Made by a program: the position numbers and the translations under genes. 64,000 nt of DNA, from NCBI GenBank assembly GCA_017614395.1, contig JAGABX010000111.1, forward strand, positions 1-64,000, read 5' to 3'. The DNA comes from Eubacterium sp. Lineage in GTDB: Bacteria > Bacillota > Clostridia > Lachnospirales > Lachnospiraceae. The notes beneath the pieces were generated by a model, which was not told the origin of the DNA, made no database searches, and worked only from the letters and a program-made list of their open reading frames with translations. Of this stretch, positions 1 through 64,000 are shown one piece after another (within the stretch, counting starts at the first letter, position 1; each line of letters starts with the position of its first letter).

Positions 1-52
1 GGACGGGAACATCATAGAGAATTATGAGGAGGAGGACAGTAAACAAAAATGA
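1..52 (+). CDS. C-terminal end of an upstream gene (partial)
   Basis: Frame 2 is open from the window edge and encodes 16 residues rich in Glu before a TGA at 50-52. That stop overlaps the ATG of the next gene as ATGA, the usual arrangement of translationally coupled genes. The Glu codons of this tail are also the GAGGAGGAGG ribosome binding site of fabV. Too little is visible to name the product. If real, it is co-transcribed with fabV. Confidence 0.4.
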   Translation, partial: DGNIIENYEEEDSKQK

Positions 53-1206
53 TAGTTGAACCAAAGGTAAAAGGCTTTATTTGCACAACAGCGCATCCGA
101 AAGGATGCGCTGAAAGTGTTCGTAGGCAGATTGATTATGTAAAGGGAAAAGGGCGTGTTAACGGACCGAAGAAGGTTTTGGTTATCGGATCGTCAACCGG
201 TTACGGTCTCGCGAGCCGGATTGCCGTGGCATATGGCTGTGGTGCCGATACGATGGGGGTTGCTTTTGAAAAAGAATCAAATCCCGAGAAAAAGAGAACC
301 GCGTCCGCAGGCTGGTACAACACGGCTGCATTTGAGGAAATGGCGAAAAAGGACGGGCTTTACGCAAGGTCGTTTAATGGAGACGGTTTTTCCGATGAGA
401 TGAAGAAACAGGTGATTGACGCGATAAAATCGGACTGGGGCAAGGCTGACATGGTCATTTACAGCATGGCGGCTCCGAGACGCACCATCGGTGACAAAAC
501 GGTTTCCAGCGTACTGAAAACTACCGGAGAGCCGTACACAAACCGGACTTTGGACTTGAGAAACAACGAGATTACAGAGGTTACTGTTCCGGTTGCGACC
601 GAAGAGGAGATACAGAACACGATCAAGGTCATGGGTGGCGAGGACTGGGAAGCGTGGATTCGGGAACTTTTTCTCGCAGATGCTCTTGAGGATGGCGCGG
701 TAACGGTGGCATATTCATATATCGGTCCGATAATGACTCATCCGATTTACAAGGACGGCTCAATCGGGCAGGCGAAAAAGCATCTGTACGAAACGTCAAA
801 ACGGTTGGCGGAGACTTTTTCCGACAGAAAGTTAGAGGCGTTTATTTCCGTAAACAAGGCGCTGGTCACGCAGTCGAGCGCGGCTATCCCGATCGTGCCG
901 TTGTATATTTCACTCGTTTACAAGGTAATGAAGGAGCAGGGGCTTCATGAGGGCTGCATTGAGCAGATGGCGAGACTTTTTATGGAGAAGCTGCCGGCGC
1001 GCGAGGTTGACGGCGAAGGCTATATCCGAATGGACGACTGGGAGATGCGCAAGTCCGTGCAGAGTGAGATAGCGCGCGTGTGGGAGAGCGTTTCCACGGA
1101 GAATATCGGTGAGTGCGGCGATATTGACGGTTATTGGGATGATTTTTATCATATGTTCGGATTCAGATACGAGAATGTGGACTATTCGGAGGATGTTGAA
1201 ATATAG
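49..1206 (+). CDS. fabV: trans-2-enoyl-ACP/CoA reductase, FabV/Ter family
   Basis: Reduces the 2,3 double bond of enoyl-ACP or enoyl-CoA with NADH. This is the last step of a fatty-acid elongation cycle, or crotonyl-CoA reduction in butyrate metabolism. The 385-residue length is close to the usual ~395-400. The N-terminus resembles Treponema Ter (MIVEPKVKG...TTAHPKGC). A nucleotide-binding stretch VLVIGSSTGYGLASR lies near residues 43-57. The family's catalytic Tyr-x8-Lys is present as Y234...K243, and the MGGEDWE block is intact. The start ATG follows a strong GAGGAGGAGG site and overlaps the preceding stop. Whether it serves lipid synthesis or butyrate formation cannot be decided from the sequence alone. 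Confidence 0.93.
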   Translation: MIVEPKVKGFICTTAHPKGCAESVRRQIDYVKGKGRVNGPKKVLVIGSSTGYGLASRIAVAYGCGADTMGVAFEKESNPEKKRTASAGWYNTAAFEEMAKKDGLYARSFNGDGFSDEMKKQVIDAIKSDWGKADMVIYSMAAPRRTIGDKTVSSVLKTTGEPYTNRTLDLRNNEITEVTVPVATEEEIQNTIKVMGGEDWEAWIRELFLADALEDGAVTVAYSYIGPIMTHPIYKDGSIGQAKKHLYETSKRLAETFSDRKLEAFISVNKALVTQSSAAIPIVPLYISLVYKVMKEQGLHEGCIEQMARLFMEKLPAREVDGEGYIRMDDWEMRKSVQSEIARVWESVSTENIGECGDIDGYWDDFYHMFGFRYENVDYSEDVEI

Positions 1207-1277
1207 GCGTTTATACGGAAATTCCGGATGTGGACTGGCGGCGCCGTGCATGGTTGTCGGCGGGGACTTGACACGTC

Positions 1278-1286
1278 TGATATAAT
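1278..1286 (+). promoter_or_regulatory. candidate extended -10 promoter for lysC
   Basis: TGATATAAT is a perfect -10 with an upstream TG. No good -35 lies at 16-18 bp. A start point near 1293 would leave a short leader before lysC and would cut the ribosome binding site of the mini-ORF at 1297. Confidence 0.35.
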
Positions 1287-1296
1287 GGAGGAAGAA

Positions 1297-1326
1297 ATGT
1301 TCACGGGTTATCGTGAAGGAAAGTAG
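1297..1326 (+). CDS. possible 9-residue leader peptide upstream of lysC
   Basis: An ATG preceded by GGAGGAAG (1286-1293) opens a 9-codon frame, MFTGYREGK, that stops 10 nt before the lysC ATG. The ribosome binding site is better than that of lysC itself, so this could couple translation to lysC. It carries no run of Lys or other pathway amino-acid codons, so classical attenuation is not indicated. It may also be chance. Confidence 0.25.
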   Translation: MFTGYREGK

Positions 1327-1336
1327 GAATAACATA

Positions 1337-2656
1337 ATGGTTAAAGTAGTTAAATTCGGCGGCAGTTCGCTGTCGAGTGCGGAACAGTTTGAAAAAGTAG
1401 GAGAGATTATTCGCGCCGAGGATTCAAGGAGGTATGTGGTACCGTCGGCGCCGGGCAAGAGGGATTCGTCGGATACCAAGGTGACTGACCTGTTGCTCAA
1501 GATTTACAAAAAAATGGAGGCGGGGCGCCCGTATATCAAAACTCTCGAACAGATCAGGATGCGCTATGCCGAGATCATACGCGGATTGGGGCTGAAGCTT
1601 TCGCTCGTCAAGGAGTTTGAGCGGATCAGAAAGGATCTTGAGTCCGGTGCAGGCGAGATGTATGTCGTGTCCCGGGGGGAGTATCTGAACGGCCGGATTA
1701 TGGCGGCTTATCTCGGCTATGATTTTATTGATGCGGCAAATGTTGTCAGATTTAATGATGATGAAACATTGGATGCTGAGGAGACATATCGTTTGCTGCG
1801 GGAGCAGTTAAAGGCCCATGAAAGGGCAGTAATTCCGGGATTTTATGGCAGTAAAAAGAATGGCAGGGTCGTTACTTTTTCCCGTGGAGGATCTGATATA
1901 ACGGGTTCGCTGGTTGCCCGCGCGATAAGGGCGGATCTCTATGAGAACTGGACGGACGTTTCAGGTTTCATGGTGGCGGATCCGAGAATTGTGCCTGATC
2001 CGAAGGTGATTCATACAATAACATACACGGAACTGCGGGAGTTGGCGTACATGGGGGCTTCCGTGATGCATGAGGATGCGATTTTTCCGGTGAGCCAGGT
2101 TGGGATTCCAATCAATATCCGAAACACGAATGAGCCCGAAGCAGAGGGCACGATGATCGTGGAGAGGACATCACGCATTCCAAGCTACACTATAACGGGT
2201 ATTGCCGGAATGCGCGGTTTTGTTGCGCTTTCTCTGGAAAAAGACAAGATGAATACTGCTGTGGGGTTCTGTCGTAAGGCGTTGTCGGCATTTGAGGAGT
2301 ATAATATTTCCGTTGAGCATATGCCGTCCGGAATTGATACCATGTCAGTTATCGTTCAGCAGAAGGATTTTGCTGAAAAAGAGCAGCAGGTTATCGCGCG
2401 TATTGAGGAACTGTGTGAGCCGGATCATATAGATTTAGAGTCGAATCTGGCGTTAGTTGCGGTTGTCGGGCGTGGAATGAAGAGCACGCGCGGTACTGCG
2501 GGCAGACTTTTTTCAGCATTGGCTCATGCGCATATAAACGTAAAGATGATCGACCAGGGCTCATCCGAGCTGAATATTATAATCGGCGTGGCGAGTGAGG
2601 ATTTCGAGGAGGCAATACGGGCTATTTACGAGGTTTTCGTTGAAACGCAGGTGTGA
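1337..2656 (+). CDS. lysC: aspartokinase (monofunctional, ACT-domain)
   Basis: Phosphorylates aspartate to aspartyl phosphate, the committed step to lysine, threonine and methionine. The N-terminus MVKVVKFGGSSL carries the kinase signature. The catalytic amino-acid kinase domain covers roughly residues 1-290 (SRGEYLNGRIMAAYL, FSRGGSDITGSL, ENWTDVSGFMVADPR). Two ACT regulatory segments follow, from the ITGIAGMRGF block to the C-terminus. The ATG at 1337 is preferred over an in-frame GTG at 1313 because it begins at the conserved motif and follows AAGGAAAG. The 439-residue length fits the family. Feedback control through the ACT domains is expected but the effector cannot be read. No lysine riboswitch is visible upstream. 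Confidence 0.93.
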   Translation: MVKVVKFGGSSLSSAEQFEKVGEIIRAEDSRRYVVPSAPGKRDSSDTKVTDLLLKIYKKMEAGRPYIKTLEQIRMRYAEIIRGLGLKLSLVKEFERIRKDLESGAGEMYVVSRGEYLNGRIMAAYLGYDFIDAANVVRFNDDETLDAEETYRLLREQLKAHERAVIPGFYGSKKNGRVVTFSRGGSDITGSLVARAIRADLYENWTDVSGFMVADPRIVPDPKVIHTITYTELRELAYMGASVMHEDAIFPVSQVGIPINIRNTNEPEAEGTMIVERTSRIPSYTITGIAGMRGFVALSLEKDKMNTAVGFCRKALSAFEEYNISVEHMPSGIDTMSVIVQQKDFAEKEQQVIARIEELCEPDHIDLESNLALVAVVGRGMKSTRGTAGRLFSALAHAHINVKMIDQGSSELNIIIGVASEDFEEAIRAIYEVFVETQV

Positions 2657-2733
2657 TTGTCAGTGATTATTATATGATGTTTTCCTTTTTATGTCCTTGA
2701 AATATGTGGGTTGCTCTCAGGCGAGGTGGTTAT

Positions 2734-3102
2734 ATGATGGAAGGAATCAATCTATATTCAATAGACTATTATAAAAAAACCGTGTTCAAGGGGAGTTATC
2801 GTGGCCTCTGTTTCAGGATTTTCAGGGCAGAGGCGAACCCGTTGGAGGGATTTGCCGATATTGCCGGTGAAGAAGTCCCGGATGACCTAGCTGTGTCTGC
2901 GGTCGGCGAAGGAGGGGAGTTTTCGGGAGGCGAAGCTCCGCCGGTTGAGGTTCTGCGTGTTCAGGCATGGAAGGGGCCATATGTGTTGGAGAAAACCCAT
3001 GAGGAGATATTCACTGAGGATTTTGAGTACACTGATGCCGGTTTGAATTCCGCAAATGAGTGGTTAGAGAAAAAACAACAGGAGGTTTTAGGCAATGACT
3101 AA
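2734..3102 (+). CDS. small protein of unknown function upstream of CobW GTPases
   Basis: A 122-residue protein beginning MMEGINLYSIDYYKKTVFKG. I do not recognise a domain. It is acidic overall, has no signal peptide or membrane segment, and has a Gly/Glu-rich middle and a conserved-looking C-terminal half (VQAWKGPYVLEKTHEEIF). A GAGGTGG site precedes 2734. The in-frame ATG at 2704 lacks one and is rejected. The last codons overlap the start of the next gene by 8 nt, so translation with the first CobW GTPase is coupled. That suggests a partner in the same metal-trafficking job, although function is unknown. Confidence 0.7.
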   Translation: MMEGINLYSIDYYKKTVFKGSYRGLCFRIFRAEANPLEGFADIAGEEVPDDLAVSAVGEGGEFSGGEAPPVEVLRVQAWKGPYVLEKTHEEIFTEDFEYTDAGLNSANEWLEKKQQEVLGND

Positions 3103-4318
3103 GATTGATGTAGTGTCGGGGTTTCTCGGAGCGGGGAAAACGACACTTATTAAAAAGCTTATCAGCGAGGCGTTTGCCGGTGAGCAGATCGTTTTGATCG
3201 AGAACGAGTTTGGAGAGATTGGCATAGACGGCGGATTTATGAAGGATGCCGGAATCGAGATAACCGAGATGAATCAAGGGTGTATCTGCTGCTCTCTGGT
3301 CGGAGATTTCGGAACGGCGCTGGGAGAGGTGTTGACAAAATATAATCCTGATAGAATTATCATCGAGCCGTCGGGTGTAGGCAAGCTGTCTGATGTAATA
3401 CGCGCAGTTGCCGGTATTCTGGATGAGAATTCCGGTGTTTCAGATGACGGAGAGTTGGTACTGGAGGGACACAAAAACGGTGTTGAGGTTCAGCTGGGAG
3501 CTGCTGTTACGGTAGCTGATGCAAAGAAAGCCAAGATGTATATGAAGAATTTCGGTGAGTTCTATGACAACCAGATCCAAAGCGCAAAGACCGTAATTCT
3601 GTCACGTACCGGCGATATTAGTGATGAAAAGTTAAATGAATGCTTAAATTTGATCCGAGAAAAGAATAATCGGGCGTCCATTATCACGACACCGTGGGAT
3701 GAACTTGACGGGAAACAGATAGTGTCCGCTTTTGATGACAGTGATTCGCTGGAGATGGAACTGCTCGAGGAGGAGGATGTTTGCCCGGAGTGCGGGCATC
3801 ATCACCATGATGGGGAGTGCTGCCACCATGACCACGAACACGAACATGAGCACGAACACGGGCATGAGCATGAGCATGAGCATCACCACGACCACGACCA
3901 TCACCACGACGGGGAGTGCTGCCACCATGACCACGAACACGAACATGAGCACGAGCATGAACACGAACATGAGCATCACCACGACGGGGAGTGCTGCCAC
4001 CATGACCATGAGCACCATCACCATCATGCGGATGAGGTGTTCTCAAGCGTCGGGATAGAGAGTCCGAAGAAATATTCAGAGGAAGAACTTAAATCCATAC
4101 TTGAGAAATTGTCAACTGTGAGTGATGATGAAGCCGGAGAATTCGGCAATATTCTGCGTGCGAAGGGTATCGTTCCAGCAACAGAAGGTGAGTGGTTCCA
4201 TTTCGATATGGTTCCTGGTGAGTACGAGATACGCAGAGGCTCGGCTGACTATACAGGAAGGCTGTGTGTCATCGGAGCCAAGTTACAGGAAGAGAAGATT
4301 CGCTCGCTTTTTGGTTGA
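3095..4318 (+). CDS. CobW/COG0523-family GTPase with His-rich metal-binding loop
   Basis: A G3E-family P-loop GTPase of the kind that delivers Zn, Co or Ni to target proteins. Visible parts are Walker A GFLGAGKTT (residues 9-17), the ENEFGEIGID switch segment, the metal-binding CICC motif in QGCICCSL (near 62-65) and IIEPSGVG. The G4 motif is SRTGD instead of NKxD. Residues 230-311 form a loop dominated by His, Glu and Asp with three HHDGECCHHDHEH units. A CobW C-terminal domain follows to residue 407. The start overlaps the preceding small gene, and a second CobW-like gene follows 27 nt downstream. The metal is not identifiable, but the His/Cys loop points to a storage or capture role. Confidence 0.88.
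   Translation: MTKIDVVSGFLGAGKTTLIKKLISEAFAGEQIVLIENEFGEIGIDGGFMKDAGIEITEMNQGCICCSLVGDFGTALGEVLTKYNPDRIIIEPSGVGKLSDVIRAVAGILDENSGVSDDGELVLEGHKNGVEVQLGAAVTVADAKKAKMYMKNFGEFYDNQIQSAKTVILSRTGDISDEKLNECLNLIREKNNRASIITTPWDELDGKQIVSAFDDSDSLEMELLEEEDVCPECGHHHHDGECCHHDHEHEHEHEHGHEHEHEHHHDHDHHHDGECCHHDHEHEHEHEHEHEHEHHHDGECCHHDHEHHHHHADEVFSSVGIESPKKYSEEELKSILEKLSTVSDDEAGEFGNILRAKGIVPATEGEWFHFDMVPGEYEIRRGSADYTGRLCVIGAKLQEEKIRSLFG
3782..4027 (+). repeat. His/Cys-rich coding repeat inside the CobW GTPase gene
   Basis: Codes for residues 230-311. Three imperfect copies of a unit encoding HHDGECCHHDHEHEHEH are joined by runs of His-Glu and His-Asp codons. The near-identity of the DNA copies suggests recent expansion by slippage or unequal exchange. 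The same tract creates long antisense reading frames that are not genes. Confidence 0.9.
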
Positions 4319-4345
4319 TATGGTATATGTATAAAGGAGATAATC

Positions 4346-5299
4346 GTGTTTGGTAATACTGACGTACCGGTCTACCTTTTTACCGGTTTTTTGGAAAGCG
4401 GAAAGACGACATGTATCCGTGAGGTCATAGAGGAGGGAAATTTCACCGATGGGAAAAGGTCTCTCCTGATTCTGACGGAGGAGGGCGAGGAAGAACTGGA
4501 TGAGATGCTTCTTCGCACCAATAAAATCGATGTGATCACAGTAGAGAATGAGAATGAGTTTACAGAGCTTGTTTGTCTGCATAACGCGAAAAAGTACCGC
4601 TCTGACAGGGTGGTCATTGAGGTTAACGGAATGTGGTCGCTCGACAGGGTATACAATGAGGTGCTTCCGGAAAATTGGGTTGTTATTCAGACGTTTACGA
4701 CTGTGAATGCGCAGACGTTTGATATGTACGTGAACAACATGAAATCAATCCTGATGTCGCATTTTCAGATGGCAGATCTGGTTATATTTAACAGGTGTAC
4801 ATCTGATATGGACAAACCGTCGATGCGTCGAAAAGTCAAGGGCATTAACCGCATGGCTCAGGTAATGTTCGAGGCTGAGGACGGTTCTGTTGAGAATAAC
4901 ATCGAGGAGGAGTTGCCGTACGATATCAACGCTTCGGAAATAACTCTGGAGGACGATGATTTCGGATTGTGGTATATAGATGTAACGGAAAACCCGGAGC
5001 GTTATACGGATAAGACCATAACGTTCAAGGGACAGGTTTACAGGTCGGATAATTTCCCGAGCGGGACATTTGTTCCGGCGCGCGCAGCGATGACGTGCTG
5101 TGCTGATGACATACAAAAGATAGGTTTTCTGTGTCATGCTGATGCGGCGGAACTGCTTGACAAAGACGAGTGGGTAACTGTTTCGGTGCATGTGAAACCG
5201 GAGTTCAATCCCCAGTACCAGCAGATGTACCCGGTTCTGTGGGCGGATGAGATAAAAAAAGCAGAGCCGCCGGAGGAGGAGATTGTTTATTTTTCATGA
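4346..5299 (+). CDS. CobW-like GTPase fused to a DUF1980/TIGR03943-like C-terminal domain
   Basis: A 317-residue protein. The N-terminal half has Walker [10 protein letters not shown] (residues 14-22) and the general G3E fold order, but lacks the CxCC motif and any His-rich loop. The C-terminal ~110 residues ([45 protein letters not shown]) resemble the soluble half of the YcgQ/TIGR03943 permease subunit, including its CC pair. This is my recognition and was not searched. The start is GTG at 4346, 6 nt after AAAGGAGA. The gene sits directly behind the His-rich CobW gene, so the two probably form one metal-delivery system. Its stop overlaps an ATG just upstream of icd. Confidence 0.72.
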
Positions 5300-5316
5300 G
5301 GAGAGAGGAGTTTAAA

Positions 5317-6525
5317 ATGGGTAAAATTGAGATGAAAACCCCGTTGGTCGAGATGGACGGGGACGAGATGACGAGAATACTGTGGCAGATGATAAAAGAT
5401 GAATTGCTGCTGCCGTACATCGATTTGAAAACAGAGTACTATGATTTGGGGCTAAAGCATAGGAATGAGACAGATGATCAGGTGACAATCGACTCCGCAA
5501 AGGCAACGCAAAAATATGGAGTTGCAGTGAAATGCGCGACGATTACTCCGAACGCAGCGAGAGTAGAGGAGTATGATTTGAAGGAGATGTGGAAGTCGCC
5601 GAACGGGACTATCAGAGCCATACTTGACGGGACGGTGTTCAGAGCGCCGATTCGTGTAAAAGGCATCGATCCTTGTGTGAAAAACTGGGAAAAACCGATT
5701 ACGCTTGCCCGTCATGCTTATGGGGATGTCTATAAAAATGTTGAAACAAGAATTCCCGGTGCAGGCAAGGCGGAGCTCGTATTTACTGGGGTTGATGGCC
5801 AGGAGATCAGGCAGACAATCCATGAGTTTGATGGTCCGGGAGTTATACAAGGAATTCATAATACTGATAAGTCTATTTTAAGTTTTGCAAAATCATGTTT
5901 CAACTATGCACTTGATACCAAACAGGATCTCTGGTTCGCGACCAAAGATACAATATCCAAGGTTTACGACCACCGTTTCAAGGATATTTTCCAGGAGGTT
6001 TATGACAGTGAATACAAGGATCGCTTTGAGGAAAACGGGCTCGAGTATTTCTACACATTAATAGATGATGCGGTTGCGCGAGTGATGAAGACAAAGGGCG
6101 GTTTTATCTGGGCATGCAAGAATTATGACGGTGATGTCATGAGTGATATGGTTTCTTCTGCATGCGGATCGCTTGCGATGATGACATCGGTGCTTGTTTC
6201 GCCGTCCGGAGTGTATGAGTATGAGGCAGCTCATGGAACAGTGCAGCGCCATTACTATAAACACCTGCAGGGAGAAGAGACATCAACAAACTCGGTTGCG
6301 ACTATCTTTGCGTGGACGGGTGCCCTGAAAAAGCGAGGCGAGCTCGATGGTATTTCGGAATTGTGTAGTTTTGCTGATGAGTTGGAACGGGCAACTCTGT
6401 CAACTATTGAGTCTGGGAAAATGACAAAGGATCTGGCTCTCATAACATCAATGAAGAACGTTACGGTTCTGAATAGTGAGGGATTCATTAAGGCAATCAG
6501 GGAGACTCTTGAAGCAGTGAGCTGA
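5317..6525 (+). CDS. icd: NADP-dependent isocitrate dehydrogenase
   Basis: Oxidatively decarboxylates isocitrate to 2-oxoglutarate, supplying glutamate carbon and NADPH. At 402 residues with the [16 protein letters not shown] start, [19 protein letters not shown] and [20 protein letters not shown], it matches the eukaryotic-type homodimeric subfamily and not the E. coli type. The ATG at 5317 follows GAGGAGAGAGGAG. An in-frame ATG at 5296, which overlaps the preceding stop, would add seven residues encoded by the ribosome binding site itself. It lies immediately after the CobW pair and may be co-transcribed with it. Confidence 0.93.
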
Positions 6526-6596
6526 AGCGTGCTGATCAGGGGTTTGATTTGGAATTAATGTACGGCGAGCAGCTTGCTATGGGGGTTGGTTTTGAT

Positions 6597-7061
6597 ATGC
6601 AGATTTGTAAACTGGGCAGGGATCATTTGCGTGAGGCGCTTGATCTGGTCTGGGAGGTTTTTGAGGAGTATGAGGCCCCTGATTATGAGGATATGGGTGT
6701 AAAGACTTTTCAGCACTTTATAGAGTACAATTCAATGCTTGAAAGAGTAGAAACGGGCGAAATGAAGTTCTGGGGTTGTTATCAAAACTCATATTTGATC
6801 GGCGTGATTGCCATTCGCCCGGTGCAACATATCAGTTTGTTGTTTGTACGGGGAAAATTTCATCATCTAGGCGTTGCCGGTCGTCTGGTTCGTGTTGTGG
6901 TATCTGAGATACGTAATTCCGGACCGGAGGTGCCTGCTGTTACCGTGAATTCCTCTCCGTACGCAGTAGGTTTCTATAAGGCTGTAGGTTTTAGGGCTCT
7001 CGGACCGGAGGAAACACGAGACGGTATAAGATTTACGCCTATGAGGAGAGATCTGTCATAG
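6597..7061 (+). CDS. GNAT-family N-acetyltransferase
   Basis: A 154-residue protein of the Gcn5-related acetyltransferase fold. It transfers acetyl from acetyl-CoA to an unknown amine. The fold is seen as an N-terminal QICKLGRDHLREALDLVWEVF helix region, the strand ending in AIRPVQHISLLFVRGKFHHLGVAGRLV (the CoA-binding motif A region), and a C-terminal VNSSPYAVGFYKAVGF block typical of motif B. The start is uncertain. The ATG at 6597 begins just before the fold and has a G-rich upstream stretch. In-frame alternatives lie at 6549 (TTG), 6558 and 6579. The substrate cannot be inferred. Confidence 0.72.
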   Translation: MQICKLGRDHLREALDLVWEVFEEYEAPDYEDMGVKTFQHFIEYNSMLERVETGEMKFWGCYQNSYLIGVIAIRPVQHISLLFVRGKFHHLGVAGRLVRVVVSEIRNSGPEVPAVTVNSSPYAVGFYKAVGFRALGPEETRDGIRFTPMRRDLS

Positions 7062-7157
7062 ATAGTGAGAATCGGTCGGATTACCGGGTGAAGTTTCGAA
7101 TTGAAACGGAATCAAAATGTTGGATATTGCGATTTGATAAGGGCGTTGTGGAGATAA

Positions 7158-7985
7158 ATGCGTATGAAAAAAGTGGTACTGAATATACTGATTGTCGTGT
7201 TTGCTCTCATTTTTATCGGATGTGGGTGGTATCTGTTTAGTTACTATTGGGATGCAAAACAGGCCGGTGATGAGATAGAAGCCCTGGAAGAATTGGTTGA
7301 GGAGTCGGAGAGTGAGCCTGATGACGCCTCGGATGTCTCTGAACCCATAGAGATTATCGCTCCTTCAGGCGAGAAAAAGAGCGTTTTGAAAAAGTACAAG
7401 AAATTATACAAGAAAAACAACGATGTTATTGGCTGGGTAAAGGTTGATGACACTCCGATAAACTATCCGGTAATGTATACTCCCGATGATAACGAGTATT
7501 ACCTCCACAGAAATTTCGATAAAAAGGATGATTCGAACGGTATGCCGTTCCTCGATGCTGCGTGTGATCCGGATGATCCGAACCAGAATCTGCTGATCTA
7601 CGGCCACCATATGAGAAGTGGGATGATGTTTGCGCACCTGATGGATTATGAAAACGAGAGTTTCTATAAAAAACACAAGATCATTCATTTTGATACGCTG
7701 TATGAACAGGGAGATTATGAGATAATATCAGTATTCAGGTCACAGGTGTTTCCTGTGAATTCTGATGCGTTTAAGTACTATGATTACATAGGCCATTTGT
7801 CAAAAAAACGATATGAAGAGTATGTTGACGGGGTTCAGAAGCTTTCTCTATATAAAATAGATATCAAGCCGGAGTATGGGGAACAGCTGCTTTCTCTCGT
7901 AACATGCGCGTATCATGTTGATGAGGGACGGTTTGTCGTTGTAGCCAGGAAGATCCCGCAGGAGAGTTATACTGAAACAGAATAA
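7158..7985 (+). CDS. srtB: class B sortase
   Basis: A membrane-anchored transpeptidase that joins sorting-signal proteins to the cell wall or to each other. One N-terminal membrane helix (about residues 5-30) is followed by an acidic linker and the catalytic domain. The catalytic His is in YGHHMRSG (H150 or H151). The nucleophile is C250 in LVTCAYH, and the Arg is R258 in EGRFVVVARK. The VIGWVKVDDTPINYPVM block is typical of class B enzymes. The 275-residue length fits. No substrate with a sorting signal and no pilin gene is next to it, so its target lies elsewhere. A strong terminator follows. Confidence 0.9.
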   Translation: MRMKKVVLNILIVVFALIFIGCGWYLFSYYWDAKQAGDEIEALEELVEESESEPDDASDVSEPIEIIAPSGEKKSVLKKYKKLYKKNNDVIGWVKVDDTPINYPVMYTPDDNEYYLHRNFDKKDDSNGMPFLDAACDPDDPNQNLLIYGHHMRSGMMFAHLMDYENESFYKKHKIIHFDTLYEQGDYEIISVFRSQVFPVNSDAFKYYDYIGHLSKKRYEEYVDGVQKLSLYKIDIKPEYGEQLLSLVTCAYHVDEGRFVVVARKIPQESYTETE

Positions 7986-8067
7986 TCGCGTATGAGCAGA
8001 TTTCTTCACGTTTCGGCGGACTTGTTATTCTTTTTTCATTAGTTACTATTTAACATAGTGATCGGAT

Positions 8068-8110
8068 GCAAAACTATTGAAGGATGTTTTCGATAGTTTT
8101 GCTTTTTTTT
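8068..8110 (+). terminator. intrinsic terminator after sortase gene
   Basis: A perfect 10-bp stem GCAAAACTAT/ATAGTTTTGC, extended inward by weaker pairs, is followed by eight T residues. It closes the sortase transcript. It is the first element in the ~300-bp stretch before the Rrf2 gene, which otherwise holds only that gene's promoter and leader. Confidence 0.88.
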
Positions 8111-8142
8111 ATCAGTGAATCTGATTTTTTTAAATAAAAGAC

Positions 8143-8190
8143 TTGACATTGACTAAAACCGAGTATATCATATAAGAATAGTAGGAAATA
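8143..8190 (+). promoter_or_regulatory. promoter of Rrf2 gene with putative autoregulatory box
   Basis: TTGACA (8143-8148), 17 bp, TATCAT (8166-8171). Immediately downstream, AATAGTAGGAAATA (8177-8190) contains the 9-mer TAGGAAATA, which is also found behind the metY promoter at 8873-8881. This suggests that both are read by the Rrf2 protein. Confidence 0.7.
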
Positions 8191-8290
8191 AAATAAGAAC
8201 ATTGGTTTGTATTTTGGAATGAATAATGGTATCGGAAAAGGAGTTATATTACGTTCTGAAATGATTTAACTGATGAGACAGGAGGTTGCG

Positions 8291-8725
8291 ATGAAAATAT
8301 CTACAAAAGGAAGATATGCGCTGCGTTTGATGCTCGATCTCGCGATGAGTGACAGCGGTAAGCCGGTAAGGATACGCGAGATTGCGGAGAAACAGAATAT
8401 ATCAGATAAGTATCTGGAACAGATAATCTCCACGTTAAACAAGGCCGGGTTTGTGAGAAGCCACAGGGGTCCGCAAGGTGGATATCAGTTAGCCAGAAGC
8501 CCTAAGGATTACACGGTAGGGGAGATATTGAGGCTGACTGAGGGACCGTTGTCGCCGGTTGATTGCGTTGATGAGGGGTCGTTTGATTGCCCAAGAAGGG
8601 ATCAATGTGCGACGGCGATACTGTGGAAAAAGCTTGACGAAGCCATAAGCGGAGTGGTGGATAATATTCGGCTGGAGGATCTGAAGGATTGGCAGCTTGC
8701 GAGGAGTGGCAACTATTCTATTTAA
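8291..8725 (+). CDS. Rrf2-family regulator (IscR/CymR-like) of sulfur assimilation
   Basis: A 144-residue winged-helix DNA-binding protein beginning MKISTKGRYALRLMLDLA, the hallmark Rrf2 N-terminus. The recognition-helix region is ISDKYLEQIISTLNKAGFVRS, followed by the wing HRGPQGGYQLAR. Three Cys near residues 92-106, spaced C-x7-C-x5-C (VDCVDEG, DCPRR, QCAT), could hold an Fe-S cluster as in IscR or NsrR, whereas CymR lacks them. The ATG at 8291 follows AGGAGG, and the ATG at 8273 is rejected because it lies upstream of that site. metY and cysK follow, so control of cysteine/methionine supply is likely, sensed through Fe-S status or through CysK contact. Confidence 0.88.
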   Translation: MKISTKGRYALRLMLDLAMSDSGKPVRIREIAEKQNISDKYLEQIISTLNKAGFVRSHRGPQGGYQLARSPKDYTVGEILRLTEGPLSPVDCVDEGSFDCPRRDQCATAILWKKLDEAISGVVDNIRLEDLKDWQLARSGNYSI

Positions 8726-8802
8726 GTAGAATACCGAAAAACCGTTAAAGGTTCGTCAAGAAAAAAATCATACAGGAATTTTTAAAAAATTGAAAAAAGT
8801 AC

Positions 8803-8831
8803 TTGACAAAGAAATAAATATGATGTATGAT
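8803..8831 (+). promoter_or_regulatory. metY promoter
   Basis: TTGACA (8803-8808), a 17-bp spacer and TATGAT (8826-8831) form a near-consensus housekeeping promoter. Its expected start, near 8838, lies just before the inverted repeat at 8849. Confidence 0.82.
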
Positions 8832-8848
8832 ATCGCCATAGTCAATAA

Positions 8849-8881
8849 TTCCTATCGACTTAATAGGAAAAATAGGAAATA
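8849..8881 (+). promoter_or_regulatory. putative Rrf2 operator upstream of metY
   Basis: A perfect inverted repeat TTCCTAT-N7-ATAGGAA (8849-8869) begins about 11 bp after the expected transcription start. A further direct copy, TAGGAAATA (8873-8881), follows. The same 9-mer lies after the Rrf2 promoter. The position suits roadblock repression. Assignment to Rrf2 is inference. Confidence 0.55.
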
Positions 8882-9016
8882 CAAATCACTCACATAATGA
8901 GTGCAAATTAATTAATTCCTGTATTTATATTGGATGAATACTGTGATGGTTCATGAAATGTATTTCCGAAAAGGTCGAAAGAGAAAAATCTAATCGAAAA
9001 CAGGAGGGTGATAGAA

Positions 9017-10324
9017 ATGAGTAAGAAAGAGTACAAGGACAGAAATTTACATTTTGAGACACTGCAGTTGCATGTCGGACAGGAAGAGGCTGATCCGGTA
9101 ACGGATTCCAGGGCTGTTCCGATCTATCAGACGAGTTCGTATGTATTCCATAATTCGGATCATGCCGAGGCACGTTTTGGGCTGGCGGATGCGGGAAATA
9201 TATATGGCCGTCTGACAAATCCTACGCAGGATGTATTTGAGAAACGAGTTGCTGCGCTGGAGGGCGGTGTAGCGGCGCTCGGCGTGGCCAGTGGCGCTGC
9301 AGCGATCAGTTACACAATCCAGACGCTTGGTGAGGGAGGCGGTCATGTAGTATCAGCTTCGAATATTTACGGCGGAACATACAACTTGTTTGAACACACT
9401 CTGCCGAATTACGGCATTAACACAACGTTTGTTCCGGCAGATGACCTGGATGCTTTTGAAAAAGCGGTTCGTCCTGAAACCAAAGCATTCTTTATCGAGA
9501 CACTCGGAAATCCGCGCTCTGATGTCGTTGATATTGAGGCTATTGCAAAGATTGCACATTCACACGGGATCCCGCTTGTGATTGACAATACATTTGCTAC
9601 GCCGTATCTGGTGCGTCCGATCGAGTGGGGCGCGGATATCGTAGTTCATTCGGCCACCAAGTTTATCGGAGGCCACGGAACAACGATAGGTGGCGTGATA
9701 GTAGACAGTGGTAAATTTGACTGGGCTGCGAGCGGAAGATTCGATTCTCTCACCAAGCCAAACCCCAGTTATCATGGGATCAGTTTTACAGAGGCTGTCG
9801 GTCCGGCCGCTTTTGTTACCAAGATTCGCGCAATCCTGTTGCGTGATACCGGTGCGACCTTGTCACCGTTCCATGCATTCTTTTTCCTGCAGGGATTAGA
9901 GACATTGTCGTTAAGGGTAGAGCGTCATGTCGAGAACTCTCTGAAGGTGGTTGAGTACCTGAACAATCATCCTCAGGTGGAGGCAGTTCACCACCCGTCG
10001 GTGTCTGATGATCCGCGTGAGAAGGAATTGTATAAAAAGTATTTCCCGAATGGCGGGGGTTCGATATTCACATTTGAAATCAAAGGAGATGAGAGGACTG
10101 CACGTGATTTTATCGATAATCTCGAGGTGTTCTCATTGCTTGCAAATGTTGCCGATGTGAAATCGCTCGTTATTCATCCTGCAAGCACTACACATAGCCA
10201 GATGACAGATGATGAGTTGGAGGAAGTTGGAATTCGTAAGAATACGATCAGGCTTTCTATAGGAACCGAGCACATTGACGATATCATAGAGGATCTCGAA
10301 GAGGCGTTTAAGGCGGTGAGATAA
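9017..10324 (+). CDS. metY: O-acetylhomoserine aminocarboxypropyltransferase/sulfhydrylase
   Basis: A PLP enzyme that makes homocysteine from O-acetylhomoserine and sulfide, or uses O-acetylserine. The 435-residue length and the order of motifs fit the Cys/Met-metabolism PLP family: TSSYVFHNSDHAEARFGL, the YGRLTNPTQ cofactor loop, ASGAAAISYTIQTL, and the PLP lysine K215 in HSATKFIGGHG. The large subunit length and the THSQMTDDEL block favour MetY over MetB or MetC. The ATG at 9017 follows an AGGAGGG site. The gene is preceded by its own promoter and putative operator, and it is followed by cysK after a 169-bp gap that contains no obvious terminator. Confidence 0.92.
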   Translation: MSKKEYKDRNLHFETLQLHVGQEEADPVTDSRAVPIYQTSSYVFHNSDHAEARFGLADAGNIYGRLTNPTQDVFEKRVAALEGGVAALGVASGAAAISYTIQTLGEGGGHVVSASNIYGGTYNLFEHTLPNYGINTTFVPADDLDAFEKAVRPETKAFFIETLGNPRSDVVDIEAIAKIAHSHGIPLVIDNTFATPYLVRPIEWGADIVVHSATKFIGGHGTTIGGVIVDSGKFDWAASGRFDSLTKPNPSYHGISFTEAVGPAAFVTKIRAILLRDTGATLSPFHAFFFLQGLETLSLRVERHVENSLKVVEYLNNHPQVEAVHHPSVSDDPREKELYKKYFPNGGGSIFTFEIKGDERTARDFIDNLEVFSLLANVADVKSLVIHPASTTHSQMTDDELEEVGIRKNTIRLSIGTEHIDDIIEDLEEAFKAVR

Positions 10325-10493
10325 TGAGAAAAATCAAAGAGCATGGCGGCGCGGGAGGGATTCCGCGATGCCGCATAGAAATATGGTTTTCGATACAAAA
10401 CAGTCTGCCGGAGTGTTGTCCTGAGAGCTATGGTCACGGCAACCGGATGGGTTCAAACAGATAATTATACAAGATCAGTAGGAGGGAAAAACA

Positions 10494-11423
10494 ATGGCAA
10501 TATATAAGAGTATTACGGATTTAGTTGGAAATACGCCGATTCTCGAATTGGCTAACTATGAGAAGGAAAAAGGATTGGAGGCCACCATCCTTGCCAAGTT
10601 GGAGGCGTTTAATCCGGCCGGCAGTGTTAAGGACAGGATTGCGAAAAAAATCCTTCTGGATGCATATGAAACCGGTAAGATAAACAAGGACTCGGTGATC
10701 ATTGAGCCGACTAGCGGAAATACCGGAATAGGATTGTCTGCTATCGCGGCAGCACTCGGTATCCGCATTATCATAACGATGCCGGAGACCATGAGTGTGG
10801 AGAGAAGAAATATGATGAAGGCATATGGGGCTGAGCTGGTGCTGACGGATGGATCCCAGGGTAGGAAGGGAGCTATAGCGAAGGCGGACGAGCTCGCAAA
10901 GGAATTGCCGGGAAGTTTTATCCCGGGGCAGTTTGTCAATCAGCTCAATCCGAAGGCCCATTATGAGACAACCGGACCTGAAATTTGGGATCAGACCGAC
11001 GGTAACGTGGATATTTTTGTTGCAGGTATCGGAACCGGAGGAACGATCACAGGTGTTGGAAAATATCTCAAGGAGAAAAAGCCGGATGTTAAGGTTGTAG
11101 CAGTTGAGCCGGCGTCGTCCCCTGTTCTGTCAAAGGGAGAGAGCGGCGCACACAAGATTCAGGGAATCGGCGCAGGGTTTGTTCCGGATACACTGGATAC
11201 CGGTGTGTATGATGAGATTATCACTGTTGAAAACGAGGATGCATTTGCAACAGGAGGTGAAATTGTTCGTACAGACGGTGTGTTTACGGGTATTTCTGCC
11301 GGAGCGGCTCTGTGGGCAGCCACTGAGGTTGCAAAACGTCCTGAGAACAAAGGTAAAACAATAGTTGTTATATTCCCGGATACGGGCGACAGATATCTCA
11401 GTACGCCGCTGTTTGCTGAATGA
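10494..11423 (+). CDS. cysK: cysteine synthase A (O-acetylserine sulfhydrylase)
   Basis: Makes cysteine from O-acetylserine and sulfide. The 309-residue protein has the PLP lysine K46 in PAGSVKDRIA, the substrate loop PTSGNTGIGLS, the glycine-rich phosphate cradle GIGTGGTITGVGKYL, and the closing PDTGDRYLSTPLF motif, where CysK-specific YLST is present. The ATG follows GTAGGAGGGA. It lies behind metY and the Rrf2 regulator. In Bacillus CysK is a co-repressor for CymR, and a similar contact is possible here but unproven. A long terminator hairpin follows. Confidence 0.95.
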   Translation: MAIYKSITDLVGNTPILELANYEKEKGLEATILAKLEAFNPAGSVKDRIAKKILLDAYETGKINKDSVIIEPTSGNTGIGLSAIAAALGIRIIITMPETMSVERRNMMKAYGAELVLTDGSQGRKGAIAKADELAKELPGSFIPGQFVNQLNPKAHYETTGPEIWDQTDGNVDIFVAGIGTGGTITGVGKYLKEKKPDVKVVAVEPASSPVLSKGESGAHKIQGIGAGFVPDTLDTGVYDEIITVENEDAFATGGEIVRTDGVFTGISAGAALWAATEVAKRPENKGKTIVVIFPDTGDRYLSTPLFAE

Positions 11424-11515
11424 GTTTGTGCGGAGCGCGTTAACGCGTAATGGACAGATTTGTTGCGTGTGCGCGAATGAGTGACGGCAACGAACAGCAT
11501 GGTACAAGATTATGG

Positions 11516-11570
11516 AATGCCACTCTCGGTTATTATTCAACACTGAATGGTAACTGACGGTGGCATTTTT
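11516..11570 (+). terminator. long intrinsic terminator after cysK
   Basis: AATGCCAC (11516-11523) pairs with GTGGCATT (11560-11567), and the interior pairs further (GTTATTATTCA with TGAATGGTAAC) around a 4-nt loop. A run of T follows. Confidence 0.8.
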
Positions 11571-11573
11571 CTA

Positions 11574-11602
11574 TTGCTTTTTATTCGGATTTTTGGTACA
11601 AT
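11574..11602 (+). promoter_or_regulatory. promoter of GH27 gene (TTGC / TGG-TACAAT type)
   Basis: TTGCTT (11574-11579), exactly 17 bp, TACAAT (11597-11602) with TGG just before the -10. It begins 4 bp after the cysK terminator. The same layout recurs before five other genes in this window. Confidence 0.65.
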
Positions 11603-11663
11603 ATGTTGTATAGTATTGTTAGTAATTATCGATTTTGCCACGTAAAATGAAGGGAGGATGCGT

Positions 11664-12917
11664 ATGCAGTTGATTCGGCCGCCGATGGGTTGGAATAGTT
11701 TTGATTGCTACGGCGTGAGCGCGAATGAGGCGCAGGTTAAGGCAAACGCTGATTTCATGGCAGAAAATCTCAAGGATTTCGGATGGGAGTATATAGTTGT
11801 AGATGTGGAATGGTATTCATACACCAATCAGCCGCAACCGGACGGGCAGATATTTGTTCCTTTTGGGCGGATGGAAGTGGATGATTATTCGCGGGCGTGT
11901 CCGTGTTTGCAGAAATATCCTTCTGCGGCAGCCGGCGCCGGGTTTGGACCTCTGGCAAGTTATGTGCATGGATTGGGGTTGAAATTCGGGATCCATATGA
12001 TGCGGGGAATTCCGCGTATTGCCGCTCACTCCCACAGTAAGCTTTGGAATACGGAGATTACTGCTGACCAGATAGCTGATCCTTATTCCATTTGCGAATG
12101 GAACCCGGATATGTACGGAGTCGATCCGACTAAGCCGGGAGCACAGGAGTATTATGACTCTGTCATGGAATTGTATTCGGAGTGGGGAGTCGATTTCATC
12201 AAGTGTGATGATATATGCCGCTCTGATGCGGAAAAAGTGCGTGCAGAGTTAGAAATGATCCATCAGGCCATCGAAAAATGCTCACGTGATATTGTTTTAT
12301 CAATAGCGCCGGGACCGGCACCGATAGAAGAATGCGATTTTTATCGCGTAAACGCGGAATCATGGCGTATTTCAGATGCTTTCTGGGACAGCTGGGATAA
12401 TCTGAGACGTATGTTTGATGTATGTAAAAACTGGCAGGGGAAGGCATCGGATGATGGTTTTCCTGATTGCGACATGTTGCCGATCGGACGCATAGGAATT
12501 GGCTTCGGAGATGATCGAAGAACTAATTTCACAATTGATGAGGAGAAAACTTTACTTACTTTGTGGAGTATTTTCAGGTCTCCGCTGATGATAGGTTCAG
12601 ACCTTACCAAGTTGGACCAAGAGACACTGAACCTGCTTACCAATGTGTCTGCTTTGCGCTTGACAGAGGTGTCAACAGGAGCCAGAGAAGCATACAGGGA
12701 TCATGATGTGATCGTATGGCGTGCGAGAGACAGGTACGATGACGCAGAATATATAGCCATATTTAATATTTCGGGTGGATCGACGTCGATTTGCCCCAAG
12801 CCATTCGTTAGCAAAAAGGATGGACTGGCAATTGATCTGTGGAAAAATGCCGAGATTAATATTCGATCAACAGAGGATATCCCGGGGCATGGTTGCTTGC
12901 TGATCAGAGTGGAATAA
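11664..12917 (+). CDS. glycoside hydrolase family 27, alpha-galactosidase-like
   Basis: Probably cleaves terminal alpha-linked galactose (or a related sugar) from oligosaccharides. The family entry motif PPMGWNSFDCYG starts near residue 5. The likely nucleophile is D182 in FIKCDDIC, and the likely acid/base is D238 in WRISDAFWDSW. The C-terminus is a short beta-sandwich domain. There is no signal peptide, so the enzyme is cytoplasmic and acts on imported sugar. The ATG at 11664 is spaced 6 nt from AGGGAGG, whereas the ATG at 11658 abuts that site. No transporter is adjacent. Specificity within GH27 (galactose, N-acetylgalactosamine or arabinose) is not resolved. Confidence 0.85.
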   Translation: MQLIRPPMGWNSFDCYGVSANEAQVKANADFMAENLKDFGWEYIVVDVEWYSYTNQPQPDGQIFVPFGRMEVDDYSRACPCLQKYPSAAAGAGFGPLASYVHGLGLKFGIHMMRGIPRIAAHSHSKLWNTEITADQIADPYSICEWNPDMYGVDPTKPGAQEYYDSVMELYSEWGVDFIKCDDICRSDAEKVRAELEMIHQAIEKCSRDIVLSIAPGPAPIEECDFYRVNAESWRISDAFWDSWDNLRRMFDVCKNWQGKASDDGFPDCDMLPIGRIGIGFGDDRRTNFTIDEEKTLLTLWSIFRSPLMIGSDLTKLDQETLNLLTNVSALRLTEVSTGAREAYRDHDVIVWRARDRYDDAEYIAIFNISGGSTSICPKPFVSKKDGLAIDLWKNAEINIRSTEDIPGHGCLLIRVE

Positions 12918-13072
12918 TTTGAATAGTTATATTATGAAACAAGTTTTTCGACCATGGGGTGGATACTGAAAAATACGGCATTATCTAAATTATTTAACCT
13001 AATATGTATTTTTAGTAGCATCAGACAAGTCAAGACACGATACAATTATTTATTAAAACAGGAGGTAATAAA

Positions 13073-14245
13073 ATGAGCAAAAATACTGTTTCTGAAACGA
13101 TTCGTTACATAGGTGTGAACGATTATGACCTTGACCTTTTTGAGAGTCAGTACATTGTCCCGAATGGTATGGCGTATAACTCATATCTGATACTGGATGA
13201 GAAGGTGGCGATCATGGATACCGTGGACGCCAGGAAGACGGATGAGTGGTTGGGTAATCTCGAAACCGAATTGGGAGAACGCAAACCTGACTATCTGATT
13301 GTGCAGCATTTGGAACCTGATCACAGCGGTTCGATAGAAGCGGTTTTGGAAAAATATCCAGATTTAACTATTGTAACAAGCACAAAATCTGCAGGAATGT
13401 TTGGGCAGTTTACTGATAAAGATTATAGTGAGAAAATCCAGAGCGTCGGAGAGGGCGATACACTTTCTCTGGGTAGTCATACATTGAATTTCGTGATGGC
13501 ACCCATGGTTCATTGGCCGGAGGTCATGGTTACTTATGAATCTAGCGAAAAGATACTTTTTTCTGCTGATGCGTTCGGAAAGTTCGGAACTTTGGACACA
13601 GATGAGGATTGGGCATGTGAGGCCAGGAGATATTATTTCAATATAGTCGGAAAGTATGGGGCTCAGGCACAGGCATTATTGAAAAAGGCTGCAGGTCTTG
13701 AAATAGAGAAGATCTGTGCACTTCATGGTCCGATTTTGCCTGATCAGGAGGATTTATCCTACTATATCAATAAATATCAAATTTGGTCGGCGTATGAACC
13801 TGAGGATGACGGAGTGTTTATTGCATACACTTCGATACACGGCAACACGGGAAAGGCTGCGGAGAAACTGGGCGAGATATTGACGGAAAAAGGCGCGAAA
13901 AAAGTCGTTATTTCGGATCTCGCCAGAGAGGATATCGCTGAGGCGGTTGAAGATGCGTTCCGCTACGACAAGATTGTGCTGGCTTCTGCTACGTATGACG
14001 GCGGTTTGTTCCCCACGATGGAGAACTTTTTATACAGGCTCGGACACAAGGGATTCCGGAACAAAAAGGTTGCGATAATGGACAATGGAAGCTGGGCGCC
14101 GGTTGCCGGCAAAAAGATGCGTGAGATCATCGAGGGTATGAAGGATATGACTATCTGCGATGCTACGGTATCCATTAAATCCAAGATGAAGCCCACAGAT
14201 ATCCCTCTCATGGAGGCGCTCGCGGAGGAGTTGCTTAATAAGTAA
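13073..14245 (+). CDS. fprA: flavodiiron protein (A-type flavoprotein), O2/NO reductase
   Basis: Detoxifies oxygen or nitric oxide in anaerobes by reducing them at a diiron site with electrons from FMN. The N-terminal metallo-beta-lactamase-like domain carries ligands H79, E81, D83 and H84 in HLEPDHSG, a later His in MVHWPE, an Asp in LFSADAFG and a His in CALHGPIL. The C-terminal flavodoxin domain begins IAYTSIHGNTGKAAE. The 390-residue length is typical of the two-domain class without rubredoxin or NADH-oxidase extensions, so a separate rubredoxin must deliver electrons. A strong ACAGGAGGTAATAAA site precedes the ATG. A hairpin repeat element follows 17 bp after the stop. Confidence 0.94.
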   Translation: MSKNTVSETIRYIGVNDYDLDLFESQYIVPNGMAYNSYLILDEKVAIMDTVDARKTDEWLGNLETELGERKPDYLIVQHLEPDHSGSIEAVLEKYPDLTIVTSTKSAGMFGQFTDKDYSEKIQSVGEGDTLSLGSHTLNFVMAPMVHWPEVMVTYESSEKILFSADAFGKFGTLDTDEDWACEARRYYFNIVGKYGAQAQALLKKAAGLEIEKICALHGPILPDQEDLSYYINKYQIWSAYEPEDDGVFIAYTSIHGNTGKAAEKLGEILTEKGAKKVVISDLAREDIAEAVEDAFRYDKIVLASATYDGGLFPTMENFLYRLGHKGFRNKKVAIMDNGSWAPVAGKKMREIIEGMKDMTICDATVSIKSKMKPTDIPLMEALAEELLNK

Positions 14246-14262
14246 TTAATAACTATAATGTC

Positions 14263-14371
14263 GAGAATCCATATTGCCATTGCCGCTCGGGGCACGTTCA
14301 CGACCTCCTCGTTCCTCGTCGGTCTCCACTTCGGGGGAATGCCCCTCGCAATAATGGCAATATGGATTCTC
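14263..14371. repeat. structured hairpin element, copy A
   Basis: Inverted arms GAGAATCCATATTGCCATT (14263-14281) and its exact complement (14353-14371) enclose a 65-nt core (14285-14349). The core begins GCTCGGGGCA and ends TGCCCCTCGC, which pair with each other. It also contains GACC/GGTC and a C(TTCG)G tetraloop-like hairpin. The core matches copy B at 63 of 65 positions. It sits between the convergent fprA and ABC permease genes and may terminate both, although neither side has a T-run. Confidence 0.9.
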
Positions 14372-14425
14372 TTAGTTTATTATCATGTGACACAGAATTT
14401 CTCGGATTTTAACTTATATATTGAA

Positions 14426-16837
14426 CTATTCCACATTCTTGAGCGCCTCATCCATCGGGATTTTGCGGATCTTGAGATATTGCAACAACGCAACAAGCCC
14501 GTAGGCGACGAGGCCCAGCAGGAACATTTTGAGATAGGTATCCCAGTTGATCCAGATTGTCAGCCAGCCGCTCATTTTCATCATAAATATGTGGTAAAGC
14601 CATATGATTACCGGTGTCACGATTAAAAAGCTGAACGCGATGGACAGTACGACAACCCATGTTGTTGCCATCAGATAGAGTCGTCCCACCTCGCTGTCGC
14701 GGTAGCCGAGTATCTTTACCATGGAGATCGATGTAGTGTTTCGTTCCAGGACGAGTTTGGTCAGCAGGTATATCAGTAAAGCGAACAGGATTATGGAAAA
14801 CACGTTCCACAACTCGAAAAGCTCGCCCATGGATACATCCAGCTGGCGTGACAGCTTGGTCATGTCGCTCTCGGTTATTATGGTCTGAACATATTTGTCA
14901 TCTATATCGTTTAGTTTCTGGTTACTGAAGTAGCCGTTGTAGTATTCATATTCCGGTGGTTCCGCGAGACGGTGAAGTAACATTTCCGTATCGTTTATTA
15001 CGTCGGTGATGCCCATCTCGGGTTTCAAAGTCTCATTGAAGGCATGTCTTGACATAAACACTGACAGACTGCTTGGATAGGATACTATGGAACTTACCTT
15101 TAGAGAGTAGGAGTCTTTTTCGTATTCCTCATGAAGCTCTATAGTGTCTCCTATATTGATTCCGTATTTTTCGTGTATCCCGTCAGATATTGCTATTCCG
15201 TCTGATGGAAGACTAAATTTCATGTATTCTGAATTATCTTCTATCCCGTAAACCGAGAATGCCTCGCGGGAGTCATCTTTTATGCCATCCGGGTAGTATT
15301 CCAGTGCGGAAAGGCAGAATTTTTCCGCATCCGGATAGTTCGTTTCTATCTGAGTTTTCAGAATATACTGGTACTTGGCGGGCATGGTTTTGATTACCTG
15401 CTCCTGATAATGTGAAAGCAACGGCCCCATCATCATACCGAATAACAGGAAAATGTTTGCCAGCATGATTCCTATGAACAATGTTGCGTAGTTACCAAAG
15501 TTTTGCAGAATGATGCGTAAACGGAATCTACCGAAAAAGCTGATTCGTGGCAGACGAGCCGCTTTAGAACGCTTTTTCTTGGAAAGGTCGTGTCTTAAAA
15601 AGCGCAACGGAGACAACCGTAATGCGCGTTTGATGGACAAATAATTGATGAGAAACATGATGATTACCGGAATGACTGTAGTCAGGATAAAAGCCTCGGC
15701 ATTCCACAGCACGGTAAATGTCGGCAGAGAATAACTGCCGTAATACATAGCAGCCGCGACATCTTTGAAAACCGTATATCCGAGTATATTTCCGATCAGA
15801 GCGGATATGAGAGTGACAATGACCGGAAGTGCTATGTAGTGGCGAGTGATTTCGCCGCGTGTGTAGCCGGAGGCACGGAGAGTGCCTATAACAGAGGCTT
15901 CCCGTACTATGGTGTGTCTGATGGTTATGGAGAATACGAATGCCATGACAGCAATCAGAACATACAGCAGAACCTTCATCAGGACTGTATCGCCGCCGAA
16001 GTCGGTTCCGGTGAAGTTGATCGCCTGATTGGCGTAACGGGGGAGGAAATCATCAAGTGTAACGTAACCTACAGCAGTTTTCATGACATCCTCGGCCATG
16101 TCGATTTCCTCGTCATCGTCGGCGGGGTCACGGTGATAGACCCACGCATATTCATAATTTACCTTCAATCCGTCAGCTTCCAGCTCTTTAAACCCTTTGT
16201 CGGTGACTACACCCACACCGAACATAATGGAATCAAACATCATGTCACTGTTGCTTGAAAACAGCGCGGAATAATCCGACAGTGCAACTAATCCGGAGAT
16301 TTTCATCTCGCGCCTGTTCACAAGCAGTGTGTCGCCTACTGAGTAGTTGTTGTTGTCGGCGTACATGCGATCGATAGCAACCTCGTCATCGGTCTGTGGG
16401 AATTCGCCTTCCATCAGGCATTCGATGTTGATATCAGTTCTCTTTTTAAAAAGTCTGAGTGTCGAGGTGCCGGAGAGTTGCCGGCCGTCACTGCCTGTTC
16501 CGGTGACAGCGGAGTTGTTCGAGGTTGAAGTATCATCTTTTGTGTGGAGAGCGGATACTACCGGCTCAACGAAAAACTGCTCGGTTACGATAACATCAGC
16601 ATCCTCGGCAATTCCGTCGATCGCAGCTGCTCCGGGTTCGTCCTTTGTTATGAAATGCCCCCACTCCACATTGTATTTTTCAAAGCTTTCATCATAAGCA
16701 GTGATCATGGATTTTGACGCAACTAAAAAACCGGAGATAAATCCGATCACCAAAATCATGAACAAAAAGATCACTATGTATTTTCCCAACTCGCCTTTTA
16801 ATTCGCGCGGGATTCGTTTCATCAAGGGCTTTTTCAT
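14426..16837 (-). CDS. ABC transporter permease, FtsX/MacB type
   Basis: An 803-residue membrane subunit with an N-terminal helix (KYIVIFLFMILVIGFISGFLVA), a large extracellular domain, three helices ending near the SPLRFLRHDLSKKKR loop, a second extracellular domain and a final set of helices. This is the FtsX/MacB duplicated layout used for mechanotransmission or for export of peptides and drugs, not import. Start: the ATG at 16837 (MKKPLMKRIPRELKGE) follows AGAGGA. The in-frame ATG at 16861 would add eight residues across that site. It lies 69 bp behind its ATPase gene in one operon. Substrate unknown. Family relatives in Clostridia often serve antimicrobial-peptide resistance. Confidence 0.85.
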   Translation of the reverse strand: MKKPLMKRIPRELKGELGKYIVIFLFMILVIGFISGFLVASKSMITAYDESFEKYNVEWGHFITKDEPGAAAIDGIAEDADVIVTEQFFVEPVVSALHTKDDTSTSNNSAVTGTGSDGRQLSGTSTLRLFKKRTDINIECLMEGEFPQTDDEVAIDRMYADNNNYSVGDTLLVNRREMKISGLVALSDYSALFSSNSDMMFDSIMFGVGVVTDKGFKELEADGLKVNYEYAWVYHRDPADDDEEIDMAEDVMKTAVGYVTLDDFLPRYANQAINFTGTDFGGDTVLMKVLLYVLIAVMAFVFSITIRHTIVREASVIGTLRASGYTRGEITRHYIALPVIVTLISALIGNILGYTVFKDVAAAMYYGSYSLPTFTVLWNAEAFILTTVIPVIIMFLINYLSIKRALRLSPLRFLRHDLSKKKRSKAARLPRISFFGRFRLRIILQNFGNYATLFIGIMLANIFLLFGMMMGPLLSHYQEQVIKTMPAKYQYILKTQIETNYPDAEKFCLSALEYYPDGIKDDSREAFSVYGIEDNSEYMKFSLPSDGIAISDGIHEKYGINIGDTIELHEEYEKDSYSLKVSSIVSYPSSLSVFMSRHAFNETLKPEMGITDVINDTEMLLHRLAEPPEYEYYNGYFSNQKLNDIDDKYVQTIITESDMTKLSRQLDVSMGELFELWNVFSIILFALLIYLLTKLVLERNTTSISMVKILGYRDSEVGRLYLMATTWVVVLSIAFSFLIVTPVIIWLYHIFMMKMSGWLTIWINWDTYLKMFLLGLVAYGLVALLQYLKIRKIPMDEALKNVE

Positions 16838-16906
16838 TTTAAAATCCTCTGTATTATACATGCTGTGTGTTGTTATTTATATGCGGATACCAATGGGATC
16901 GATCCT

Positions 16907-17605
16907 TTACCAGTCAAGCTCCATGGCGGCAATTTTGGTTTCATTTTTGTCATTATGCCGGATTTTGCCGTCCCGGAGGCGAATCACACGATCTGCCATT
17001 TGTTTGATCGCGTCATTGTGCGTTACCATTATGACGGTGTTGCCGTATTTTTGATTTACCTCCTCAATCAGCGCAAGGATTTCCTTGGATGTGTTGTAAT
17101 CCAATGCGCCTGTCGGTTCGTCGCATAGAAGAATATCCGGATTTTTCACTATCGCCCGCCCGATTGAGGTGCGCTGTTGCTGCCCTCCGGATAATTGATT
17201 GGGTAGTTTGTATCTGTGTTCATACAGCCCCAGTGTATTCAGCAAGTCATCAATATCAAGCGGTTTTTCACTGAGATACGCGCCGACCTCGATATTCTCC
17301 TTGACATTCAGGTTGGGTATCAGGTTGTACATCTGAAAAATATATCCCAAATGATTGCGCCGGTAGGCGGTCAGTGCTTTTTCATTCATGTCTATGGTTT
17401 TCTCACCATTAATTGAAACAAAACCGGAATCGGCATCGTCTATGCCGCCTATGATGTTGAGAAGTGTTGATTTGCCGGAACCGGACGGCCCTAACAGCAC
17501 GCAAATATCTCCCTTTTCAATAGAAAAAGTGATTCCTTTTAAAACCTCGACGCACGTTTCACCTGTCCCAAAGCTTTTATGCAGGTCATTAATTTCGATA
17601 AACAT
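16907..17605 (-). CDS. ABC transporter ATP-binding protein, MacB/LolD type
   Basis: A 232-residue ATPase with Walker A LGPSGSGKST, Q-loop IFQMYNLIPNLNVKEN, signature LSGGQQQRTSIGRA, Walker B ILLCDEPTGALD and H-loop MVTHND, all intact. The QMYNLIPNLNV and EPTGALD sequences are typical of the LolD/MacB group that pairs with FtsX-like permeases, and such a gene lies directly downstream. The ATG follows AAAGGAGATTCTT on the minus strand. Its promoter and a palindrome lie just upstream, pointing to control by an unlinked repressor. Confidence 0.92.
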   Translation of the reverse strand: MFIEINDLHKSFGTGETCVEVLKGITFSIEKGDICVLLGPSGSGKSTLLNIIGGIDDADSGFVSINGEKTIDMNEKALTAYRRNHLGYIFQMYNLIPNLNVKENIEVGAYLSEKPLDIDDLLNTLGLYEHRYKLPNQLSGGQQQRTSIGRAIVKNPDILLCDEPTGALDYNTSKEILALIEEVNQKYGNTVIMVTHNDAIKQMADRVIRLRDGKIRHNDKNETKIAAMELDW

Positions 17606-17635
17606 AAGAATCTCCTTTCAGATGACTCACAGTAA

Positions 17636-17649
17636 TTAGCAATGGCTAA
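17636..17649 (-). promoter_or_regulatory. palindromic operator-like site upstream of ABC exporter
   Basis: TTAGC-N4-GCTAA is a perfect inverted repeat located just after the expected transcription start of the minus-strand promoter at 17659-17687. The size suits a TetR- or MarR-type repressor. None is adjacent. Confidence 0.45.
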
Positions 17650-17658
17650 CCTTATATA

Positions 17659-17687
17659 ATATTACACCTGACATACGAAAATGTCAA
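17659..17687 (-). promoter_or_regulatory. promoter of ABC exporter operon
   Basis: On the minus strand, TTGACA (17687-17682), 17 bp, TAATAT (17664-17659). The spacing is optimal and the position is about 50 bp upstream of the ATPase ATG. Confidence 0.7.
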
Positions 17688-17777
17688 GAGAAATTTTTAC
17701 ATTTGTTCAAATGTTCATATTTACATCTAAACTTACCAAACCCAAGAGCCTGTGTCGATTACTGTTTCGACAAGTTA

Positions 17778-19307
17778 CTACTTTGACTTTCTCTCTAATT
17801 TAGCCATACGATGTTTGCGATGGTTGTGATAGTTATTGTGACCGTGAATGTGGTGGTGGAGATGAGTGATGTCCTCAATCCAGATTTTCGGATAAAACAG
17901 AATGAGCATCGGGAACAGCTCGAGACGTCCCGCCAGCATGTCGAAAATCATCACTATTTTGGAAAGAGGAGAGAAGAAATCAAAATTCCTCGTCGGCCCG
18001 ACGCCGCTGAGACCGGGACCTATGTTGTTCATAGTAGCGGCAACGCCGGTGAAATTGGTCTCGAAATCATGACCATCCAGTGAGACGAGGAACAAAGAGA
18101 CAATGAACAGCGCGATGTACGCTAAAAAGTAAACCGTTGTCGAGCGAACTGTCTCGTGGGTTAGCGGAGTGCCGTCAAATTTGATCTTGCGGATGGTTTT
18201 CGGGTGAATGTAGGAGATAATCTCCTTGATAACGCTCTTTACGAGCATGATGGCGCGGGAAACTTTCAGCCCGCCGCCTGTGGAACCGGCACAGGCACCA
18301 AGGAACATCAGCAGGATCAGGATGTATTTGGACAGAGAGGGCCATTGGTCGAAATCAGCGTTGGAAAATCCGGTAGTCGTCATGATGGAGCCGACCTGAA
18401 ATGAGGCTTTCTGAACCGCATCCCAGAAACCTGAGCACATATTGATAATATTTATCGTAATTATGGTTATTGCGGATATGATTATGATGAAATAGGCGCG
18501 TACCTCCTCCATCTGCCATGCTTTTTTGAATTTACGGTAAATAATATAGTAAAAAGCGTTGAAGTTTACACCGAACAGAATCATGAACACGATAATGATG
18601 TTCTGTTGCAGGATTGTGTAGTCCGCCAGACCGCTGTTGCGTACCGCGAAACCACCGGTTCCGGCGGTTCCAAACGACATTGTGAACGCGTCAAAAACTG
18701 GCATCCCTGTACACAAAAGAATCAGGATCATGGAGCCGGTCAGCCCCATGTATATGAAATAAAGAATACGGGCGGTTTCCTTCATGTGGGGAGCGAGCTT
18801 GCCTACATCAGGCCCCGGAGATTCGGCGCGCATCAGGTTGATAGTAGAGCCACCGGTCATCGGCAGGATCGCCATCAGGAATACGAGAACACCCATGCCT
18901 CCGATCCAGTGCGTAAATGAGCGCCAGAACAGGGATGCATGGGAGAGCGTGCTCAGATCACTGAGAATAGATGCACCTGTGGTGGTGAATCCGGAAACGA
19001 CTTCAAATATGGCGTTGATAAACGATGGTATCTCATCACTCAGGAAAAAGGGCAGAGCACCGAAAATACTCAATCCGATCCACGAGAGAGCGGTTGAGAC
19101 ACAGCCCTCCTTGAGATAAAACACATTTGATTTCGGCTTGCGGCGAGTCAGCATCAGACCGGTGATCAGACAAAGAGAGGCGGAGATGAGGAAATAGTAC
19201 CATTTGCCTTCGCCATATATAAAGTCGACAACGACCGGCATCAGCATCAGCACACCCTCGATGCCAAGCACGTACCCGACCACATATCTGATTATAGAAT
19301 AGTTCAT
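17778..19307 (-). CDS. trkH: Trk/Ktr potassium uptake channel subunit
   Basis: A 509-residue membrane protein of the TrkH/KtrB superfamily. The four selectivity-filter repeats are visible as TTTGASIL, GTAGTGGFA, MTTTGFSNAD and NNIGPGLSGVG, and the GGMGVLVFLMAILP block is characteristic of TrkH. It conducts K+ (with H+ or Na+) inward under control of the TrkA ring. The C-terminus ends in a His/Asn-rich cytoplasmic tail (HHHIHGHNNYHNHRKH), which is unusual and could bind metal. The ATG follows AGAAGGTGTG, 13 bp behind trkA in one operon. Confidence 0.93.
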   Translation of the reverse strand: MNYSIIRYVVGYVLGIEGVLMLMPVVVDFIYGEGKWYYFLISASLCLITGLMLTRRKPKSNVFYLKEGCVSTALSWIGLSIFGALPFFLSDEIPSFINAIFEVVSGFTTTGASILSDLSTLSHASLFWRSFTHWIGGMGVLVFLMAILPMTGGSTINLMRAESPGPDVGKLAPHMKETARILYFIYMGLTGSMILILLCTGMPVFDAFTMSFGTAGTGGFAVRNSGLADYTILQQNIIIVFMILFGVNFNAFYYIIYRKFKKAWQMEEVRAYFIIIISAITIITINIINMCSGFWDAVQKASFQVGSIMTTTGFSNADFDQWPSLSKYILILLMFLGACAGSTGGGLKVSRAIMLVKSVIKEIISYIHPKTIRKIKFDGTPLTHETVRSTTVYFLAYIALFIVSLFLVSLDGHDFETNFTGVAATMNNIGPGLSGVGPTRNFDFFSPLSKIVMIFDMLAGRLELFPMLILFYPKIWIEDITHLHHHIHGHNNYHNHRKHRMAKLERKSK

Positions 19308-19320
19308 TTATTCACACCTT

Positions 19321-20727
19321 CTATTTCTCAAGTATCTGATTTATATTGTCGTATCCGAGATTGGTCGTGACTATCATCACGGAATCCCCGACATGGATTC
19401 TGTCGCGACCGGAAGGGATTTTAATACTTCCTTTGCGATTGATTGTCGCGATCAAAACATTTTTCCTGATCTTGAGATCCTTCAGGTAAACCTCTGTTAT
19501 CGGTGAATCCTCAGTAATCGTGAATTCAACGGCCTCAACACGGTCGTTAAACATGTGATAGAGGGTTTCGACGTTGCTGCCCTTGGAGTTCATCAGCCCG
19601 CGAACATATGAGATTATCGCTTCTGCTATTATGTAGCGTGGGTAGATGACCGATCCGAGATCCATTCCGCGGATAACATCGCGGTAGTTGACGCGATTGA
19701 TTTTGGTTACAACCTTAACATCGTCGTTGACATTCATGGCGTGAAGAGCAAGCAGTATATTCTCCTCATCCACTCCGGTCAATGGTATGAAACTTTCAAC
19801 ATGTCTGATATTCTCCTCGTGCAGGAGTTCCTCAGAGGTTCCGTCGCCGTGTATAATAATTGCTTTGGGTAGAAGAATGCTGAGTTCCTCACAGCGCGCG
19901 CGGTTCTGCTCAATGATCTTGACTTCAATGCCCATATCGATCAACTGGTTTGCAAGGTAATATGCGGAGGTTCCGCCACCTATGATCATGCAGTCGGAGA
20001 CCTGCCTGGAGTCAAATCCAATGTATTCGAAAAAGTCACGCACATGCTCTTTTGATGAGACAAACGAAACCTGATCGCCGACCTCGATGTGGTCAAAACC
20101 CTTGGGGATAATGACCTCGTCGTCGCGTTCGATAACAGTGATCAGAAGGTCATGGGGGAGTTCTGAGCCAATCTCGGCTATGGTTTTGCCTACTAAAGGG
20201 TTGTCGTCGTAGACCTCAAATTTGACCATTTCGGCGCGCCCGTGCGCAAACGGATTGACCTCCAGAGCGTTAGGCTGATAGAGAAGTCTCGCGGTTTCCA
20301 TAGCGGTAGACAGTTCGGGATTAATTATCATGGTCAATCCCAGTTTCTCACGGAAATACTGTGCTTCCGAGGAGTAGTCAGGAGTGTGGACACGTGCGAA
20401 GGTCGCGCATTTGCTGACCTTGCTGGCAACAGAGCAGCAGAGCAGGTTCAGTTCGTCGTCCTCGGCTACGGCAATAAAAACATCTGCCTGCTGGATGCCG
20501 GCATCCATTAGGATTCCATAACGGGCACCGTTACCGATAATTCCCATAACGTCATAGTAGTTGGCTATTTCATTAACACGCGCCCGATCCTTATCGATGA
20601 TCGTGATGTCATGTCCCTCCTTGGAGAGACGCTCAACCAGTGTTGCGCCGACAGTTCCGCAACCGACTATGATGATGTTCAGGCCGTGTCGCTGTTCCGG
20701 GGTATGAAACAAGTTAAATAATCCCAT
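19321..20727 (-). CDS. trkA: Trk potassium uptake regulatory subunit
   Basis: A 468-residue cytoplasmic gating protein with two RCK units in tandem. The first Rossmann domain has GCGTVGATLVERL and a binding Asp in DITIIDKD. The second has GGGTSAYYLANQL. Each is followed by a TrkA-C domain. It binds NAD(H) or ATP and assembles as a ring on TrkH, encoded immediately downstream. A divergent intergenic region of about 250 bp separates it from glgP and carries one promoter for each direction. Confidence 0.94.
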   Translation of the reverse strand: MGLFNLFHTPEQRHGLNIIIVGCGTVGATLVERLSKEGHDITIIDKDRARVNEIANYYDVMGIIGNGARYGILMDAGIQQADVFIAVAEDDELNLLCCSVASKVSKCATFARVHTPDYSSEAQYFREKLGLTMIINPELSTAMETARLLYQPNALEVNPFAHGRAEMVKFEVYDDNPLVGKTIAEIGSELPHDLLITVIERDDEVIIPKGFDHIEVGDQVSFVSSKEHVRDFFEYIGFDSRQVSDCMIIGGGTSAYYLANQLIDMGIEVKIIEQNRARCEELSILLPKAIIIHGDGTSEELLHEENIRHVESFIPLTGVDEENILLALHAMNVNDDVKVVTKINRVNYRDVIRGMDLGSVIYPRYIIAEAIISYVRGLMNSKGSNVETLYHMFNDRVEAVEFTITEDSPITEVYLKDLKIRKNVLIATINRKGSIKIPSGRDRIHVGDSVMIVTTNLGYDNINQILEK

Positions 20728-20776
20728 CGCTCTACTCCTTGTTCGTATATGCGCAATGATTTTTGCGTTAAGTATA

Positions 20777-20804
20777 ACTATACTCTTTTTTCAGAATTTT
20801 GCAA
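20777..20804 (-). promoter_or_regulatory. promoter of trkA-trkH
   Basis: On the minus strand, TTGCAA (20804-20799), 16 bp, TATAGT (20782-20777), about 50 bp before the trkA ATG. It lies back-to-back with the glgP promoter. Confidence 0.5.
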
Positions 20805-20838
20805 GATATTTTTGCGCGTGAGTTTTTTCTTTTTATCG

Positions 20839-20867
20839 TTGCAGAGAATGAAAAAGTGTGGTATAAT
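20839..20867 (+). promoter_or_regulatory. glgP promoter (TTGC / TGG-TATAAT type)
   Basis: TTGCAG (20839-20844), 17 bp, perfect TATAAT (20862-20867) with TGG just upstream. A leader of about 100 nt follows, with no recognised riboswitch. Confidence 0.78.
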
Positions 20868-20975
20868 CGGTTTGTTGTGTTGGACTATTCGTTGACCGGA
20901 CAATATCGGTCAGACAATTCTGCAAGGTAAGAGTAGCCAACCGGATTTGCATAGTATTAGAGGAGGATTTTTACA

Positions 20976-23234
20976 ATGGTAAGTGAGATTTGTCAGAAGC
21001 TTTTTAAGAGAGACATCAACAAGTGTACGGACGAAGAGGTATATATCGCCCTGTTGCATTTGGTCAAGCGCGAGGCGAAGAAAAAGGAGGTTGACCTGAA
21101 AAAAGAGAAAAAGAAGCTCTACTATATCTCTGCGGAATTTCTCATCGGCCGCCTGATCGGAAACAACCTGATCAATCTCGGATTGTGGAGTGAGGTGCGC
21201 AAAGAATTGCGCATAAAGGGAAAATCGTTGGCCAATATCCTCGAGCGTGAGCCGGAACCGTCACTCGGAAACGGCGGACTCGGTCGGTTGGCTGCATGTT
21301 TTCTCGACTCAATAGCTACATTGGGGCTACCCGGTGACGGTATCGGACTTTGCTACCATGAAGGCCTGTTTTATCAGAAATTCAAACGCAACCGCCAGAT
21401 GGAGTACCCGAACGCATGGCGTGAGAAACGGTCGGTTTTGGGCAGGAGTGTCCGCAAATTCCCTGTGAGCTTCGGTGGATTTCAGGTTAACGCGGTCATG
21501 TATGATATACTGATCACCGGTTATGAGAACAGGACAAACCGTCTGCACTTGTTCGATATGGATTCGATCGATCCGTCAATCATTGAGAAGGGCATTCAGT
21601 TTGATAAGTCGAATGTGCGCAAAAATCTCACACTTTTTCTGTACCCGGATGACAGTGATGATGCAGGCCGCCTGTTGCGCGTTTATCAGCAGTATTTCAT
21701 GGTCAGTGCCGGTGCGCAGCTGATTCTTGCGGAGGCAAGGGAACGAGGTTCCAATATACATGATTTAGCCGACTATGTGGCGATACAGATAAATGATACG
21801 CATCCGTCCATGGTCATTCCCGAACTGATTCGGCTCCTGATGGAGGAGGATGATATGACCTGGGAGGAGGCAACGGGAATCGTCACCGAAATATGCGCAT
21901 ACACCAACCATACAATTCTTGCTGAGGCATTAGAAAAATGGCCGAGGAAATTCATACAGAAGGTTGCGCCGCAGATAGTGCCGATCATCGATCGCCTGAA
22001 CAAAGACGTGACGGGGAAATATGACAAACCCGAGTTGGCGATAATAGATAATGAGAACCGTATCCATATGGCTAAAATGGATATGCATTACGGCCACAGC
22101 ATCAACGGTGTTGCGGCATTGCATACTGAGATCCTGAAAAAGAGCGAGCTCAAGGATTTTTATGAGATATATCCGGAAAAATTCAATAACAAGACTAACG
22201 GAATCACGTTCAGACGCTGGCTGATTGAATGCAACAGACCACTTACTCATTTTCTTGATGAGTTGATAGGAACGGGTTACAAAAAGGACGCAACCGAACT
22301 GAAAAAGCTCATGGATCACGTGAATGAGGATCGCACGATGAAAAAGATCCTTGAGATCAAACGCAAAAAGAAGCTCGAGCTTGTGTACTATCTACGTCAC
22401 ACTATGCGCGTGGATGTGGATCCTAATTCGATTTTCGACATTCAGGTAAAACGTTTGCATGAATACAAGAGGCAGCAGCTCAACTGTCTCTATGTTATCA
22501 GGAAATACCTCGAGATCAAGCGCGGGAAAAAGCCGGGGCGCAAACTTACTGTTATTTTCGGGGCCAAGGCGGCACCGGCATATACCATTGCCAAGGACAT
22601 CATTCATCTGATTCTGTGTCTGCAGAAACTGATCGAGAAGGACAAGGAGGTTCGTCCGTATCTGCAGGTGATCATGTTGGAGAACTACAATGTTACGTTA
22701 GCCGAGCGCGTTATACCTGCATGTGACATCTCGGAGCAGATATCTCTCGCAAGTCAGGAGGCAAGTGGAACCGGAAACATGAAATTCATGCTGAACGGAG
22801 CGGTTACTCTCGGAACCGAGGACGGCGCGAATGTTGAGATTCACGAACTGGTCGGGGATGACAATATTTACATATTCGGAGAGGATTCCCAGACTGTTAT
22901 TGACCGCTACGCGCGTGGTGATTACCGGTCTATCGATTACTATGGGAAGAACCCTGTGCTCAAGGAGTGTGTAGATTTCATCGTATGTAAACCAATGCTG
23001 AAGATTGGTGATAAAAAGCAGTTGGGACGTTTATATAATGAACTTTTGTCCAAGGATTGGTTCATGACATTCCCGGATTTTGACAGTTATTGTGCAACTA
23101 GGGAGAGAGCGATTGCAGATTATGAGGATCGACGCGGCTGGGCGAAGAAAATGATTACAAATATCGCAAATGCGGGCTTTTTCTCGTCTGACAGGACAAT
23201 CGAAGAGTATAACAAAGATATTTGGAAACTCTGA
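20976..23234 (+). CDS. glgP: glycogen/starch alpha-glucan phosphorylase
   Basis: Releases glucose-1-phosphate from the ends of glycogen or maltodextrin by phosphorolysis, with PLP as cofactor. The 752-residue length is slightly shorter than the ~800-830 of enteric enzymes and fits clostridial forms. It shows [38 protein letters not shown], the NGITFRRWL segment, and the PLP lysine K603 in [17 protein letters not shown]. The ATG follows AGAGGAGG. No other glycogen gene is adjacent, so it is a monocistronic unit with its own promoter. Confidence 0.95.
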
Positions 23235-23262
23235 CGGGTGCTGAAAAAAATCAAATTAGGTA

Positions 23263-23291
23263 TTGACCAATGGTCATTTTTGTGATAGACT
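23263..23291 (+). promoter_or_regulatory. promoter and TetR-type operator of MMPL operon
   Basis: TTGACC (23263-23268), 17 bp, TAGACT (23286-23291). The palindrome TGACC-AAT-GGTCA (23264-23276) overlaps the -35 and spacer, so a bound repressor would block RNA polymerase. The TetR gene closing this operon is the natural candidate. Confidence 0.65.
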
Positions 23292-23308
23292 ACCAATATC
23301 ATGAAAAA

Positions 23309-23321
23309 TGACCGTTGTTCA
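23309..23321 (+). promoter_or_regulatory. second, weaker TetR-type operator half
   Basis: TGACC-GTT-GTTCA repeats the first operator with one arm mismatch, 45 bp downstream (about four helical turns). It lies in the untranslated leader of the MMPL gene. Confidence 0.45.
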
Positions 23322-23360
23322 TTTTGGTCCATTTTAGTCAAAAGACAGGAGGAAAAGCAA

Positions 23361-25439
23361 GTGGGTGTTAAGTATGGTAGATTTATCGCGAAGCACAGAA
23401 AATTGATCATCCTGTTCGCGATACTTCTGCTGATCCCGACAGGGATCGGTTATATCTCGACCAAGATCAATTATGATGTTCTCAGTTACCTTCCGAAATC
23501 GCTGGAAACGGTTTACGGACAGGACATCATGGTGGATGAGTTCGGGATGGGCGCGTTCTCGATGGTTATTGTTGAGAACATGGATAACAAGGATGTTCAG
23601 AAGCTGAAAAAGGAGATCGAACAGGTTGATCATGTAGAGCAGGTTTTATGGTATGATGATGCGCTCGACATCACGGTTCCCGTGGAAATGCTGCCTGATG
23701 AACTCCGGAATGCGCTTTTTACGGATAATGCAACTATGATGATCGCGTTGTTCGACAATACGACATCAACTGAATCGACGATGGAGGCCGTACAGAATAT
23801 ACGTAACGTGGTATCGGGCAGGGCCTTCGTCAGCGGAATGTCGGCAATCGTAACTGATATAAAGAGCCTGGCTCTCAACGAGATGCCGATTTATGTATTG
23901 GTTGCAGTGGCTTTGACGCTTATCATCCTGCTGATAACGACAGATTCTTTAATAACGGGTGTGATTTTCCTCGGCGGAATCGGAGTTGCAGTGGTTTACA
24001 ACATGGGCACCAATATCTTTATGGGGCAGATTTCCTATCTGACGCAGGCTATCGCGGCTATATTGCAGCTCGGCGTCACGATGGACTATTCCATCTTTTT
24101 ATTGGAGAGTTACCGCGAATGCAAGGAAAAGTACCCCGGCGACAACCAGCGGGCAATGGCACACGCTATTTCAAATACATTGAAGAGCGTTACCTCCAGT
24201 TCAATTACGACCATTGCGGGATTTTTAGCACTGTGTTTTATGACGTTCGGACTCGGCCTGGATATGGGTATTGTCATGGCGAAGGGCGTTGTGATGGGCG
24301 TAATCGTCTGCATAACGTTTTTGCCGGCGCTTGTGCTGTGCTGTGACAAGGCGATAGAGAAAACCTCGCATCGGAGTTTTATGCCGTCGTTCAGACGGAC
24401 ATCCAAGGTTATCCACAAGGGATGGCTCGTGCTTTTTATACTTTTTCTCGTGATTCTGCCTATTGCGTGGTACGGAAACGCGAATTACCACACGACCTAC
24501 GGCATCGCGGATTCATTGCCGCAGGATCTGCCGTCGGCTATCGCGAATAAAAAGCTCGATGAGGATTTTCATATGAATAACATGCATATCCTCATGCTGC
24601 CGAAGGATATGGAGAGCAAGACGAAAAAGGAGATCAATGACAAGATCAAAAAAGTAGACGGCGTCAAATGGGTGTTAGGTATCAGTTCAATCGTAGGCGA
24701 GAAGCTGCCTGAGGATATGATACCTGACAGGCTGCGTGAAAAGCTGTCGGGTGACGAGCACGAGATTGAGTTTATCTGTTCGAATTTCAGGACGTCAACT
24801 GACGAGGTTAATGAACAGGTAGGCGAGATAAATGATATTATTAAGGGTTATGATGAGCGCGCCATGATCATCGGTGAGGCTCCGCTGACCACGGATTTGC
24901 GGGAAACGACGATAGTGGATATCAGGAATGTCAATATCGTGTCTATAGGATTCATTTTCCTGATCATTATGTTTACCTTCCGGTCGTTGATCCTGCCGGT
25001 TATTCTCGTGGCTGTTATCGAGGTCGCGATACTGATAAACATGGGGCTCCCGTTCTATATGGGGGACGATGTCTCGTTTGTCGCAAGTATCGTTATAGGT
25101 ACGATCCAGCTCGGCTCGACGGTTGATTATGCGATTCTGATGACGAGCCGATACCAGAAGGAACGACTGGAGAGGCACAAAAGCAAGCACGAGGCTGTGG
25201 CGATCGCGCATCACACTTCCGTGAAGTCGATACTGACCTCGGGACTCATACTGTTTGCTGCGACGTTTGGCGTGGCAGTGGTTACGAATATTGACCTGAT
25301 CGATTCTATCTGTTCGATGCTGGCGCGTGGTGCAGCGATCAGTACGGTTTGCGTAATTCTGTTCCTGCCGTCGATGTTGATGGTTTTTGATAAGTTGATA
25401 TGCAAGCTGACGTGGAGTATGCGAAAGATTGATTGGTAA
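23361..25439 (+). CDS. MMPL/RND-superfamily membrane transporter
   Basis: A 692-residue protein with the duplicated RND layout: one helix (KLIILFAILLLIPTGIGYI), an extracellular domain, five more helices, then the whole set repeated. The two helix-4-like motifs GVTMDYSIFLLESYRE and GSTVDYAILMTSRYQKE carry the Asp-Tyr pairs expected for proton coupling in MmpL proteins. It exports an unknown lipid or hydrophobic molecule. The GTG at 23361 follows AGGAGG. The in-frame ATG at 23301 lies inside the operator region and is rejected. It is the first gene of an operon with a secreted helical protein and a TetR regulator. Confidence 0.85.
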   Translation: MGVKYGRFIAKHRKLIILFAILLLIPTGIGYISTKINYDVLSYLPKSLETVYGQDIMVDEFGMGAFSMVIVENMDNKDVQKLKKEIEQVDHVEQVLWYDDALDITVPVEMLPDELRNALFTDNATMMIALFDNTTSTESTMEAVQNIRNVVSGRAFVSGMSAIVTDIKSLALNEMPIYVLVAVALTLIILLITTDSLITGVIFLGGIGVAVVYNMGTNIFMGQISYLTQAIAAILQLGVTMDYSIFLLESYRECKEKYPGDNQRAMAHAISNTLKSVTSSSITTIAGFLALCFMTFGLGLDMGIVMAKGVVMGVIVCITFLPALVLCCDKAIEKTSHRSFMPSFRRTSKVIHKGWLVLFILFLVILPIAWYGNANYHTTYGIADSLPQDLPSAIANKKLDEDFHMNNMHILMLPKDMESKTKKEINDKIKKVDGVKWVLGISSIVGEKLPEDMIPDRLREKLSGDEHEIEFICSNFRTSTDEVNEQVGEINDIIKGYDERAMIIGEAPLTTDLRETTIVDIRNVNIVSIGFIFLIIMFTFRSLILPVILVAVIEVAILINMGLPFYMGDDVSFVASIVIGTIQLGSTVDYAILMTSRYQKERLERHKSKHEAVAIAHHTSVKSILTSGLILFAATFGVAVVTNIDLIDSICSMLARGAAISTVCVILFLPSMLMVFDKLICKLTWSMRKIDW

Positions 25440-25469
25440 CTATAGTGATGTAAACAAGGAGGAAATGAG

Positions 25470-27590
25470 ATGAAAAAAACTATCAGACGCATGTTGTGCG
25501 GAGTGCTGGCGGTGAGCCTGGGACTGGCTCTGGCTACGCCGGTTACCGGTTACGCTCAGGTAAAGAAGATTGAATCCGTGTATGTGATCGCCAATCCGGA
25601 CGGCTCGACCAAGAGCATCACGGTTTCGGATCAATTACAGGGGGCAGGCGCAGAGACCGGAACACTGAAGGATGTGTCGGATCTGACTGATATCAAAAAT
25701 GTCAAGGGCGATGAGGAGTTCGACCAGAGCGGACAGAATCTGACATGGAACCTGAACGGCGCTGATATTTTTTATCAGGGCAAGACTGAAAAAGAACTGC
25801 CGGTTTCAGTGAATATCAAATATGAGTTAGACGGGACGGAGATGTCTGCGCAGGATTTAGTGGGAAAAAGCGGCAAACTCAAGATCACGGTCGGTTATGA
25901 GAATAAAACCGGGAAAATTGAAAATATTAACGGCAAAGACACCAAGATCGTGACTCCGTTTCTCATGGCTACGGGTTTGATACTCAGCAATGAGCATTTC
26001 TCGAATGTGAATCTGGATGACGGTGGCAAGGTCATAGATGACGGATCCAAGAGCATCGTTATTTGCGTGGGTATGCCGGGACTTATGGACAGCCTGAATC
26101 TCAGCAAGAAAATGAAAGACAAGATCGGTGACAAGATCAAGGATGAGATCGTCATAACCTGTGATACGACAGATTTTGAGATGAAGAATACGTTTACTCT
26201 GGCGAGCGCTAACCTGCTCAATTCGATCATCGGTGACGATGATGAAGATTCGATTATTGACATGGATGAGATAGACGACAAGATCGAAGAATTAGATGAT
26301 GCCGTTGAAAAGCTGGATGACGGCGCCAATGATGTGGAAAACGGCGCGAAAAAGCTGAGTAACGGTACCGGAAAGCTTGCCAAAGGAATCAATAAGTATG
26401 TCAATGACGGTGTGAAAAAGCTGACTGCCGGGATAAAAAAACTCGGTGAAAATGCCCCGAAGCTGAAAAAGGGAGTAGGTAAATATGTTAACGGCGTGGA
26501 TTCATTCGCGGACGGAGTCAAGGCGTATGTGAACGGATCTTCACAGCTGACTGACGGAATCAAAACGTTGTCCTCCACATTGCTCAGCACCGATACATCC
26601 CAGCTGACGGAACTGATTTCCGGGGTTGAGGCTTTTTCTCAGGGGATAGCGGCTGCTACAAACGAGGATGACCTGAACAAGCTGTCAAACGGCGCAAACA
26701 GCGTCTCCGAAGGTATAGGAACGGTAAACAGCGGGCTGGCCAGCCTGAAGGACAGTTACAGCAACAATGATGCCGTTATAACCGGATTGGAAACAGCGTT
26801 GGCTGCCAATCAGAAGGTTTTAGAAGGATTGAAGGCGGCAAAGGCCGGAGGAGCTCAGGGACTTGATACCGCGATCGCCACATTGGAACAGACAACAGCG
26901 GGAGAAAAAACCGCAATCGAGAGTCTGAAGAAATTGACGGAAGGCCAGAAGGCAGGAGTAGACAAGCTGGTTACCGCTACATCCGCTGACGGTGAGTTGC
27001 GCAGTGGCGCCGAGTCGGTGGCAAACGGTGTGAAAACGCTCACAACGGGTCTCATCTCTATGTCAAGCAATGAGAACGTACAGAAGCTGAAGACGGGTGT
27101 TGCGAAGATTACCGCAATGATTCCGCTACTGATTGCGGGCGTAAAGAAACTGCAGGACGGTGCCGTGAAGCTGTCAGCTAATGACAAAAAACTCCTTGCA
27201 GGCGCGGATGCCCTGAAAAAGGCGGGAAATACAATGCGTTCATCAATCAAAAAGCTCGGCGGCGGTATGACGCAACTGACGGAAGGCGCTGAGAAGTTAG
27301 AGAGTGCCAGCAATGATGTTGTTAAGGGTGCAGATTCCCTGAACAAAGGCACAGGCAAATTGTTTGACGGCACGAAAAAACTCAGTGACGGTTTCTCCAA
27401 GTTCCGTAAAAAAGCTGTAGATAAACTGCTTGATTTCTATCAATCCGATATCAGGGATTTGGTTGATTCTCTGGAGGAAACTATTGATCAGGGTAAGGAA
27501 TACAAGAGTTTTTCAGGTATCGATGCCGGTATGGACGGCGAGGTTAAATTCATCATCGAAACTGAAGCGGTAAAGGCGGATGATGTTTAA
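25470..27590 (+). CDS. secreted helical-repeat protein, YhgE/Pip-like
   Basis: A 706-residue exported protein. The signal peptide MKKTIRRMLCGVLAVSLGLA is followed by a likely cleavage after GYA near residue 30. A folded N-terminal region of about 200 residues is followed by long stretches of the pattern L-x2-G-A-x2-L-x2-G. Examples are LDDGANDVENGAKKLSNGTG and LESASNDVVKGADSLNKGTG. This is the helical repeat seen in YhgE/phage-infection-protein relatives and in MMPL partner proteins. There is no C-terminal membrane helix or sorting signal. Its place between the MMPL exporter and the TetR gene suggests a periplasm-side partner of the exporter. Function unknown. Confidence 0.72.
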   Translation: MKKTIRRMLCGVLAVSLGLALATPVTGYAQVKKIESVYVIANPDGSTKSITVSDQLQGAGAETGTLKDVSDLTDIKNVKGDEEFDQSGQNLTWNLNGADIFYQGKTEKELPVSVNIKYELDGTEMSAQDLVGKSGKLKITVGYENKTGKIENINGKDTKIVTPFLMATGLILSNEHFSNVNLDDGGKVIDDGSKSIVICVGMPGLMDSLNLSKKMKDKIGDKIKDEIVITCDTTDFEMKNTFTLASANLLNSIIGDDDEDSIIDMDEIDDKIEELDDAVEKLDDGANDVENGAKKLSNGTGKLAKGINKYVNDGVKKLTAGIKKLGENAPKLKKGVGKYVNGVDSFADGVKAYVNGSSQLTDGIKTLSSTLLSTDTSQLTELISGVEAFSQGIAAATNEDDLNKLSNGANSVSEGIGTVNSGLASLKDSYSNNDAVITGLETALAANQKVLEGLKAAKAGGAQGLDTAIATLEQTTAGEKTAIESLKKLTEGQKAGVDKLVTATSADGELRSGAESVANGVKTLTTGLISMSSNENVQKLKTGVAKITAMIPLLIAGVKKLQDGAVKLSANDKKLLAGADALKKAGNTMRSSIKKLGGGMTQLTEGAEKLESASNDVVKGADSLNKGTGKLFDGTKKLSDGFSKFRKKAVDKLLDFYQSDIRDLVDSLEETIDQGKEYKSFSGIDAGMDGEVKFIIETEAVKADDV

Positions 27591-28246
27591 TGAGCAAGTT
27601 AGATGAAAAGAAAAAGAAAAAAAGGGAGGCACTGTTTACAGCAGCGTTTCACCTTTTCAACACGAAGGGGATACGTCAAACTTCGATTTCGGACATTGCG
27701 CAGGAAGCTTCGGTTGCAAAAGGTACGTTTTATCTGTATTTCAAGGATAAATTTGACCTGCGTGACAAGCTGATTGCGGAGAAGGCTTCGCAGATTCTGA
27801 TGCAGGCTGCCGATGAAACCCGGCTGGATATCAACCGGATGGATAATAAATCCCTTGAGGATGAGATTATCGAGCTTGTCGACGTGATTCTCGATCGTAT
27901 GGAACGTGAGCCTCAGCTGTTGAGGTTCATAACCAAAAACCTCAGCTGGGGGGCATTCAGGCACATCTCCATAGAGGATGGGGAACGTGAGAGCATGCCC
28001 TTCTATGATGGGTATCATCGCATGATCGCGAATTCCGGCAGAAAGATAAAGAATCCCGATCTGATGCTTTTTATGATAGTTGAGCTCGTAAGCGGGTGCT
28101 GCTATCAGGTAATACTGCATGGACAGCCTGTTTCACTGGCTGATCTGAAAGGACCGTTATATCAGGCAATCAGAGGTATCATCAGAGATCAGGAGGAGGC
28201 CGGTGAAGCGGGGGTTGAGAATAAGAAAATTCGCGTGGCCGGTTGA
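27590..28246 (+). CDS. TetR/AcrR-family repressor
   Basis: A 218-residue regulator. The N-terminal helix-turn-helix ISDIAQEASVAKGTFYLYFKDK (split here as ISDIAQEASVAKG and TFYLYFKDK) lies near residues 32-55, after a lysine-rich start (KLDEKKKKKREALFTAAF). The rest is an all-helical ligand domain without a recognised subfamily. The ATG shares one base with the preceding stop (TAATG), so it is translationally coupled to the MMPL operon. The paired TGACC/GGTCA sites at that operon's promoter are its probable operators. Confidence 0.9.
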   Translation: MSKLDEKKKKKREALFTAAFHLFNTKGIRQTSISDIAQEASVAKGTFYLYFKDKFDLRDKLIAEKASQILMQAADETRLDINRMDNKSLEDEIIELVDVILDRMEREPQLLRFITKNLSWGAFRHISIEDGERESMPFYDGYHRMIANSGRKIKNPDLMLFMIVELVSGCCYQVILHGQPVSLADLKGPLYQAIRGIIRDQEEAGEAGVENKKIRVAG

Positions 28247-28325
28247 TTGTTTCACCCGGGAGCAAAGATTATGGATTATCCAAATGCATTTGTTCGCAGA
28301 TTTCTGAATGCTTAGGGAGTGTCAA

Positions 28326-30086
28326 ATGAGGTATCTCCTCAAATATATGAAACCATATCGTAAAGAAGCAGTTCTGGCGCCGCTCTTCAAGTTGTTGGAG
28401 GCGACGCTGGAACTTTTTGTACCCATTGTGATGACTATGATCATCGATAATGGAATTGCAAATCGTGATAACTCGTATATTTTATGGATGGGGGCGGTCC
28501 TCGTCGCAATTGCCGCAGTTGGAATGACGGTTTCGATCACGGCGCAATATTTTGCCGCTAAGGCTGCGGTATGTTTTTCTACGGATGTGAAACACGCGTT
28601 ATTCAAGCATATTACGCATCTGTCAGCCGAGTCTGCAGGTAATCTCGGGGCGACGACACTGATCACGCGTATGACGAGCGATATGAATCAGGTAAGTACC
28701 GGTGTTAATCTGTTCCTAAGGCTTTTTTTGCGCTCTCCTTTTATTGTTTTGGGAGCCATGGTGATGGCTTTTGCTATCGATGTCCGGGCTGCGGCTGTGT
28801 TTGCATGCGTGATCCCGGTGATAGGCATTGTACTCTGGAGTTGCCTTCATTATACAATTCCGAAGATTCGATGTACACAAAAACAGACTGATGACATCCT
28901 GCGCCGGACGGGGGAGACATTGTCCGGTGCGCGCGTGGTTCGCGCTTTTGTAAGGCAGGAGAGTGAGAAGAGGCAGTTTGATGATGTCAATGAGGGTTTG
29001 TACAGAAAACAGATGCATGTAGGCAGGCTGTCGGCGTTGATGAATCCCGTGACGCTGCTGGTAGTAAATGTCGGGATCATTGTGTTGGTTTATGAAGGAG
29101 GAGTGCGGGTTGAAGCGGGAACGTTGACACAGGGACAAGTCGTGGCGTTAGTTAATTATATGTCGCAGATACTCATAGAACTCGTAAAACTGGCAAATCT
29201 GATCCTGAACATTAATAGAGCTCTTGCCTGCGCAGGCAGGGTGAGAGAGGTGTTTCTGCTGCCGGAGGAAGGAACAGATACCGACCGATGCTTTGAGGAG
29301 GGACGAGTTCAGGGCGTGGCTGTCCGGACGGAGAATCTGTCATTCAGGTATCCCGGCGCGCAGGGAGATGCGCTCAAGGGACTGACTTTTTCCGCTTTGC
29401 CGGGAGAAACATGGGGAATCATAGGAGGAACGGGTGCCGGCAAAACAACGCTGTTGTCGTTGCTGCTTGGGTTTTATCATGAAACGGGAGGGGTTCTGTA
29501 CATAAATGAGTGTGTAGAAAAATCCGATAATCCGGCAACTACGAAAATGACCGATATTAATCAGCAAATTCGGTCTGTGTGGCGTGCTGACATCGGTTAT
29601 GCTCCGCAACGATCGGTATTGTTTTCGGGGACGATTCGTGAGAATCTGCTCATGGGAGATCGGGAGGCATCGGACTCGGCGCTGTGGGAGGCGCTCGATG
29701 TTGCACAGGCGGCTGATTTCATCAGGAAAAAGGATGGACTCGATACTGTTGTGGAACAGGGCGGCAGAAATTTTTCGGGAGGCCAGAGGCAAAGGCTGTG
29801 CATAGCGAGGGCGCTTGTCAGGCGTCCGAAATTATTGCTGTTAGATGATGCGTTCTCGGCGTTGGATACAGCGACGGAGAAACGCCTGCGTTCGGCACTG
29901 AGGAAATATCTGTCTGAAACAGGTACGACCACGCTGATCGTTTCCCAGCGTATCGCGTCAGTGCGCGATGCAGACGGGATAATTGTTTTGGATGAGGGTG
30001 AAACCGTAGGTGTCGGGACTCATGACGAACTCCTGCGATCATGTGAGGTCTATCGTGAGATAGCGCAGATCGGAGGTGGAGCATGA
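28326..30086 (+). CDS. ABC exporter half-transporter, first subunit
   Basis: A 586-residue fusion of six-helix membrane domain (about residues 1-310) and ATPase. Walker A GGTGAGKTTLLSLL, signature FSGGQRQRLCIARAL, Walker B LLLLDDAFSALD and the switch region TTLIVSQRIASVRDAD are visible. Walker B ends in Asp-Asp where most ATPases have Asp-Glu, the usual sign of the degenerate site in heterodimeric exporters such as BmrC/BmrD or TM287/288. A stretch of about 13 extra residues precedes the Q-loop (NECVEKSDNPATTKMTDINQ). The ATG at 28326 follows TTAGGGAG. It overlaps the second subunit by 4 nt (ATGA). Confidence 0.9.
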   Translation: MRYLLKYMKPYRKEAVLAPLFKLLEATLELFVPIVMTMIIDNGIANRDNSYILWMGAVLVAIAAVGMTVSITAQYFAAKAAVCFSTDVKHALFKHITHLSAESAGNLGATTLITRMTSDMNQVSTGVNLFLRLFLRSPFIVLGAMVMAFAIDVRAAAVFACVIPVIGIVLWSCLHYTIPKIRCTQKQTDDILRRTGETLSGARVVRAFVRQESEKRQFDDVNEGLYRKQMHVGRLSALMNPVTLLVVNVGIIVLVYEGGVRVEAGTLTQGQVVALVNYMSQILIELVKLANLILNINRALACAGRVREVFLLPEEGTDTDRCFEEGRVQGVAVRTENLSFRYPGAQGDALKGLTFSALPGETWGIIGGTGAGKTTLLSLLLGFYHETGGVLYINECVEKSDNPATTKMTDINQQIRSVWRADIGYAPQRSVLFSGTIRENLLMGDREASDSALWEALDVAQAADFIRKKDGLDTVVEQGGRNFSGGQRQRLCIARALVRRPKLLLLDDAFSALDTATEKRLRSALRKYLSETGTTTLIVSQRIASVRDADGIIVLDEGETVGVGTHDELLRSCEVYREIAQIGGGA

Positions 30087-31987
30087 ACATGGATAGAAAG
30101 TCCTCGATCAAACGATTGCTGCCCTATTTGAAAAAATACAGGGGTAGTATTGCTATATCACTGGTTCTTGCTTTGATTACGGTTATTCTGACATTGTTGA
30201 TCCCTGTTTTAGTCGGAGCGGCTATAGACCGGATAGTCGGAGTGGATAATGTCAGCTGGGACAGGATATGGGAATTGCTGATATGGATAGGTGCAGCTGC
30301 CGGTGTAAGCGCTGTTTCCACCTATTTCATGAATATCTGTAATAATAGGGTTTGTTACGGGGTGGTCAGGGAGTTCAGGCGGGATGCTTTTTCAGTAATA
30401 GTGGATATGCCTGTCGGATTGATCGACGCTCATCCGCAGGGCGATATAGTGAGCCGGGTGGTAACGGATGCAGATGCGGTATCTGATGGTCTGCTTATGG
30501 GATTTTCCAGCCTTTTTACCGGGGGACTGACCATACTCGGAACAATAGGTTTCATGTTCTATGTGAATGCTCCGATTGCGATTGCGGTAGTTGCCGTTAC
30601 ACCTTTGTCTTTGATAGTTGCGAGATTTATAGCACGCAGGTCGCATGCGGGTTTTTCAGCGCAGGCCACTGACCGCGGGGTACAGACTTCGCTCATCACC
30701 GAGGTGGTAGAAAACATAGGGACCATTCAGGCGTTCGGACAGGAGGATTACTACACAAAGAAATTTGATGAAACGGCCGAAATATTGAAAAAGGACTCGC
30801 TGAGCGCAATCTTTTTCTCATCAATCACTAATCCGGCAACGCGATTTGTCAACAGTATCGTATATGCGGCAGTAGGTGTGTTCGGGGCGATCGCGGCAGT
30901 GAACGGTGGGATAACGGTCGGAATGCTTTCGGCGTTTCTCGGTTACGCGAATCAGTATACCAAGCCGTTTAATGAGATCTCAGGAGTGATCACGGAGCTT
31001 CAGAATGCGTTTGCGTGTGCGGAACGTCTGTTTGAGTTGATGGACAGTCCGGCGGAGGGAACTGATGTGGGTTCCCCGATGAACGTGGGCGGTGGGAATC
31101 CGGAAAAAGCAGGGAGCGATAAATCGGTAAACCCGGATTTCGGAGAGGTTGACGCATGTCCCGGAAAAACGTCACCCGGAAATGACGGCCGTGTAGTATT
31201 TGAGAATGTGGATTTTTCGTATGACAAATCAGTCTCGTTGATCGAAAATCTGAAACTTGAGGTTCAACCGGGCTGGCGTGTGGCCATAGTCGGACCGACG
31301 GGTGCGGGAAAATCGACGATAATTAATCTCCTGATGAGGTTTTATGATGTAAATGACGGCAGAATCACGATTGACAGCACGGATATCAGGGATATAGACT
31401 TAAACAGGCTCCGTTCGCGGTTTGGAATGGTACTGCAGGAAACATGGCTGATGACCGGTACTATCCGGGAGAATATCGCCTTCGGGTGCCCTGATGCGTC
31501 GGATGAAGAGATTGTTGATGCGGCAAAATATGTTCACGCGCATGGTTTTATCAATAAATTGCCACATGGATATGATACAGTTGTTTCCGGTGATGGGGGA
31601 TTATCTGCAGGGGAGAAACAGTTGATCTGCATAGCCAGAGTTATGTTGAAGCTGTCCGTGAAGGAGCGGAATACGGTATCGGCAACCGGACGGGTTCAGT
31701 CAGAAAATCTATCAAGATCAGAGAAAAATTCGGAACGATCAATATTGATCCTTGATGAGGCTACTTCGTCTATTGATACCCGGACTGAGGTACGCATACA
31801 ACGCGCTTTTGCGAAAATGATGCGTGGGCGCACGAGTTTCATAGTTGCGCATCGGCTGCAGACGATACGTGAGGCGGATTTGATCCTCGTTATGCGTGAC
31901 GGTCGGATCGTTGAGCAGGGCAGGCATGAGGAATTGTTAGCTGCGGGCGGATTCTATAGGGAATTATACGAGGCGTCCCTACAGTAA
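30083..31987 (+). CDS. ABC exporter half-transporter, second subunit
   Basis: A 634-residue partner of the preceding gene. Six membrane helices are followed by an ATPase with Walker A GPTGAGKSTIINLL, Q-loop FGMVLQETWL, signature-like LSAGEKQLICIARVM, Walker B ILILDEATSSIDT with the catalytic Glu, and switch His in FIVAHRLQTI. It is longer than the usual ~580-600 because of two polar insertions. One of about 30 residues lies between the membrane and ATPase domains (GGGNPEKAGSDKSVNPDFGE). One of about 25 residues lies between signature and Walker B (ERNTVSATGRVQSENLSRSE). The substrate is unknown. The group includes drug and lipid exporters. Confidence 0.9.
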   Translation: MNMDRKSSIKRLLPYLKKYRGSIAISLVLALITVILTLLIPVLVGAAIDRIVGVDNVSWDRIWELLIWIGAAAGVSAVSTYFMNICNNRVCYGVVREFRRDAFSVIVDMPVGLIDAHPQGDIVSRVVTDADAVSDGLLMGFSSLFTGGLTILGTIGFMFYVNAPIAIAVVAVTPLSLIVARFIARRSHAGFSAQATDRGVQTSLITEVVENIGTIQAFGQEDYYTKKFDETAEILKKDSLSAIFFSSITNPATRFVNSIVYAAVGVFGAIAAVNGGITVGMLSAFLGYANQYTKPFNEISGVITELQNAFACAERLFELMDSPAEGTDVGSPMNVGGGNPEKAGSDKSVNPDFGEVDACPGKTSPGNDGRVVFENVDFSYDKSVSLIENLKLEVQPGWRVAIVGPTGAGKSTIINLLMRFYDVNDGRITIDSTDIRDIDLNRLRSRFGMVLQETWLMTGTIRENIAFGCPDASDEEIVDAAKYVHAHGFINKLPHGYDTVVSGDGGLSAGEKQLICIARVMLKLSVKERNTVSATGRVQSENLSRSEKNSERSILILDEATSSIDTRTEVRIQRAFAKMMRGRTSFIVAHRLQTIREADLILVMRDGRIVEQGRHEELLAAGGFYRELYEASLQ

Positions 31988-32008
31988 AACACCGGATTAA
32001 GTTGATTG

Positions 32009-32017
32009 TGTTATAAT
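32009..32017 (+). promoter_or_regulatory. candidate extended -10 promoter of GHL10 gene
   Basis: TGTTATAAT is a perfect -10 with the TG extension. No recognisable -35 lies at the right distance. It is positioned 50 bp before the GTG start. Confidence 0.45.
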
Positions 32018-32066
32018 GCCTGTGTTTGCGAAATATCGTGTTTGCAGTGCGAAGGGAGAATGATTT

Positions 32067-33380
32067 GTGAAGAAATACAGTAACCGAAAATGCTATTATA
32101 AAGCAGTTATAGTTATAGTTGCGGTCTTTTTATTCATGGGATATTCTGTTCCAAATAAAATATCGCGTGCCGGCAGCCATGAGCACCGGGGGGTGTGGGT
32201 CGCTTTTTATGAATTCTCTGCAGCCGGTTTATCAAACCGGACGGAGGCGGCATTCCGCCAGAATGCGTCTAAAATGTTCCAAAACATTGTAGATTACGGC
32301 TGTAATGAGGTGTTTTTCCATGTGAGGGCATTTGATGATGCGATTTATCCGTCGAAGATCGTCCGGTGGAGTACCTATATGGAGAGCAACGGGAAGTCTC
32401 CGGGTTATGATCCGCTGGCCATCCTTGTTGAACTGGCTCATGAGAAGGGGCTGAAAATTCATGCGTGGATGAATCCGTATCGGGTTTCTTCGGAGAAAAT
32501 TCTAAACCCGGCCAAGGAAAAAACGATTAACCGGATTGTGAATCAGGTGAAGGAGATCATTAACAATTACCAGGTGGACGGAATACACTTTGACGATTAT
32601 TTCTATGTGGGTTCGAAATACGATCATGTCAGGGCTGCGAAAAAACGAAAAAACGTAAACAAAATGGTCAAACGCGTTCACGACGCCGTTAAAGAAAAGG
32701 ATGAGACCATCGAGTTCGGTATTTCGCCGGCGGGAAATTACGAGAACTGTATGGAAATGGGTGCAGATGTGAAAACGTGGATGAGCGAGGAGGGCTACAT
32801 CGACTACATCATTCCACAGATCTACTGGTCGGACAAGTACAAGCTGAATGGCAAATGGACGACGCTGTTTTCCGACCGTCTGGCGTTGTGGCGGAGTCTG
32901 AACGAAATTGACATCCCCATGTGCATAGGGCTTGGTGTCTATCGTACCGGGTATGAGGTCTCGCCGGACCTCGGCTGGGCAAAACGTGATGACAATCTCG
33001 CTTCGCAGGCACTGGCAATTTTCGAGGGAAACACTGAGGGGTACACGCTGTTTGCCTACACTGATCTGATGGCGGATCATTCAGAGGATGAGATGGATAA
33101 TTTCCTCGAGGCGATCTCGTGGATCAAGCTTAATAAAAAGTCTGTGACATTGCGGCAGGGTGAAACATTTTTGTTGAAGGCGAAATGGATGCCGGCTAAA
33201 TATGAGGACGGAGATTCGTTTGAATACAGGTCGCTTGACGAGTCGATAGCCACTGTGGATGAAGATGGTTTGGTCACAGCCGTTGCGCAGGAAGGAACAA
33301 CGAAAATTCAGGTAACCGCAGACGGTAAAAAGAAGAATTGTGTAGTAACGATTGGTGAGATAAACGAGGAGGCAAAATGA
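32067..33380 (+). CDS. secreted GHL10-family glycosyl hydrolase-like protein with Ig-like domain
   Basis: A 437-residue exported protein. An N-terminal hydrophobic segment (AVIVIVAVFLFMGYSV) acts as signal or anchor. The GHL10/DUF187 TIM-barrel follows, seen in HRGVWVAFYEFSAAGL, EVFFHVRAFDDAIYPSK, GLKIHAWMNPYRVS, VDGIHFDDYFYV and YIDYIIPQIYW. The C-terminal ~85 residues are a bacterial Ig-like group 2 domain (YRSLDESIATVDEDGLVTAV), a common carbohydrate- or surface-attachment module. The start is GTG at 32067 after AAGGGAG. It probably attacks a cell-envelope or dietary glycan. Activity of the family is poorly defined. Its stop overlaps the start region of rlmH. Confidence 0.85.
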   Translation: MKKYSNRKCYYKAVIVIVAVFLFMGYSVPNKISRAGSHEHRGVWVAFYEFSAAGLSNRTEAAFRQNASKMFQNIVDYGCNEVFFHVRAFDDAIYPSKIVRWSTYMESNGKSPGYDPLAILVELAHEKGLKIHAWMNPYRVSSEKILNPAKEKTINRIVNQVKEIINNYQVDGIHFDDYFYVGSKYDHVRAAKKRKNVNKMVKRVHDAVKEKDETIEFGISPAGNYENCMEMGADVKTWMSEEGYIDYIIPQIYWSDKYKLNGKWTTLFSDRLALWRSLNEIDIPMCIGLGVYRTGYEVSPDLGWAKRDDNLASQALAIFEGNTEGYTLFAYTDLMADHSEDEMDNFLEAISWIKLNKKSVTLRQGETFLLKAKWMPAKYEDGDSFEYRSLDESIATVDEDGLVTAVAQEGTTKIQVTADGKKKNCVVTIGEINEEAK

Positions 33381-33859
33381 TGAAAATAACGATTTTGGCA
33401 GTCGGGAAAGTTAAAGAGCAATATTATAATGAAGCAATTGCAGAGTATAGCAAGAGACTCGGCAGATATTGCACCCTGGAGATCATCGAGGTAGATGATG
33501 AGAAGACACCCGACGGCGCCAGTGAAAAAGAAGAGGTGAAGATTCGTGACAAGGAAGGAGAGAGACTGAGCAGGTTCATCCCCGATGACGCCTATGTGGT
33601 TGCGCTGGCGATAGGAGGGAAGGAAATGTCCTCCGTTGAATTTGCAGAGGGGATAGAGGGTCTCGGTGTTGACGGTGTGTCACACATCGTATTCATAATA
33701 GGAGGTTCTATCGGGTTGTCGGAGGATATTCTCGGAGGCGCTGACGCAAGGCTTTCTTTTTCCCGTATGACATACCCTCACCAGTTGATGAGAGTTATAT
33801 TGCTGGAACAGATATACAGGGCATTTCGGATAAACAGGGGAGAGCCGTATCATAAGTGA
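33380..33859 (+). CDS. rlmH: 23S rRNA pseudouridine-1915 N3-methyltransferase
   Basis: A SPOUT-class methyltransferase acting on helix 69 of 23S rRNA in the assembled ribosome. It shows the family start MKITILAVGKVKEQYYNEAI, the SAM-binding knot FIIGGSIGLSEDIL, and the conserved SFSRMTYPHQLMRVILLEQIYRAFRI with the closing EPYHK. The second of two adjacent ATGs is chosen because it gives exactly 159 residues, as in Bacillus, and is 7 nt from GAGGAGG. It overlaps the upstream stop, so it is coupled to the GHL10 gene. Confidence 0.96.
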   Translation: MKITILAVGKVKEQYYNEAIAEYSKRLGRYCTLEIIEVDDEKTPDGASEKEEVKIRDKEGERLSRFIPDDAYVVALAIGGKEMSSVEFAEGIEGLGVDGVSHIVFIIGGSIGLSEDILGGADARLSFSRMTYPHQLMRVILLEQIYRAFRINRGEPYHK

Positions 33860-33946
33860 ATATGCAGAATAACACCAAATATGGCGGTAGCTGAATCGTC
33901 TAACGGCATATATTGCCCGAAAATTTGCGAAATATCGTAAAAACGA

Positions 33947-33975
33947 TTGCATTATCTTTTAAACTTTGGTATAAT
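33947..33975 (+). promoter_or_regulatory. promoter (TTGC / TGG-TATAAT type)
   Basis: TTGCAT (33947-33952), 17 bp, TATAAT (33970-33975) with TGG directly upstream. It drives the small membrane protein at 34024. Confidence 0.78.
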
Positions 33976-34023
33976 CGCTTGCGGTAATGTAAATTTTTAT
34001 CAATTCAAGGAGGACTCATTATT

Positions 34024-34413
34024 ATGAAAAACCCAGTAGGTAGTGTTATTGTAATTCTTGGTGCGTTGCTCGGCGTTCTCGGTATTTTTCTGCCTTTTGT
34101 TACGGTAGAAGCCGGCGGTGTTTCTCTTTCAACTAATGTGTTTACACCGATTTGCATCGCGTGGATTGTACTTGCAGTAGGCGCAGTTGCTTGTGCTTTT
34201 GCGGGACAGAAAATCCTTACCCTCATTTTGGCAATCCTCGCCGGAGGCGGTTTTGCAATCTCTTTCTTCGCAAACAGCGGAGAGGTCGCTGAAGTTGGAG
34301 ATATGGCAAGCAAGGGCATCGGTTATTGGCTGTTGATTGTCGGTGCAGTAGTTATGGCACTTTCGGGAATTATTTATTTAGTTACGGCAAAACCGAAAAC
34401 CGATCAGGATTGA
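34024..34413 (+). CDS. small four-helix membrane protein of unknown function
   Basis: A 129-residue hydrophobic protein. Four membrane segments can be seen: near the N-terminus (SVIVILGALLGVLGIFLPFV), then about residues 38-58, 58-78 and 102-122. The loop after the first helix (TVEAGGVSLSTN) would be extracellular. I do not recognise the family. It is transcribed alone, between a strong promoter and a terminator, and has a very good AAGGAGG site, so it is probably well expressed. Confidence 0.8.
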   Translation: MKNPVGSVIVILGALLGVLGIFLPFVTVEAGGVSLSTNVFTPICIAWIVLAVGAVACAFAGQKILTLILAILAGGGFAISFFANSGEVAEVGDMASKGIGYWLLIVGAVVMALSGIIYLVTAKPKTDQD

Positions 34414-34445
34414 TATAATTCATTTGGATTTTAAATTGCACGAGG

Positions 34446-34488
34446 ACGAAGGTTGTTTCTCTTTTGAGTGACGACCTTCGTTTTTTTT
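34446..34488 (+). terminator. intrinsic terminator
   Basis: ACGAAGGTTGT (34446-34456) pairs with ACGACCTTCGT (34471-34481) with one G-T pair, followed by eight T residues. It ends the small membrane protein transcript. The next promoter starts two bases later. Confidence 0.9.
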
Positions 34489-34489
34489 C

Positions 34490-34518
34490 TTGCGAACAGG
34501 AATAAAATGTGGTAGAAT
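34490..34518 (+). promoter_or_regulatory. promoter (TTGC / TGG-TAGAAT type)
   Basis: TTGCGA (34490-34495), 17 bp, TAGAAT (34513-34518) preceded by TGG. It serves the beta-CASP nuclease gene, leaving a leader of about 115 nt. Confidence 0.72.
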
Positions 34519-34641
34519 GAATAACAGTTGCAGCCAATGAAAACCTGTTTGATTATAAATCCTGATATTTCAGTGTATTTTCAGACGGGAACAATAAATG
34601 CCATACTTTTTCAAAATGGGAATCAGCAGTCGGAGGACGCC

Positions 34642-36246
34642 ATGAAATTAGTATTCATAGGAGCGGATCATGAGGTGACCGGCAGTTGTCACTACATGGA
34701 GGTGGGAACCAAGAAATTCTGCATTGATATTGGAATGGAGCAGGGACGGGATATGTTCGAAAATCAGGAGATCCCGGTCAATGCTTCGGAAATTGATTAT
34801 GTGTTACTGACACATGCGCATATTGACCACACGGGACTGCTCCCCCTGCTATATGCGAGAGGGTTCAGGGGCGAGGTTTACGCGACCAAGGCGACCTGCG
34901 AGCTGTCTCAGATCATGCTGCGTGATTCAGCCCATATCCAGCAGTTCGAGGCGGAATGGCGCAATCGTAAGGCTTCCCGTTCCGGCGGTGAGGTTTACAA
35001 GCCTGTTTATACCATGGAGGACGCGCTAGGCGCAATATCACTGCTCAAACCATGTGATTATGACTCAATCATCGAGATATCAGATGAACTGAAAATCCGA
35101 TTTACGGACGTGGGGCATCTGTTGGGTTCTGCTTCCATTGAGGTGTTTGCGCGTGAGGGTGCGGATGAGCGGACCATCGTATTCTCCGGTGACCTTGGGA
35201 ATATTAACAAACCGATTCTCAAGGATCCTCAGTATACCAAGGCTGCCGATTATGTTGTCATGGAGTCGACATACGGTGATAGGATACACAGCGAGGGAAC
35301 ACCGGATTATGTCGGAGATCTCGCGGTGATCATGGAGGAAACGTTTGAACGTGGCGGTAATGTAGTAATTCCGGCGTTTGCGGTAGGACGAACCCAGGAG
35401 CTGTTATACTTTTTACGACAGATCAAGGAACAGAAGCTGATCACGTCATATCCGGAATTCGAGGTCTATGTCGACTCGCCGTTAGCGGTGGAGGCCACGC
35501 ATATATTTGGCAGAAACGTGGAACAGTGTTTTGGGGATGAAGCCAGAGATCTCGTTCACAGAGGAATAAATCCGATAGGCTTTCCCGGATTGAAACTGTC
35601 TATAACATCAGATGATTCCAAGGAAATCAATTTTGATCCCAATCCCAAGGTTATTCTGTCAGCATCGGGAATGTGTGACGCGGGACGTATTCGCCATCAT
35701 CTGAAGCATAATCTGTGGAGAGAGGATTCAACAATTGTTTTTGTCGGGTACCAGACGGCGGGAACTCTCGGACGGGTGTTGCTCGACGGCGCCGAGGAGG
35801 TCAAACTGTTCGGCGAGCCCATCGAGGTCAAGGCGCGCATTACCCGGCTCAACGGCATCAGTGGGCACGCTGATGTAAACGGGCTCCTCAAATGGGTTGA
35901 GTCGTTTACGGAGAAACCGCCGAAACGTGTATTTGTTGTGCATGGCGAGGACACGGTTTGCCAGCAGTTCTGCAAAACGTTGGAGGACCATGCTTTTATT
36001 GCGTCCGCGCCGTACAGCGGAACGGAATTTGATCCGATAAGCGGTGAGTTTATTATTGAAGCGGAGCCGGTTCCGGCGGAGAAGAAGAGAGCTGCCAGCA
36101 AACGCGCCGGCGATATATTCTCGAGACTGCTTACTGCGGGCCAGCGCCTGATCGGTGTTATCAGGAAAAACGAGGGACTCAGCAACAAAGACACGGCAAA
36201 ATTCACCGATCAGATCAACGCGCTGTGTGATAAGTGGGATCGATGA
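34642..36246 (+). CDS. metallo-beta-lactamase/beta-CASP RNA-processing exonuclease
   Basis: A 534-residue protein of the CPSF73/YSH1-like MBL group. The metal site is read as THAHIDHTGLLPLL, VGHLLGSASIEV and FSGDLGN. The beta-CASP part follows with STYGDR, the PAFAVGRTQELLYFL helix, SASGMCDAGRIRHHLKH and GHADVNGLLKWV, and ends in the C-terminal His motif VVHGEDTVCQQF. It should cut or trim RNA. It differs from RNase J in lacking that family's C-terminal domain. Start: the ATG at 34642 after GGAGG begins the conserved MKLVFIGADHEVTGSCH. The upstream in-frame TTG at 34528 has no site. Confidence 0.88.
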   Translation: MKLVFIGADHEVTGSCHYMEVGTKKFCIDIGMEQGRDMFENQEIPVNASEIDYVLLTHAHIDHTGLLPLLYARGFRGEVYATKATCELSQIMLRDSAHIQQFEAEWRNRKASRSGGEVYKPVYTMEDALGAISLLKPCDYDSIIEISDELKIRFTDVGHLLGSASIEVFAREGADERTIVFSGDLGNINKPILKDPQYTKAADYVVMESTYGDRIHSEGTPDYVGDLAVIMEETFERGGNVVIPAFAVGRTQELLYFLRQIKEQKLITSYPEFEVYVDSPLAVEATHIFGRNVEQCFGDEARDLVHRGINPIGFPGLKLSITSDDSKEINFDPNPKVILSASGMCDAGRIRHHLKHNLWREDSTIVFVGYQTAGTLGRVLLDGAEEVKLFGEPIEVKARITRLNGISGHADVNGLLKWVESFTEKPPKRVFVVHGEDTVCQQFCKTLEDHAFIASAPYSGTEFDPISGEFIIEAEPVPAEKKRAASKRAGDIFSRLLTAGQRLIGVIRKNEGLSNKDTAKFTDQINALCDKWDR

Positions 36247-36269
36247 CATAAGGAAAAAGGACACGCGGT

Positions 36270-37946
36270 ATGAAAAAGATTCTGAAGATATTCATTATCA
36301 CCACACTGCTCATTCTCATACCTGCGGGAGCAGCGGTTTATTTCCTGACAAAGTCGGATGACAAGACCGGAGAGTTTGATTCACACAGACGTCAGGAACA
36401 GAGCGATCAGAGCGATTCGCATGCTTATCGTTTCGAGACAGACTCACTCTCAACACCGTTAGCTAGGGATGGCGAGAATAAAAATGTGCTGAATTTTGAT
36501 GCGAACCAACCCTTTACCATTGCAAATTCGCAGGCGTCGAGGGACAGGCTGAACAGACTGATCCGAAGGTTGGATGCTACGTTTGAGGAACCTATAATAG
36601 CATACAATCCGTTCGGGACGATGCCGAATACATATTACTTTTATTTCAAGACAACCTACAACTGCATGGTCAAATATACTGTAACGGTTGCTGATGAAAA
36701 AATATCCGACCATATTCGTTATGTAAATAACGGGGCGGTGAAAAACCTGACAAATACACATGAATTCACTGTAGGCGGATTGATTCCGGGCATGACTAAT
36801 TATATCGTAATTGAATTAGTCGACGAAAATGGCTCGCACAGGGAGGATATAACATACAAGGCGGAGGTGCCGCCCGTCAGCCAGCCTACGTCTATTTCCT
36901 ACGAGAGAGGTAAAAGCGATCTTCAGCTGCAGAACGGACTCTTCTTTTTAATGCCGAAGCAGGATCCGGGGATATACATTTACGATAACAACGGGATGAT
37001 GAGAGGCGTTGTAGCGACGGAAAGCGATCACGGGCGCAGGATATATCAGACTGAATCAAGGATAGTGTACCAGGTTTCGCCGACTCGTATCATCCGCGCG
37101 AACAGGCTGGGCGAGATAGACGGAGTGGCGCTCATCAGCGGCCTAGGTGAGGTTCTTGATTTCGCGTATGATGGATTTGAAAACATTTTTGCACTGACGC
37201 GAAACGGTGACAGGTACTATTTAGTCCGGAGTTCCATGAAGGACAGCTCCTCGAAAAATATATTTACATTTGATAAAAAGATGATTCCGACATCGATTTC
37301 ATCCGTATCCGGAGGTGATCTGTATGTCTCGATGGCGAATCCGACCGGTCTGATGCGCATAGACGGACTGATGAGCACGAGGCCGCGTCCGGGGCTTGTG
37401 ATCGGGTTGAAGGATGACTGGAAAAAGACTTCAATAAAGAAAAAAGTCGCCGATCCGACAGTTACGAAAAAACCGAAGGAGGATGAATCAGGAGCCGGAG
37501 AAACAGATGAAGATGAGAGCGCAGATGATGCGTCGGGGGATGATGAGGCGGCGACGGGTTCGGGAGCGGATGTCGACGAGAAAGCCCCTCCTATACTCGG
37601 ATGGGATATGTCCGATACCATACTTGATTTAGTTCAGGACGAGTCAGACGGCAGAACGGACACACTGACTTTTTCTGTAGTTAAGGATCGGCTGGTCCAT
37701 GCGGTGAAATGCCAGATAAACAGAAAGAAAAAGAGCGCAGTTCTCCTGCTCGACAAGGAGGTCGAGTTTAACGGGCAGGTTGCAGTCCAGTGGGGTGCCA
37801 GAGGCAGCTGCGTCATTGCAAATCTGGAGCGGGGACATTATGAGGAGCGCGACGAGGATTTCAAGGTTACCAGGGAATATTCGTTTGACAGTGCGATGGA
37901 CGGTTTATGGAAACGAAACCTTGAGGGCTTCTGCTTTTTCATATAA
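36270..37946 (+). CDS. membrane-anchored protein, arylsulfotransferase-like (tentative)
   Basis: A 558-residue protein with one N-terminal membrane anchor (KIFIITTLLILIPAGAAVYFL). Residues of about 85-210 (YNPFGTMPNTYYFYF, VKYTVTVADEK, HEFTVGGLIPGMTNYIVIEL) resemble the N-terminal beta domain of bacterial aryl-sulfate sulfotransferases. A propeller-like repeat region follows. An acidic, low-complexity insert (KKPKEDESGAGETDEDESAD) interrupts the C-terminal half. I cannot place the catalytic His of a true sulfotransferase, so enzymatic activity is doubtful. It starts 23 nt after the beta-CASP gene and is probably co-transcribed. Confidence 0.6.
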   Translation: MKKILKIFIITTLLILIPAGAAVYFLTKSDDKTGEFDSHRRQEQSDQSDSHAYRFETDSLSTPLARDGENKNVLNFDANQPFTIANSQASRDRLNRLIRRLDATFEEPIIAYNPFGTMPNTYYFYFKTTYNCMVKYTVTVADEKISDHIRYVNNGAVKNLTNTHEFTVGGLIPGMTNYIVIELVDENGSHREDITYKAEVPPVSQPTSISYERGKSDLQLQNGLFFLMPKQDPGIYIYDNNGMMRGVVATESDHGRRIYQTESRIVYQVSPTRIIRANRLGEIDGVALISGLGEVLDFAYDGFENIFALTRNGDRYYLVRSSMKDSSSKNIFTFDKKMIPTSISSVSGGDLYVSMANPTGLMRIDGLMSTRPRPGLVIGLKDDWKKTSIKKKVADPTVTKKPKEDESGAGETDEDESADDASGDDEAATGSGADVDEKAPPILGWDMSDTILDLVQDESDGRTDTLTFSVVKDRLVHAVKCQINRKKKSAVLLLDKEVEFNGQVAVQWGARGSCVIANLERGHYEERDEDFKVTREYSFDSAMDGLWKRNLEGFCFFI

Positions 37947-37970
37947 AGCATGTTGAAAAATCGATATAAC

Positions 37971-38027
37971 TAACTCTTTTACAAAACGCGCATTTTGATT
38001 TTTGATAATAAAAAGTAAAAAGAGTTA
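37971..38027. repeat. inverted repeat upstream of the aldolase/transketolase operon
   Basis: TAACTCTTTTAC (37971-37982) and GTAAAAAGAGTTA (38015-38027) are complementary apart from one extra A. They enclose a 32-nt A/T-rich loop. It lacks the GCTCGGG/CCCTCGC core of the hairpin family and has no terminator T-run. It may be an operator or a weak mRNA hairpin. Confidence 0.5.
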
Positions 38028-38060
38028 CTAATAATAAACAATTTACAGGAGGTAGTAAAA

Positions 38061-38720
38061 ATGAAACTATTTGTTGACACTGCGAAGATTGAGGACATCA
38101 GGAAAGCAGAGGAGATGGGAGTTATTTGCGGGGTGACAACCAATCCGTCACTGATTGCCAAGGAAGGCGGCAGGAGCCAGGAGGAGGTTTTGAAGGAGAT
38201 CGCGTCAATTGTTGACGGACCGATCAGCGGTGAGGTAAAGGCTACAACGACCGATGCTGAAGGAATGATCGCTGAGGGACGCGAGATCGCTAAGCTTCAT
38301 CCGAACATGGTGGTTAAAATCCCGATGACAGTGGAAGGACTCAAGGCAACCAAGGTACTTGCATCAGAAGGCATTAAGTGCAATGTAACCCTGATATTCT
38401 CCGCGAATCAGGCTCTGCTCGCTGCACGCGCAGGCGCTGCGTATGTATCACCGTTCATGGGGCGCCTGGATGACATCTCTACGCCGGGAATTGACCTGAT
38501 CGAGCAGATTGCGGATATATTTGCGAACTACCCTGAAATCGAAACGGAGATCATTGCAGCCAGCATCCGTAACCCGATCCATGTTACAGACTGTGCGCTC
38601 GCCGGAGCTGACATAGCTACCGTTCCGTATAACGTTATCGAGCAGATGACAAAGCATCCGCTGACTGATATCGGTATCGAGAAGTTCCAGAAGGATTATA
38701 TTGCTGTTTTTGGTGAATAA
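38061..38720 (+). CDS. fructose-6-phosphate aldolase / small transaldolase (TalC type)
   Basis: A class I aldolase-fold enzyme of 219 residues, matching the short decameric TalC/FSA group. It shows [20 protein letters not shown], the [12 protein letters not shown] motif, and the Schiff-base lysine in [15 protein letters not shown]. The [30 protein letters not shown] block is also present. Transaldolase and fructose-6-phosphate aldolase activities cannot be separated by eye. The adjacent split transketolase favours a transaldolase role in the non-oxidative pentose phosphate pathway. ATG after ACAGGAGG. Confidence 0.92.
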
Positions 38721-38730
38721 GGAGGAGCAG

Positions 38731-39561
38731 ATGGATAGCAGGGAATTGATGAAAAAGGCTGTCGAGGTTCGCAAGGGAGTCATTGAGGGCACCCATGCGG
38801 CGAAGTCCGGACATCCGGGCGGTTCACTCTCGGCTGCTGATATTTTCACTTATTTGTTTTTTGAGGAACTGAATATTGATCCGCAGAACCCGGATAAGCC
38901 GGATCGTGACAGGTTTGTGCTCAGTAAGGGACATACGGCGCCCGGATACTATTCGGCGTTGGCTAACCGAGGATATTTCCCGGTGGAGGATCTGAAAACA
39001 CTTCGTCACACGGGTTCGTATCTGCAGGGGCATCCCGATAAAAAGCATATCCCCGGTGTGGATATGTCGAGTGGCTCGCTGGGACAGGGCATATCGGCAG
39101 CGGTCGGCATGGCGTTGTCGGCAAAACTCTCGGGTGATTCATATCGCGTGTACACGTTGCTCGGCGACGGTGAGATCCAGGAGGGACAGGTTTGGGGGGC
39201 GTCTATGTTCGCAGCCTCCAGAAAGCTTGATAATCTGACCGTTATCGTTGACAATAACGGACTACAGATTGACGGCGCGATCGATCAGGTATGCTCGCCA
39301 TATCCTATCGACGAGAAGTTTGGAGCATTCGGTTTTCACGTGATTAACATTGACGGAAATGATTTTGATCAGATAAAAAAAGCATTCGATGAGGCAAAAC
39401 AGACCAAAGGCCAGCCCACGGCTATCATTGCCAAAACCGTTAAGGGCAAGGGTGTTTCGTTCATGGAGAATCAGGTTGGATGGCACGGAAAAGCCCCGAA
39501 TGATGAGGAGTATGAAAAAGCAATGGCTGAATTAGAGAAGGCGGGAGGTGAGATCGCATGA
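38731..39561 (+). CDS. tktA: transketolase, N-terminal (TPP-binding) subunit
   Basis: A 276-residue first half of a split transketolase. It carries the pyrophosphate-binding part of the TPP site: SGHPGGSLSAADIFTYLFF, LSKGHTAPGYYSAL, GSLGQGISAAVGMALSAKL and the metal-binding GDGEIQEGQVWGA ... VDNNGLQIDG. The ATG at 38731 follows TAAGGAGGAG, 10 nt after the aldolase stop. The reading frame extends upstream to a GTG that has no site. Stop and next start overlap (ATGA), which fits 1:1 assembly with the second subunit. Confidence 0.94.
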   Translation: MDSRELMKKAVEVRKGVIEGTHAAKSGHPGGSLSAADIFTYLFFEELNIDPQNPDKPDRDRFVLSKGHTAPGYYSALANRGYFPVEDLKTLRHTGSYLQGHPDKKHIPGVDMSSGSLGQGISAAVGMALSAKLSGDSYRVYTLLGDGEIQEGQVWGASMFAASRKLDNLTVIVDNNGLQIDGAIDQVCSPYPIDEKFGAFGFHVINIDGNDFDQIKKAFDEAKQTKGQPTAIIAKTVKGKGVSFMENQVGWHGKAPNDEEYEKAMAELEKAGGEIA

Positions 39562-40493
39562 GTGATGCAGTAAAAATCGCAACCAGAGACAGTTACGGAA
39601 ACGCGTTGGTAGAGTTAGGAAAGGCTCATGATGATCTCGTTGTCCTTGATGCCGATTTAGCAGCGGCAACTAAAACGGGAACATTCAAAAAGGAATTTCC
39701 GGATCGCCATATCGATTGCGGAATTGCAGAGTGTAACATGATGGGGATCGCGGCAGGTCTTGCAGCTACCGGAAAGGTGCCGTTTGCGTCGACATTTGCC
39801 ATGTTTGCGGCTGGACGCGCTTTTGAGCAGGTTCGCAACTCCATAGGATATCCGCAGTTGAATGTAAAGATTGGTGCGACGCATGCCGGCATATCAGTCG
39901 GAGAGGACGGCGCAACGCACCAGTGTAACGAGGATGTAGCTCTCATGAGGACGATACCGGGAATGACGGTTATTGTGCCGAGTGACGATATCGAGGCAAA
40001 GGCAGCGGTAAAGGCGGCATATGAGCATCAGGGACCGTGCTATCTGAGATTCGGTCGTTTGGCAGTGCCGGTGATCAACGATAATCCTTCATACAAATTC
40101 GAGCTAGGCAAAGGAGTTGTTTTGCGCGAGGGTACCGATGTGACAATCATAGCGTCGGGACTGCCGGTTTCAAACTGCCTCGAGGCAGCGGAGAAATTAG
40201 CGGCTGACGGCATCAGTGCCGAGGTGATCAACATCCACACGATCAAGCCACTCGATGAGGAACTGGTTATCGCTTCTGCTAAAAAGACCGGAAAGGTTGT
40301 TACCGTTGAGGAGCATTCCGTGATCGGAGGACTCGGTTCTGCCGTTTGTGACTGTCTTTCGGAGAACCGCCCGACGAAGGTGCTGAGAATCGGAATCAAT
40401 GATGTGTTCGGAGAGTCAGGTCCGGCGCTTGAATTGGTTGCTAAGTACGGGTTGGATGCGGAGAGCATCTACAGTAGAATTAAGGAATTATAA
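39558..40493 (+). CDS. tktB: transketolase, C-terminal subunit
   Basis: A 311-residue second half of the split transketolase, with the pyrimidine-binding domain (DLVVLDADLAAATKTGTF, CGIAECNMMGIAAGLAATG with the catalytic Glu, FASTFAMFAAGRAFEQVRNS) and the C-terminal transketolase domain (DVTIIASGLPVSNCLEAA, EEHSVIGGLGSAVCD). Together the two subunits interconvert pentose and triose/hexose phosphates and supply erythrose-4-phosphate for the shikimate pathway. A shikimate gene, aroA, lies next on the same strand, separated by a hairpin element and repeats. Confidence 0.94.
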   Translation: MSDAVKIATRDSYGNALVELGKAHDDLVVLDADLAAATKTGTFKKEFPDRHIDCGIAECNMMGIAAGLAATGKVPFASTFAMFAAGRAFEQVRNSIGYPQLNVKIGATHAGISVGEDGATHQCNEDVALMRTIPGMTVIVPSDDIEAKAAVKAAYEHQGPCYLRFGRLAVPVINDNPSYKFELGKGVVLREGTDVTIIASGLPVSNCLEAAEKLAADGISAEVINIHTIKPLDEELVIASAKKTGKVVTVEEHSVIGGLGSAVCDCLSENRPTKVLRIGINDVFGESGPALELVAKYGLDAESIYSRIKEL

Positions 40494-40518
40494 GAGAATC
40501 AGTTTCTTTAGATAATAC

Positions 40519-40653
40519 GGGATATGTGCATATAATCCGCTCGGGACTCCGTTCTCACCTTGCGGAAACGTAGCGGTGCATGGCTCGAAAACACCTCGCC
40601 TACGCACCGACGTTTCCTAAAGTTCCCTCGCGGAAATTATATGCACATATCCC
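40519..40653. repeat. structured hairpin element, copy D (long form)
   Basis: Arms GGGATATGTGCATATAAT (40519-40536) and its exact complement (40636-40653) enclose a 93-nt core (40539-40631). The core begins GCTCGGGACT and ends AGTTCCCTCGC. The ends pair as in the other copies, here with an A-T pair after GGG and one bulged T. The interior forms its own long stem, GGAAACGT-AG-CGGTGC against GCACCG-ACGTTTCC. It lies in the 335-bp gap between the transketolase and aroA genes. Confidence 0.88.
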
Positions 40654-40708
40654 TTTGTACTACATATACTGTAGGTTTTTATATACTTTTGTTTTTTTAT
40701 GGGGTAAA

Positions 40709-40744
40709 ATGGAAAAACAGTATAGTAATCAGTCTTTGTACTAA
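40709..40744 (+). CDS. 11-residue leader ORF 1 upstream of aroA
   Basis: ATG after GGGG-TAAA opens MEKQYSNQSLY followed by TAA. It resembles the aroA N-terminus (MVKEYNNQYK), consistent with duplication of the gene start. Translation is plausible because its start context is the same as that of aroA. Confidence 0.4.
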   Translation: MEKQYSNQSLY

Positions 40745-40768
40745 AAAGGGTATTTGTTCTGGGGTAAA

Positions 40769-40804
40769 ATGGAAAAACAGTATAGTAATCAGTCTTTGTA
40801 TTAA
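40769..40804 (+). CDS. 11-residue leader ORF 2 upstream of aroA
   Basis: Encodes the same MEKQYSNQSLY peptide, 60 bp downstream of the first. The two coding copies differ only in the last Tyr codon (TAC against TAT), a silent change. It ends 24 nt before the aroA ATG. Confidence 0.4.
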   Translation: MEKQYSNQSLY

Positions 40805-40828
40805 AAAAGTATTAGTTCTGGGGTAAAA

Positions 40829-42514
40829 ATGGTTAAAGAGTATAATAATCAGTATAAGGTTAATACATTTAATAAACCGGTGAATATTCAGGTGCGGGTT
40901 CCCGGATCCAAGAGTATTACAAACAGGGCGTTGCTGATTGCGGCTCTGAGTGACGGGGAGTGCGTGCTCAGGGGTTGCGGAATGAGCGATGACTCGCGGG
41001 TGTTTATAGAGGCTTTAGTCAGTCTTGGATTTGATGTTCAGGTGGATGGCTGTGATGTCGTGATACGTGGCGAGGGAGGAAGTATTCCACGTAAGCATGG
41101 TGACGTATATGTCGGCAGCGCCGGCACCGCAGCGCGCTTTTTGACGGCTATGATGGGGCTCTCTGACGGCGTATATGAGGTGACGTCCTCCGACCAGATG
41201 AAAACACGCCCTATGAGACCGTTGTTGGAGGCACTCGAACTCCTCGGTGCCGCTTTTACGTTTCATGAGCAGCCCTATGCATTTCCGTTTACGGTCACCG
41301 GTGCAGCTTGCATGGCAGACCGTTCCAAAACGGATTCGATGAAAATCGTCCATGATACGGATTCGGAGAGAATAACCCATGAGTCGTGGTTGACGGATTC
41401 TGGTAAGACTGACTCGGAATCACATGGCCTGACCATACCTCTTAACATTGACGCCAGCTCACAGTTTCTCAGTGCATTGCTTCTCTGCGCGCCGATGATT
41501 CCGTCCGGATTTTCCATCGAACTGACAGGAAAGCGCGAGGCACTGTCTTATGTAAAAATCACGGAACAGATGATGAGCACATTTATTATTTCAGATCAGC
41601 ATAACCGAATAACAGGAATTGATAAACAGAAAGATGATTTGTTTATAAATCCCGGAGAAAACCCTTCATCCGGGCAGCCTGCCGATGGATACAACGAATG
41701 CGAGGGCCATTGCAAGCGCATGAGCGACGAGCGAAGCGAGGAAGCGAATAGAGCGTGGCCCGAGCAGAGTTGTATCATCGGCAGGCGGAATAACACCATT
41801 ATTGTTCCGTCTGATGTACGATATCATGCCCGCAAGTACGACATTGAACCGGATGTGTCGGCCGCATGCTATTTCTATGCCATGGCGGCCATTAACGGAG
41901 GCAGCGCCCATGTCAGGGGAGTCAATCGAAACAACACACAGGGGGATATGCAGTTTTTAGATGTTCTGGAACAGATGGGATGCTCAGTTGGTTATGGCTC
42001 CGGTGATGGACCTGCAAACTCGACATTTGCTGTTTCTGAGTCTGATGGATCCGGACAGGAGATAAACCACCGTAATCCCGTGGGCGATATCATCGTTTCC
42101 CGTGACCCATCCACACAGCTTCATGGCATAGATGTCGATATGAGTGATTTCTCCGATCAGACAATGACGCTGTCAGTAATTGCACCGTTTGCTGATTCTC
42201 CGACAATCATTCGAGGTGTCGGACATATACGCAACCAGGAATCGGACCGTATACACGGGATAGTTACGGAACTGACGCGACTCGGAATTCGCTGCGAGGA
42301 GTATCCGGACGGGTTGAAAATATATCCGATCGATAATAATGAAAAAGCCTCAGACGAAACTGTCATCGACACCTACAATGACCACCGTATGGCGATGTCA
42401 TTTGCCGTAATCGGCACCCGGATTCCGGGCGTTGTCATCGATAATCCGGATTGTTCGCGAAAAACATTTGATGCTTTTTTTGAAATACTGTCCGGTATTT
42501 TGGAAAAAGGATGA
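40829..42514 (+). CDS. aroA: 3-phosphoshikimate 1-carboxyvinyltransferase (EPSP synthase) with insertions
   Basis: Joins phosphoenolpyruvate to shikimate-3-phosphate, the sixth step of the shikimate pathway. Core motifs are intact: VPGSKSITNRALLIAAL, GSAGTAARFLTAMMGL, DQMKTRPMRPLLEAL, DASSQFLSALLLCAP, IEPDVSAACYFYAMAAI, RNQESDRIHGIVTEL and DTYNDHRMAMSFAVIG. At 561 residues it is about 130 longer than usual. Three polar inserts lie in surface loops: near residues 155-195 (repeated TDS), near 255-330, and near 385-415. The middle one contains hairpin element C read in frame. The active-site residues flank the inserts, so the enzyme is probably functional. The start shares a duplicated 60-bp unit with two leader ORFs. 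Confidence 0.92.
   Translation: MVKEYNNQYKVNTFNKPVNIQVRVPGSKSITNRALLIAALSDGECVLRGCGMSDDSRVFIEALVSLGFDVQVDGCDVVIRGEGGSIPRKHGDVYVGSAGTAARFLTAMMGLSDGVYEVTSSDQMKTRPMRPLLEALELLGAAFTFHEQPYAFPFTVTGAACMADRSKTDSMKIVHDTDSERITHESWLTDSGKTDSESHGLTIPLNIDASSQFLSALLLCAPMIPSGFSIELTGKREALSYVKITEQMMSTFIISDQHNRITGIDKQKDDLFINPGENPSSGQPADGYNECEGHCKRMSDERSEEANRAWPEQSCIIGRRNNTIIVPSDVRYHARKYDIEPDVSAACYFYAMAAINGGSAHVRGVNRNNTQGDMQFLDVLEQMGCSVGYGSGDGPANSTFAVSESDGSGQEINHRNPVGDIIVSRDPSTQLHGIDVDMSDFSDQTMTLSVIAPFADSPTIIRGVGHIRNQESDRIHGIVTELTRLGIRCEEYPDGLKIYPIDNNEKASDETVIDTYNDHRMAMSFAVIGTRIPGVVIDNPDCSRKTFDAFFEILSGILEKG
41677..41786. repeat. structured hairpin element, copy C, inside aroA (reverse orientation)
   Basis: Arms GCCTGCCGATGGATACAAC (41677-41695) and GTTGTATCATCGGCAGGC (41769-41786) are complementary except for one bulged G. 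On the minus strand the enclosed core begins GCTCGGGCCA and ends TGGCCCTCGC, 66 nt long, so the pair after GGG is C-G instead of the G-C of copies A and B. In aroA it is read in frame as roughly residues 283-320 (GYNECEGHCKRMSDERSEEA and onward) without a stop. Confidence 0.88.
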
Positions 42515-42539
42515 TATAAGTGCAAATAGCAAAAAAAAC

Positions 42540-42568
42540 TTGTATAACTCAGAGAATTATGATAAAAT
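42540..42568 (+). promoter_or_regulatory. promoter of FIST signalling cassette
   Basis: TTGTAT (42540-42545), 17 bp, TAAAAT (42563-42568) with TGA before the -10, about 90 bp upstream of the first FIST gene. Confidence 0.55.
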
Positions 42569-42658
42569 AACCGTGTATATATGTTAATTTATTTGTTTCT
42601 GAGACTGTGGAGCAGGTTGTTAAACAATACAATTATACTATTATGAGGAGCGTTGCCA

Positions 42659-43861
42659 ATGAAATCAAAAGTGGTGTATACTGAGGAAACAGACTTCATG
42701 GAGGATGCGGCTGAGGAGATACTCGAGGGTTTTGAGGATTTTTCATTGCAGAAAAATTCTCTTGCCATTGTATTTGCCGAGGATATAGTTGATTATCCGG
42801 AACTGTATCGTTACCTGTCGTCCGAGTGGGATTTTCCCGTGATTGGATGTACGGCACTGGGAATGATAATGGGTGGTCGCAGAGGATTTGAGAGCAGTGG
42901 TATCACGGTTATGGTTATGACGGGGGATGAGTGCCGTTTTGCGGCCGGGATCACGGAGTCTCTCACGCCGGAAAACCACAAGGAGTATATCCGTGAATGT
43001 TACCAGAAACTGTCAAATGAGATTGATGGTGATGAAAAAATAGTTATTGCATACGGCAACTGCGTGACTGAGAATAATCTGGTTTCCGGTGACGATCTGC
43101 TCCGCGCGACGGATGAGGCCAGTGGCAATAAACCTATTTTCGGTGGGCTGGCGTCCGATAATCTGAATTTTCAGAAGATGAGGGTATTCTATAATGACCG
43201 CGCAGTAGAAAACGGTGAGGTTATGGCTCTGATCGGAGGTGATGTCAAACCGCTGTACAGGCATATAAATTCAGTAAAAAGGATGCCGTCAGGCGTTACT
43301 CACAGGATTACAAAATCTGAGAGAAACATTGTTTATGAATTGGATGGCGAGCCGATTGTTGATGTTCTGACACGTGATAATTTCAATGTGACAAAGGGTG
43401 ATGTTTTACGCGATTATCTGATGAATCCGTTTATAATCACCATAGATGAGCCTGACGGAAGCCGTATTGAGGCTGCCAGAAATCTTTCTTTTGTTGACAA
43501 AGAAAAAAACTGCGGCGTGTTTTTAGGCTTCATGCCTGAGGGCGCGGTGCTTGAGTTCGGCTATGCCGATCGGGATTATGTTAAGTCTACTCTGAAGGAA
43601 ATCATGTTTGGGATGCTTGATGAAGTGAAAAAGTCTGATTATCCATATCATACGGTTTTATGTACCAGTTGCGCATCGCGGTATCTGGTAATGTCATCCC
43701 AGATTGATCAGGTGGCACAGGGCTATGTTCCGGAACTGCCGGAAGGAAGCGGATTTTTAGGGTTTTATTCTTATGGTGAGTTTTGCCCGGTTTCGATGGC
43801 GAAATCATCGCAGGAGTATAATATGTTCCATAACTTTACCTACGTATTGTTGGCACTCTGA
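42659..43861 (+). CDS. FIST-domain sensor protein, first copy
   Basis: A 400-residue cytoplasmic protein with FIST_N ([49 protein letters not shown]) and FIST_C ([45 protein letters not shown]) domains. FIST is a predicted small-ligand sensor domain found with histidine kinases and chemotaxis receptors. A conserved Cys pair (CTSC) may take part in sensing. The ATG at 42659 follows GAGGAGCG. An in-frame TTG two codons earlier is less likely. It is clearly paralogous to the FIST gene at 47184, and the two bracket a hybrid kinase and a response regulator. Confidence 0.87.
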
Positions 43862-43914
43862 GTATTGAATTACGATCTTTTGGAACCGGTTGGAACTGTT
43901 TATGGAGGGGTTGG

Positions 43915-46290
43915 ATGAGTGACGAGCAGGTGTTGACGCCCGAAGAGGAACTGGCTCAACTGAAATCTGATTATAAAAAGCTTCGTCGCGAGCTCAGACA
44001 CATGAGCAAGGACAACGAGATGCTGCGAATGGCTAATGAACAGTCTGCTCATACGCAGGCATTCATCCAGCGCGACAACATGAGGCAGATCTTTTTTATC
44101 CGCCAGTTGTTAAAATCCTCTCCATATCTTTTGGTGTTGACAGATGCCAAAATGCAGATAGTGATGGTTACCGAGCAGTTCTATCGCTACGGGAAAACTG
44201 ATGAGGGAACCGATGTCAAGGGTGCCCATCTGAAGGATGCATTCAAAAGCTGGTTTGACGATGAACAGTTCGAAAAGTTCATAGAAAGCTGTGAGAGGGC
44301 TCTCGGCGGAGAAAATCCCGAACCATATATCATTAACACCGCTATAGACAGACGAATCTATGATTTCCAGGTAACAATCTGTCCCATGATCACTGATGAT
44401 GGGGAAATGGTTGGACTGAACCTTGTGTTTGTTGACATGACGGAGATGATTGACGCCAAGGAGAAGGCTGACCAGGCCAATCAGGCAAAAAGCTCGTTTC
44501 TCGCGAACATGTCTCATGAAATACGAACTCCCATAAACGCTGTACTCGGCATGGATGAAATGATCCTCAGAGAGAGTCAGGAGACGGAGACACTGTCCTA
44601 TGCTGAGGATATACGCGCGGCAGGGAAAACACTCTTGGCGCTGATCAATGAGATCCTCGATTTTTCCAAGGTCGAGGAGGGCAAAATGGAGATCATACCG
44701 ACGCACTATGAGATTGGTTCAGTGATCAATGATCTGAGCAACATGGTTCGTGACAAGGTTGAGAAAAAGGGTCTCGAGTTCAAACTCGACCTTGATGAAA
44801 ACATTCCGCATGAGCTGTACGGAGATGAGATCCGAATAAAGCAGTGCATTTTGAACCTTCTCAACAACGCGGTAAAATACACTGAAAAGGGTTCGGTTAA
44901 ATTAGGTATCGGTTTCAGGAAAAAGGATGAGGAGAGCATTTTTCTTGAGGTGCACATATCGGATACCGGAATCGGCATGAAACAGGAGGATATGGATCGC
45001 CTGTTCACTCCGTTCATGAGAATAGAGGAAAAACGTAATCGTTCCATAGAGGGCACCGGTCTCGGTATGAGCATAACCAAGAGACTTCTCGAATTGATGG
45101 GGACAAGTCTTTCCGTGGACAGCGTTTACGGCAAGGGTTCGGTTTTTTCCTTTGCTGTAGAGCAGGAGGTTCTGGGATGGGAGCCGTTAGGCGATTTTGC
45201 TGAAAAATTCCAGCGTGATACGCGAAAGGTTGAAAAAAGCAAATATAAAGCAACGTTTTATGCGCCTTTAGCGCATCTTCTTGTTGTGGATGATACCCCG
45301 ACCAACCTGATCGTCATCAAGGGACTTCTCAAGGAGACCGGTGTTCAGATAGACACGGCGGAATCCGGCAGGGAGGCGCTCGTGCTCACGGAAAAGAACG
45401 ATTACGATGTTGTGTTTGTCGACCATATGATGCCGGAGATGGACGGACTGGAAACCCTGGAAGAGATGAAAAAGCAACCGAAATATGCCGATTCAGTTCA
45501 CGTTGCACTGACCGCAAACGCGATATCCGGAGCCAGGGAAATGTATTTGGAGGCCGGTTTTGATGATTATCTTTCAAAGCCAATCGATGGAGATCTGTTG
45601 GAGAAACAGCTTTCAAAATACATACCCGCGAGCAAGCAGATTGATGAGGGAGTTTCCTTCAGTGGAAAGGAAGCTGCAGAAAGAGAGGCTGCGGAGAAAA
45701 AGGAGATAATACCGGATTGGATCCGAAAAATACCCGGCGTTGATGTGGCTGAGGGTGTTAAAAATTGCGGTGGTGAGGACCTCTTTATGAATGTTATCAG
45801 GACATTTCATGATACTGCCGATCAAAAATACAGGGAAATTGTCGGGTTTTATCTGACAAACGATTGGAAGAATTATACGATACGTGTCCATGCGTTGAAA
45901 AGCTCTGCGCGTATCATCGGAGCTATGAAGCTGTCAAAGTTAGCTGAGGCTCTCGAGATGGCCGGTAAATCCGATGACATAGATTACATCAGGTCACATT
46001 CCGATGCGTGTCTCGGTATGTTTGAGATGCTTGATGCCAGACTGAAAAAATTTGATGAGGTATCGGCAGATTTGCCGCTTGCCGATGATGATATACTCAG
46101 GGAAGCATATCGGGCACTCTATGATTTTGCGGAGGATATGGATTTCGGAAACGTTGAGTCTGTGCTTGAGTCGTTGAAGGATTACAGCCTGAAGCCAAAT
46201 GATGAGGTATTGGTCAAACAGATTAATGAAAAGTTGATGATGCTTGACTGGGACGGCATAGAGGAATTATTGAAAGACAGGAGGGGTTGA
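43915..46290 (+). CDS. hybrid sensor histidine kinase (PAS-HisKA-HATPase-REC-Hpt)
   Basis: A 791-residue soluble kinase with no membrane helix. Order of parts: coiled coil ([20 protein letters not shown]), PAS domain (about 60-180), HisKA with phospho-acceptor H201 in [16 protein letters not shown], ATPase with [19 protein letters not shown] and GTGLGMSI, receiver with D503 in [12 protein letters not shown], and a C-terminal Hpt with H659 in [15 protein letters not shown] full four-step phosphorelay is therefore present in one chain. With no sensor of its own outside PAS, its input probably comes from the neighbouring FIST proteins. It overlaps the response regulator by 4 nt. Confidence 0.93.
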
Positions 46291-47072
46291 TGATGCCAAA
46301 GGAATTCGGAGCGGTTACAATCATCAGTTCATCGGAAGGATTTTTCACAAAAGGAATGGAGACAAAGATCCACGAGCTGGGCTATGAGACTGCATTCGCG
46401 ACATTGGATGAGGGCAATCGCGAATTGGCGAGAATTCGGAATAAAACAGCGCTTTACGTCCTTTATCTGCAGGATGAGATGGAGCCCAAGGTGCTGTTGA
46501 ATCTGCATGATATTTTGAATATGGACAATAAAAAGGTCATTGTCATTGGAGAGAGTGAGGACTTTGATCAGATAAAAAAGACCATTCCTGTCATGCTGAT
46601 TTTGAAATGGCTGGATCGCCCGCTCGATATGAATGCTTTCCTCAAATGTATCCATACTTTTTATGAAGGCGAGGACGAAGTTGTTGAGAGAAAGTCAATC
46701 CTCATCGTGGATGATGACATCACGTATATGCGCATGATATATGACTGGCTGAAGGAGGATTACGACGTAGGTATGGCGGCCTCCGGCGTTCAGGCAATTT
46801 CATGGCTCGTTAAAAACAGCGCGGATTTGGTACTGATGGATTATGAGATGCCGGTTGTTTCCGGACCCCAGGTGGTTGAGATGCTCCATAGCGATTCTGT
46901 TACCGGGCAGATTCCGGTAATGTTTTTGACGGGTAAAAATGAAAAGGAATTTGTCATGAGTGTTATTGACCTGAAACCTGTTGATTACCTGTTGAAGTCG
47001 ATAGACAGGATGGCGCTTTTAGGCAAGCTGAAAAAGTTTTTTGCCAACCAGAAAAAACCGGATGGTATGTAA
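46287..47072 (+). CDS. response regulator with pseudo-receiver and receiver domains
   Basis: A 261-residue protein without DNA-binding output. Residues 1-115 look like a receiver fold lacking the acidic pocket and phospho-Asp ([33 protein letters not shown]). Residues of about 133-258 form a normal receiver with [14 protein letters not shown], phospho-acceptor D185 in [13 protein letters not shown], Thr in [11 protein letters not shown] and Lys in YLLKS. It presumably accepts phosphate from the Hpt of the kinase encoded just upstream. Its output must be a protein contact, possibly with FIST proteins or another kinase. Confidence 0.87.
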
Positions 47073-47104
47073 CCCATAATGCATGATTGCAATGAGAAAG
47101 GTGC

Positions 47105-47158
47105 ATGTAATCAGGTTGATATATTAAATGCTGCGATGGTATATGTAATCAGGTTGAT
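47105..47158 (+). repeat. direct repeat upstream of second FIST gene
   Basis: ATGTAATCAGGTTGAT occurs at 47105-47120 and again at 47143-47158, 38 bp apart. The second copy lies just upstream of the ribosome binding site. Spacing near 3.6 helical turns does not clearly suggest cooperative binding. It could equally be a remnant of a small duplication. Confidence 0.6.
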
Positions 47159-47183
47159 GAATTGATTGGAAAGGAGTGTTTCT

Positions 47184-48380
47184 ATGGATTCGGTTGTTTT
47201 GTATACTGAGGAGATTGATGAGCTCGATGAAGCTGCGGAGGAATTGTTTGGTCAGGCTGAGAGTTTTTCATTAAAAAAGAATACTCTCGCCATACTTTTT
47301 ACCGTCGATGATACTGATTATCACGAACTCTATGAACAGCTGCATAAAAAATGGGATTTCCCGATTATCGGAGCTACCGCGATGACGATGCTGTTAGATG
47401 AACAGGGGAGTCGAAATGACGGGATATCCGTCCTGCTGTTGACTGCAGATGATTGTGAATTCAGTGTCGGAATGACAGGCGAACTGAATACGGAGAACTA
47501 TCGTGAGGAGATAGGTAAAAAGTATGATGAATTGAAAAAAAGCCACTCCTCTGACATCAAACTGATCATCAGTTACGGCGGAATGGTGACCAAAGAGGGT
47601 AATGTGGCAGGCGATGATTTAGTGTACGCTCTGACCGATGCCAGCGGCGGGGTACCTGTCTACGGGGGCACAGCATCTGACAGTTTCACGTTTGAAGGTT
47701 TCAAACTGTTTTGCAATGATCAGGTGACAACTAACGGTCAGACCATTGCGCTGATCTCCGGTAATATCGATCCACAGTTCGTTGTTATCAACTCGGTTGA
47801 CAACCGGGCCAGTTTTGAATATGAGGTTACAGAATCGAACAGTAATGTCGTGTCGCGGCTGGGAGACGAGACGTTTGTCGGTGCCTTGCGCAAGGAACAG
47901 ATGGAGACACAGAAAACAGATGTGCTTGCCGACTACATTCTGTCACCGTTTGTGTTGGAAATCAAAAAGGATGACGGTGATTCTGTTGAGGTGGCGAGGA
48001 ATCTGTCGCTGTTGAATCCGGAGAAGGGGACCGGCGCGTTCCTCGGCGCGATTCCGGAGGGCTCGATCCTCAACATTGGCATCATTAACCAGTCTGATGT
48101 TAAAGAGTCCATTGAAAAGGCGTTTGATACCATATTTAAAAGCATGAATTCCGATGGGAGGGAGAGGCATACGCTGCTCTGCAATTCGTGCTGCGCGAGG
48201 TTTCTTGCGCTTGGGAGCGACATCACTGCGGAGATAGAAACGTTCCGAGGGAGAATCCCGGATGGAGTTGCCATGTTGGGAATATATGCATATGGTGAGT
48301 ATTGTCCGGTGAAGGGAAACAAGTCCGGTCGTGAGTACAATATGTTTCATAATTTTACGTTTACAATACTCGCGATTTGA
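47184..48380 (+). CDS. FIST-domain sensor protein, second copy
   Basis: A 398-residue paralogue of the FIST protein at 42659. Shared blocks are VVLYTEEIDELDEAAEELF, FSLKKNTLAILF, WDFPIIGATAMTML, GGTASDSFTFEGFKLFCND, LCNSCCARFLALGSDI and GEYCPVKGNKSGREYNMFHN. It differs from the first copy in ligand-facing loops and has CNSCC where the first has CTSC. The ATG at 47184 follows AAAGGAG. An in-frame TTG at 47166 is rejected. It closes the FIST-kinase-regulator-FIST cassette, suggesting two related ligands or a sensor pair for one kinase. Confidence 0.87.
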   Translation: MDSVVLYTEEIDELDEAAEELFGQAESFSLKKNTLAILFTVDDTDYHELYEQLHKKWDFPIIGATAMTMLLDEQGSRNDGISVLLLTADDCEFSVGMTGELNTENYREEIGKKYDELKKSHSSDIKLIISYGGMVTKEGNVAGDDLVYALTDASGGVPVYGGTASDSFTFEGFKLFCNDQVTTNGQTIALISGNIDPQFVVINSVDNRASFEYEVTESNSNVVSRLGDETFVGALRKEQMETQKTDVLADYILSPFVLEIKKDDGDSVEVARNLSLLNPEKGTGAFLGAIPEGSILNIGIINQSDVKESIEKAFDTIFKSMNSDGRERHTLLCNSCCARFLALGSDITAEIETFRGRIPDGVAMLGIYAYGEYCPVKGNKSGREYNMFHNFTFTILAI

Positions 48381-48392
48381 TACAAAAAACAC

Positions 48393-48421
48393 TTGACAAA
48401 TGTTAATTATAGGTTTAATAT
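48393..48421 (+). promoter_or_regulatory. argS promoter overlapping a terminator
   Basis: TTGACA (48393-48398), 17 bp, TAATAT (48416-48421). The expected start near 48428 falls inside the left strand of the following terminator stem. Confidence 0.7.
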
Positions 48422-48459
48422 AAGTATTACCGGCTGCTCTGACCGGTAATACTTTTTTT
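48422..48459 (+). terminator. intrinsic terminator between FIST cassette and argS
   Basis: A perfect 12-bp stem AAGTATTACCGG/CCGGTAATACTT with a 9-nt loop, followed by seven T residues. It ends upstream transcripts. Transcripts from the overlapping argS promoter would lack the first half of the left stem and should read through. Confidence 0.88.
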
Positions 48460-48478
48460 GAGTGAGGAAAACAGCATA

Positions 48479-50248
48479 ATGAAAACAATAATTGAACGAT
48501 TGAACGATATCGTAAGCTCGGCTTTTGAAAAGACCGGCTATGCTGCAAAATACGGTACGGTTCGGGTGTCAGACAGACCGGATCTGTGCCAGTATCAGTG
48601 CAACGGCGCTATGGCTGCGGCCAAGGAGTATCACAAGGCGCCGATAGCGATCGCCGGAGAAGTGGCCGCGGCTATTTCGGTTTATGACGCATTTGATACC
48701 GCAGAAGCGGTGAATCCCGGATTTATCAATATGAATATCAACCCGGAGTTTTTGGCCGGGGTTGTACAGGAAATGAGTGAGGATGAACGCTTAGGAGTGC
48801 CTGTTCCGGAGAAACCGAAGATGATCATTGTTGATTATGGTGGAGCGAATGTTGCAAAGCCTCTCCATGTCGGACATCTGCGTCCGGCGACAATCGGTGA
48901 GAGCATCAAGAGGATATGCGCGTTTGCCGGACATCACGTGATCGGGGATGTGCATCTCGGTGATTGGGGTTTGCAGATGGGACTGATCATCGCGGAGCTT
49001 CGAAAAAGACAGCCCGATTTGCCGTATTTTGATGAGAATTATACCGGGGAGTGGCCGGAGTCACCACCCTTTACAATAACTGATTTAGAGGAGATTTATC
49101 CGGCGGCGAGCACCCGATCCAAGGAGGATGAGGAGTTTCGCAGTGAGGCAGAGGAGAACACGAGAAAGCTTCAGGAAAACTATGAACCGTATATGGCAAT
49201 ATGGCGCCATATAATGAAAGTATCTGTCGAGGATCTGCGCAGGAATTATGACCGTCTCGATGTTCATTTTGACCTGTGGAAGGGCGAAAGCGATGTCGAG
49301 AGTTATATCCCTGATATGGTGGAGGATCTGAAGGCGAAGGGGCTGGCTCATGAGAGTGACGGCGCGCTGGTCGTTGACGTGACCGAGGAGAGTGACCGCA
49401 AGGAACTGCCGCCATGTATCATCCTGAAATCAAACGGCGCGACTCTCTATGCGACGACAGATCTCGCAACCATTATCGAGCGTGAGAAACTGTATAAGCC
49501 CGATCAGATGGTTTATGTTGCGGACAAGCGTCAGGCACTGCATTTCACACAGGTATTTCGTGTGGCAAAAAAAGCAGGTTTGCTCGGGCGAGATACGGAG
49601 CTGACTCACATAGGCTTCGGAACAATGAACGGACCTGACGGGAAGCCGTTCAAGACGCGAGACGGCGGGATACTGAGACTTGAGGAGCTGCAGCGACAGA
49701 TTGTCGACGAGGTTCGTGAAAAAATGCGCGAAAATCGTGATTATGATGAGGAGGAGTTGAACGAGATCTCTGAAAAAGTAGGACTTGCGGCTCTGAAATA
49801 TGGCGATCTGTCCAACCAGGCAAGCAAGGATTACGCATTTGACATCGAGAGGTTTGCTTCATTCGAGGGCAACACGGGACCGTATATTTTGTACACGATA
49901 GTGCGTATAGGTTCGGTCATCAAAAAGTTTGTCGACGAGGGCGGAGAAATTGACGAGGATGAGCCGTTATTACCGCCGGTCACTGAGAGCGAGAGCGACC
50001 TGTATAGGACTATTGCAGGCTTTCCGGAGATGATTGACAGCGCTTACCGTGAGCTGGCGCCGCACAAGGTTTGCCAGTATGTGTTTACACTTGCGGATGC
50101 GTTGAATCATTTTTATCATGAGACAAAGATTGTTTCTGAGCCGGATCGTGAGCGGCGGAATTCGTATCTGAGGTTGATAGGGCTCGTTAAGAGGGTCCTT
50201 GAGAAGGGAATCGAGCTGATTGGTTTTTCTGCGCCTGAGAAGATGTAG
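48479..50248 (+). CDS. argS: arginyl-tRNA synthetase
   Basis: Charges tRNA-Arg. A 589-residue class I enzyme with the N-terminal Add-1 domain, the HIGH-type motif HVGH in GGANVAKPLHVGHLRPA, and the ArgRS replacement for KMSKS around FGTMNGPDGKPFKTRDGG. The C-terminal anticodon-binding DALRA domain ends in RLIGLVKRVLEKGIELIGF. The ATG at 48479 lies behind GTGAGGA. An in-frame TTG at 48458 lies in the terminator T-run and is rejected. There is a separate terminator and promoter immediately upstream, so it is expressed independently of the FIST cassette. Confidence 0.95.
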   Translation: MKTIIERLNDIVSSAFEKTGYAAKYGTVRVSDRPDLCQYQCNGAMAAAKEYHKAPIAIAGEVAAAISVYDAFDTAEAVNPGFINMNINPEFLAGVVQEMSEDERLGVPVPEKPKMIIVDYGGANVAKPLHVGHLRPATIGESIKRICAFAGHHVIGDVHLGDWGLQMGLIIAELRKRQPDLPYFDENYTGEWPESPPFTITDLEEIYPAASTRSKEDEEFRSEAEENTRKLQENYEPYMAIWRHIMKVSVEDLRRNYDRLDVHFDLWKGESDVESYIPDMVEDLKAKGLAHESDGALVVDVTEESDRKELPPCIILKSNGATLYATTDLATIIEREKLYKPDQMVYVADKRQALHFTQVFRVAKKAGLLGRDTELTHIGFGTMNGPDGKPFKTRDGGILRLEELQRQIVDEVREKMRENRDYDEEELNEISEKVGLAALKYGDLSNQASKDYAFDIERFASFEGNTGPYILYTIVRIGSVIKKFVDEGGEIDEDEPLLPPVTESESDLYRTIAGFPEMIDSAYRELAPHKVCQYVFTLADALNHFYHETKIVSEPDRERRNSYLRLIGLVKRVLEKGIELIGFSAPEKM

Positions 50249-50305
50249 TTACTTGAAGACATCCGGGATGCGGTCAACACATTGTATTTTAGGAGGTAAT
50301 AAGAG

Positions 50306-51628
50306 ATGTTTATCGGCAGAGAGAAAGAGAAAAAACAGTTAGAGGCGTGCTTCAAAAAGAATGATAACGACATCGTGATTTTGTACGGGCGAGAGGGTGT
50401 CGGGAAAACCACTCTGGTAAAGGAATTTGCCAAGGACAAGACAGTGATTTATTATCACGCGCGCGAGTTTTCCGAGAAGGAGCAGAATAGGTATTTTGAC
50501 AAGAAAAAGGAAGAACTCTCCAAGTTTTTATTGCAGCCGGCGAGAGGCAAGGGCTGTTTTGTAATTGATGAGTTTGACCTGATGCAAAAGGGGTACAAGG
50601 ACTTTTTCATTGATTTCATTAATTATCTGAAAACCCTGCCGATCGGACAGGTAATGATTTTGCTCGTCAGCTCGTCAGTTCAGTGGGTTGAGAATAAAAT
50701 GGCTGAGGAGGCGCCTGAACTGATCGGAGAGGTTTCGACTCTGATCAAATTGCGTGAGTTTACCTTTATGGAGATGGTGGACCGTTTTCCGAACAACACG
50801 ACAGAGGAAACTATCTCGATTTACGGCATTCTCGGTGGTGTTCCCGAGTATCTCGATCTCTGGAATCCAAAGGAAAGCCTGCGTAAAAACATAATCAGGC
50901 TGTTTTTGGAGGATCATGCGCCGCTTCGGAAGGAACCTTCGCGCTTTTTAAAAACGGTTCTGAGAGAGTTACCTTTCTATAACACTATTTTATCGGTTTT
51001 GGCAGAGGACGAACCCAAGCTGAATTACCTGTATAACAGGACCGGTTTTTCAAGGGCAAAGATTTCCGTTTATATCAAGAATCTGATCCAGCTCGATGTT
51101 GCGTCCAAGATTTTTTCGTTTGAGCCGGACAAGAGGGATGCCGTGCAGAAGGGATTGTATGGTATCACGGATTCACTGCTTGAGTTTTATTTCAAGTTGA
51201 TCTATCCGAATATGTCCGACCTGACAATACTGACTCCTGAGGAGTTTTTCGCTAAACATATAAAGGACAATCTGCCTCTGATCATGGAAAACGCGTATAT
51301 CCGTGTCTGCAGGGAGTGTATGGATCTGATGAGCCGTTATGGGCGTTTGCCTGAGAAATTCGGCACATTCGGGAGTCTGTATGGCAAGACCGGGTTTATT
51401 CCGCTAGTATCGAAATCGGAGAACGGCAAGATCATTGTCGGTAATTGCAAGTGGGGAACAAAGCCGATGTCGATGAAGGATTTTGAGGAATTGTTGGACA
51501 GCACGGGTCAGCTCGGCAAGGAGGCAGATTATTTCTATCTGTTTTCGAAGGAGGGTTTTGCGCCGGAGTTGTTGGCGATGTCACAGAATATGGACAATAT
51601 CAACTGTATCAGTCTTGAGGAGATGTAG
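50306..51628 (+). CDS. archaeal-type P-loop ATPase with C-terminal DUF234-like domain
   Basis: A 440-residue STAND/AAA-like ATPase. MFIGREKEKKQLEACFKK is the standard entry, Walker A is YGREGVGKTTLVKEFA, Walker B is CFVIDEFDLM, and a winged-helix segment follows (TGFSRAKISVYIKNLIQLDV). The C-terminus (GKTGFIPLVSKSENGKIIVG, NCKWGTKPMSM) matches the DUF234 layout, a degenerate PD-(D/E)xK nuclease-like fold in which the Cys-Lys-Trp remnant is visible. The biological role of this family is unknown. The next gene, another ATPase, begins on the base after its stop, so the two are translationally linked. Confidence 0.85.
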   Translation: MFIGREKEKKQLEACFKKNDNDIVILYGREGVGKTTLVKEFAKDKTVIYYHAREFSEKEQNRYFDKKKEELSKFLLQPARGKGCFVIDEFDLMQKGYKDFFIDFINYLKTLPIGQVMILLVSSSVQWVENKMAEEAPELIGEVSTLIKLREFTFMEMVDRFPNNTTEETISIYGILGGVPEYLDLWNPKESLRKNIIRLFLEDHAPLRKEPSRFLKTVLRELPFYNTILSVLAEDEPKLNYLYNRTGFSRAKISVYIKNLIQLDVASKIFSFEPDKRDAVQKGLYGITDSLLEFYFKLIYPNMSDLTILTPEEFFAKHIKDNLPLIMENAYIRVCRECMDLMSRYGRLPEKFGTFGSLYGKTGFIPLVSKSENGKIIVGNCKWGTKPMSMKDFEELLDSTGQLGKEADYFYLFSKEGFAPELLAMSQNMDNINCISLEEM

Positions 51629-52981
51629 ATGGATAATCTGTACTCATATGTGAATTCGTTGGTTATGTATAACGCATCCCGGCAGAATACTATATTGTTA
51701 AGAATTAGTGAGATACTGAATGATGTCGAGGAAGGGACCTATGGTGATCGGTCGGTCGGAAGAGATGCTGAACATGACAGAGGGAGTGTGTTGCGGCAGA
51801 TCAATGACGAGATTCACAGGTTGCTGGAGATTGCGACTACCTATGGGTTTACAGAAAATCTGTGGACATCGTATGTAGCCTTTTTATTGGCAACGGATGA
51901 GAATCCGTTCAGTATTCTGTGCGAGATGGTCGGGGCGGCGGAGGATGCGTCGGCCAATATAATTGTTAAAAAAGATATGGATTGTTTTTACCATATTTTT
52001 AATTATGATTTTTCGTCGGTGGAGAGCACGATCGGGACGGATTGTTTTTCACTGTTATGTGATTATAAATCCATGCATAAGGACGCAAATACCTATAATA
52101 TCAGCGTCAGCGGAAAGGTTCGTGAGCTCCGTGGAGAGTTGGAGAAAGCATCCTCAGGCGAGGATTTTTTCAGCATTGTAACGGGGTTCTATCAAAGGTA
52201 CGGTGTAGGGAAATTCGGACTGAACAAGGCATTCCGGCTGATCGGAGAGGGCGAAACGAGCATCGAGGCGATCACGCACACTTCTGACGTAACACTGGAG
52301 CATCTGGTCGGTTATGAGAGCCAGAAACAAATACTGATAGAGAATACCGAGGCGTTTGTGGCGGGGCGACCGGCAAACAATTGTCTGTTGTACGGTGACG
52401 CCGGCACGGGAAAATCAACCTGTGTGAAGGCGTTGTTAAACCGGTATTATGACAGGGGATTGCGCCTGATCGAGTTGTACCGGCACCAGTTCCGGGAACT
52501 GAGTTCAGTGATCGCGCAGGTTAAAAACAGAAATTATAAGTTTATAATTTATATGGATGACCTCTCATTTGAGGAGTTTGAAACAGATTACAAATACCTC
52601 AAGGCAGTGATTGAGGGTGGTATGGAGGTGCGTCCGGACAATGTTCTGATCTATGCGACATCGAATCGGCGTCACCTGATCCGCGAGACATGGAGTGACA
52701 GGTCGGATACCGATGATGAGGTGCATCATTCCGATACCATGCAGGAGAAGCTTTCACTGGCAGCGAGGTTCGGCGTTTCCATACTTTTTGATAAACCTTC
52801 GAAAAAACTGTATGATGAAATAGTGCTGACATTGGCGCACGGAGCGGGTATTGATATGGATCAAAACGAGTTACTGGCGCAGGCAAATGTCTGGAGCCTG
52901 AGAAACGGAGGTTATTCGGGGCGAACAGCCGAGTATTTTATAGTTCATCTGCTTTCGACAGGAAAAAGCAGGAACTGCTGA
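51629..52981 (+). CDS. DUF815-family AAA ATPase
   Basis: A 450-residue protein. The first ~210 residues are helical and unassigned. The rest is the DUF815 ATPase with LEHLVGYESQKQILIENTEA, Walker A YGDAGTGKSTCVKALL, Walker B FIIYMDDLSFEEF, and the sensor region VLIYATSNRRHLIRETW. DUF815 proteins are related to ClpX/DnaA-type loaders, but their target is not known. The start ATG directly abuts the preceding stop without its own strong site, so it depends on coupling. The DUF234-ATPase/DUF815 pair may act together on one substrate, which is inference only. Confidence 0.87.
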   Translation: MDNLYSYVNSLVMYNASRQNTILLRISEILNDVEEGTYGDRSVGRDAEHDRGSVLRQINDEIHRLLEIATTYGFTENLWTSYVAFLLATDENPFSILCEMVGAAEDASANIIVKKDMDCFYHIFNYDFSSVESTIGTDCFSLLCDYKSMHKDANTYNISVSGKVRELRGELEKASSGEDFFSIVTGFYQRYGVGKFGLNKAFRLIGEGETSIEAITHTSDVTLEHLVGYESQKQILIENTEAFVAGRPANNCLLYGDAGTGKSTCVKALLNRYYDRGLRLIELYRHQFRELSSVIAQVKNRNYKFIIYMDDLSFEEFETDYKYLKAVIEGGMEVRPDNVLIYATSNRRHLIRETWSDRSDTDDEVHHSDTMQEKLSLAARFGVSILFDKPSKKLYDEIVLTLAHGAGIDMDQNELLAQANVWSLRNGGYSGRTAEYFIVHLLSTGKSRNC

Positions 52982-53079
52982 CTTTAAATACACGGACAAA
53001 AAGACAGAAAATAATGTCCGGCGGTTTGGTGTCAATGTGCAAATACTAAATGACCCAATAGTATAGGAGCAATGAAAAC

Positions 53080-53847
53080 ATGTTTGAAAAGTATTTCCCC
53101 GACGTGACAGTCGGATCAACATATGATATTGATTTTGAAAAGCTCTACGAGGACGGATATCGCGGACTGCTTTTTGATATTGATAATACCCTTGTGCGGC
53201 ACGGAGAGATGGCTGATGACCGCGCGAAGGAGCTTTTTACGCGTCTGAGAAACATAGGTTTTGAGTGCTGTTTGATTTCAAATAATAAAAAGAGGCGTGT
53301 CAGTTCGTTCAATGAGGATATTGATGTCCATACAATATTTAATGCTCATAAACCTGCGGCGAAGGGGTATTATTATGCTATGGAGTTGATGAATACAAAT
53401 CTGAACAACACGGTTTTTATCGGCGATCAGTTGTTTACGGACATATTCGGCGCTAAACGCATCGGGATGAAAAACTATCTGGTTTCGCCTATAAACAAGC
53501 GTGAGGAAATTCAGATCGTTATCAAGAGAAAGCTTGAGAATGTTGTGCTTTCCGAGTATCATACCAAGCTGAAGGCACGGATAAAGGAATTGGAGGAGAC
53601 ACTGGAACAGCGCAGCCATGAACGGGCGCAAATCCGTGAATTAAAAGCACAGGGGCGGGAGGAAATCCGTCAGCAGAGCCGTGACGCGCGTCAGCAGAGC
53701 AGGGATGCGAGACAGCAGGTTCGTGAGACGCGCCAGAGGATTCGCGAGCAGATCCGCGCGATGAAGGCGCAGGAACGCGTTTTGCGGGCGAGAGAGCGTG
53801 AGGATTACAGAATCAGGAACGGATATCATCTGTTAAAGCGGCAATAA
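53080..53847 (+). CDS. yqeG: YqeG-family HAD phosphatase with extended Arg/Gln-rich coiled tail
   Basis: A 255-residue protein. The first ~165 residues are the YqeG type IIIA HAD phosphatase: GLLFDIDNTLVRHGE with the Asp-x-Asp-x-Thr nucleophile motif, CLISNNKKRRV, AHKPAAKGYYYAMELM and FIGDQLFTDIFGAKRIGM. Most YqeG proteins stop near 170-180 residues. Here a further ~80 residues form a highly charged helix with repeated RQQSRDARQQ and RETRQRIREQ units, probably a coiled coil or nucleic-acid-binding tail. The substrate is unknown. AGGAG precedes the ATG. The next gene is an M24 peptidase, 17 nt downstream. Confidence 0.88.
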   Translation: MFEKYFPDVTVGSTYDIDFEKLYEDGYRGLLFDIDNTLVRHGEMADDRAKELFTRLRNIGFECCLISNNKKRRVSSFNEDIDVHTIFNAHKPAAKGYYYAMELMNTNLNNTVFIGDQLFTDIFGAKRIGMKNYLVSPINKREEIQIVIKRKLENVVLSEYHTKLKARIKELEETLEQRSHERAQIRELKAQGREEIRQQSRDARQQSRDARQQVRETRQRIREQIRAMKAQERVLRAREREDYRIRNGYHLLKRQ

Positions 53848-53864
53848 GAATATGGAGGTGCATT

Positions 53865-55013
53865 GTGCCTGTTTTGGAAAAAGCTAATAAGCTGCTGGAG
53901 GACGCGCGGGTTGACGCGGTGATATTGACAGATCCGACCAACATGCGTTATCTGACAGGGTTTACCGGTGAAGGGTATGTGATTGTGTCGAAAACGGTCA
54001 GTCAGATAGTGACTGATTCGCGTTACACGCTGGAGGCTACCGAGAAACTGGCGGATAGCGGCGATATAGAGGTTGTAGAGTGGAATAAAAAGGGTTACTA
54101 TCGTCCGGTAATGGACTTTGTGAAAAATCCGCAGATAAAATCAATAGGATTTGAGGACCGGCATCTGACTGTTGCGGCGTATCGCAGGTTTGAAAAACGC
54201 CTGCAAAGGTATGTTAAACTTAAACCTCTCCACGATGCAGCAGATGCTCTCAGACAGGTCAAATCCCCTGATGAGATTGAAAAGATACGTTTGGCGGAGG
54301 AAATCGGTGATCGCGCGTTTGCGAGACTGATGCTGGATTTCGGAGTTTCACCTGAGCGGCTCGGCAAAGCAGGGGAAGAAGTATCCGCCTATCATGTTCC
54401 CGATTCCATGATTCCGACAGAGACCTCTGAGAAGGAAATTGCATGGGCGTTGGAGCGGTATTTACGGATTGAGGGAGGAGAGCGACTCAGTTTTGATACA
54501 ATTGCCGCCTCCGGATTAAATGGTGCCAAGCCCCATGCGATTCCGACAGATAAAACACCTGCGGCGGGAGAATTGTTGACATTGGATTTCGGCTGTGTCT
54601 ATAACGGGTATTGCTCAGACATGACTCGGACGATAGCTGTCGGCGAGCCATCTGATGAATTAAAGCGCATATATGACACGGTTCTGTGCGCGCAGGAAAC
54701 GGCATTAAATGAAATCCGTCCGGGAATGACCGGCGCAGAGATAGACGCGCTTGCGAGAGATGTTATAAAGGAAGCAGGCTACGGTGATAAATTCGGGCAT
54801 TCGCTCGGACACTCCGTGGGACTGAATATTCATGAGAGTCCCGGATTTTCTTCAAAGGAAAAAACAGTAATAATGCCGGGAATGGTTGTTTCTGTTGAAC
54901 CCGGAATATATGTTGAAAACGTCGGCGGAGTGCGGATAGAAGACCTGGTAGCCATTACAGAGGATGGTATCGAAAATCTCGCGAAGAGCGAGAAGTCGCT
55001 TATTGTTATATAA
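53865..55013 (+). CDS. M24 metallopeptidase, Xaa-Pro aminopeptidase type
   Basis: Removes N-terminal residues that precede proline. The 382-residue protein has an N-terminal creatinase-like domain (VDAVILTDPTNMRYLTGFTGEGY) and the pita-bread catalytic domain. Metal ligands are the two Asp in LDFGCVYNGYCSDMTRT, the His in FGHSLGHSVGLNIHE, the Glu in VVSVEPGIYVEN and the Glu in GVRIEDLV. The start is GTG after TGGAGGTG. The order yqeG, peptidase, shikimate gene, efp resembles the pepP-efp neighbourhood of other firmicutes. Confidence 0.92.
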   Translation: MPVLEKANKLLEDARVDAVILTDPTNMRYLTGFTGEGYVIVSKTVSQIVTDSRYTLEATEKLADSGDIEVVEWNKKGYYRPVMDFVKNPQIKSIGFEDRHLTVAAYRRFEKRLQRYVKLKPLHDAADALRQVKSPDEIEKIRLAEEIGDRAFARLMLDFGVSPERLGKAGEEVSAYHVPDSMIPTETSEKEIAWALERYLRIEGGERLSFDTIAASGLNGAKPHAIPTDKTPAAGELLTLDFGCVYNGYCSDMTRTIAVGEPSDELKRIYDTVLCAQETALNEIRPGMTGAEIDALARDVIKEAGYGDKFGHSLGHSVGLNIHESPGFSSKEKTVIMPGMVVSVEPGIYVENVGGVRIEDLVAITEDGIENLAKSEKSLIVI

Positions 55014-55071
55014 ATCGTAATATTTTGATATTTCGTAATATTGTTACATAAAAATGTGGGGGTGAATATTT

Positions 55072-56310
55072 ATGCGCGCTATTTTAGAGCGTCCGGCGAT
55101 TTGTGTTCCGATCAACGGACTTGTGAGGTTTGCCGTGACACAGCAATCCCGACTTGCGTCCGAATCTGATGCGGACATGGCTGAATGGCGTATTGATTGT
55201 TTTGCAGGGCAGGAATCCGAAATACCTGCGGTTGCCAGGGACATAAAAAGCGATTTGCGTGAGAAAAAGCTGATTGCCACTCTTCGAACCACTTATGAGG
55301 GCGGTGAGGATAACGGAGACAGGTTTGATTATTTCAGCGTGATCAGGCAGCTCATAGAACAGGATGCCGCTGACTATGTTGATATCGAGCTGGAACGTGA
55401 TCCCGGACAGCTGAAGGAATGCGTTAAACTGGCACGTGACAGGGATATAAAGGTTATCGGCTCGTATCATGATTTTGAGAGCATGCCGTCAGAGGAGTTC
55501 ATCATTGATAAACTAAAGAGTGCGATGGATATCGGGTGTGACGTTGGAAAAATATCATGCATGGCGAACAGTGTTCAGGACGCGGAAACAATGCTTTGCG
55601 CCACCGGAAACTTTTTCCGCGAAAATCCTGACTTTCCCATAATGACAATGGCTATGGGCAAGCATGGTTACAAGAGCCGTTTGTACGGCGGACTGTACGG
55701 CTCGAGGGTTTCGTTTGCCACTCTGACCAAGGCATCGGCTCCGGGACAGCGCAGTCTGGAAGAGATGAAGGAGGTTTTTGACAAGCTGTATTCGAGACCG
55801 GGACACATATTCCTGATCGGTTTCATGGGTACGGGGAAATCGACTGTCGCCAGGGAAATCAGCGAAATGTATGATCTCCCGGAGGTTGATACGGATTACC
55901 TGATTGAGGAAAAGTGCGGACGCAGCGTTCAGGAGATTTTTTCGGAAGACGGCGAGCCGGTTTTTCGCATGATTGAGAGCGACCTTCTCGATGAATTGGG
56001 GAAATGGGAACGGGCGGTTGTATCATGTGGCGGCGGAGTTCCGTTAAAACCGCTGAATGTGCGGAAGCTTCAGGCGATGGGGACTGTGGTCTGGCTGACA
56101 GCAGAAGCGGAGACCATCTACAAGCGCGTACACAACAGCGAAACGAGACCTCTGCTGAACGGCAACATGAATGTGGATTATATCAGATCTCTCATGGATG
56201 AGCGCCGTCCTGCGTATGAATCGGCTGCAGATGCGTCTGTGGCGACTGATGGAAGGGATTTGGCGGATATCGCGAGGGAGGTATGGGAAAAGCAAGTTTT
56301 TGTTTTTTAA
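55072..56310 (+). CDS. bifunctional 3-dehydroquinate dehydratase (type I) / shikimate kinase
   Basis: A 412-residue fusion of two shikimate-pathway enzymes. Residues of about 1-240 are a type I dehydroquinase: AEWRID, the general base H133 in GSYHDF, the Schiff-base lysine K160 in VGKISCMA, and GLYGSRVSFATL. Residues of about 246-412 are shikimate kinase with P-loop GFMGTGKST (K256), VDTDYLIEEKCGRS, SCGGGVPL and a lid region TRPLLNGN. Both active sites look complete, so the protein should perform dehydration and phosphorylation, but not the AroE reduction between them. AroE is separate at 62664. The ATG follows a G-rich site. Confidence 0.92.
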   Translation: MRAILERPAICVPINGLVRFAVTQQSRLASESDADMAEWRIDCFAGQESEIPAVARDIKSDLREKKLIATLRTTYEGGEDNGDRFDYFSVIRQLIEQDAADYVDIELERDPGQLKECVKLARDRDIKVIGSYHDFESMPSEEFIIDKLKSAMDIGCDVGKISCMANSVQDAETMLCATGNFFRENPDFPIMTMAMGKHGYKSRLYGGLYGSRVSFATLTKASAPGQRSLEEMKEVFDKLYSRPGHIFLIGFMGTGKSTVAREISEMYDLPEVDTDYLIEEKCGRSVQEIFSEDGEPVFRMIESDLLDELGKWERAVVSCGGGVPLKPLNVRKLQAMGTVVWLTAEAETIYKRVHNSETRPLLNGNMNVDYIRSLMDERRPAYESAADASVATDGRDLADIAREVWEKQVFVF

Positions 56311-56311
56311 C

Positions 56312-56340
56312 TTGCATTTGAGTCGATTTTTTGGTAGAAT
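56312..56340 (+). promoter_or_regulatory. efp promoter (TTGC / TGG-TAGAAT type)
   Basis: TTGCAT (56312-56317), 17 bp, TAGAAT (56335-56340) with TGG just before. It begins only two bases after the AroD-AroK stop. Confidence 0.72.
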
Positions 56341-56393
56341 GACCTTAGTATTTGTTTTTTGAAAAGATTTTTGAAAAGAATGGAGGAACAGTA

Positions 56394-56951
56394 ATGATTT
56401 CAGCAGGAGAGTTCAGAAACGGACTGACAGTGGAGATTGACGGTGTTGTTTATCAGGTGGTTGAATTTCAGCACGTGAAACCGGGAAAGGGCGCGGCATT
56501 CGTGCGGACGAAGCTTCGCAATGTTGTTGACGGAGGTGTGGTAGAGAAAACATTCCGCCCGACTGAGAAATTCCCACAGGCGCATATCGACAAAAAGGAG
56601 ATGCAGTATCTCTATAACGATGGCGAGATGTACAATTTCATGGACAATGAAACCTATGAGCAGATTGCACTGACCACAGAGGCTGTCGGTGACACCATGA
56701 AATTTGTTAAGGAAAATGATAACGTAAAAATGCTTTCATACAAGGGAAATATTTTTGCTATTGAGCCGCCTATGTTTGCTGAATTGGAGGTTACTGAGAC
56801 CGAGCCGGGCGTCAAGGGTGATACAGCTACAAATGTTACCAAGCCGGCTACAGTTGAGACAGGCGCTCAGGTTGCTGTACCGTTATTTGTAAACCAGGGT
56901 GACCGTATTCAGATTGATACACGTACGGGAGAGTATCTTAAGAGAATTTGA
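56394..56951 (+). CDS. efp: elongation factor P
   Basis: Relieves ribosome stalling at polyproline stretches by entering the E site. The 185-residue protein starts [17 protein letters not shown] and has the KOW-like domain I with the tip lysine K32 in KPGKGAAF, the site that is modified in firmicutes and enteric bacteria. OB domains II and III follow, ending in [17 protein letters not shown]. The ATG at 56394 follows GGAGGAAC. An in-frame ATG at 56352 would add a non-conserved 14-residue leader and is rejected. Confidence 0.96.
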
Positions 56952-56993
56952 TCCCGGGTTTTCCGACTTAATGAGTGGAGAGTGGTGTTTGCT

Positions 56994-58136
56994 ATGAAGA
57001 AAAAAGCCGGAAGGATAATTTCGCTGTTTTTATGCATTGCATTGGCAATGACGATGATCGGTTGCGGGGATGGCAGCGATGATTCCGACAAGACCATTAA
57101 AATCGGTGTATCCATTTGGAATTCAAGCGATCAGCTGGGTTCTCAATGCAAGAGGATTTTGGATCAGGCGGCTGCCGCGTTGGGTGATGTGGAGTTAGAG
57201 TACATCGACCAGGGACATGTCTCTGATAAGGTTGCAGCATCGGTTGAAAAACTGATAGAGGATGGATGCAAGGGTATTATTGTCTGCAATTCCGCCGACA
57301 AGGAGATGTCGTCCATAATCCGTACCTGTGATGATGACGGTGTTTATGTTGCACAGTTTTTCCGTATTGTCAGTGAACAGGAATCGCCTGATATATTTGA
57401 TTTGGCGAAGGATTCACAGTATTTTGTTGGCGCGGTTCATGAGGATGAGAAGGATAACGGGAAACATCTCGGTAATATCCTTTTGGAAAGAGGCTGCCGA
57501 AAAATCGGAATGATTGGCTGGGAACAGGGTGACGCTACCTGGCTGGAACGCTGGGAGGGATATCAGAGTGTTGTCAATGAGTGGAACAGCACGCATATCA
57601 ATGACACTGCTGAACTTACTGAGCCTCAATATGCCGGCACGACATCGGAGGGCGGAGAGAAGGCGGCTGATTTTCTGATCAATGCGAATCCGGATCTTGA
57701 TGCCATAGTTCCGGCAGGAGGCGGTGGAGAACCTCTCGACGGCGCGCTGAAGGCTGTTGAGAAGGCAGGCAAGACCGGAGATATCAAGGTTGTATCTACG
57801 GATTTTCGCGATGATCTCGAGGAACGTCTGCAGAATGGTTCCATTACTGCCGAGTCCGGAGGACATTATTGTGATCCGCTTTTTGCAATGCTGATGGTTT
57901 ACAATGCTGTTCGGGGGCATTACAGTGATTTTGCCGGACAGTTTAATGAGATTCTTTATCCGTATTTGTTTGTTGATTCACCGGAGGCTTATTCAAATTA
58001 CAAAAAGTATTTTGTTGACCAGTTGCCGTATTCCGATGCTGAGATTCGGGAAATGGCCGGAATGCGTTTGGAGGAGCTTGCAGAGAAAGCAGCATCCCTT
58101 TCGATTGATGATGCTAGAAACAGATCCGGTAAATAA
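56994..58136 (+). CDS. sugar-type periplasmic-binding lipoprotein (orphan)
   Basis: A 380-residue exported lipoprotein. The signal KKKAGRIISLFLCIALAMTM ends in the lipobox MIGC, with Cys near residue 24. The mature part is a LacI/RbsB-like type I binding protein (IKIGVSIWNSSDQLGSQCKR, IEDGCKGIIVCNSADKE, GCRKIGMIGWEQGDATWLER, DLDAIVPAGGGGEPLDGALK, DIKVVSTDFRDDL). It should bind a sugar or small signalling molecule. No permease or ATPase gene is nearby, so it may serve a distant transporter or a chemoreceptor. The ATG follows GGAGAG. A terminator follows the stop. Confidence 0.87.
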   Translation: MKKKAGRIISLFLCIALAMTMIGCGDGSDDSDKTIKIGVSIWNSSDQLGSQCKRILDQAAAALGDVELEYIDQGHVSDKVAASVEKLIEDGCKGIIVCNSADKEMSSIIRTCDDDGVYVAQFFRIVSEQESPDIFDLAKDSQYFVGAVHEDEKDNGKHLGNILLERGCRKIGMIGWEQGDATWLERWEGYQSVVNEWNSTHINDTAELTEPQYAGTTSEGGEKAADFLINANPDLDAIVPAGGGGEPLDGALKAVEKAGKTGDIKVVSTDFRDDLEERLQNGSITAESGGHYCDPLFAMLMVYNAVRGHYSDFAGQFNEILYPYLFVDSPEAYSNYKKYFVDQLPYSDAEIREMAGMRLEELAEKAASLSIDDARNRSGK

Positions 58137-58151
58137 TATGTATTCTTTTGG

Positions 58152-58185
58152 GCCGATGGTGTCGGATGGCGTCATCGGCTTTTTT
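58152..58185 (+). terminator. intrinsic terminator after binding lipoprotein
   Basis: Stem GCCGATG/CATCGGC (58152-58158 with 58173-58179), a 14-nt loop and six T residues. Confidence 0.82.
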
Positions 58186-58222
58186 AACACAACGGAGTTT
58201 AATATCATAGGGGGCGTGAGAT

Positions 58223-58537
58223 ATGGTTAAATTCAAGAACGGTAAAAAAAGCGGGAAGTGGTCATTTAAAACAGGATCGCGGAAAAGGAGATTTAAAGTC
58301 CGTTCCCTGCGGCCCGGCAAATGGACACTTCTGTTCAGGCTCGGCAGCAATGCAAAAAAGAAAAATAAAAGGAAGATGGACAAGCTTCGTAAACTGAAAA
58401 AAATGAACAAGATGGCGAAGCAGCGAAAGATGTTTCTTCCCACATTGCCGAAACTGCATATAAAGAGAAAAGCCCAAAAGATAAATAAGGCGCGAAAAAT
58501 CGCCAGACTGCCGATGTTCAAGATAAAGAAAAAATAA
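58223..58537 (+). CDS. very basic small protein of unknown function
   Basis: A 104-residue protein with about 31 Lys and 12 Arg but a single acidic residue, roughly 40 percent basic. It has no membrane segment or signal peptide. The start MVKFKNGKKSGKWSFKTGSR follows GGGGG, and KKKNKRKMDKLRKLKKMNKM illustrates the composition. Such a protein could bind nucleic acid, polyphosphate or cell-envelope polymers. It could also be a ribosome-associated factor, but I do not recognise it. It stands alone between a terminator and the exonuclease gene. The opposite strand is also open over this stretch but looks like a shadow of the Lys codons. Confidence 0.62.
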   Translation: MVKFKNGKKSGKWSFKTGSRKRRFKVRSLRPGKWTLLFRLGSNAKKKNKRKMDKLRKLKKMNKMAKQRKMFLPTLPKLHIKRKAQKINKARKIARLPMFKIKKK

Positions 58538-58627
58538 CTGTCTGACAGGGTTAAGAAAACATCCTGCGTAAAAATGTACGGATATTTGAAATCAGCAATA
58601 CTGATAACTGCATCATAGGGGGAAAAA

Positions 58628-59383
58628 ATGCGATTTGTTTCATGGAACGTCAACGGCCTTCGTTCATGCGTAAGCAAAAATTTCAATGAGGCTTTCAACG
58701 AATTGGATGCAGATGTGTTCTGTCTGCAGGAAACCAAGCTTCAGGCAGGTCAGATTGATATGGAATTGCCGGGTTACAAACAGTTCTGGAATTACGCAGA
58801 GAAAAAGGGATACTCCGGCACGGCGGTTTTTACAAAAACAGAACCGTTAAGCGTTACATACGGGATCGGTGTTGAGGAACACGACCATGAGGGACGTGTT
58901 ATAACATGCGAGTTCGATAGCTTTTTCTTTGTGTGCGTATATACACCGAATTCGCAGGATGGACTGAAAAGACTCGATTACCGGATGGATTGGGAGAATT
59001 CATTCCGAGAATATCTGTGCGATTTACATGAGAAAAAGAGCGTGATCGTCACCGGTGACATGAATGTGGCTCATCAGGAAATCGATCTGAAAAATCCTTC
59101 ATCAAATCATCACAACGCCGGATTTACCGATGAGGAGAGAGGCAAGTTTTCAGAGCTTTTAGATGCGGGATTCGTTGACAGTTTCCGTTTTCTGTATCCT
59201 GACGTTACGGGTGCGTACAGCTGGTGGTCATATCGTTTTCAGGCGAGGAGCAGGAACGCCGGATGGCGCATTGATTATTTTCTGGTTTCGGATGATGCAA
59301 AGGATCGCATTCGGGAGGCAAAAATTCACTCAGAGATTCTGGGTTCCGATCACTGCCCGATCGAGTTGGAAATTGATTTTTGA
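58628..59383 (+). CDS. exoA: exodeoxyribonuclease III / AP endonuclease
   Basis: Cuts DNA 5' to abasic sites and removes 3' blocks in base-excision repair. The 251-residue protein has the full endonuclease/exonuclease/phosphatase set: SWNVNGLRSC, CLQETKLQ with the metal-binding Glu, GYSGTAVFTK, GDMNVAHQEIDLKNP, and the closing GSDHCPIELEI with the catalytic Asp-His. GWRIDYFLVSDD is also typical. The ATG follows AGGGGGAAAA. It is transcribed just ahead of the EAL-domain gene, 21 nt apart. Confidence 0.95.
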   Translation: MRFVSWNVNGLRSCVSKNFNEAFNELDADVFCLQETKLQAGQIDMELPGYKQFWNYAEKKGYSGTAVFTKTEPLSVTYGIGVEEHDHEGRVITCEFDSFFFVCVYTPNSQDGLKRLDYRMDWENSFREYLCDLHEKKSVIVTGDMNVAHQEIDLKNPSSNHHNAGFTDEERGKFSELLDAGFVDSFRFLYPDVTGAYSWWSYRFQARSRNAGWRIDYFLVSDDAKDRIREAKIHSEILGSDHCPIELEIDF

Positions 59384-59404
59384 TCGGGATTGGGAGGAGA
59401 GTTT

Positions 59405-61633
59405 ATGGGGAAACACTGTTGTTCTCGATTTCAATTTATGAGAATACTTAGGAATATAACCTGTGCCTTGGCAGTTCTGTGCGCATGCGGTGCAGTTCTT
59501 TTGTTTCCTGTTTTGTCAGTATCAGCCGCGTCCGGTGATAAACTCATAGTCGGGATTCCTGCGGACAGATGTCCGACTTTTTATACGGATGGTGAAACCG
59601 GTAAAACAGTAGGGATTGGTGTGGATTTATTCCGAATGGCTGCGGAGAATGCAGGGTTTGAGCCGGAATTCCGGTTTATCGGGGAGAAAAACATAAAGGA
59701 AGCCCTGGATAATGATGTATATGATGTACTTTTACCATTCGGCAGCGCAATTACGAGTAAATCCGGAAAACCCACTGTTGTTTCGGATAATCTATTCCAG
59801 ACCCCGTTTACTCTTGTTTCACTGAATAAACGCGGACTGCCTTCACTGAGTGAACTAAAGGCAGGGATGCTGCACTCTCAGGAGGGCGTCGCGGATACGG
59901 TTCGCAGACTTTTTCCGGGAATCAGAATTGAGTTTTATGAAACAGTTCAGGATTGCGTGGACGCCCTGCGAAAAGGAGATGTTCAGGCGCTCCTGAACAA
60001 TTCATTTGTGTGGAGTTATATCCTTCAGAAACCGTCTTATTCTGATCTCATGGTTCTGCAGTCGGCCATATTTACCATGGATTTCAGAGCCGGCACGCAG
60101 GACACTCATTCAGGGCGTGAGATCATAGAACGGCTGAACGGCGGTATTGCGAAAATGACTGATCAGGAACGGCAGGCCGTTGTTTGGGATTACACTACAC
60201 GGCGACTCTATCAGTATGGTTTTTTCGATTATCTGTATGAATACTGGCTGTTCTTTGTTATAGGCGGGATTATAATTATCGCCATAGTATCTGTCCTGAT
60301 CATCAGGTGGCGAATGATTCGATCCAGGCAGGAAAAAAAGATTGTTCAGCTGAGGGATCGTGATACGTTGACCGATGCCTACAACCTGAATGGATTCCGT
60401 GACAGAGCCGGGGAGGTGTTACGTAATAACCCGGATCTGCCCTATGTGTTGTTTTACAATAATATCAAGAATTTTAAATATATCAACGACAGTTATGGAA
60501 TGGAGGTCGGAGACGAACTGCTATGTTTTCTGGCTGACAGGATTATGGATAACCTGACTGATATAGATGTTATTTGCCGTATCGAAGCCGATCATTTTGC
60601 GGTGCTCCGTCATTTGGATGCAAATGAGAATCTGGGTTTTTATGAAAAAGCAATACTCAGACCTGTTCGCGATTTTCTAGTCAATCAGGACAAGGAAACC
60701 CGTGTACAGTTGTGCGCGGGGGCGTATGCGCTTACAATGTCCGATCATCAGGCGGCCAATATTGATCATTTGCTCGATTTTGCCAGGTTGGCTGAGAAGA
60801 GATTAAGGGATAATCATAACGAGGGAATTGAGTTTTATAATCCGGATCAATGGAACACAGGGCGTCTGAGGGCGGATGTTGCCGGGCATTTGCCTGTTGC
60901 TCTCGAAACCGGTGAGATTCAGGTCTGGTATCAGCCACAGGTTGACTATGAATCCGGCGAGGTTATCGGAGCGGAGGCGTTGTGCCGATGGAAACACGCC
61001 AAACGGGGGTGGATCTCACCGGCTGAGTTTATTCCGGCATTGGAGGATTCGGGGCTGATATATGATCTTGATTGTTATGTATGGAATACTGTATGCAAGG
61101 ATCTCAGGCGCTGGAACAAGGAGGGGATACACCGATCCGTTTCCGTGAACATTTCCAGAGCCGATCTGTTGAAGAGCCAGAGTATTCCGGAGTATTTTTG
61201 TGAATTGCTCAGCACGTACCTGCTCACGCCTGATCAGATCCGTATAGAGATCACGGAAACCGCCTTTGTGGAGAATCCCGAGCTCCTGATCCTGACAACG
61301 GGCAAGTTCAGAGAATATGGATTCCATGTGGAAATGGACGATTTCGGAAGCGGTTATTCCTCCCTGAATATGCTTAAGGAGGTTCAGGTTGATCGGATCA
61401 AAATGGATCTTCATTTTTTGACGGAGACAGGGGATACAGAAAAAGGTCGTATCATAGTCAAGCATGTGATCCAGATGGCACGGGATTTGAAAATCGGCCT
61501 GATCACTGAGGGTGTGGAGACAGGAGAACAGGCAGCGTTTTTGGGAGACCTCGGGTGTACTGATATGCAGGGCTTTTATTTCCACAAACCAATGCCGACG
61601 GAGAAATTTGAAAAACTGAACAGTGCATCATGA
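59405..61633 (+). CDS. sensor with SBP3 domain, degenerate GGDEF and EAL phosphodiesterase
   Basis: A 742-residue membrane signalling protein. A signal segment (about residues 13-40) is followed by an extracellular solute-binding family 3 domain (KLIVGIPADRCPTFYTDGET). A transmembrane helix (WLFFVIGGIIIIAIVSVLII) follows, and then a GGDEF domain in which the signature is replaced by IEADHF. It is therefore not a working cyclase. The EAL domain looks complete: GAEALCRW, SVNISRADL, RIEITETAF, MDDFGSGYSSL, DRIKMDLHF and ITEGVETGEQ. It should degrade cyclic di-GMP in response to an amino-acid-like ligand. The ATG at 59405 follows GGGAGGAG. Confidence 0.9.
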   Translation: MGKHCCSRFQFMRILRNITCALAVLCACGAVLLFPVLSVSAASGDKLIVGIPADRCPTFYTDGETGKTVGIGVDLFRMAAENAGFEPEFRFIGEKNIKEALDNDVYDVLLPFGSAITSKSGKPTVVSDNLFQTPFTLVSLNKRGLPSLSELKAGMLHSQEGVADTVRRLFPGIRIEFYETVQDCVDALRKGDVQALLNNSFVWSYILQKPSYSDLMVLQSAIFTMDFRAGTQDTHSGREIIERLNGGIAKMTDQERQAVVWDYTTRRLYQYGFFDYLYEYWLFFVIGGIIIIAIVSVLIIRWRMIRSRQEKKIVQLRDRDTLTDAYNLNGFRDRAGEVLRNNPDLPYVLFYNNIKNFKYINDSYGMEVGDELLCFLADRIMDNLTDIDVICRIEADHFAVLRHLDANENLGFYEKAILRPVRDFLVNQDKETRVQLCAGAYALTMSDHQAANIDHLLDFARLAEKRLRDNHNEGIEFYNPDQWNTGRLRADVAGHLPVALETGEIQVWYQPQVDYESGEVIGAEALCRWKHAKRGWISPAEFIPALEDSGLIYDLDCYVWNTVCKDLRRWNKEGIHRSVSVNISRADLLKSQSIPEYFCELLSTYLLTPDQIRIEITETAFVENPELLILTTGKFREYGFHVEMDDFGSGYSSLNMLKEVQVDRIKMDLHFLTETGDTEKGRIIVKHVIQMARDLKIGLITEGVETGEQAAFLGDLGCTDMQGFYFHKPMPTEKFEKLNSAS

Positions 61634-61653
61634 CCTGACAAATAATAAAAATG

Positions 61654-61682
61654 TTGCCAAACCGGGACGGTTATGGTATAAT
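61654..61682 (+). promoter_or_regulatory. promoter of asp23-nusB-aroE (TTGC / TGG-TATAAT type)
   Basis: TTGCCA (61654-61659), 17 bp, TATAAT (61677-61682) preceded by TGG. It lies about 55 bp before the Asp23 start. Confidence 0.78.
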
Positions 61683-61735
61683 GTGAGCAATTGAATCAGA
61701 CTTTTTTGTATTCATAACAGGAGGATGAGATTATC

Positions 61736-62092
61736 ATGGAAAACACACAGGAAGAGGGAATCGGCGAAATCCAGATTGCAAATGAGGTCGTTGCGGCTAT
61801 TGCCAGTATCTCGGCAAGCGAGATAGAGGGTGTTGAAACGCTGACCGGTAATCTGAAAAACGAACTGGTAGGACGATTCGGCTCAAAGAAAAATGCCAAA
61901 GGAGTTCGCGTAACGGTTGACGACAACGAGGCCGAGGTGGATATAGAGATTACCATGAAATACGGTTACAGTATCCCGGAAACCAGCGCGCGTGTCCAGG
62001 ATCGTATAGCACAGTCAATCAATGAGATGACAGGACTGACTGTCAGCCGTGTAAATGTAAGTATCGCGGGCGTTGCTCTGCCAAAGGATTGA
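61736..62092 (+). CDS. Asp23/Gls24-family envelope stress protein
   Basis: A 118-residue member of DUF322/Asp23. It shows the N-terminal [27 protein letters not shown], cut here as [12 protein letters not shown] and EIEGVETL, then [19 protein letters not shown] and the C-terminal [13 protein letters not shown]. The YqhY branch found next to nusB in firmicutes is the closest functional context. In Bacillus that gene is linked to acetyl-CoA carboxylase control. A strong CAGGAGG site precedes the ATG. nusB starts 5 nt after the stop. Confidence 0.9.
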
Positions 62093-62097
62093 AACTG

Positions 62098-62526
62098 ATG
62101 GATGATGAGAAACTGAATCGACATGAATTGCGAACCTGCGTGTTCCTCATGTTGTATCAGAGGGAGTTTTATCCCGATGATCGTTATGAGGAACAGCAGG
62201 ATATTTTTCTTGAAGAATTAAAAAATGAGGATCCGTTATCACCCGAGGATCAGGCGTATGTAAAGGATACACTGGCGCGGATTGAGCCGCTTCTGCCGGA
62301 AATCGATGCCCGGATCGAGGCGGCGTCAGAGGGGTGGAAACTCAAACGGATTGCACGGGCTGAATTGGCCATACTGCGGTTGGGTGTTTATGAGGCGCTG
62401 TATGATGACGAGGTGCCGGTGAAGGTCGCAATAAACGAGGCAATTGAATTGGCGAAGGATTACGGCCGTGAGAAGGCCCCTGCCTTCGTTAACGGCGTTC
62501 TGGATTCTATATGCAACAAGCATTAG
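62098..62526 (+). CDS. nusB: transcription antitermination factor NusB
   Basis: Partner of NusE/S10 in ribosomal RNA antitermination, binding boxA RNA. The 142-residue helical protein has the N-terminal Arg helix ([18 protein letters not shown]) and the conserved C-terminal block [20 protein letters not shown] plus FVNGVLDSI. The ATG at 62098 is preferred over an in-frame TTG at 62089 that overlaps the asp23 stop. The final G of its stop codon is the first base of hairpin element B. Confidence 0.94.
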
Positions 62527-62634
62527 GGAACAGAACAGGCTTATTCGGCTCGGGGCACGTTCACGCCCTCCTCGTTCCTCGTCGGGCTCCACTTCGGGGG
62601 AATGCCCCTCGCCAAACAAGCCTGTTCTGTTCCC
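62526..62634. repeat. structured hairpin element, copy B
   Basis: Arms GGGAACAGAACAGGCTT (62526-62542) and its exact complement (62618-62634) extend inward by seven more positions with two mismatches. They enclose a 65-nt core (62548-62612). The core is identical to copy A except at two positions that pair with each other (GACC/GGTC in A, GCCC/GGGC in B). It lies between nusB and aroE, starting on the last base of the nusB stop. Confidence 0.9.
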
Positions 62635-62663
62635 GAAAACATTGGTGATAGATTGGAGTAGTG

Positions 62664-63434
62664 ATGGAATACGGACTGATCGGCCGTACACTGCGGCATA
62701 GTTATTCGAAGGAAATTCATGAGGAGCTGGCTGATTATGAGTATGAGCTATGCCCGTTGAGTGATGAGGAATTTCCGCGGTTTATGGAGGCGCGTGAGTT
62801 TCGCGCGATCAATGTCACGATACCGTATAAAAAGAGCGTAATCCCGTATCTGAGAGAAATGGATTCCATGGCGGCTGCGATCGGCGCCGTGAATACCATT
62901 GTCAATCGTGATGGGGAATTGTTCGGTTATAACACGGATTATCCCGGCTTTTTATATATGCTGCGTAAAAACGGCATTGATGTTACCGGGAAAAAGGTTT
63001 TGCTCATTGGGAACGGAGGCGCGGCTCAGGCGGTCAGGGCGTGTGTGAATGATGAAGGCGCGAGTGAGATAGTGACTGTCAGGAGGTCGCCGGATCCGAA
63101 GTGCGTCACATACGACGAGGTATATTCAAAACATACTGACGCGGAGATCGTCATCAATACTTCACCGGTCGGAATGTTCCCGGACAATGACAGTTCACCG
63201 ATCGATCTGAGTGGGTTTAAAAAGTGTACTGCTGTTGTTGATGTTATCTATAATCCGTTGACGACTAAACTGGTCGTTCAGGCACGGGAGCTCGGCATGA
63301 CGGGAGTTACCGGATTGGAGATGCTCGTGGCTCAGGCAAAATATGCGGTGGAGATTTTTTTGGACAAGGAAATAGAAGACGGTGAGATAGACAGGATCTA
63401 TCGGAAGATGATTGCTGATTTTGAAAAGAAATGA
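62664..63434 (+). CDS. aroE: shikimate dehydrogenase
   Basis: Reduces 3-dehydroshikimate with NADPH. The 256-residue protein shows the substrate lobe YGLIGRTLRHSYSKEIHEEL, the catalytic Lys in NVTIPYKKSVIPYL, an Asp in NTDYPGF, and the Rossmann motif LIGNGGAAQAVRACV. INTSPVGMFPDNDSS and the closing GLEMLVAQAKYAVEIF also match. It fills the step between the two activities of the AroD-AroK fusion at 55072. The ATG follows TGGAGTAGTG. It is separated from nusB only by hairpin element B, so it may be read from the asp23 promoter if the hairpin does not terminate. Confidence 0.94.
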   Translation: MEYGLIGRTLRHSYSKEIHEELADYEYELCPLSDEEFPRFMEAREFRAINVTIPYKKSVIPYLREMDSMAAAIGAVNTIVNRDGELFGYNTDYPGFLYMLRKNGIDVTGKKVLLIGNGGAAQAVRACVNDEGASEIVTVRRSPDPKCVTYDEVYSKHTDAEIVINTSPVGMFPDNDSSPIDLSGFKKCTAVVDVIYNPLTTKLVVQARELGMTGVTGLEMLVAQAKYAVEIFLDKEIEDGEIDRIYRKMIADFEKK

Positions 63435-63523
63435 GTCTGTGAGGACAACGGGACAGAAGATGACAATCAAGAAATGAGAAGTCGAAATATGCGGATTTAA
63501 CTGAGATAGAGAGGATGATAGAT

Positions 63524-64000
63524 TTGAGAAAAAGAATTATCGGTATAATGACATGCCTGGCAATGGTTGTTATGCTGACATCATGCGGGAATGACAACAC
63601 GACGCAGGAGCCGGCAGCAACGGAGAATGTGTCTGAGACAACTGCCGAAAATGAGACGCCGACACCTGAAGCAACGGAAGGATCTGATTCCGAATCAACT
63701 GAGGCTCCCGAGCCGACTGAAGAACCGGAGGCTACGGCTGAACCTGAGGCAACCGAAGAACCGGGAGGAGACATAAATTTCGATGTAAACAAACTAAAAA
63801 ATGTTTTGAAAAAGTGCATCGGAATCGGTGGAACCGCCGGAGCTTCGCTGAAATGGGCGGTCGCAGCGGATAAATGTCTCGGCTACGCCGTGAAAAACAA
63901 ATTATCAAAGTTAGATCTTGTTGATTCGGTATCGTTCAGTCAGGCGATGGATGAGGCTGTGAACTCCTTTTCACAGGAGGAGAGAGACAGCCTGAATACT
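63524..64000 (+). CDS. lipoprotein of unknown function (truncated by window end)
   Basis: The frame stays open to the edge of the window, giving at least 159 residues. The start is probably TTG at 63524, about 9 nt after AGAGAGG. An ATG at 63515 abuts that site. The signal RKRIIGIMTCLAMVVML ends in a lipobox Cys (LTSC, near residue 21). The mature protein begins with a Thr/Pro/Glu-rich linker of repeated E-A-T-E and E-P-T-E units, typical of a spacer crossing the cell wall. A helical region with KKCIGIGGTAGASLKWAVAA then follows. The domain beyond is not identified. Confidence 0.72.
   Translation, partial: MRKRIIGIMTCLAMVVMLTSCGNDNTTQEPAATENVSETTAENETPTPEATEGSDSESTEAPEPTEEPEATAEPEATEEPGGDINFDVNKLKNVLKKCIGIGGTAGASLKWAVAADKCLGYAVKNKLSKLDLVDSVSFSQAMDEAVNSFSQEERDSLNT

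Follow-up and report, generated by a model that had tools for sequence, protein, structure and literature searches.

The window, a stretch of 64,000 nucleotides from a Eubacterium sp. genome, carries four copies of a hairpin element in which two complementary arms enclose a folded core (Table 1). We refer to the strand on which the core reads CGAGG...CCGAG as the GA strand; for copy 1 this is the minus strand, and the orientation of copy 3 is opposite to that of copies 1, 2 and 4. The genes next to the copies are of housekeeping type according to Pfam, on which the labels nusB, aroA and shikimate dehydrogenase type are also based. Copy 1 is situated past the end of an ODP/flavodoxin-type gene (Pfam; stop codon at 14245), copy 2 is found between a transketolase-type gene and aroA (Pfam), and an arm of copy 4 begins at the final base of the nusB stop codon. 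Copy 3 sits in frame within aroA, so the element is not confined to intergenic space. The AroA protein of another organism (P0002, 65% identity by BLASTP) contains an inserted peptide closely similar to that of copy 3, and six further AroA proteins (P0003–P0008) have no such insert.

Table 1 Hairpin elements of the window and the gene that contains copy 3.
Feature	Core type	Position	Strand	Core	Core length (nt)	Arms	Remarks
Copy 1	short	14263..14371	−	14285–14349	65	14263–14281 and 14353–14371	19 bp, perfect
Copy 2	long	40519..40653	−	40539–40631	93	40519–40536 and 40636–40653	18 bp, perfect
Copy 3	short	41677..41786	+	41700–41765	66	41677–41695 and 41769–41786	one bulged G
Copy 4	short	62526..62634	−	62548–62612	65	62526–62542 and 62618–62634	17 bp, perfect
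aroA (EPSP synthase, 561 aa; Pfam)		40829..42514	+				frame open throughout despite in-frame copy 3

All four copies had been described in the original prediction, and we reproduced their coordinates, arms and core lengths as well as the bulged base in the arms of copy 3. A search for perfect inverted repeats of at least 15 bp with 60–140 nt between the arms returned three hits in the window, namely copies 1, 2 and 4, and none in any of 20 block shuffles of the same stretch. Likewise, the pattern GCTCGGGN{40,70}CCCTCGC matched three times in the window and not once in 100 shuffles.

Copies in the genome of the window

Two covariance models were used for wider searches: R1 for short cores (71 positions, built with nine short cores) and R2 for long cores (99 positions). 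Up to an E-value of 10, neither model found a further copy in the window. R2 gave a weak match to the short-core copy 4 (E = 0.031) and R1 hit the long-core copy 2 at E = 0.65, which hints at a possible relationship between short and long cores. Across the 2.6-Mb genome (G000), we obtained 29 matches, 15 by R1 and 14 by R2 without common coordinates, including a truncated copy (L048) and one at a contig end (C37:5-87). This number agrees with the expectation that four copies in 64 kb imply many in the genome. Arm complementarity at these matches held as well: scored for 24 of the 29 copies, it reached at least 12 in 22, the exceptions being the truncated L048 and the weak L012.

Two pairs of short copies in G000 have identical 65-nt cores within unrelated arms, and in the two pairs above our core cut-off the arm identities were 0.36–0.52, compared with a background that averaged 0.41 and reached 0.68 at most. 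The claim that arms are locus-specific thus stands for the copies of this genome that we compared, but it fails in relatives, where copies share arms in G001, G023, G225 and part of G305. Arms common to several copies, which had been named beforehand as an observation that would contradict the claim, therefore occur outside the window's genome, and "arms always unique" is not true for the family.

Architecture and covariation of the core

On the GA strand, the outer core helix contains tandem G·A mismatches in all nine short cores and in 42 of 66 distinct long cores. Watson-Crick pairs replace this loop in 13 of the 66 (our own count from the table), and the loop is not general in other genera; we therefore rejected it as a fixed feature. 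The original prediction had used the complement of the strand with the RNA-type motifs, on which GA/GA reads as TC/TC. The conserved outer GC pair and the TC/TC loop that it described are present, but they are not invariant, as the long cores show.

Two hairpins lie inside long cores, one consisting of helices 2 and 3 and the other small. The small one has a loop of GNRA type in 63 of 64 distinct long cores in our alignment (A6); for two more cores of A6, no hairpin was recovered within the span tested. Elements of other genera have such a loop throughout (39 of 39). The overall figure of 102 of 103 long cores, many of them related copies, refers to long-core matches only, a type to which copy 2 alone belongs among the window copies. 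All eight GNRA members occur and the closing pairs covary; the small hairpin was chosen by two closing pairs and its position, and the sequence of its loop played no part. The junction of helices 2 and 3 carries a motif, read as a G·T pair plus a bulged A, in 57 of 66 long cores. Helix 3 can carry optional extra hairpins. By our own reading, extra hairpins are also present in three G023 copies.

In A6, pairing holds in 97.6% of the 1385 cells that the 66 distinct long cores provide; this alignment was made using the covariance model's own structure. Double-change cells numbered 249, compared with 72 in shuffles (0 of 500 reached 249) and at most 33 in slid structures, which bears out the predicted structured core with covarying stems. 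The core stems contain six G·T and eight A·C among the 1385 cells. In the arms of 100 elements, aligned with symmetric scores in a procedure that selects for complementarity, we counted 3078 Watson-Crick pairs, 76 G·T, 76 A·C and 254 other mispairs. G·T and A·C are equally frequent, so no strand shows a wobble excess, and the mispairs are close to random expectation; in L326, arms of ~53 bp pair without a mismatch. Long-core copies thus combine the covarying stems and RNA-type loops of a structured RNA with a wobble count that is not raised on the RNA strand. If an RNA drifted by compensatory mutation, one strand should have a surplus of wobble pairs; the lack of a surplus argues for copying between the arms at the DNA level, as do the Watson-Crick pairs that replace the G·A loop in 13 of 66 long cores and the long mismatch-free arms of L326. 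According to published work, template switching can create new hairpins with perfect pairing and make compensatory changes in a single step (PMC8794818).

Spread, insertion sites and likely mobility

In the genus, R2 matched 18 of the 39 genomes, with 60 copies in G001, 57 in G025, 50 in G018 and 29 in G023. At the family level, scoring the best ten candidates per genome with rough E-values, we obtained matches in 85 of 397 genomes and 77 of 334 genera (the window's own included in all these counts). The search of relatives that had been proposed along with the original prediction identified a repeat with a conserved folded core in many related genera. The names of AroA homologues point to Lachnospiraceae as the likely family. 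We also inspected 19 loci in as many other genera; their 21 copies retain the core of helices 2 and 3 and have arms that pair with scores of 12–42, and the outer helix varied widely among copies of other genera. R1, run over 299 family genomes, matched the window's genome only, and within the genus it gave one weak match outside that genome (L034). The species-specific family suggested by R1 was rejected, as the wide matches of R2 show the limit of the R1 model. Two exact-pattern scans of genome contigs, from which the own and very near records were possibly excluded, returned no matches.

In three genomes, the core edge lies at most 50 nt from a stop codon in 39 of 56 copies, and a crude ORF finder, taken at face value, places 13 of the 56 within some putative ORF. 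Relative to tandem neighbours, the GA strand of these genomes runs antisense in 28 of 33 cases and sense in 5 (orthologous pairs included). This bias is not a family rule, since the count includes orthologues and other genera gave four antisense and five sense cases (own count). One junction, which we take to be ecfA–ecfT, holds copies that differ between G000, G001 and G006. Similar gene ends around L033 were considered as a case of copying and set aside, as the resemblance may be due to chance.

The elements are short dispersed repeats with inverted ends, as MITEs are. Direct repeats of ~9–16 bases flank the copies in G225, with a total score over eight copies of 79.5 versus 44.3 (0 of 5000 shuffles reached it); these repeats had been noticed by eye before the test, and for one of the eight copies (L317) no right end was found. 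The signal for target-site duplications was weak in G305 (p = 0.018). It was absent from the own short (0.296) and long copies (0.211), from G001 (0.309), G025 (0.411), G023 (0.927) and G157 (0.628), and from 18 others (0.210). In G023, seven of eight copies compared have identical cores, with arm identities of 0.76–1.00. In G001, G023 and G225 the arms come along with the copies, and in some relatives whole units move.

The sister genomes G001 and G025 differ in their filled sites, some of which have no copy, a scar or another occupant in the other genome. We compared 20 site pairs, five of which are filled in both; by our own reading, the other 15 comprise seven scars in which a single arm or half of a core is left (L168, L169, L170, L173, L186, L193 and L194), five sites occupied by another hairpin or another copy (L164, L166, L167, L175 and L185) and three clean sites (L176, L183 and L191). 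We did not accept these as informative empty sites; they give no proof of which arm is native.

Twelve filled pairs from the two genomes were compared for changes in core versus arms. In the orthologous pair L161/L180, the core is identical at 70 of 99 positions, the arms at 54 of 56 and the flanks at 702 of 744; the core stems changed here inside kept arms, and this is the one clean pair behind the proposed core swap. L174/L187 and L188/L238 were left out of this claim because two copies are present per locus and the alignment may mispair them. L182/L235 and L192/L241 differ partly by a hairpin extension of 18–19 nt, and L195/L244 and L175/L233 differ in both core and arms. Five orthologous copies are near-identical, with core identities of 0.95–1.00 (L156, L158, L162, L165 and L190).

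Proposed origin of the family and kinship with known repeats

Our favoured explanation, held with moderate confidence, is a dispersed family that likely spreads in the manner of MITEs, moved in trans by an enzyme, and whose arms are probably kept complementary via template switching inside the hairpin. Recognition would act on the folded GA strand, in the form of single-stranded DNA or of RNA, and this would account for its fixed loops. After insertion, DNA synthesis may switch template within the hairpin and rewrite both arms at once, so that arms would drift apart between loci and stay paired. Resident arms may at times receive another core by exchange, and this would produce the identical cores in unrelated arms of G000.

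We suggest more tentatively, as a possibility we would not yet call probable, that the elements form a new, family-wide mobile class whose identity lies in the folded strand (GNRA hairpin, fixed internal loops) and not in sequence, with self-rewritten arms and exchangeable cores. If this reading is true, every stem can change completely with pairing kept. Covariation is usually taken as proof of functional RNA; with heavy covariation and no wobble excess, this set can test for covariation made by DNA template switching alone. The repeat class is matched in about one-fifth of the sampled family genomes, is absent from Rfam 15 as searched and is able to sit in frame in a biosynthetic gene.

A search of the window against Rfam 15 at the gathering score gave no match to an element, and among 48 loci no match with E ≤ 1 fell on a core, in line with the original prediction, for which a core match to a known Rfam family would have counted as a refutation. 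Matches elsewhere in these loci were tRNA, two S10 leaders and a weak mir-277 hit (E = 0.27) beside the tandem copy in L288. No description of the hairpin family was found in the titles and abstract openings listed by searches of open-licence literature.

It is unlikely, in our judgement, that the elements are primarily a functional structured RNA, in which the GA strand would be transcribed, each copy kept by selection and mobility secondary. The GNRA loops with all eight members and covarying closing pairs, the G·T and bulged-A motif and the stronger conservation of cores than flanks in the five near-identical orthologous copies are what such an RNA would show. The purine at position three of the loop suits an RNA more than a DNA hairpin, which leaves room for an RNA function. 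The GA strand, however, has no wobble excess in arms or core, its predominantly antisense position to tandem neighbours in three genomes would require an own promoter there, the sister genomes differ in filled sites, and no Rfam family matches an element. Quite unlikely, too, is an insertion that copies the host flank in inverted form, making one arm native host DNA and the other a product templated at insertion. Such copying would account for L038, in which one arm covers the stop codon, the last codon and two preceding bases of the upstream gene (presumably phoH), and for identical cores with unrelated arms in the own genome; by eye, moreover, the core was not seen at the equivalent junction in 27 congener loci compared or at the nusB junction of eight congeners. 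It conflicts with the copies of G001, G023 and G225 that bring their own arms, and the seemingly native arms of L183/L236 and L186/L237 can by our own reading equally be deletions of an older copy.

We consider it very unlikely that cores insert into the loops of pre-existing palindromes, e.g. terminators, even though further inverted sequence was seen by eye to flank some units (L329 and L330). Within the range of the scan, 60–140 nt between the arms, the window contains no other perfect palindrome of at least 15 bp with such spacing, and a scan for terminator-like sites with loops of 3–8 nt, shorter than those of these hairpins, found none on copies 1, 2 and 4. By eye, the nusB sites of eight congeners have no palindrome, and the 27 congener sites showed a single, different hairpin (L078). 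Movement of REP-like sequences by a REP-associated Y1 transposase (RAYT) would suit palindromes at gene ends in many copies, yet it is extremely improbable: of the 18 genomes of the genus that bear the element, 16 have no Y1 transposase (PF01797), including the window's own and the ten richest, and the enzyme occurs once each in G002 and G013, which have three element copies each. Reverse transcriptase (PF00078), as a SINE-like retroelement would use, is absent from 14 of the 18; one each is present in G000, G001 and G015 and two in G018, so this enzyme stays a candidate for the own genome. Some of the 18 genomes are incomplete (G004, 61%; G008, 69%; G009, 68%). These two profile searches yielded no mobiliser, which weighs against our favoured explanation.

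Among known repeats, we read MITEs as the nearest kind and the elements as a MITE-like class with unusual evolution. Bacterial MITEs, of which bcr1, ERIC and BOX are types, are likewise short, dispersed and palindromic with no transposase inside the unit, and the duplications in G225 fit this kinship. The elements are set apart by a large folded core with a GNRA hairpin, by stems that are rewritten while paired and by the lack of a terminal repeat common to the genomes compared. REP/BIME sequences are also palindromes near stop codons, but the elements are longer and mostly lack a RAYT-type enzyme in their genomes, as given above. Integron attC sites conserve structure beyond sequence, with variable stems and unpaired bases, and are sited after stop codons. 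The elements resemble them in these general traits, whereas the adjoining genes in the window are of housekeeping type rather than cassettes.

Rickettsia palindromic elements are palindromes of ~150 bp that can lie inside genes with the reading frame kept (PMC10969869). Copy 3 in aroA, our one clear case, resembles them in this respect; in host group and in placement, the present elements differ, as they belong to other hosts and lie near stop codons in most of the 56 copies. The template-switch hairpins of PMC8794818 share the instantaneous compensatory changes and perfect stems; they concern microRNA and rRNA genes, whereas a dispersed repeat family is affected here.

The AroA insert and viral-database contigs

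The AroA encoded in the window (40829-42514) carries an in-frame hairpin insert, and a closely similar one is present in the AroA of another organism. The inner two-part helix of the long cores (helix 2/3) was also present in four IMG/VR contigs (L307-L310), among which only L308 was matched by R2, the covariance model of the long-core element type (E 0.0063).

Core variants, arrays and genomic neighbours

At locus L226 of the sister genome G025, compared with L164 of the sister genome G001, a TTCG tetraloop apparently takes the place of the element core, with the arms partly kept. The copies L273-L275 of genome G023 contain an additional domain of ~77 nt where the outer helix ends on its inner side. 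At L288:1141-1599, three element copies are arranged head to tail and recur every 180 nt. At two loci from different genera (L290 and L305), an S10 ribosomal leader (RF03136) is preceded by an element copy at a distance of ~110-190 nt.

Other palindrome families

Sites occupied by the element in a sister genome were found to hold a separate hairpin family, and a third family has arms that vary from copy to copy.

Additional palindrome families, their loci and sequence patterns
Family	Loci	Genomes	Pattern
Second hairpin family, variable stems	L227, L245	G025, G001	AGCTTTT-TTCCTCGCTCGC ... CTCGGAA-AAAACT
Third palindrome family	L070-L073, L059, L124	G008, G004	CTGATA...TATCAG around GAATGC..GCATTC
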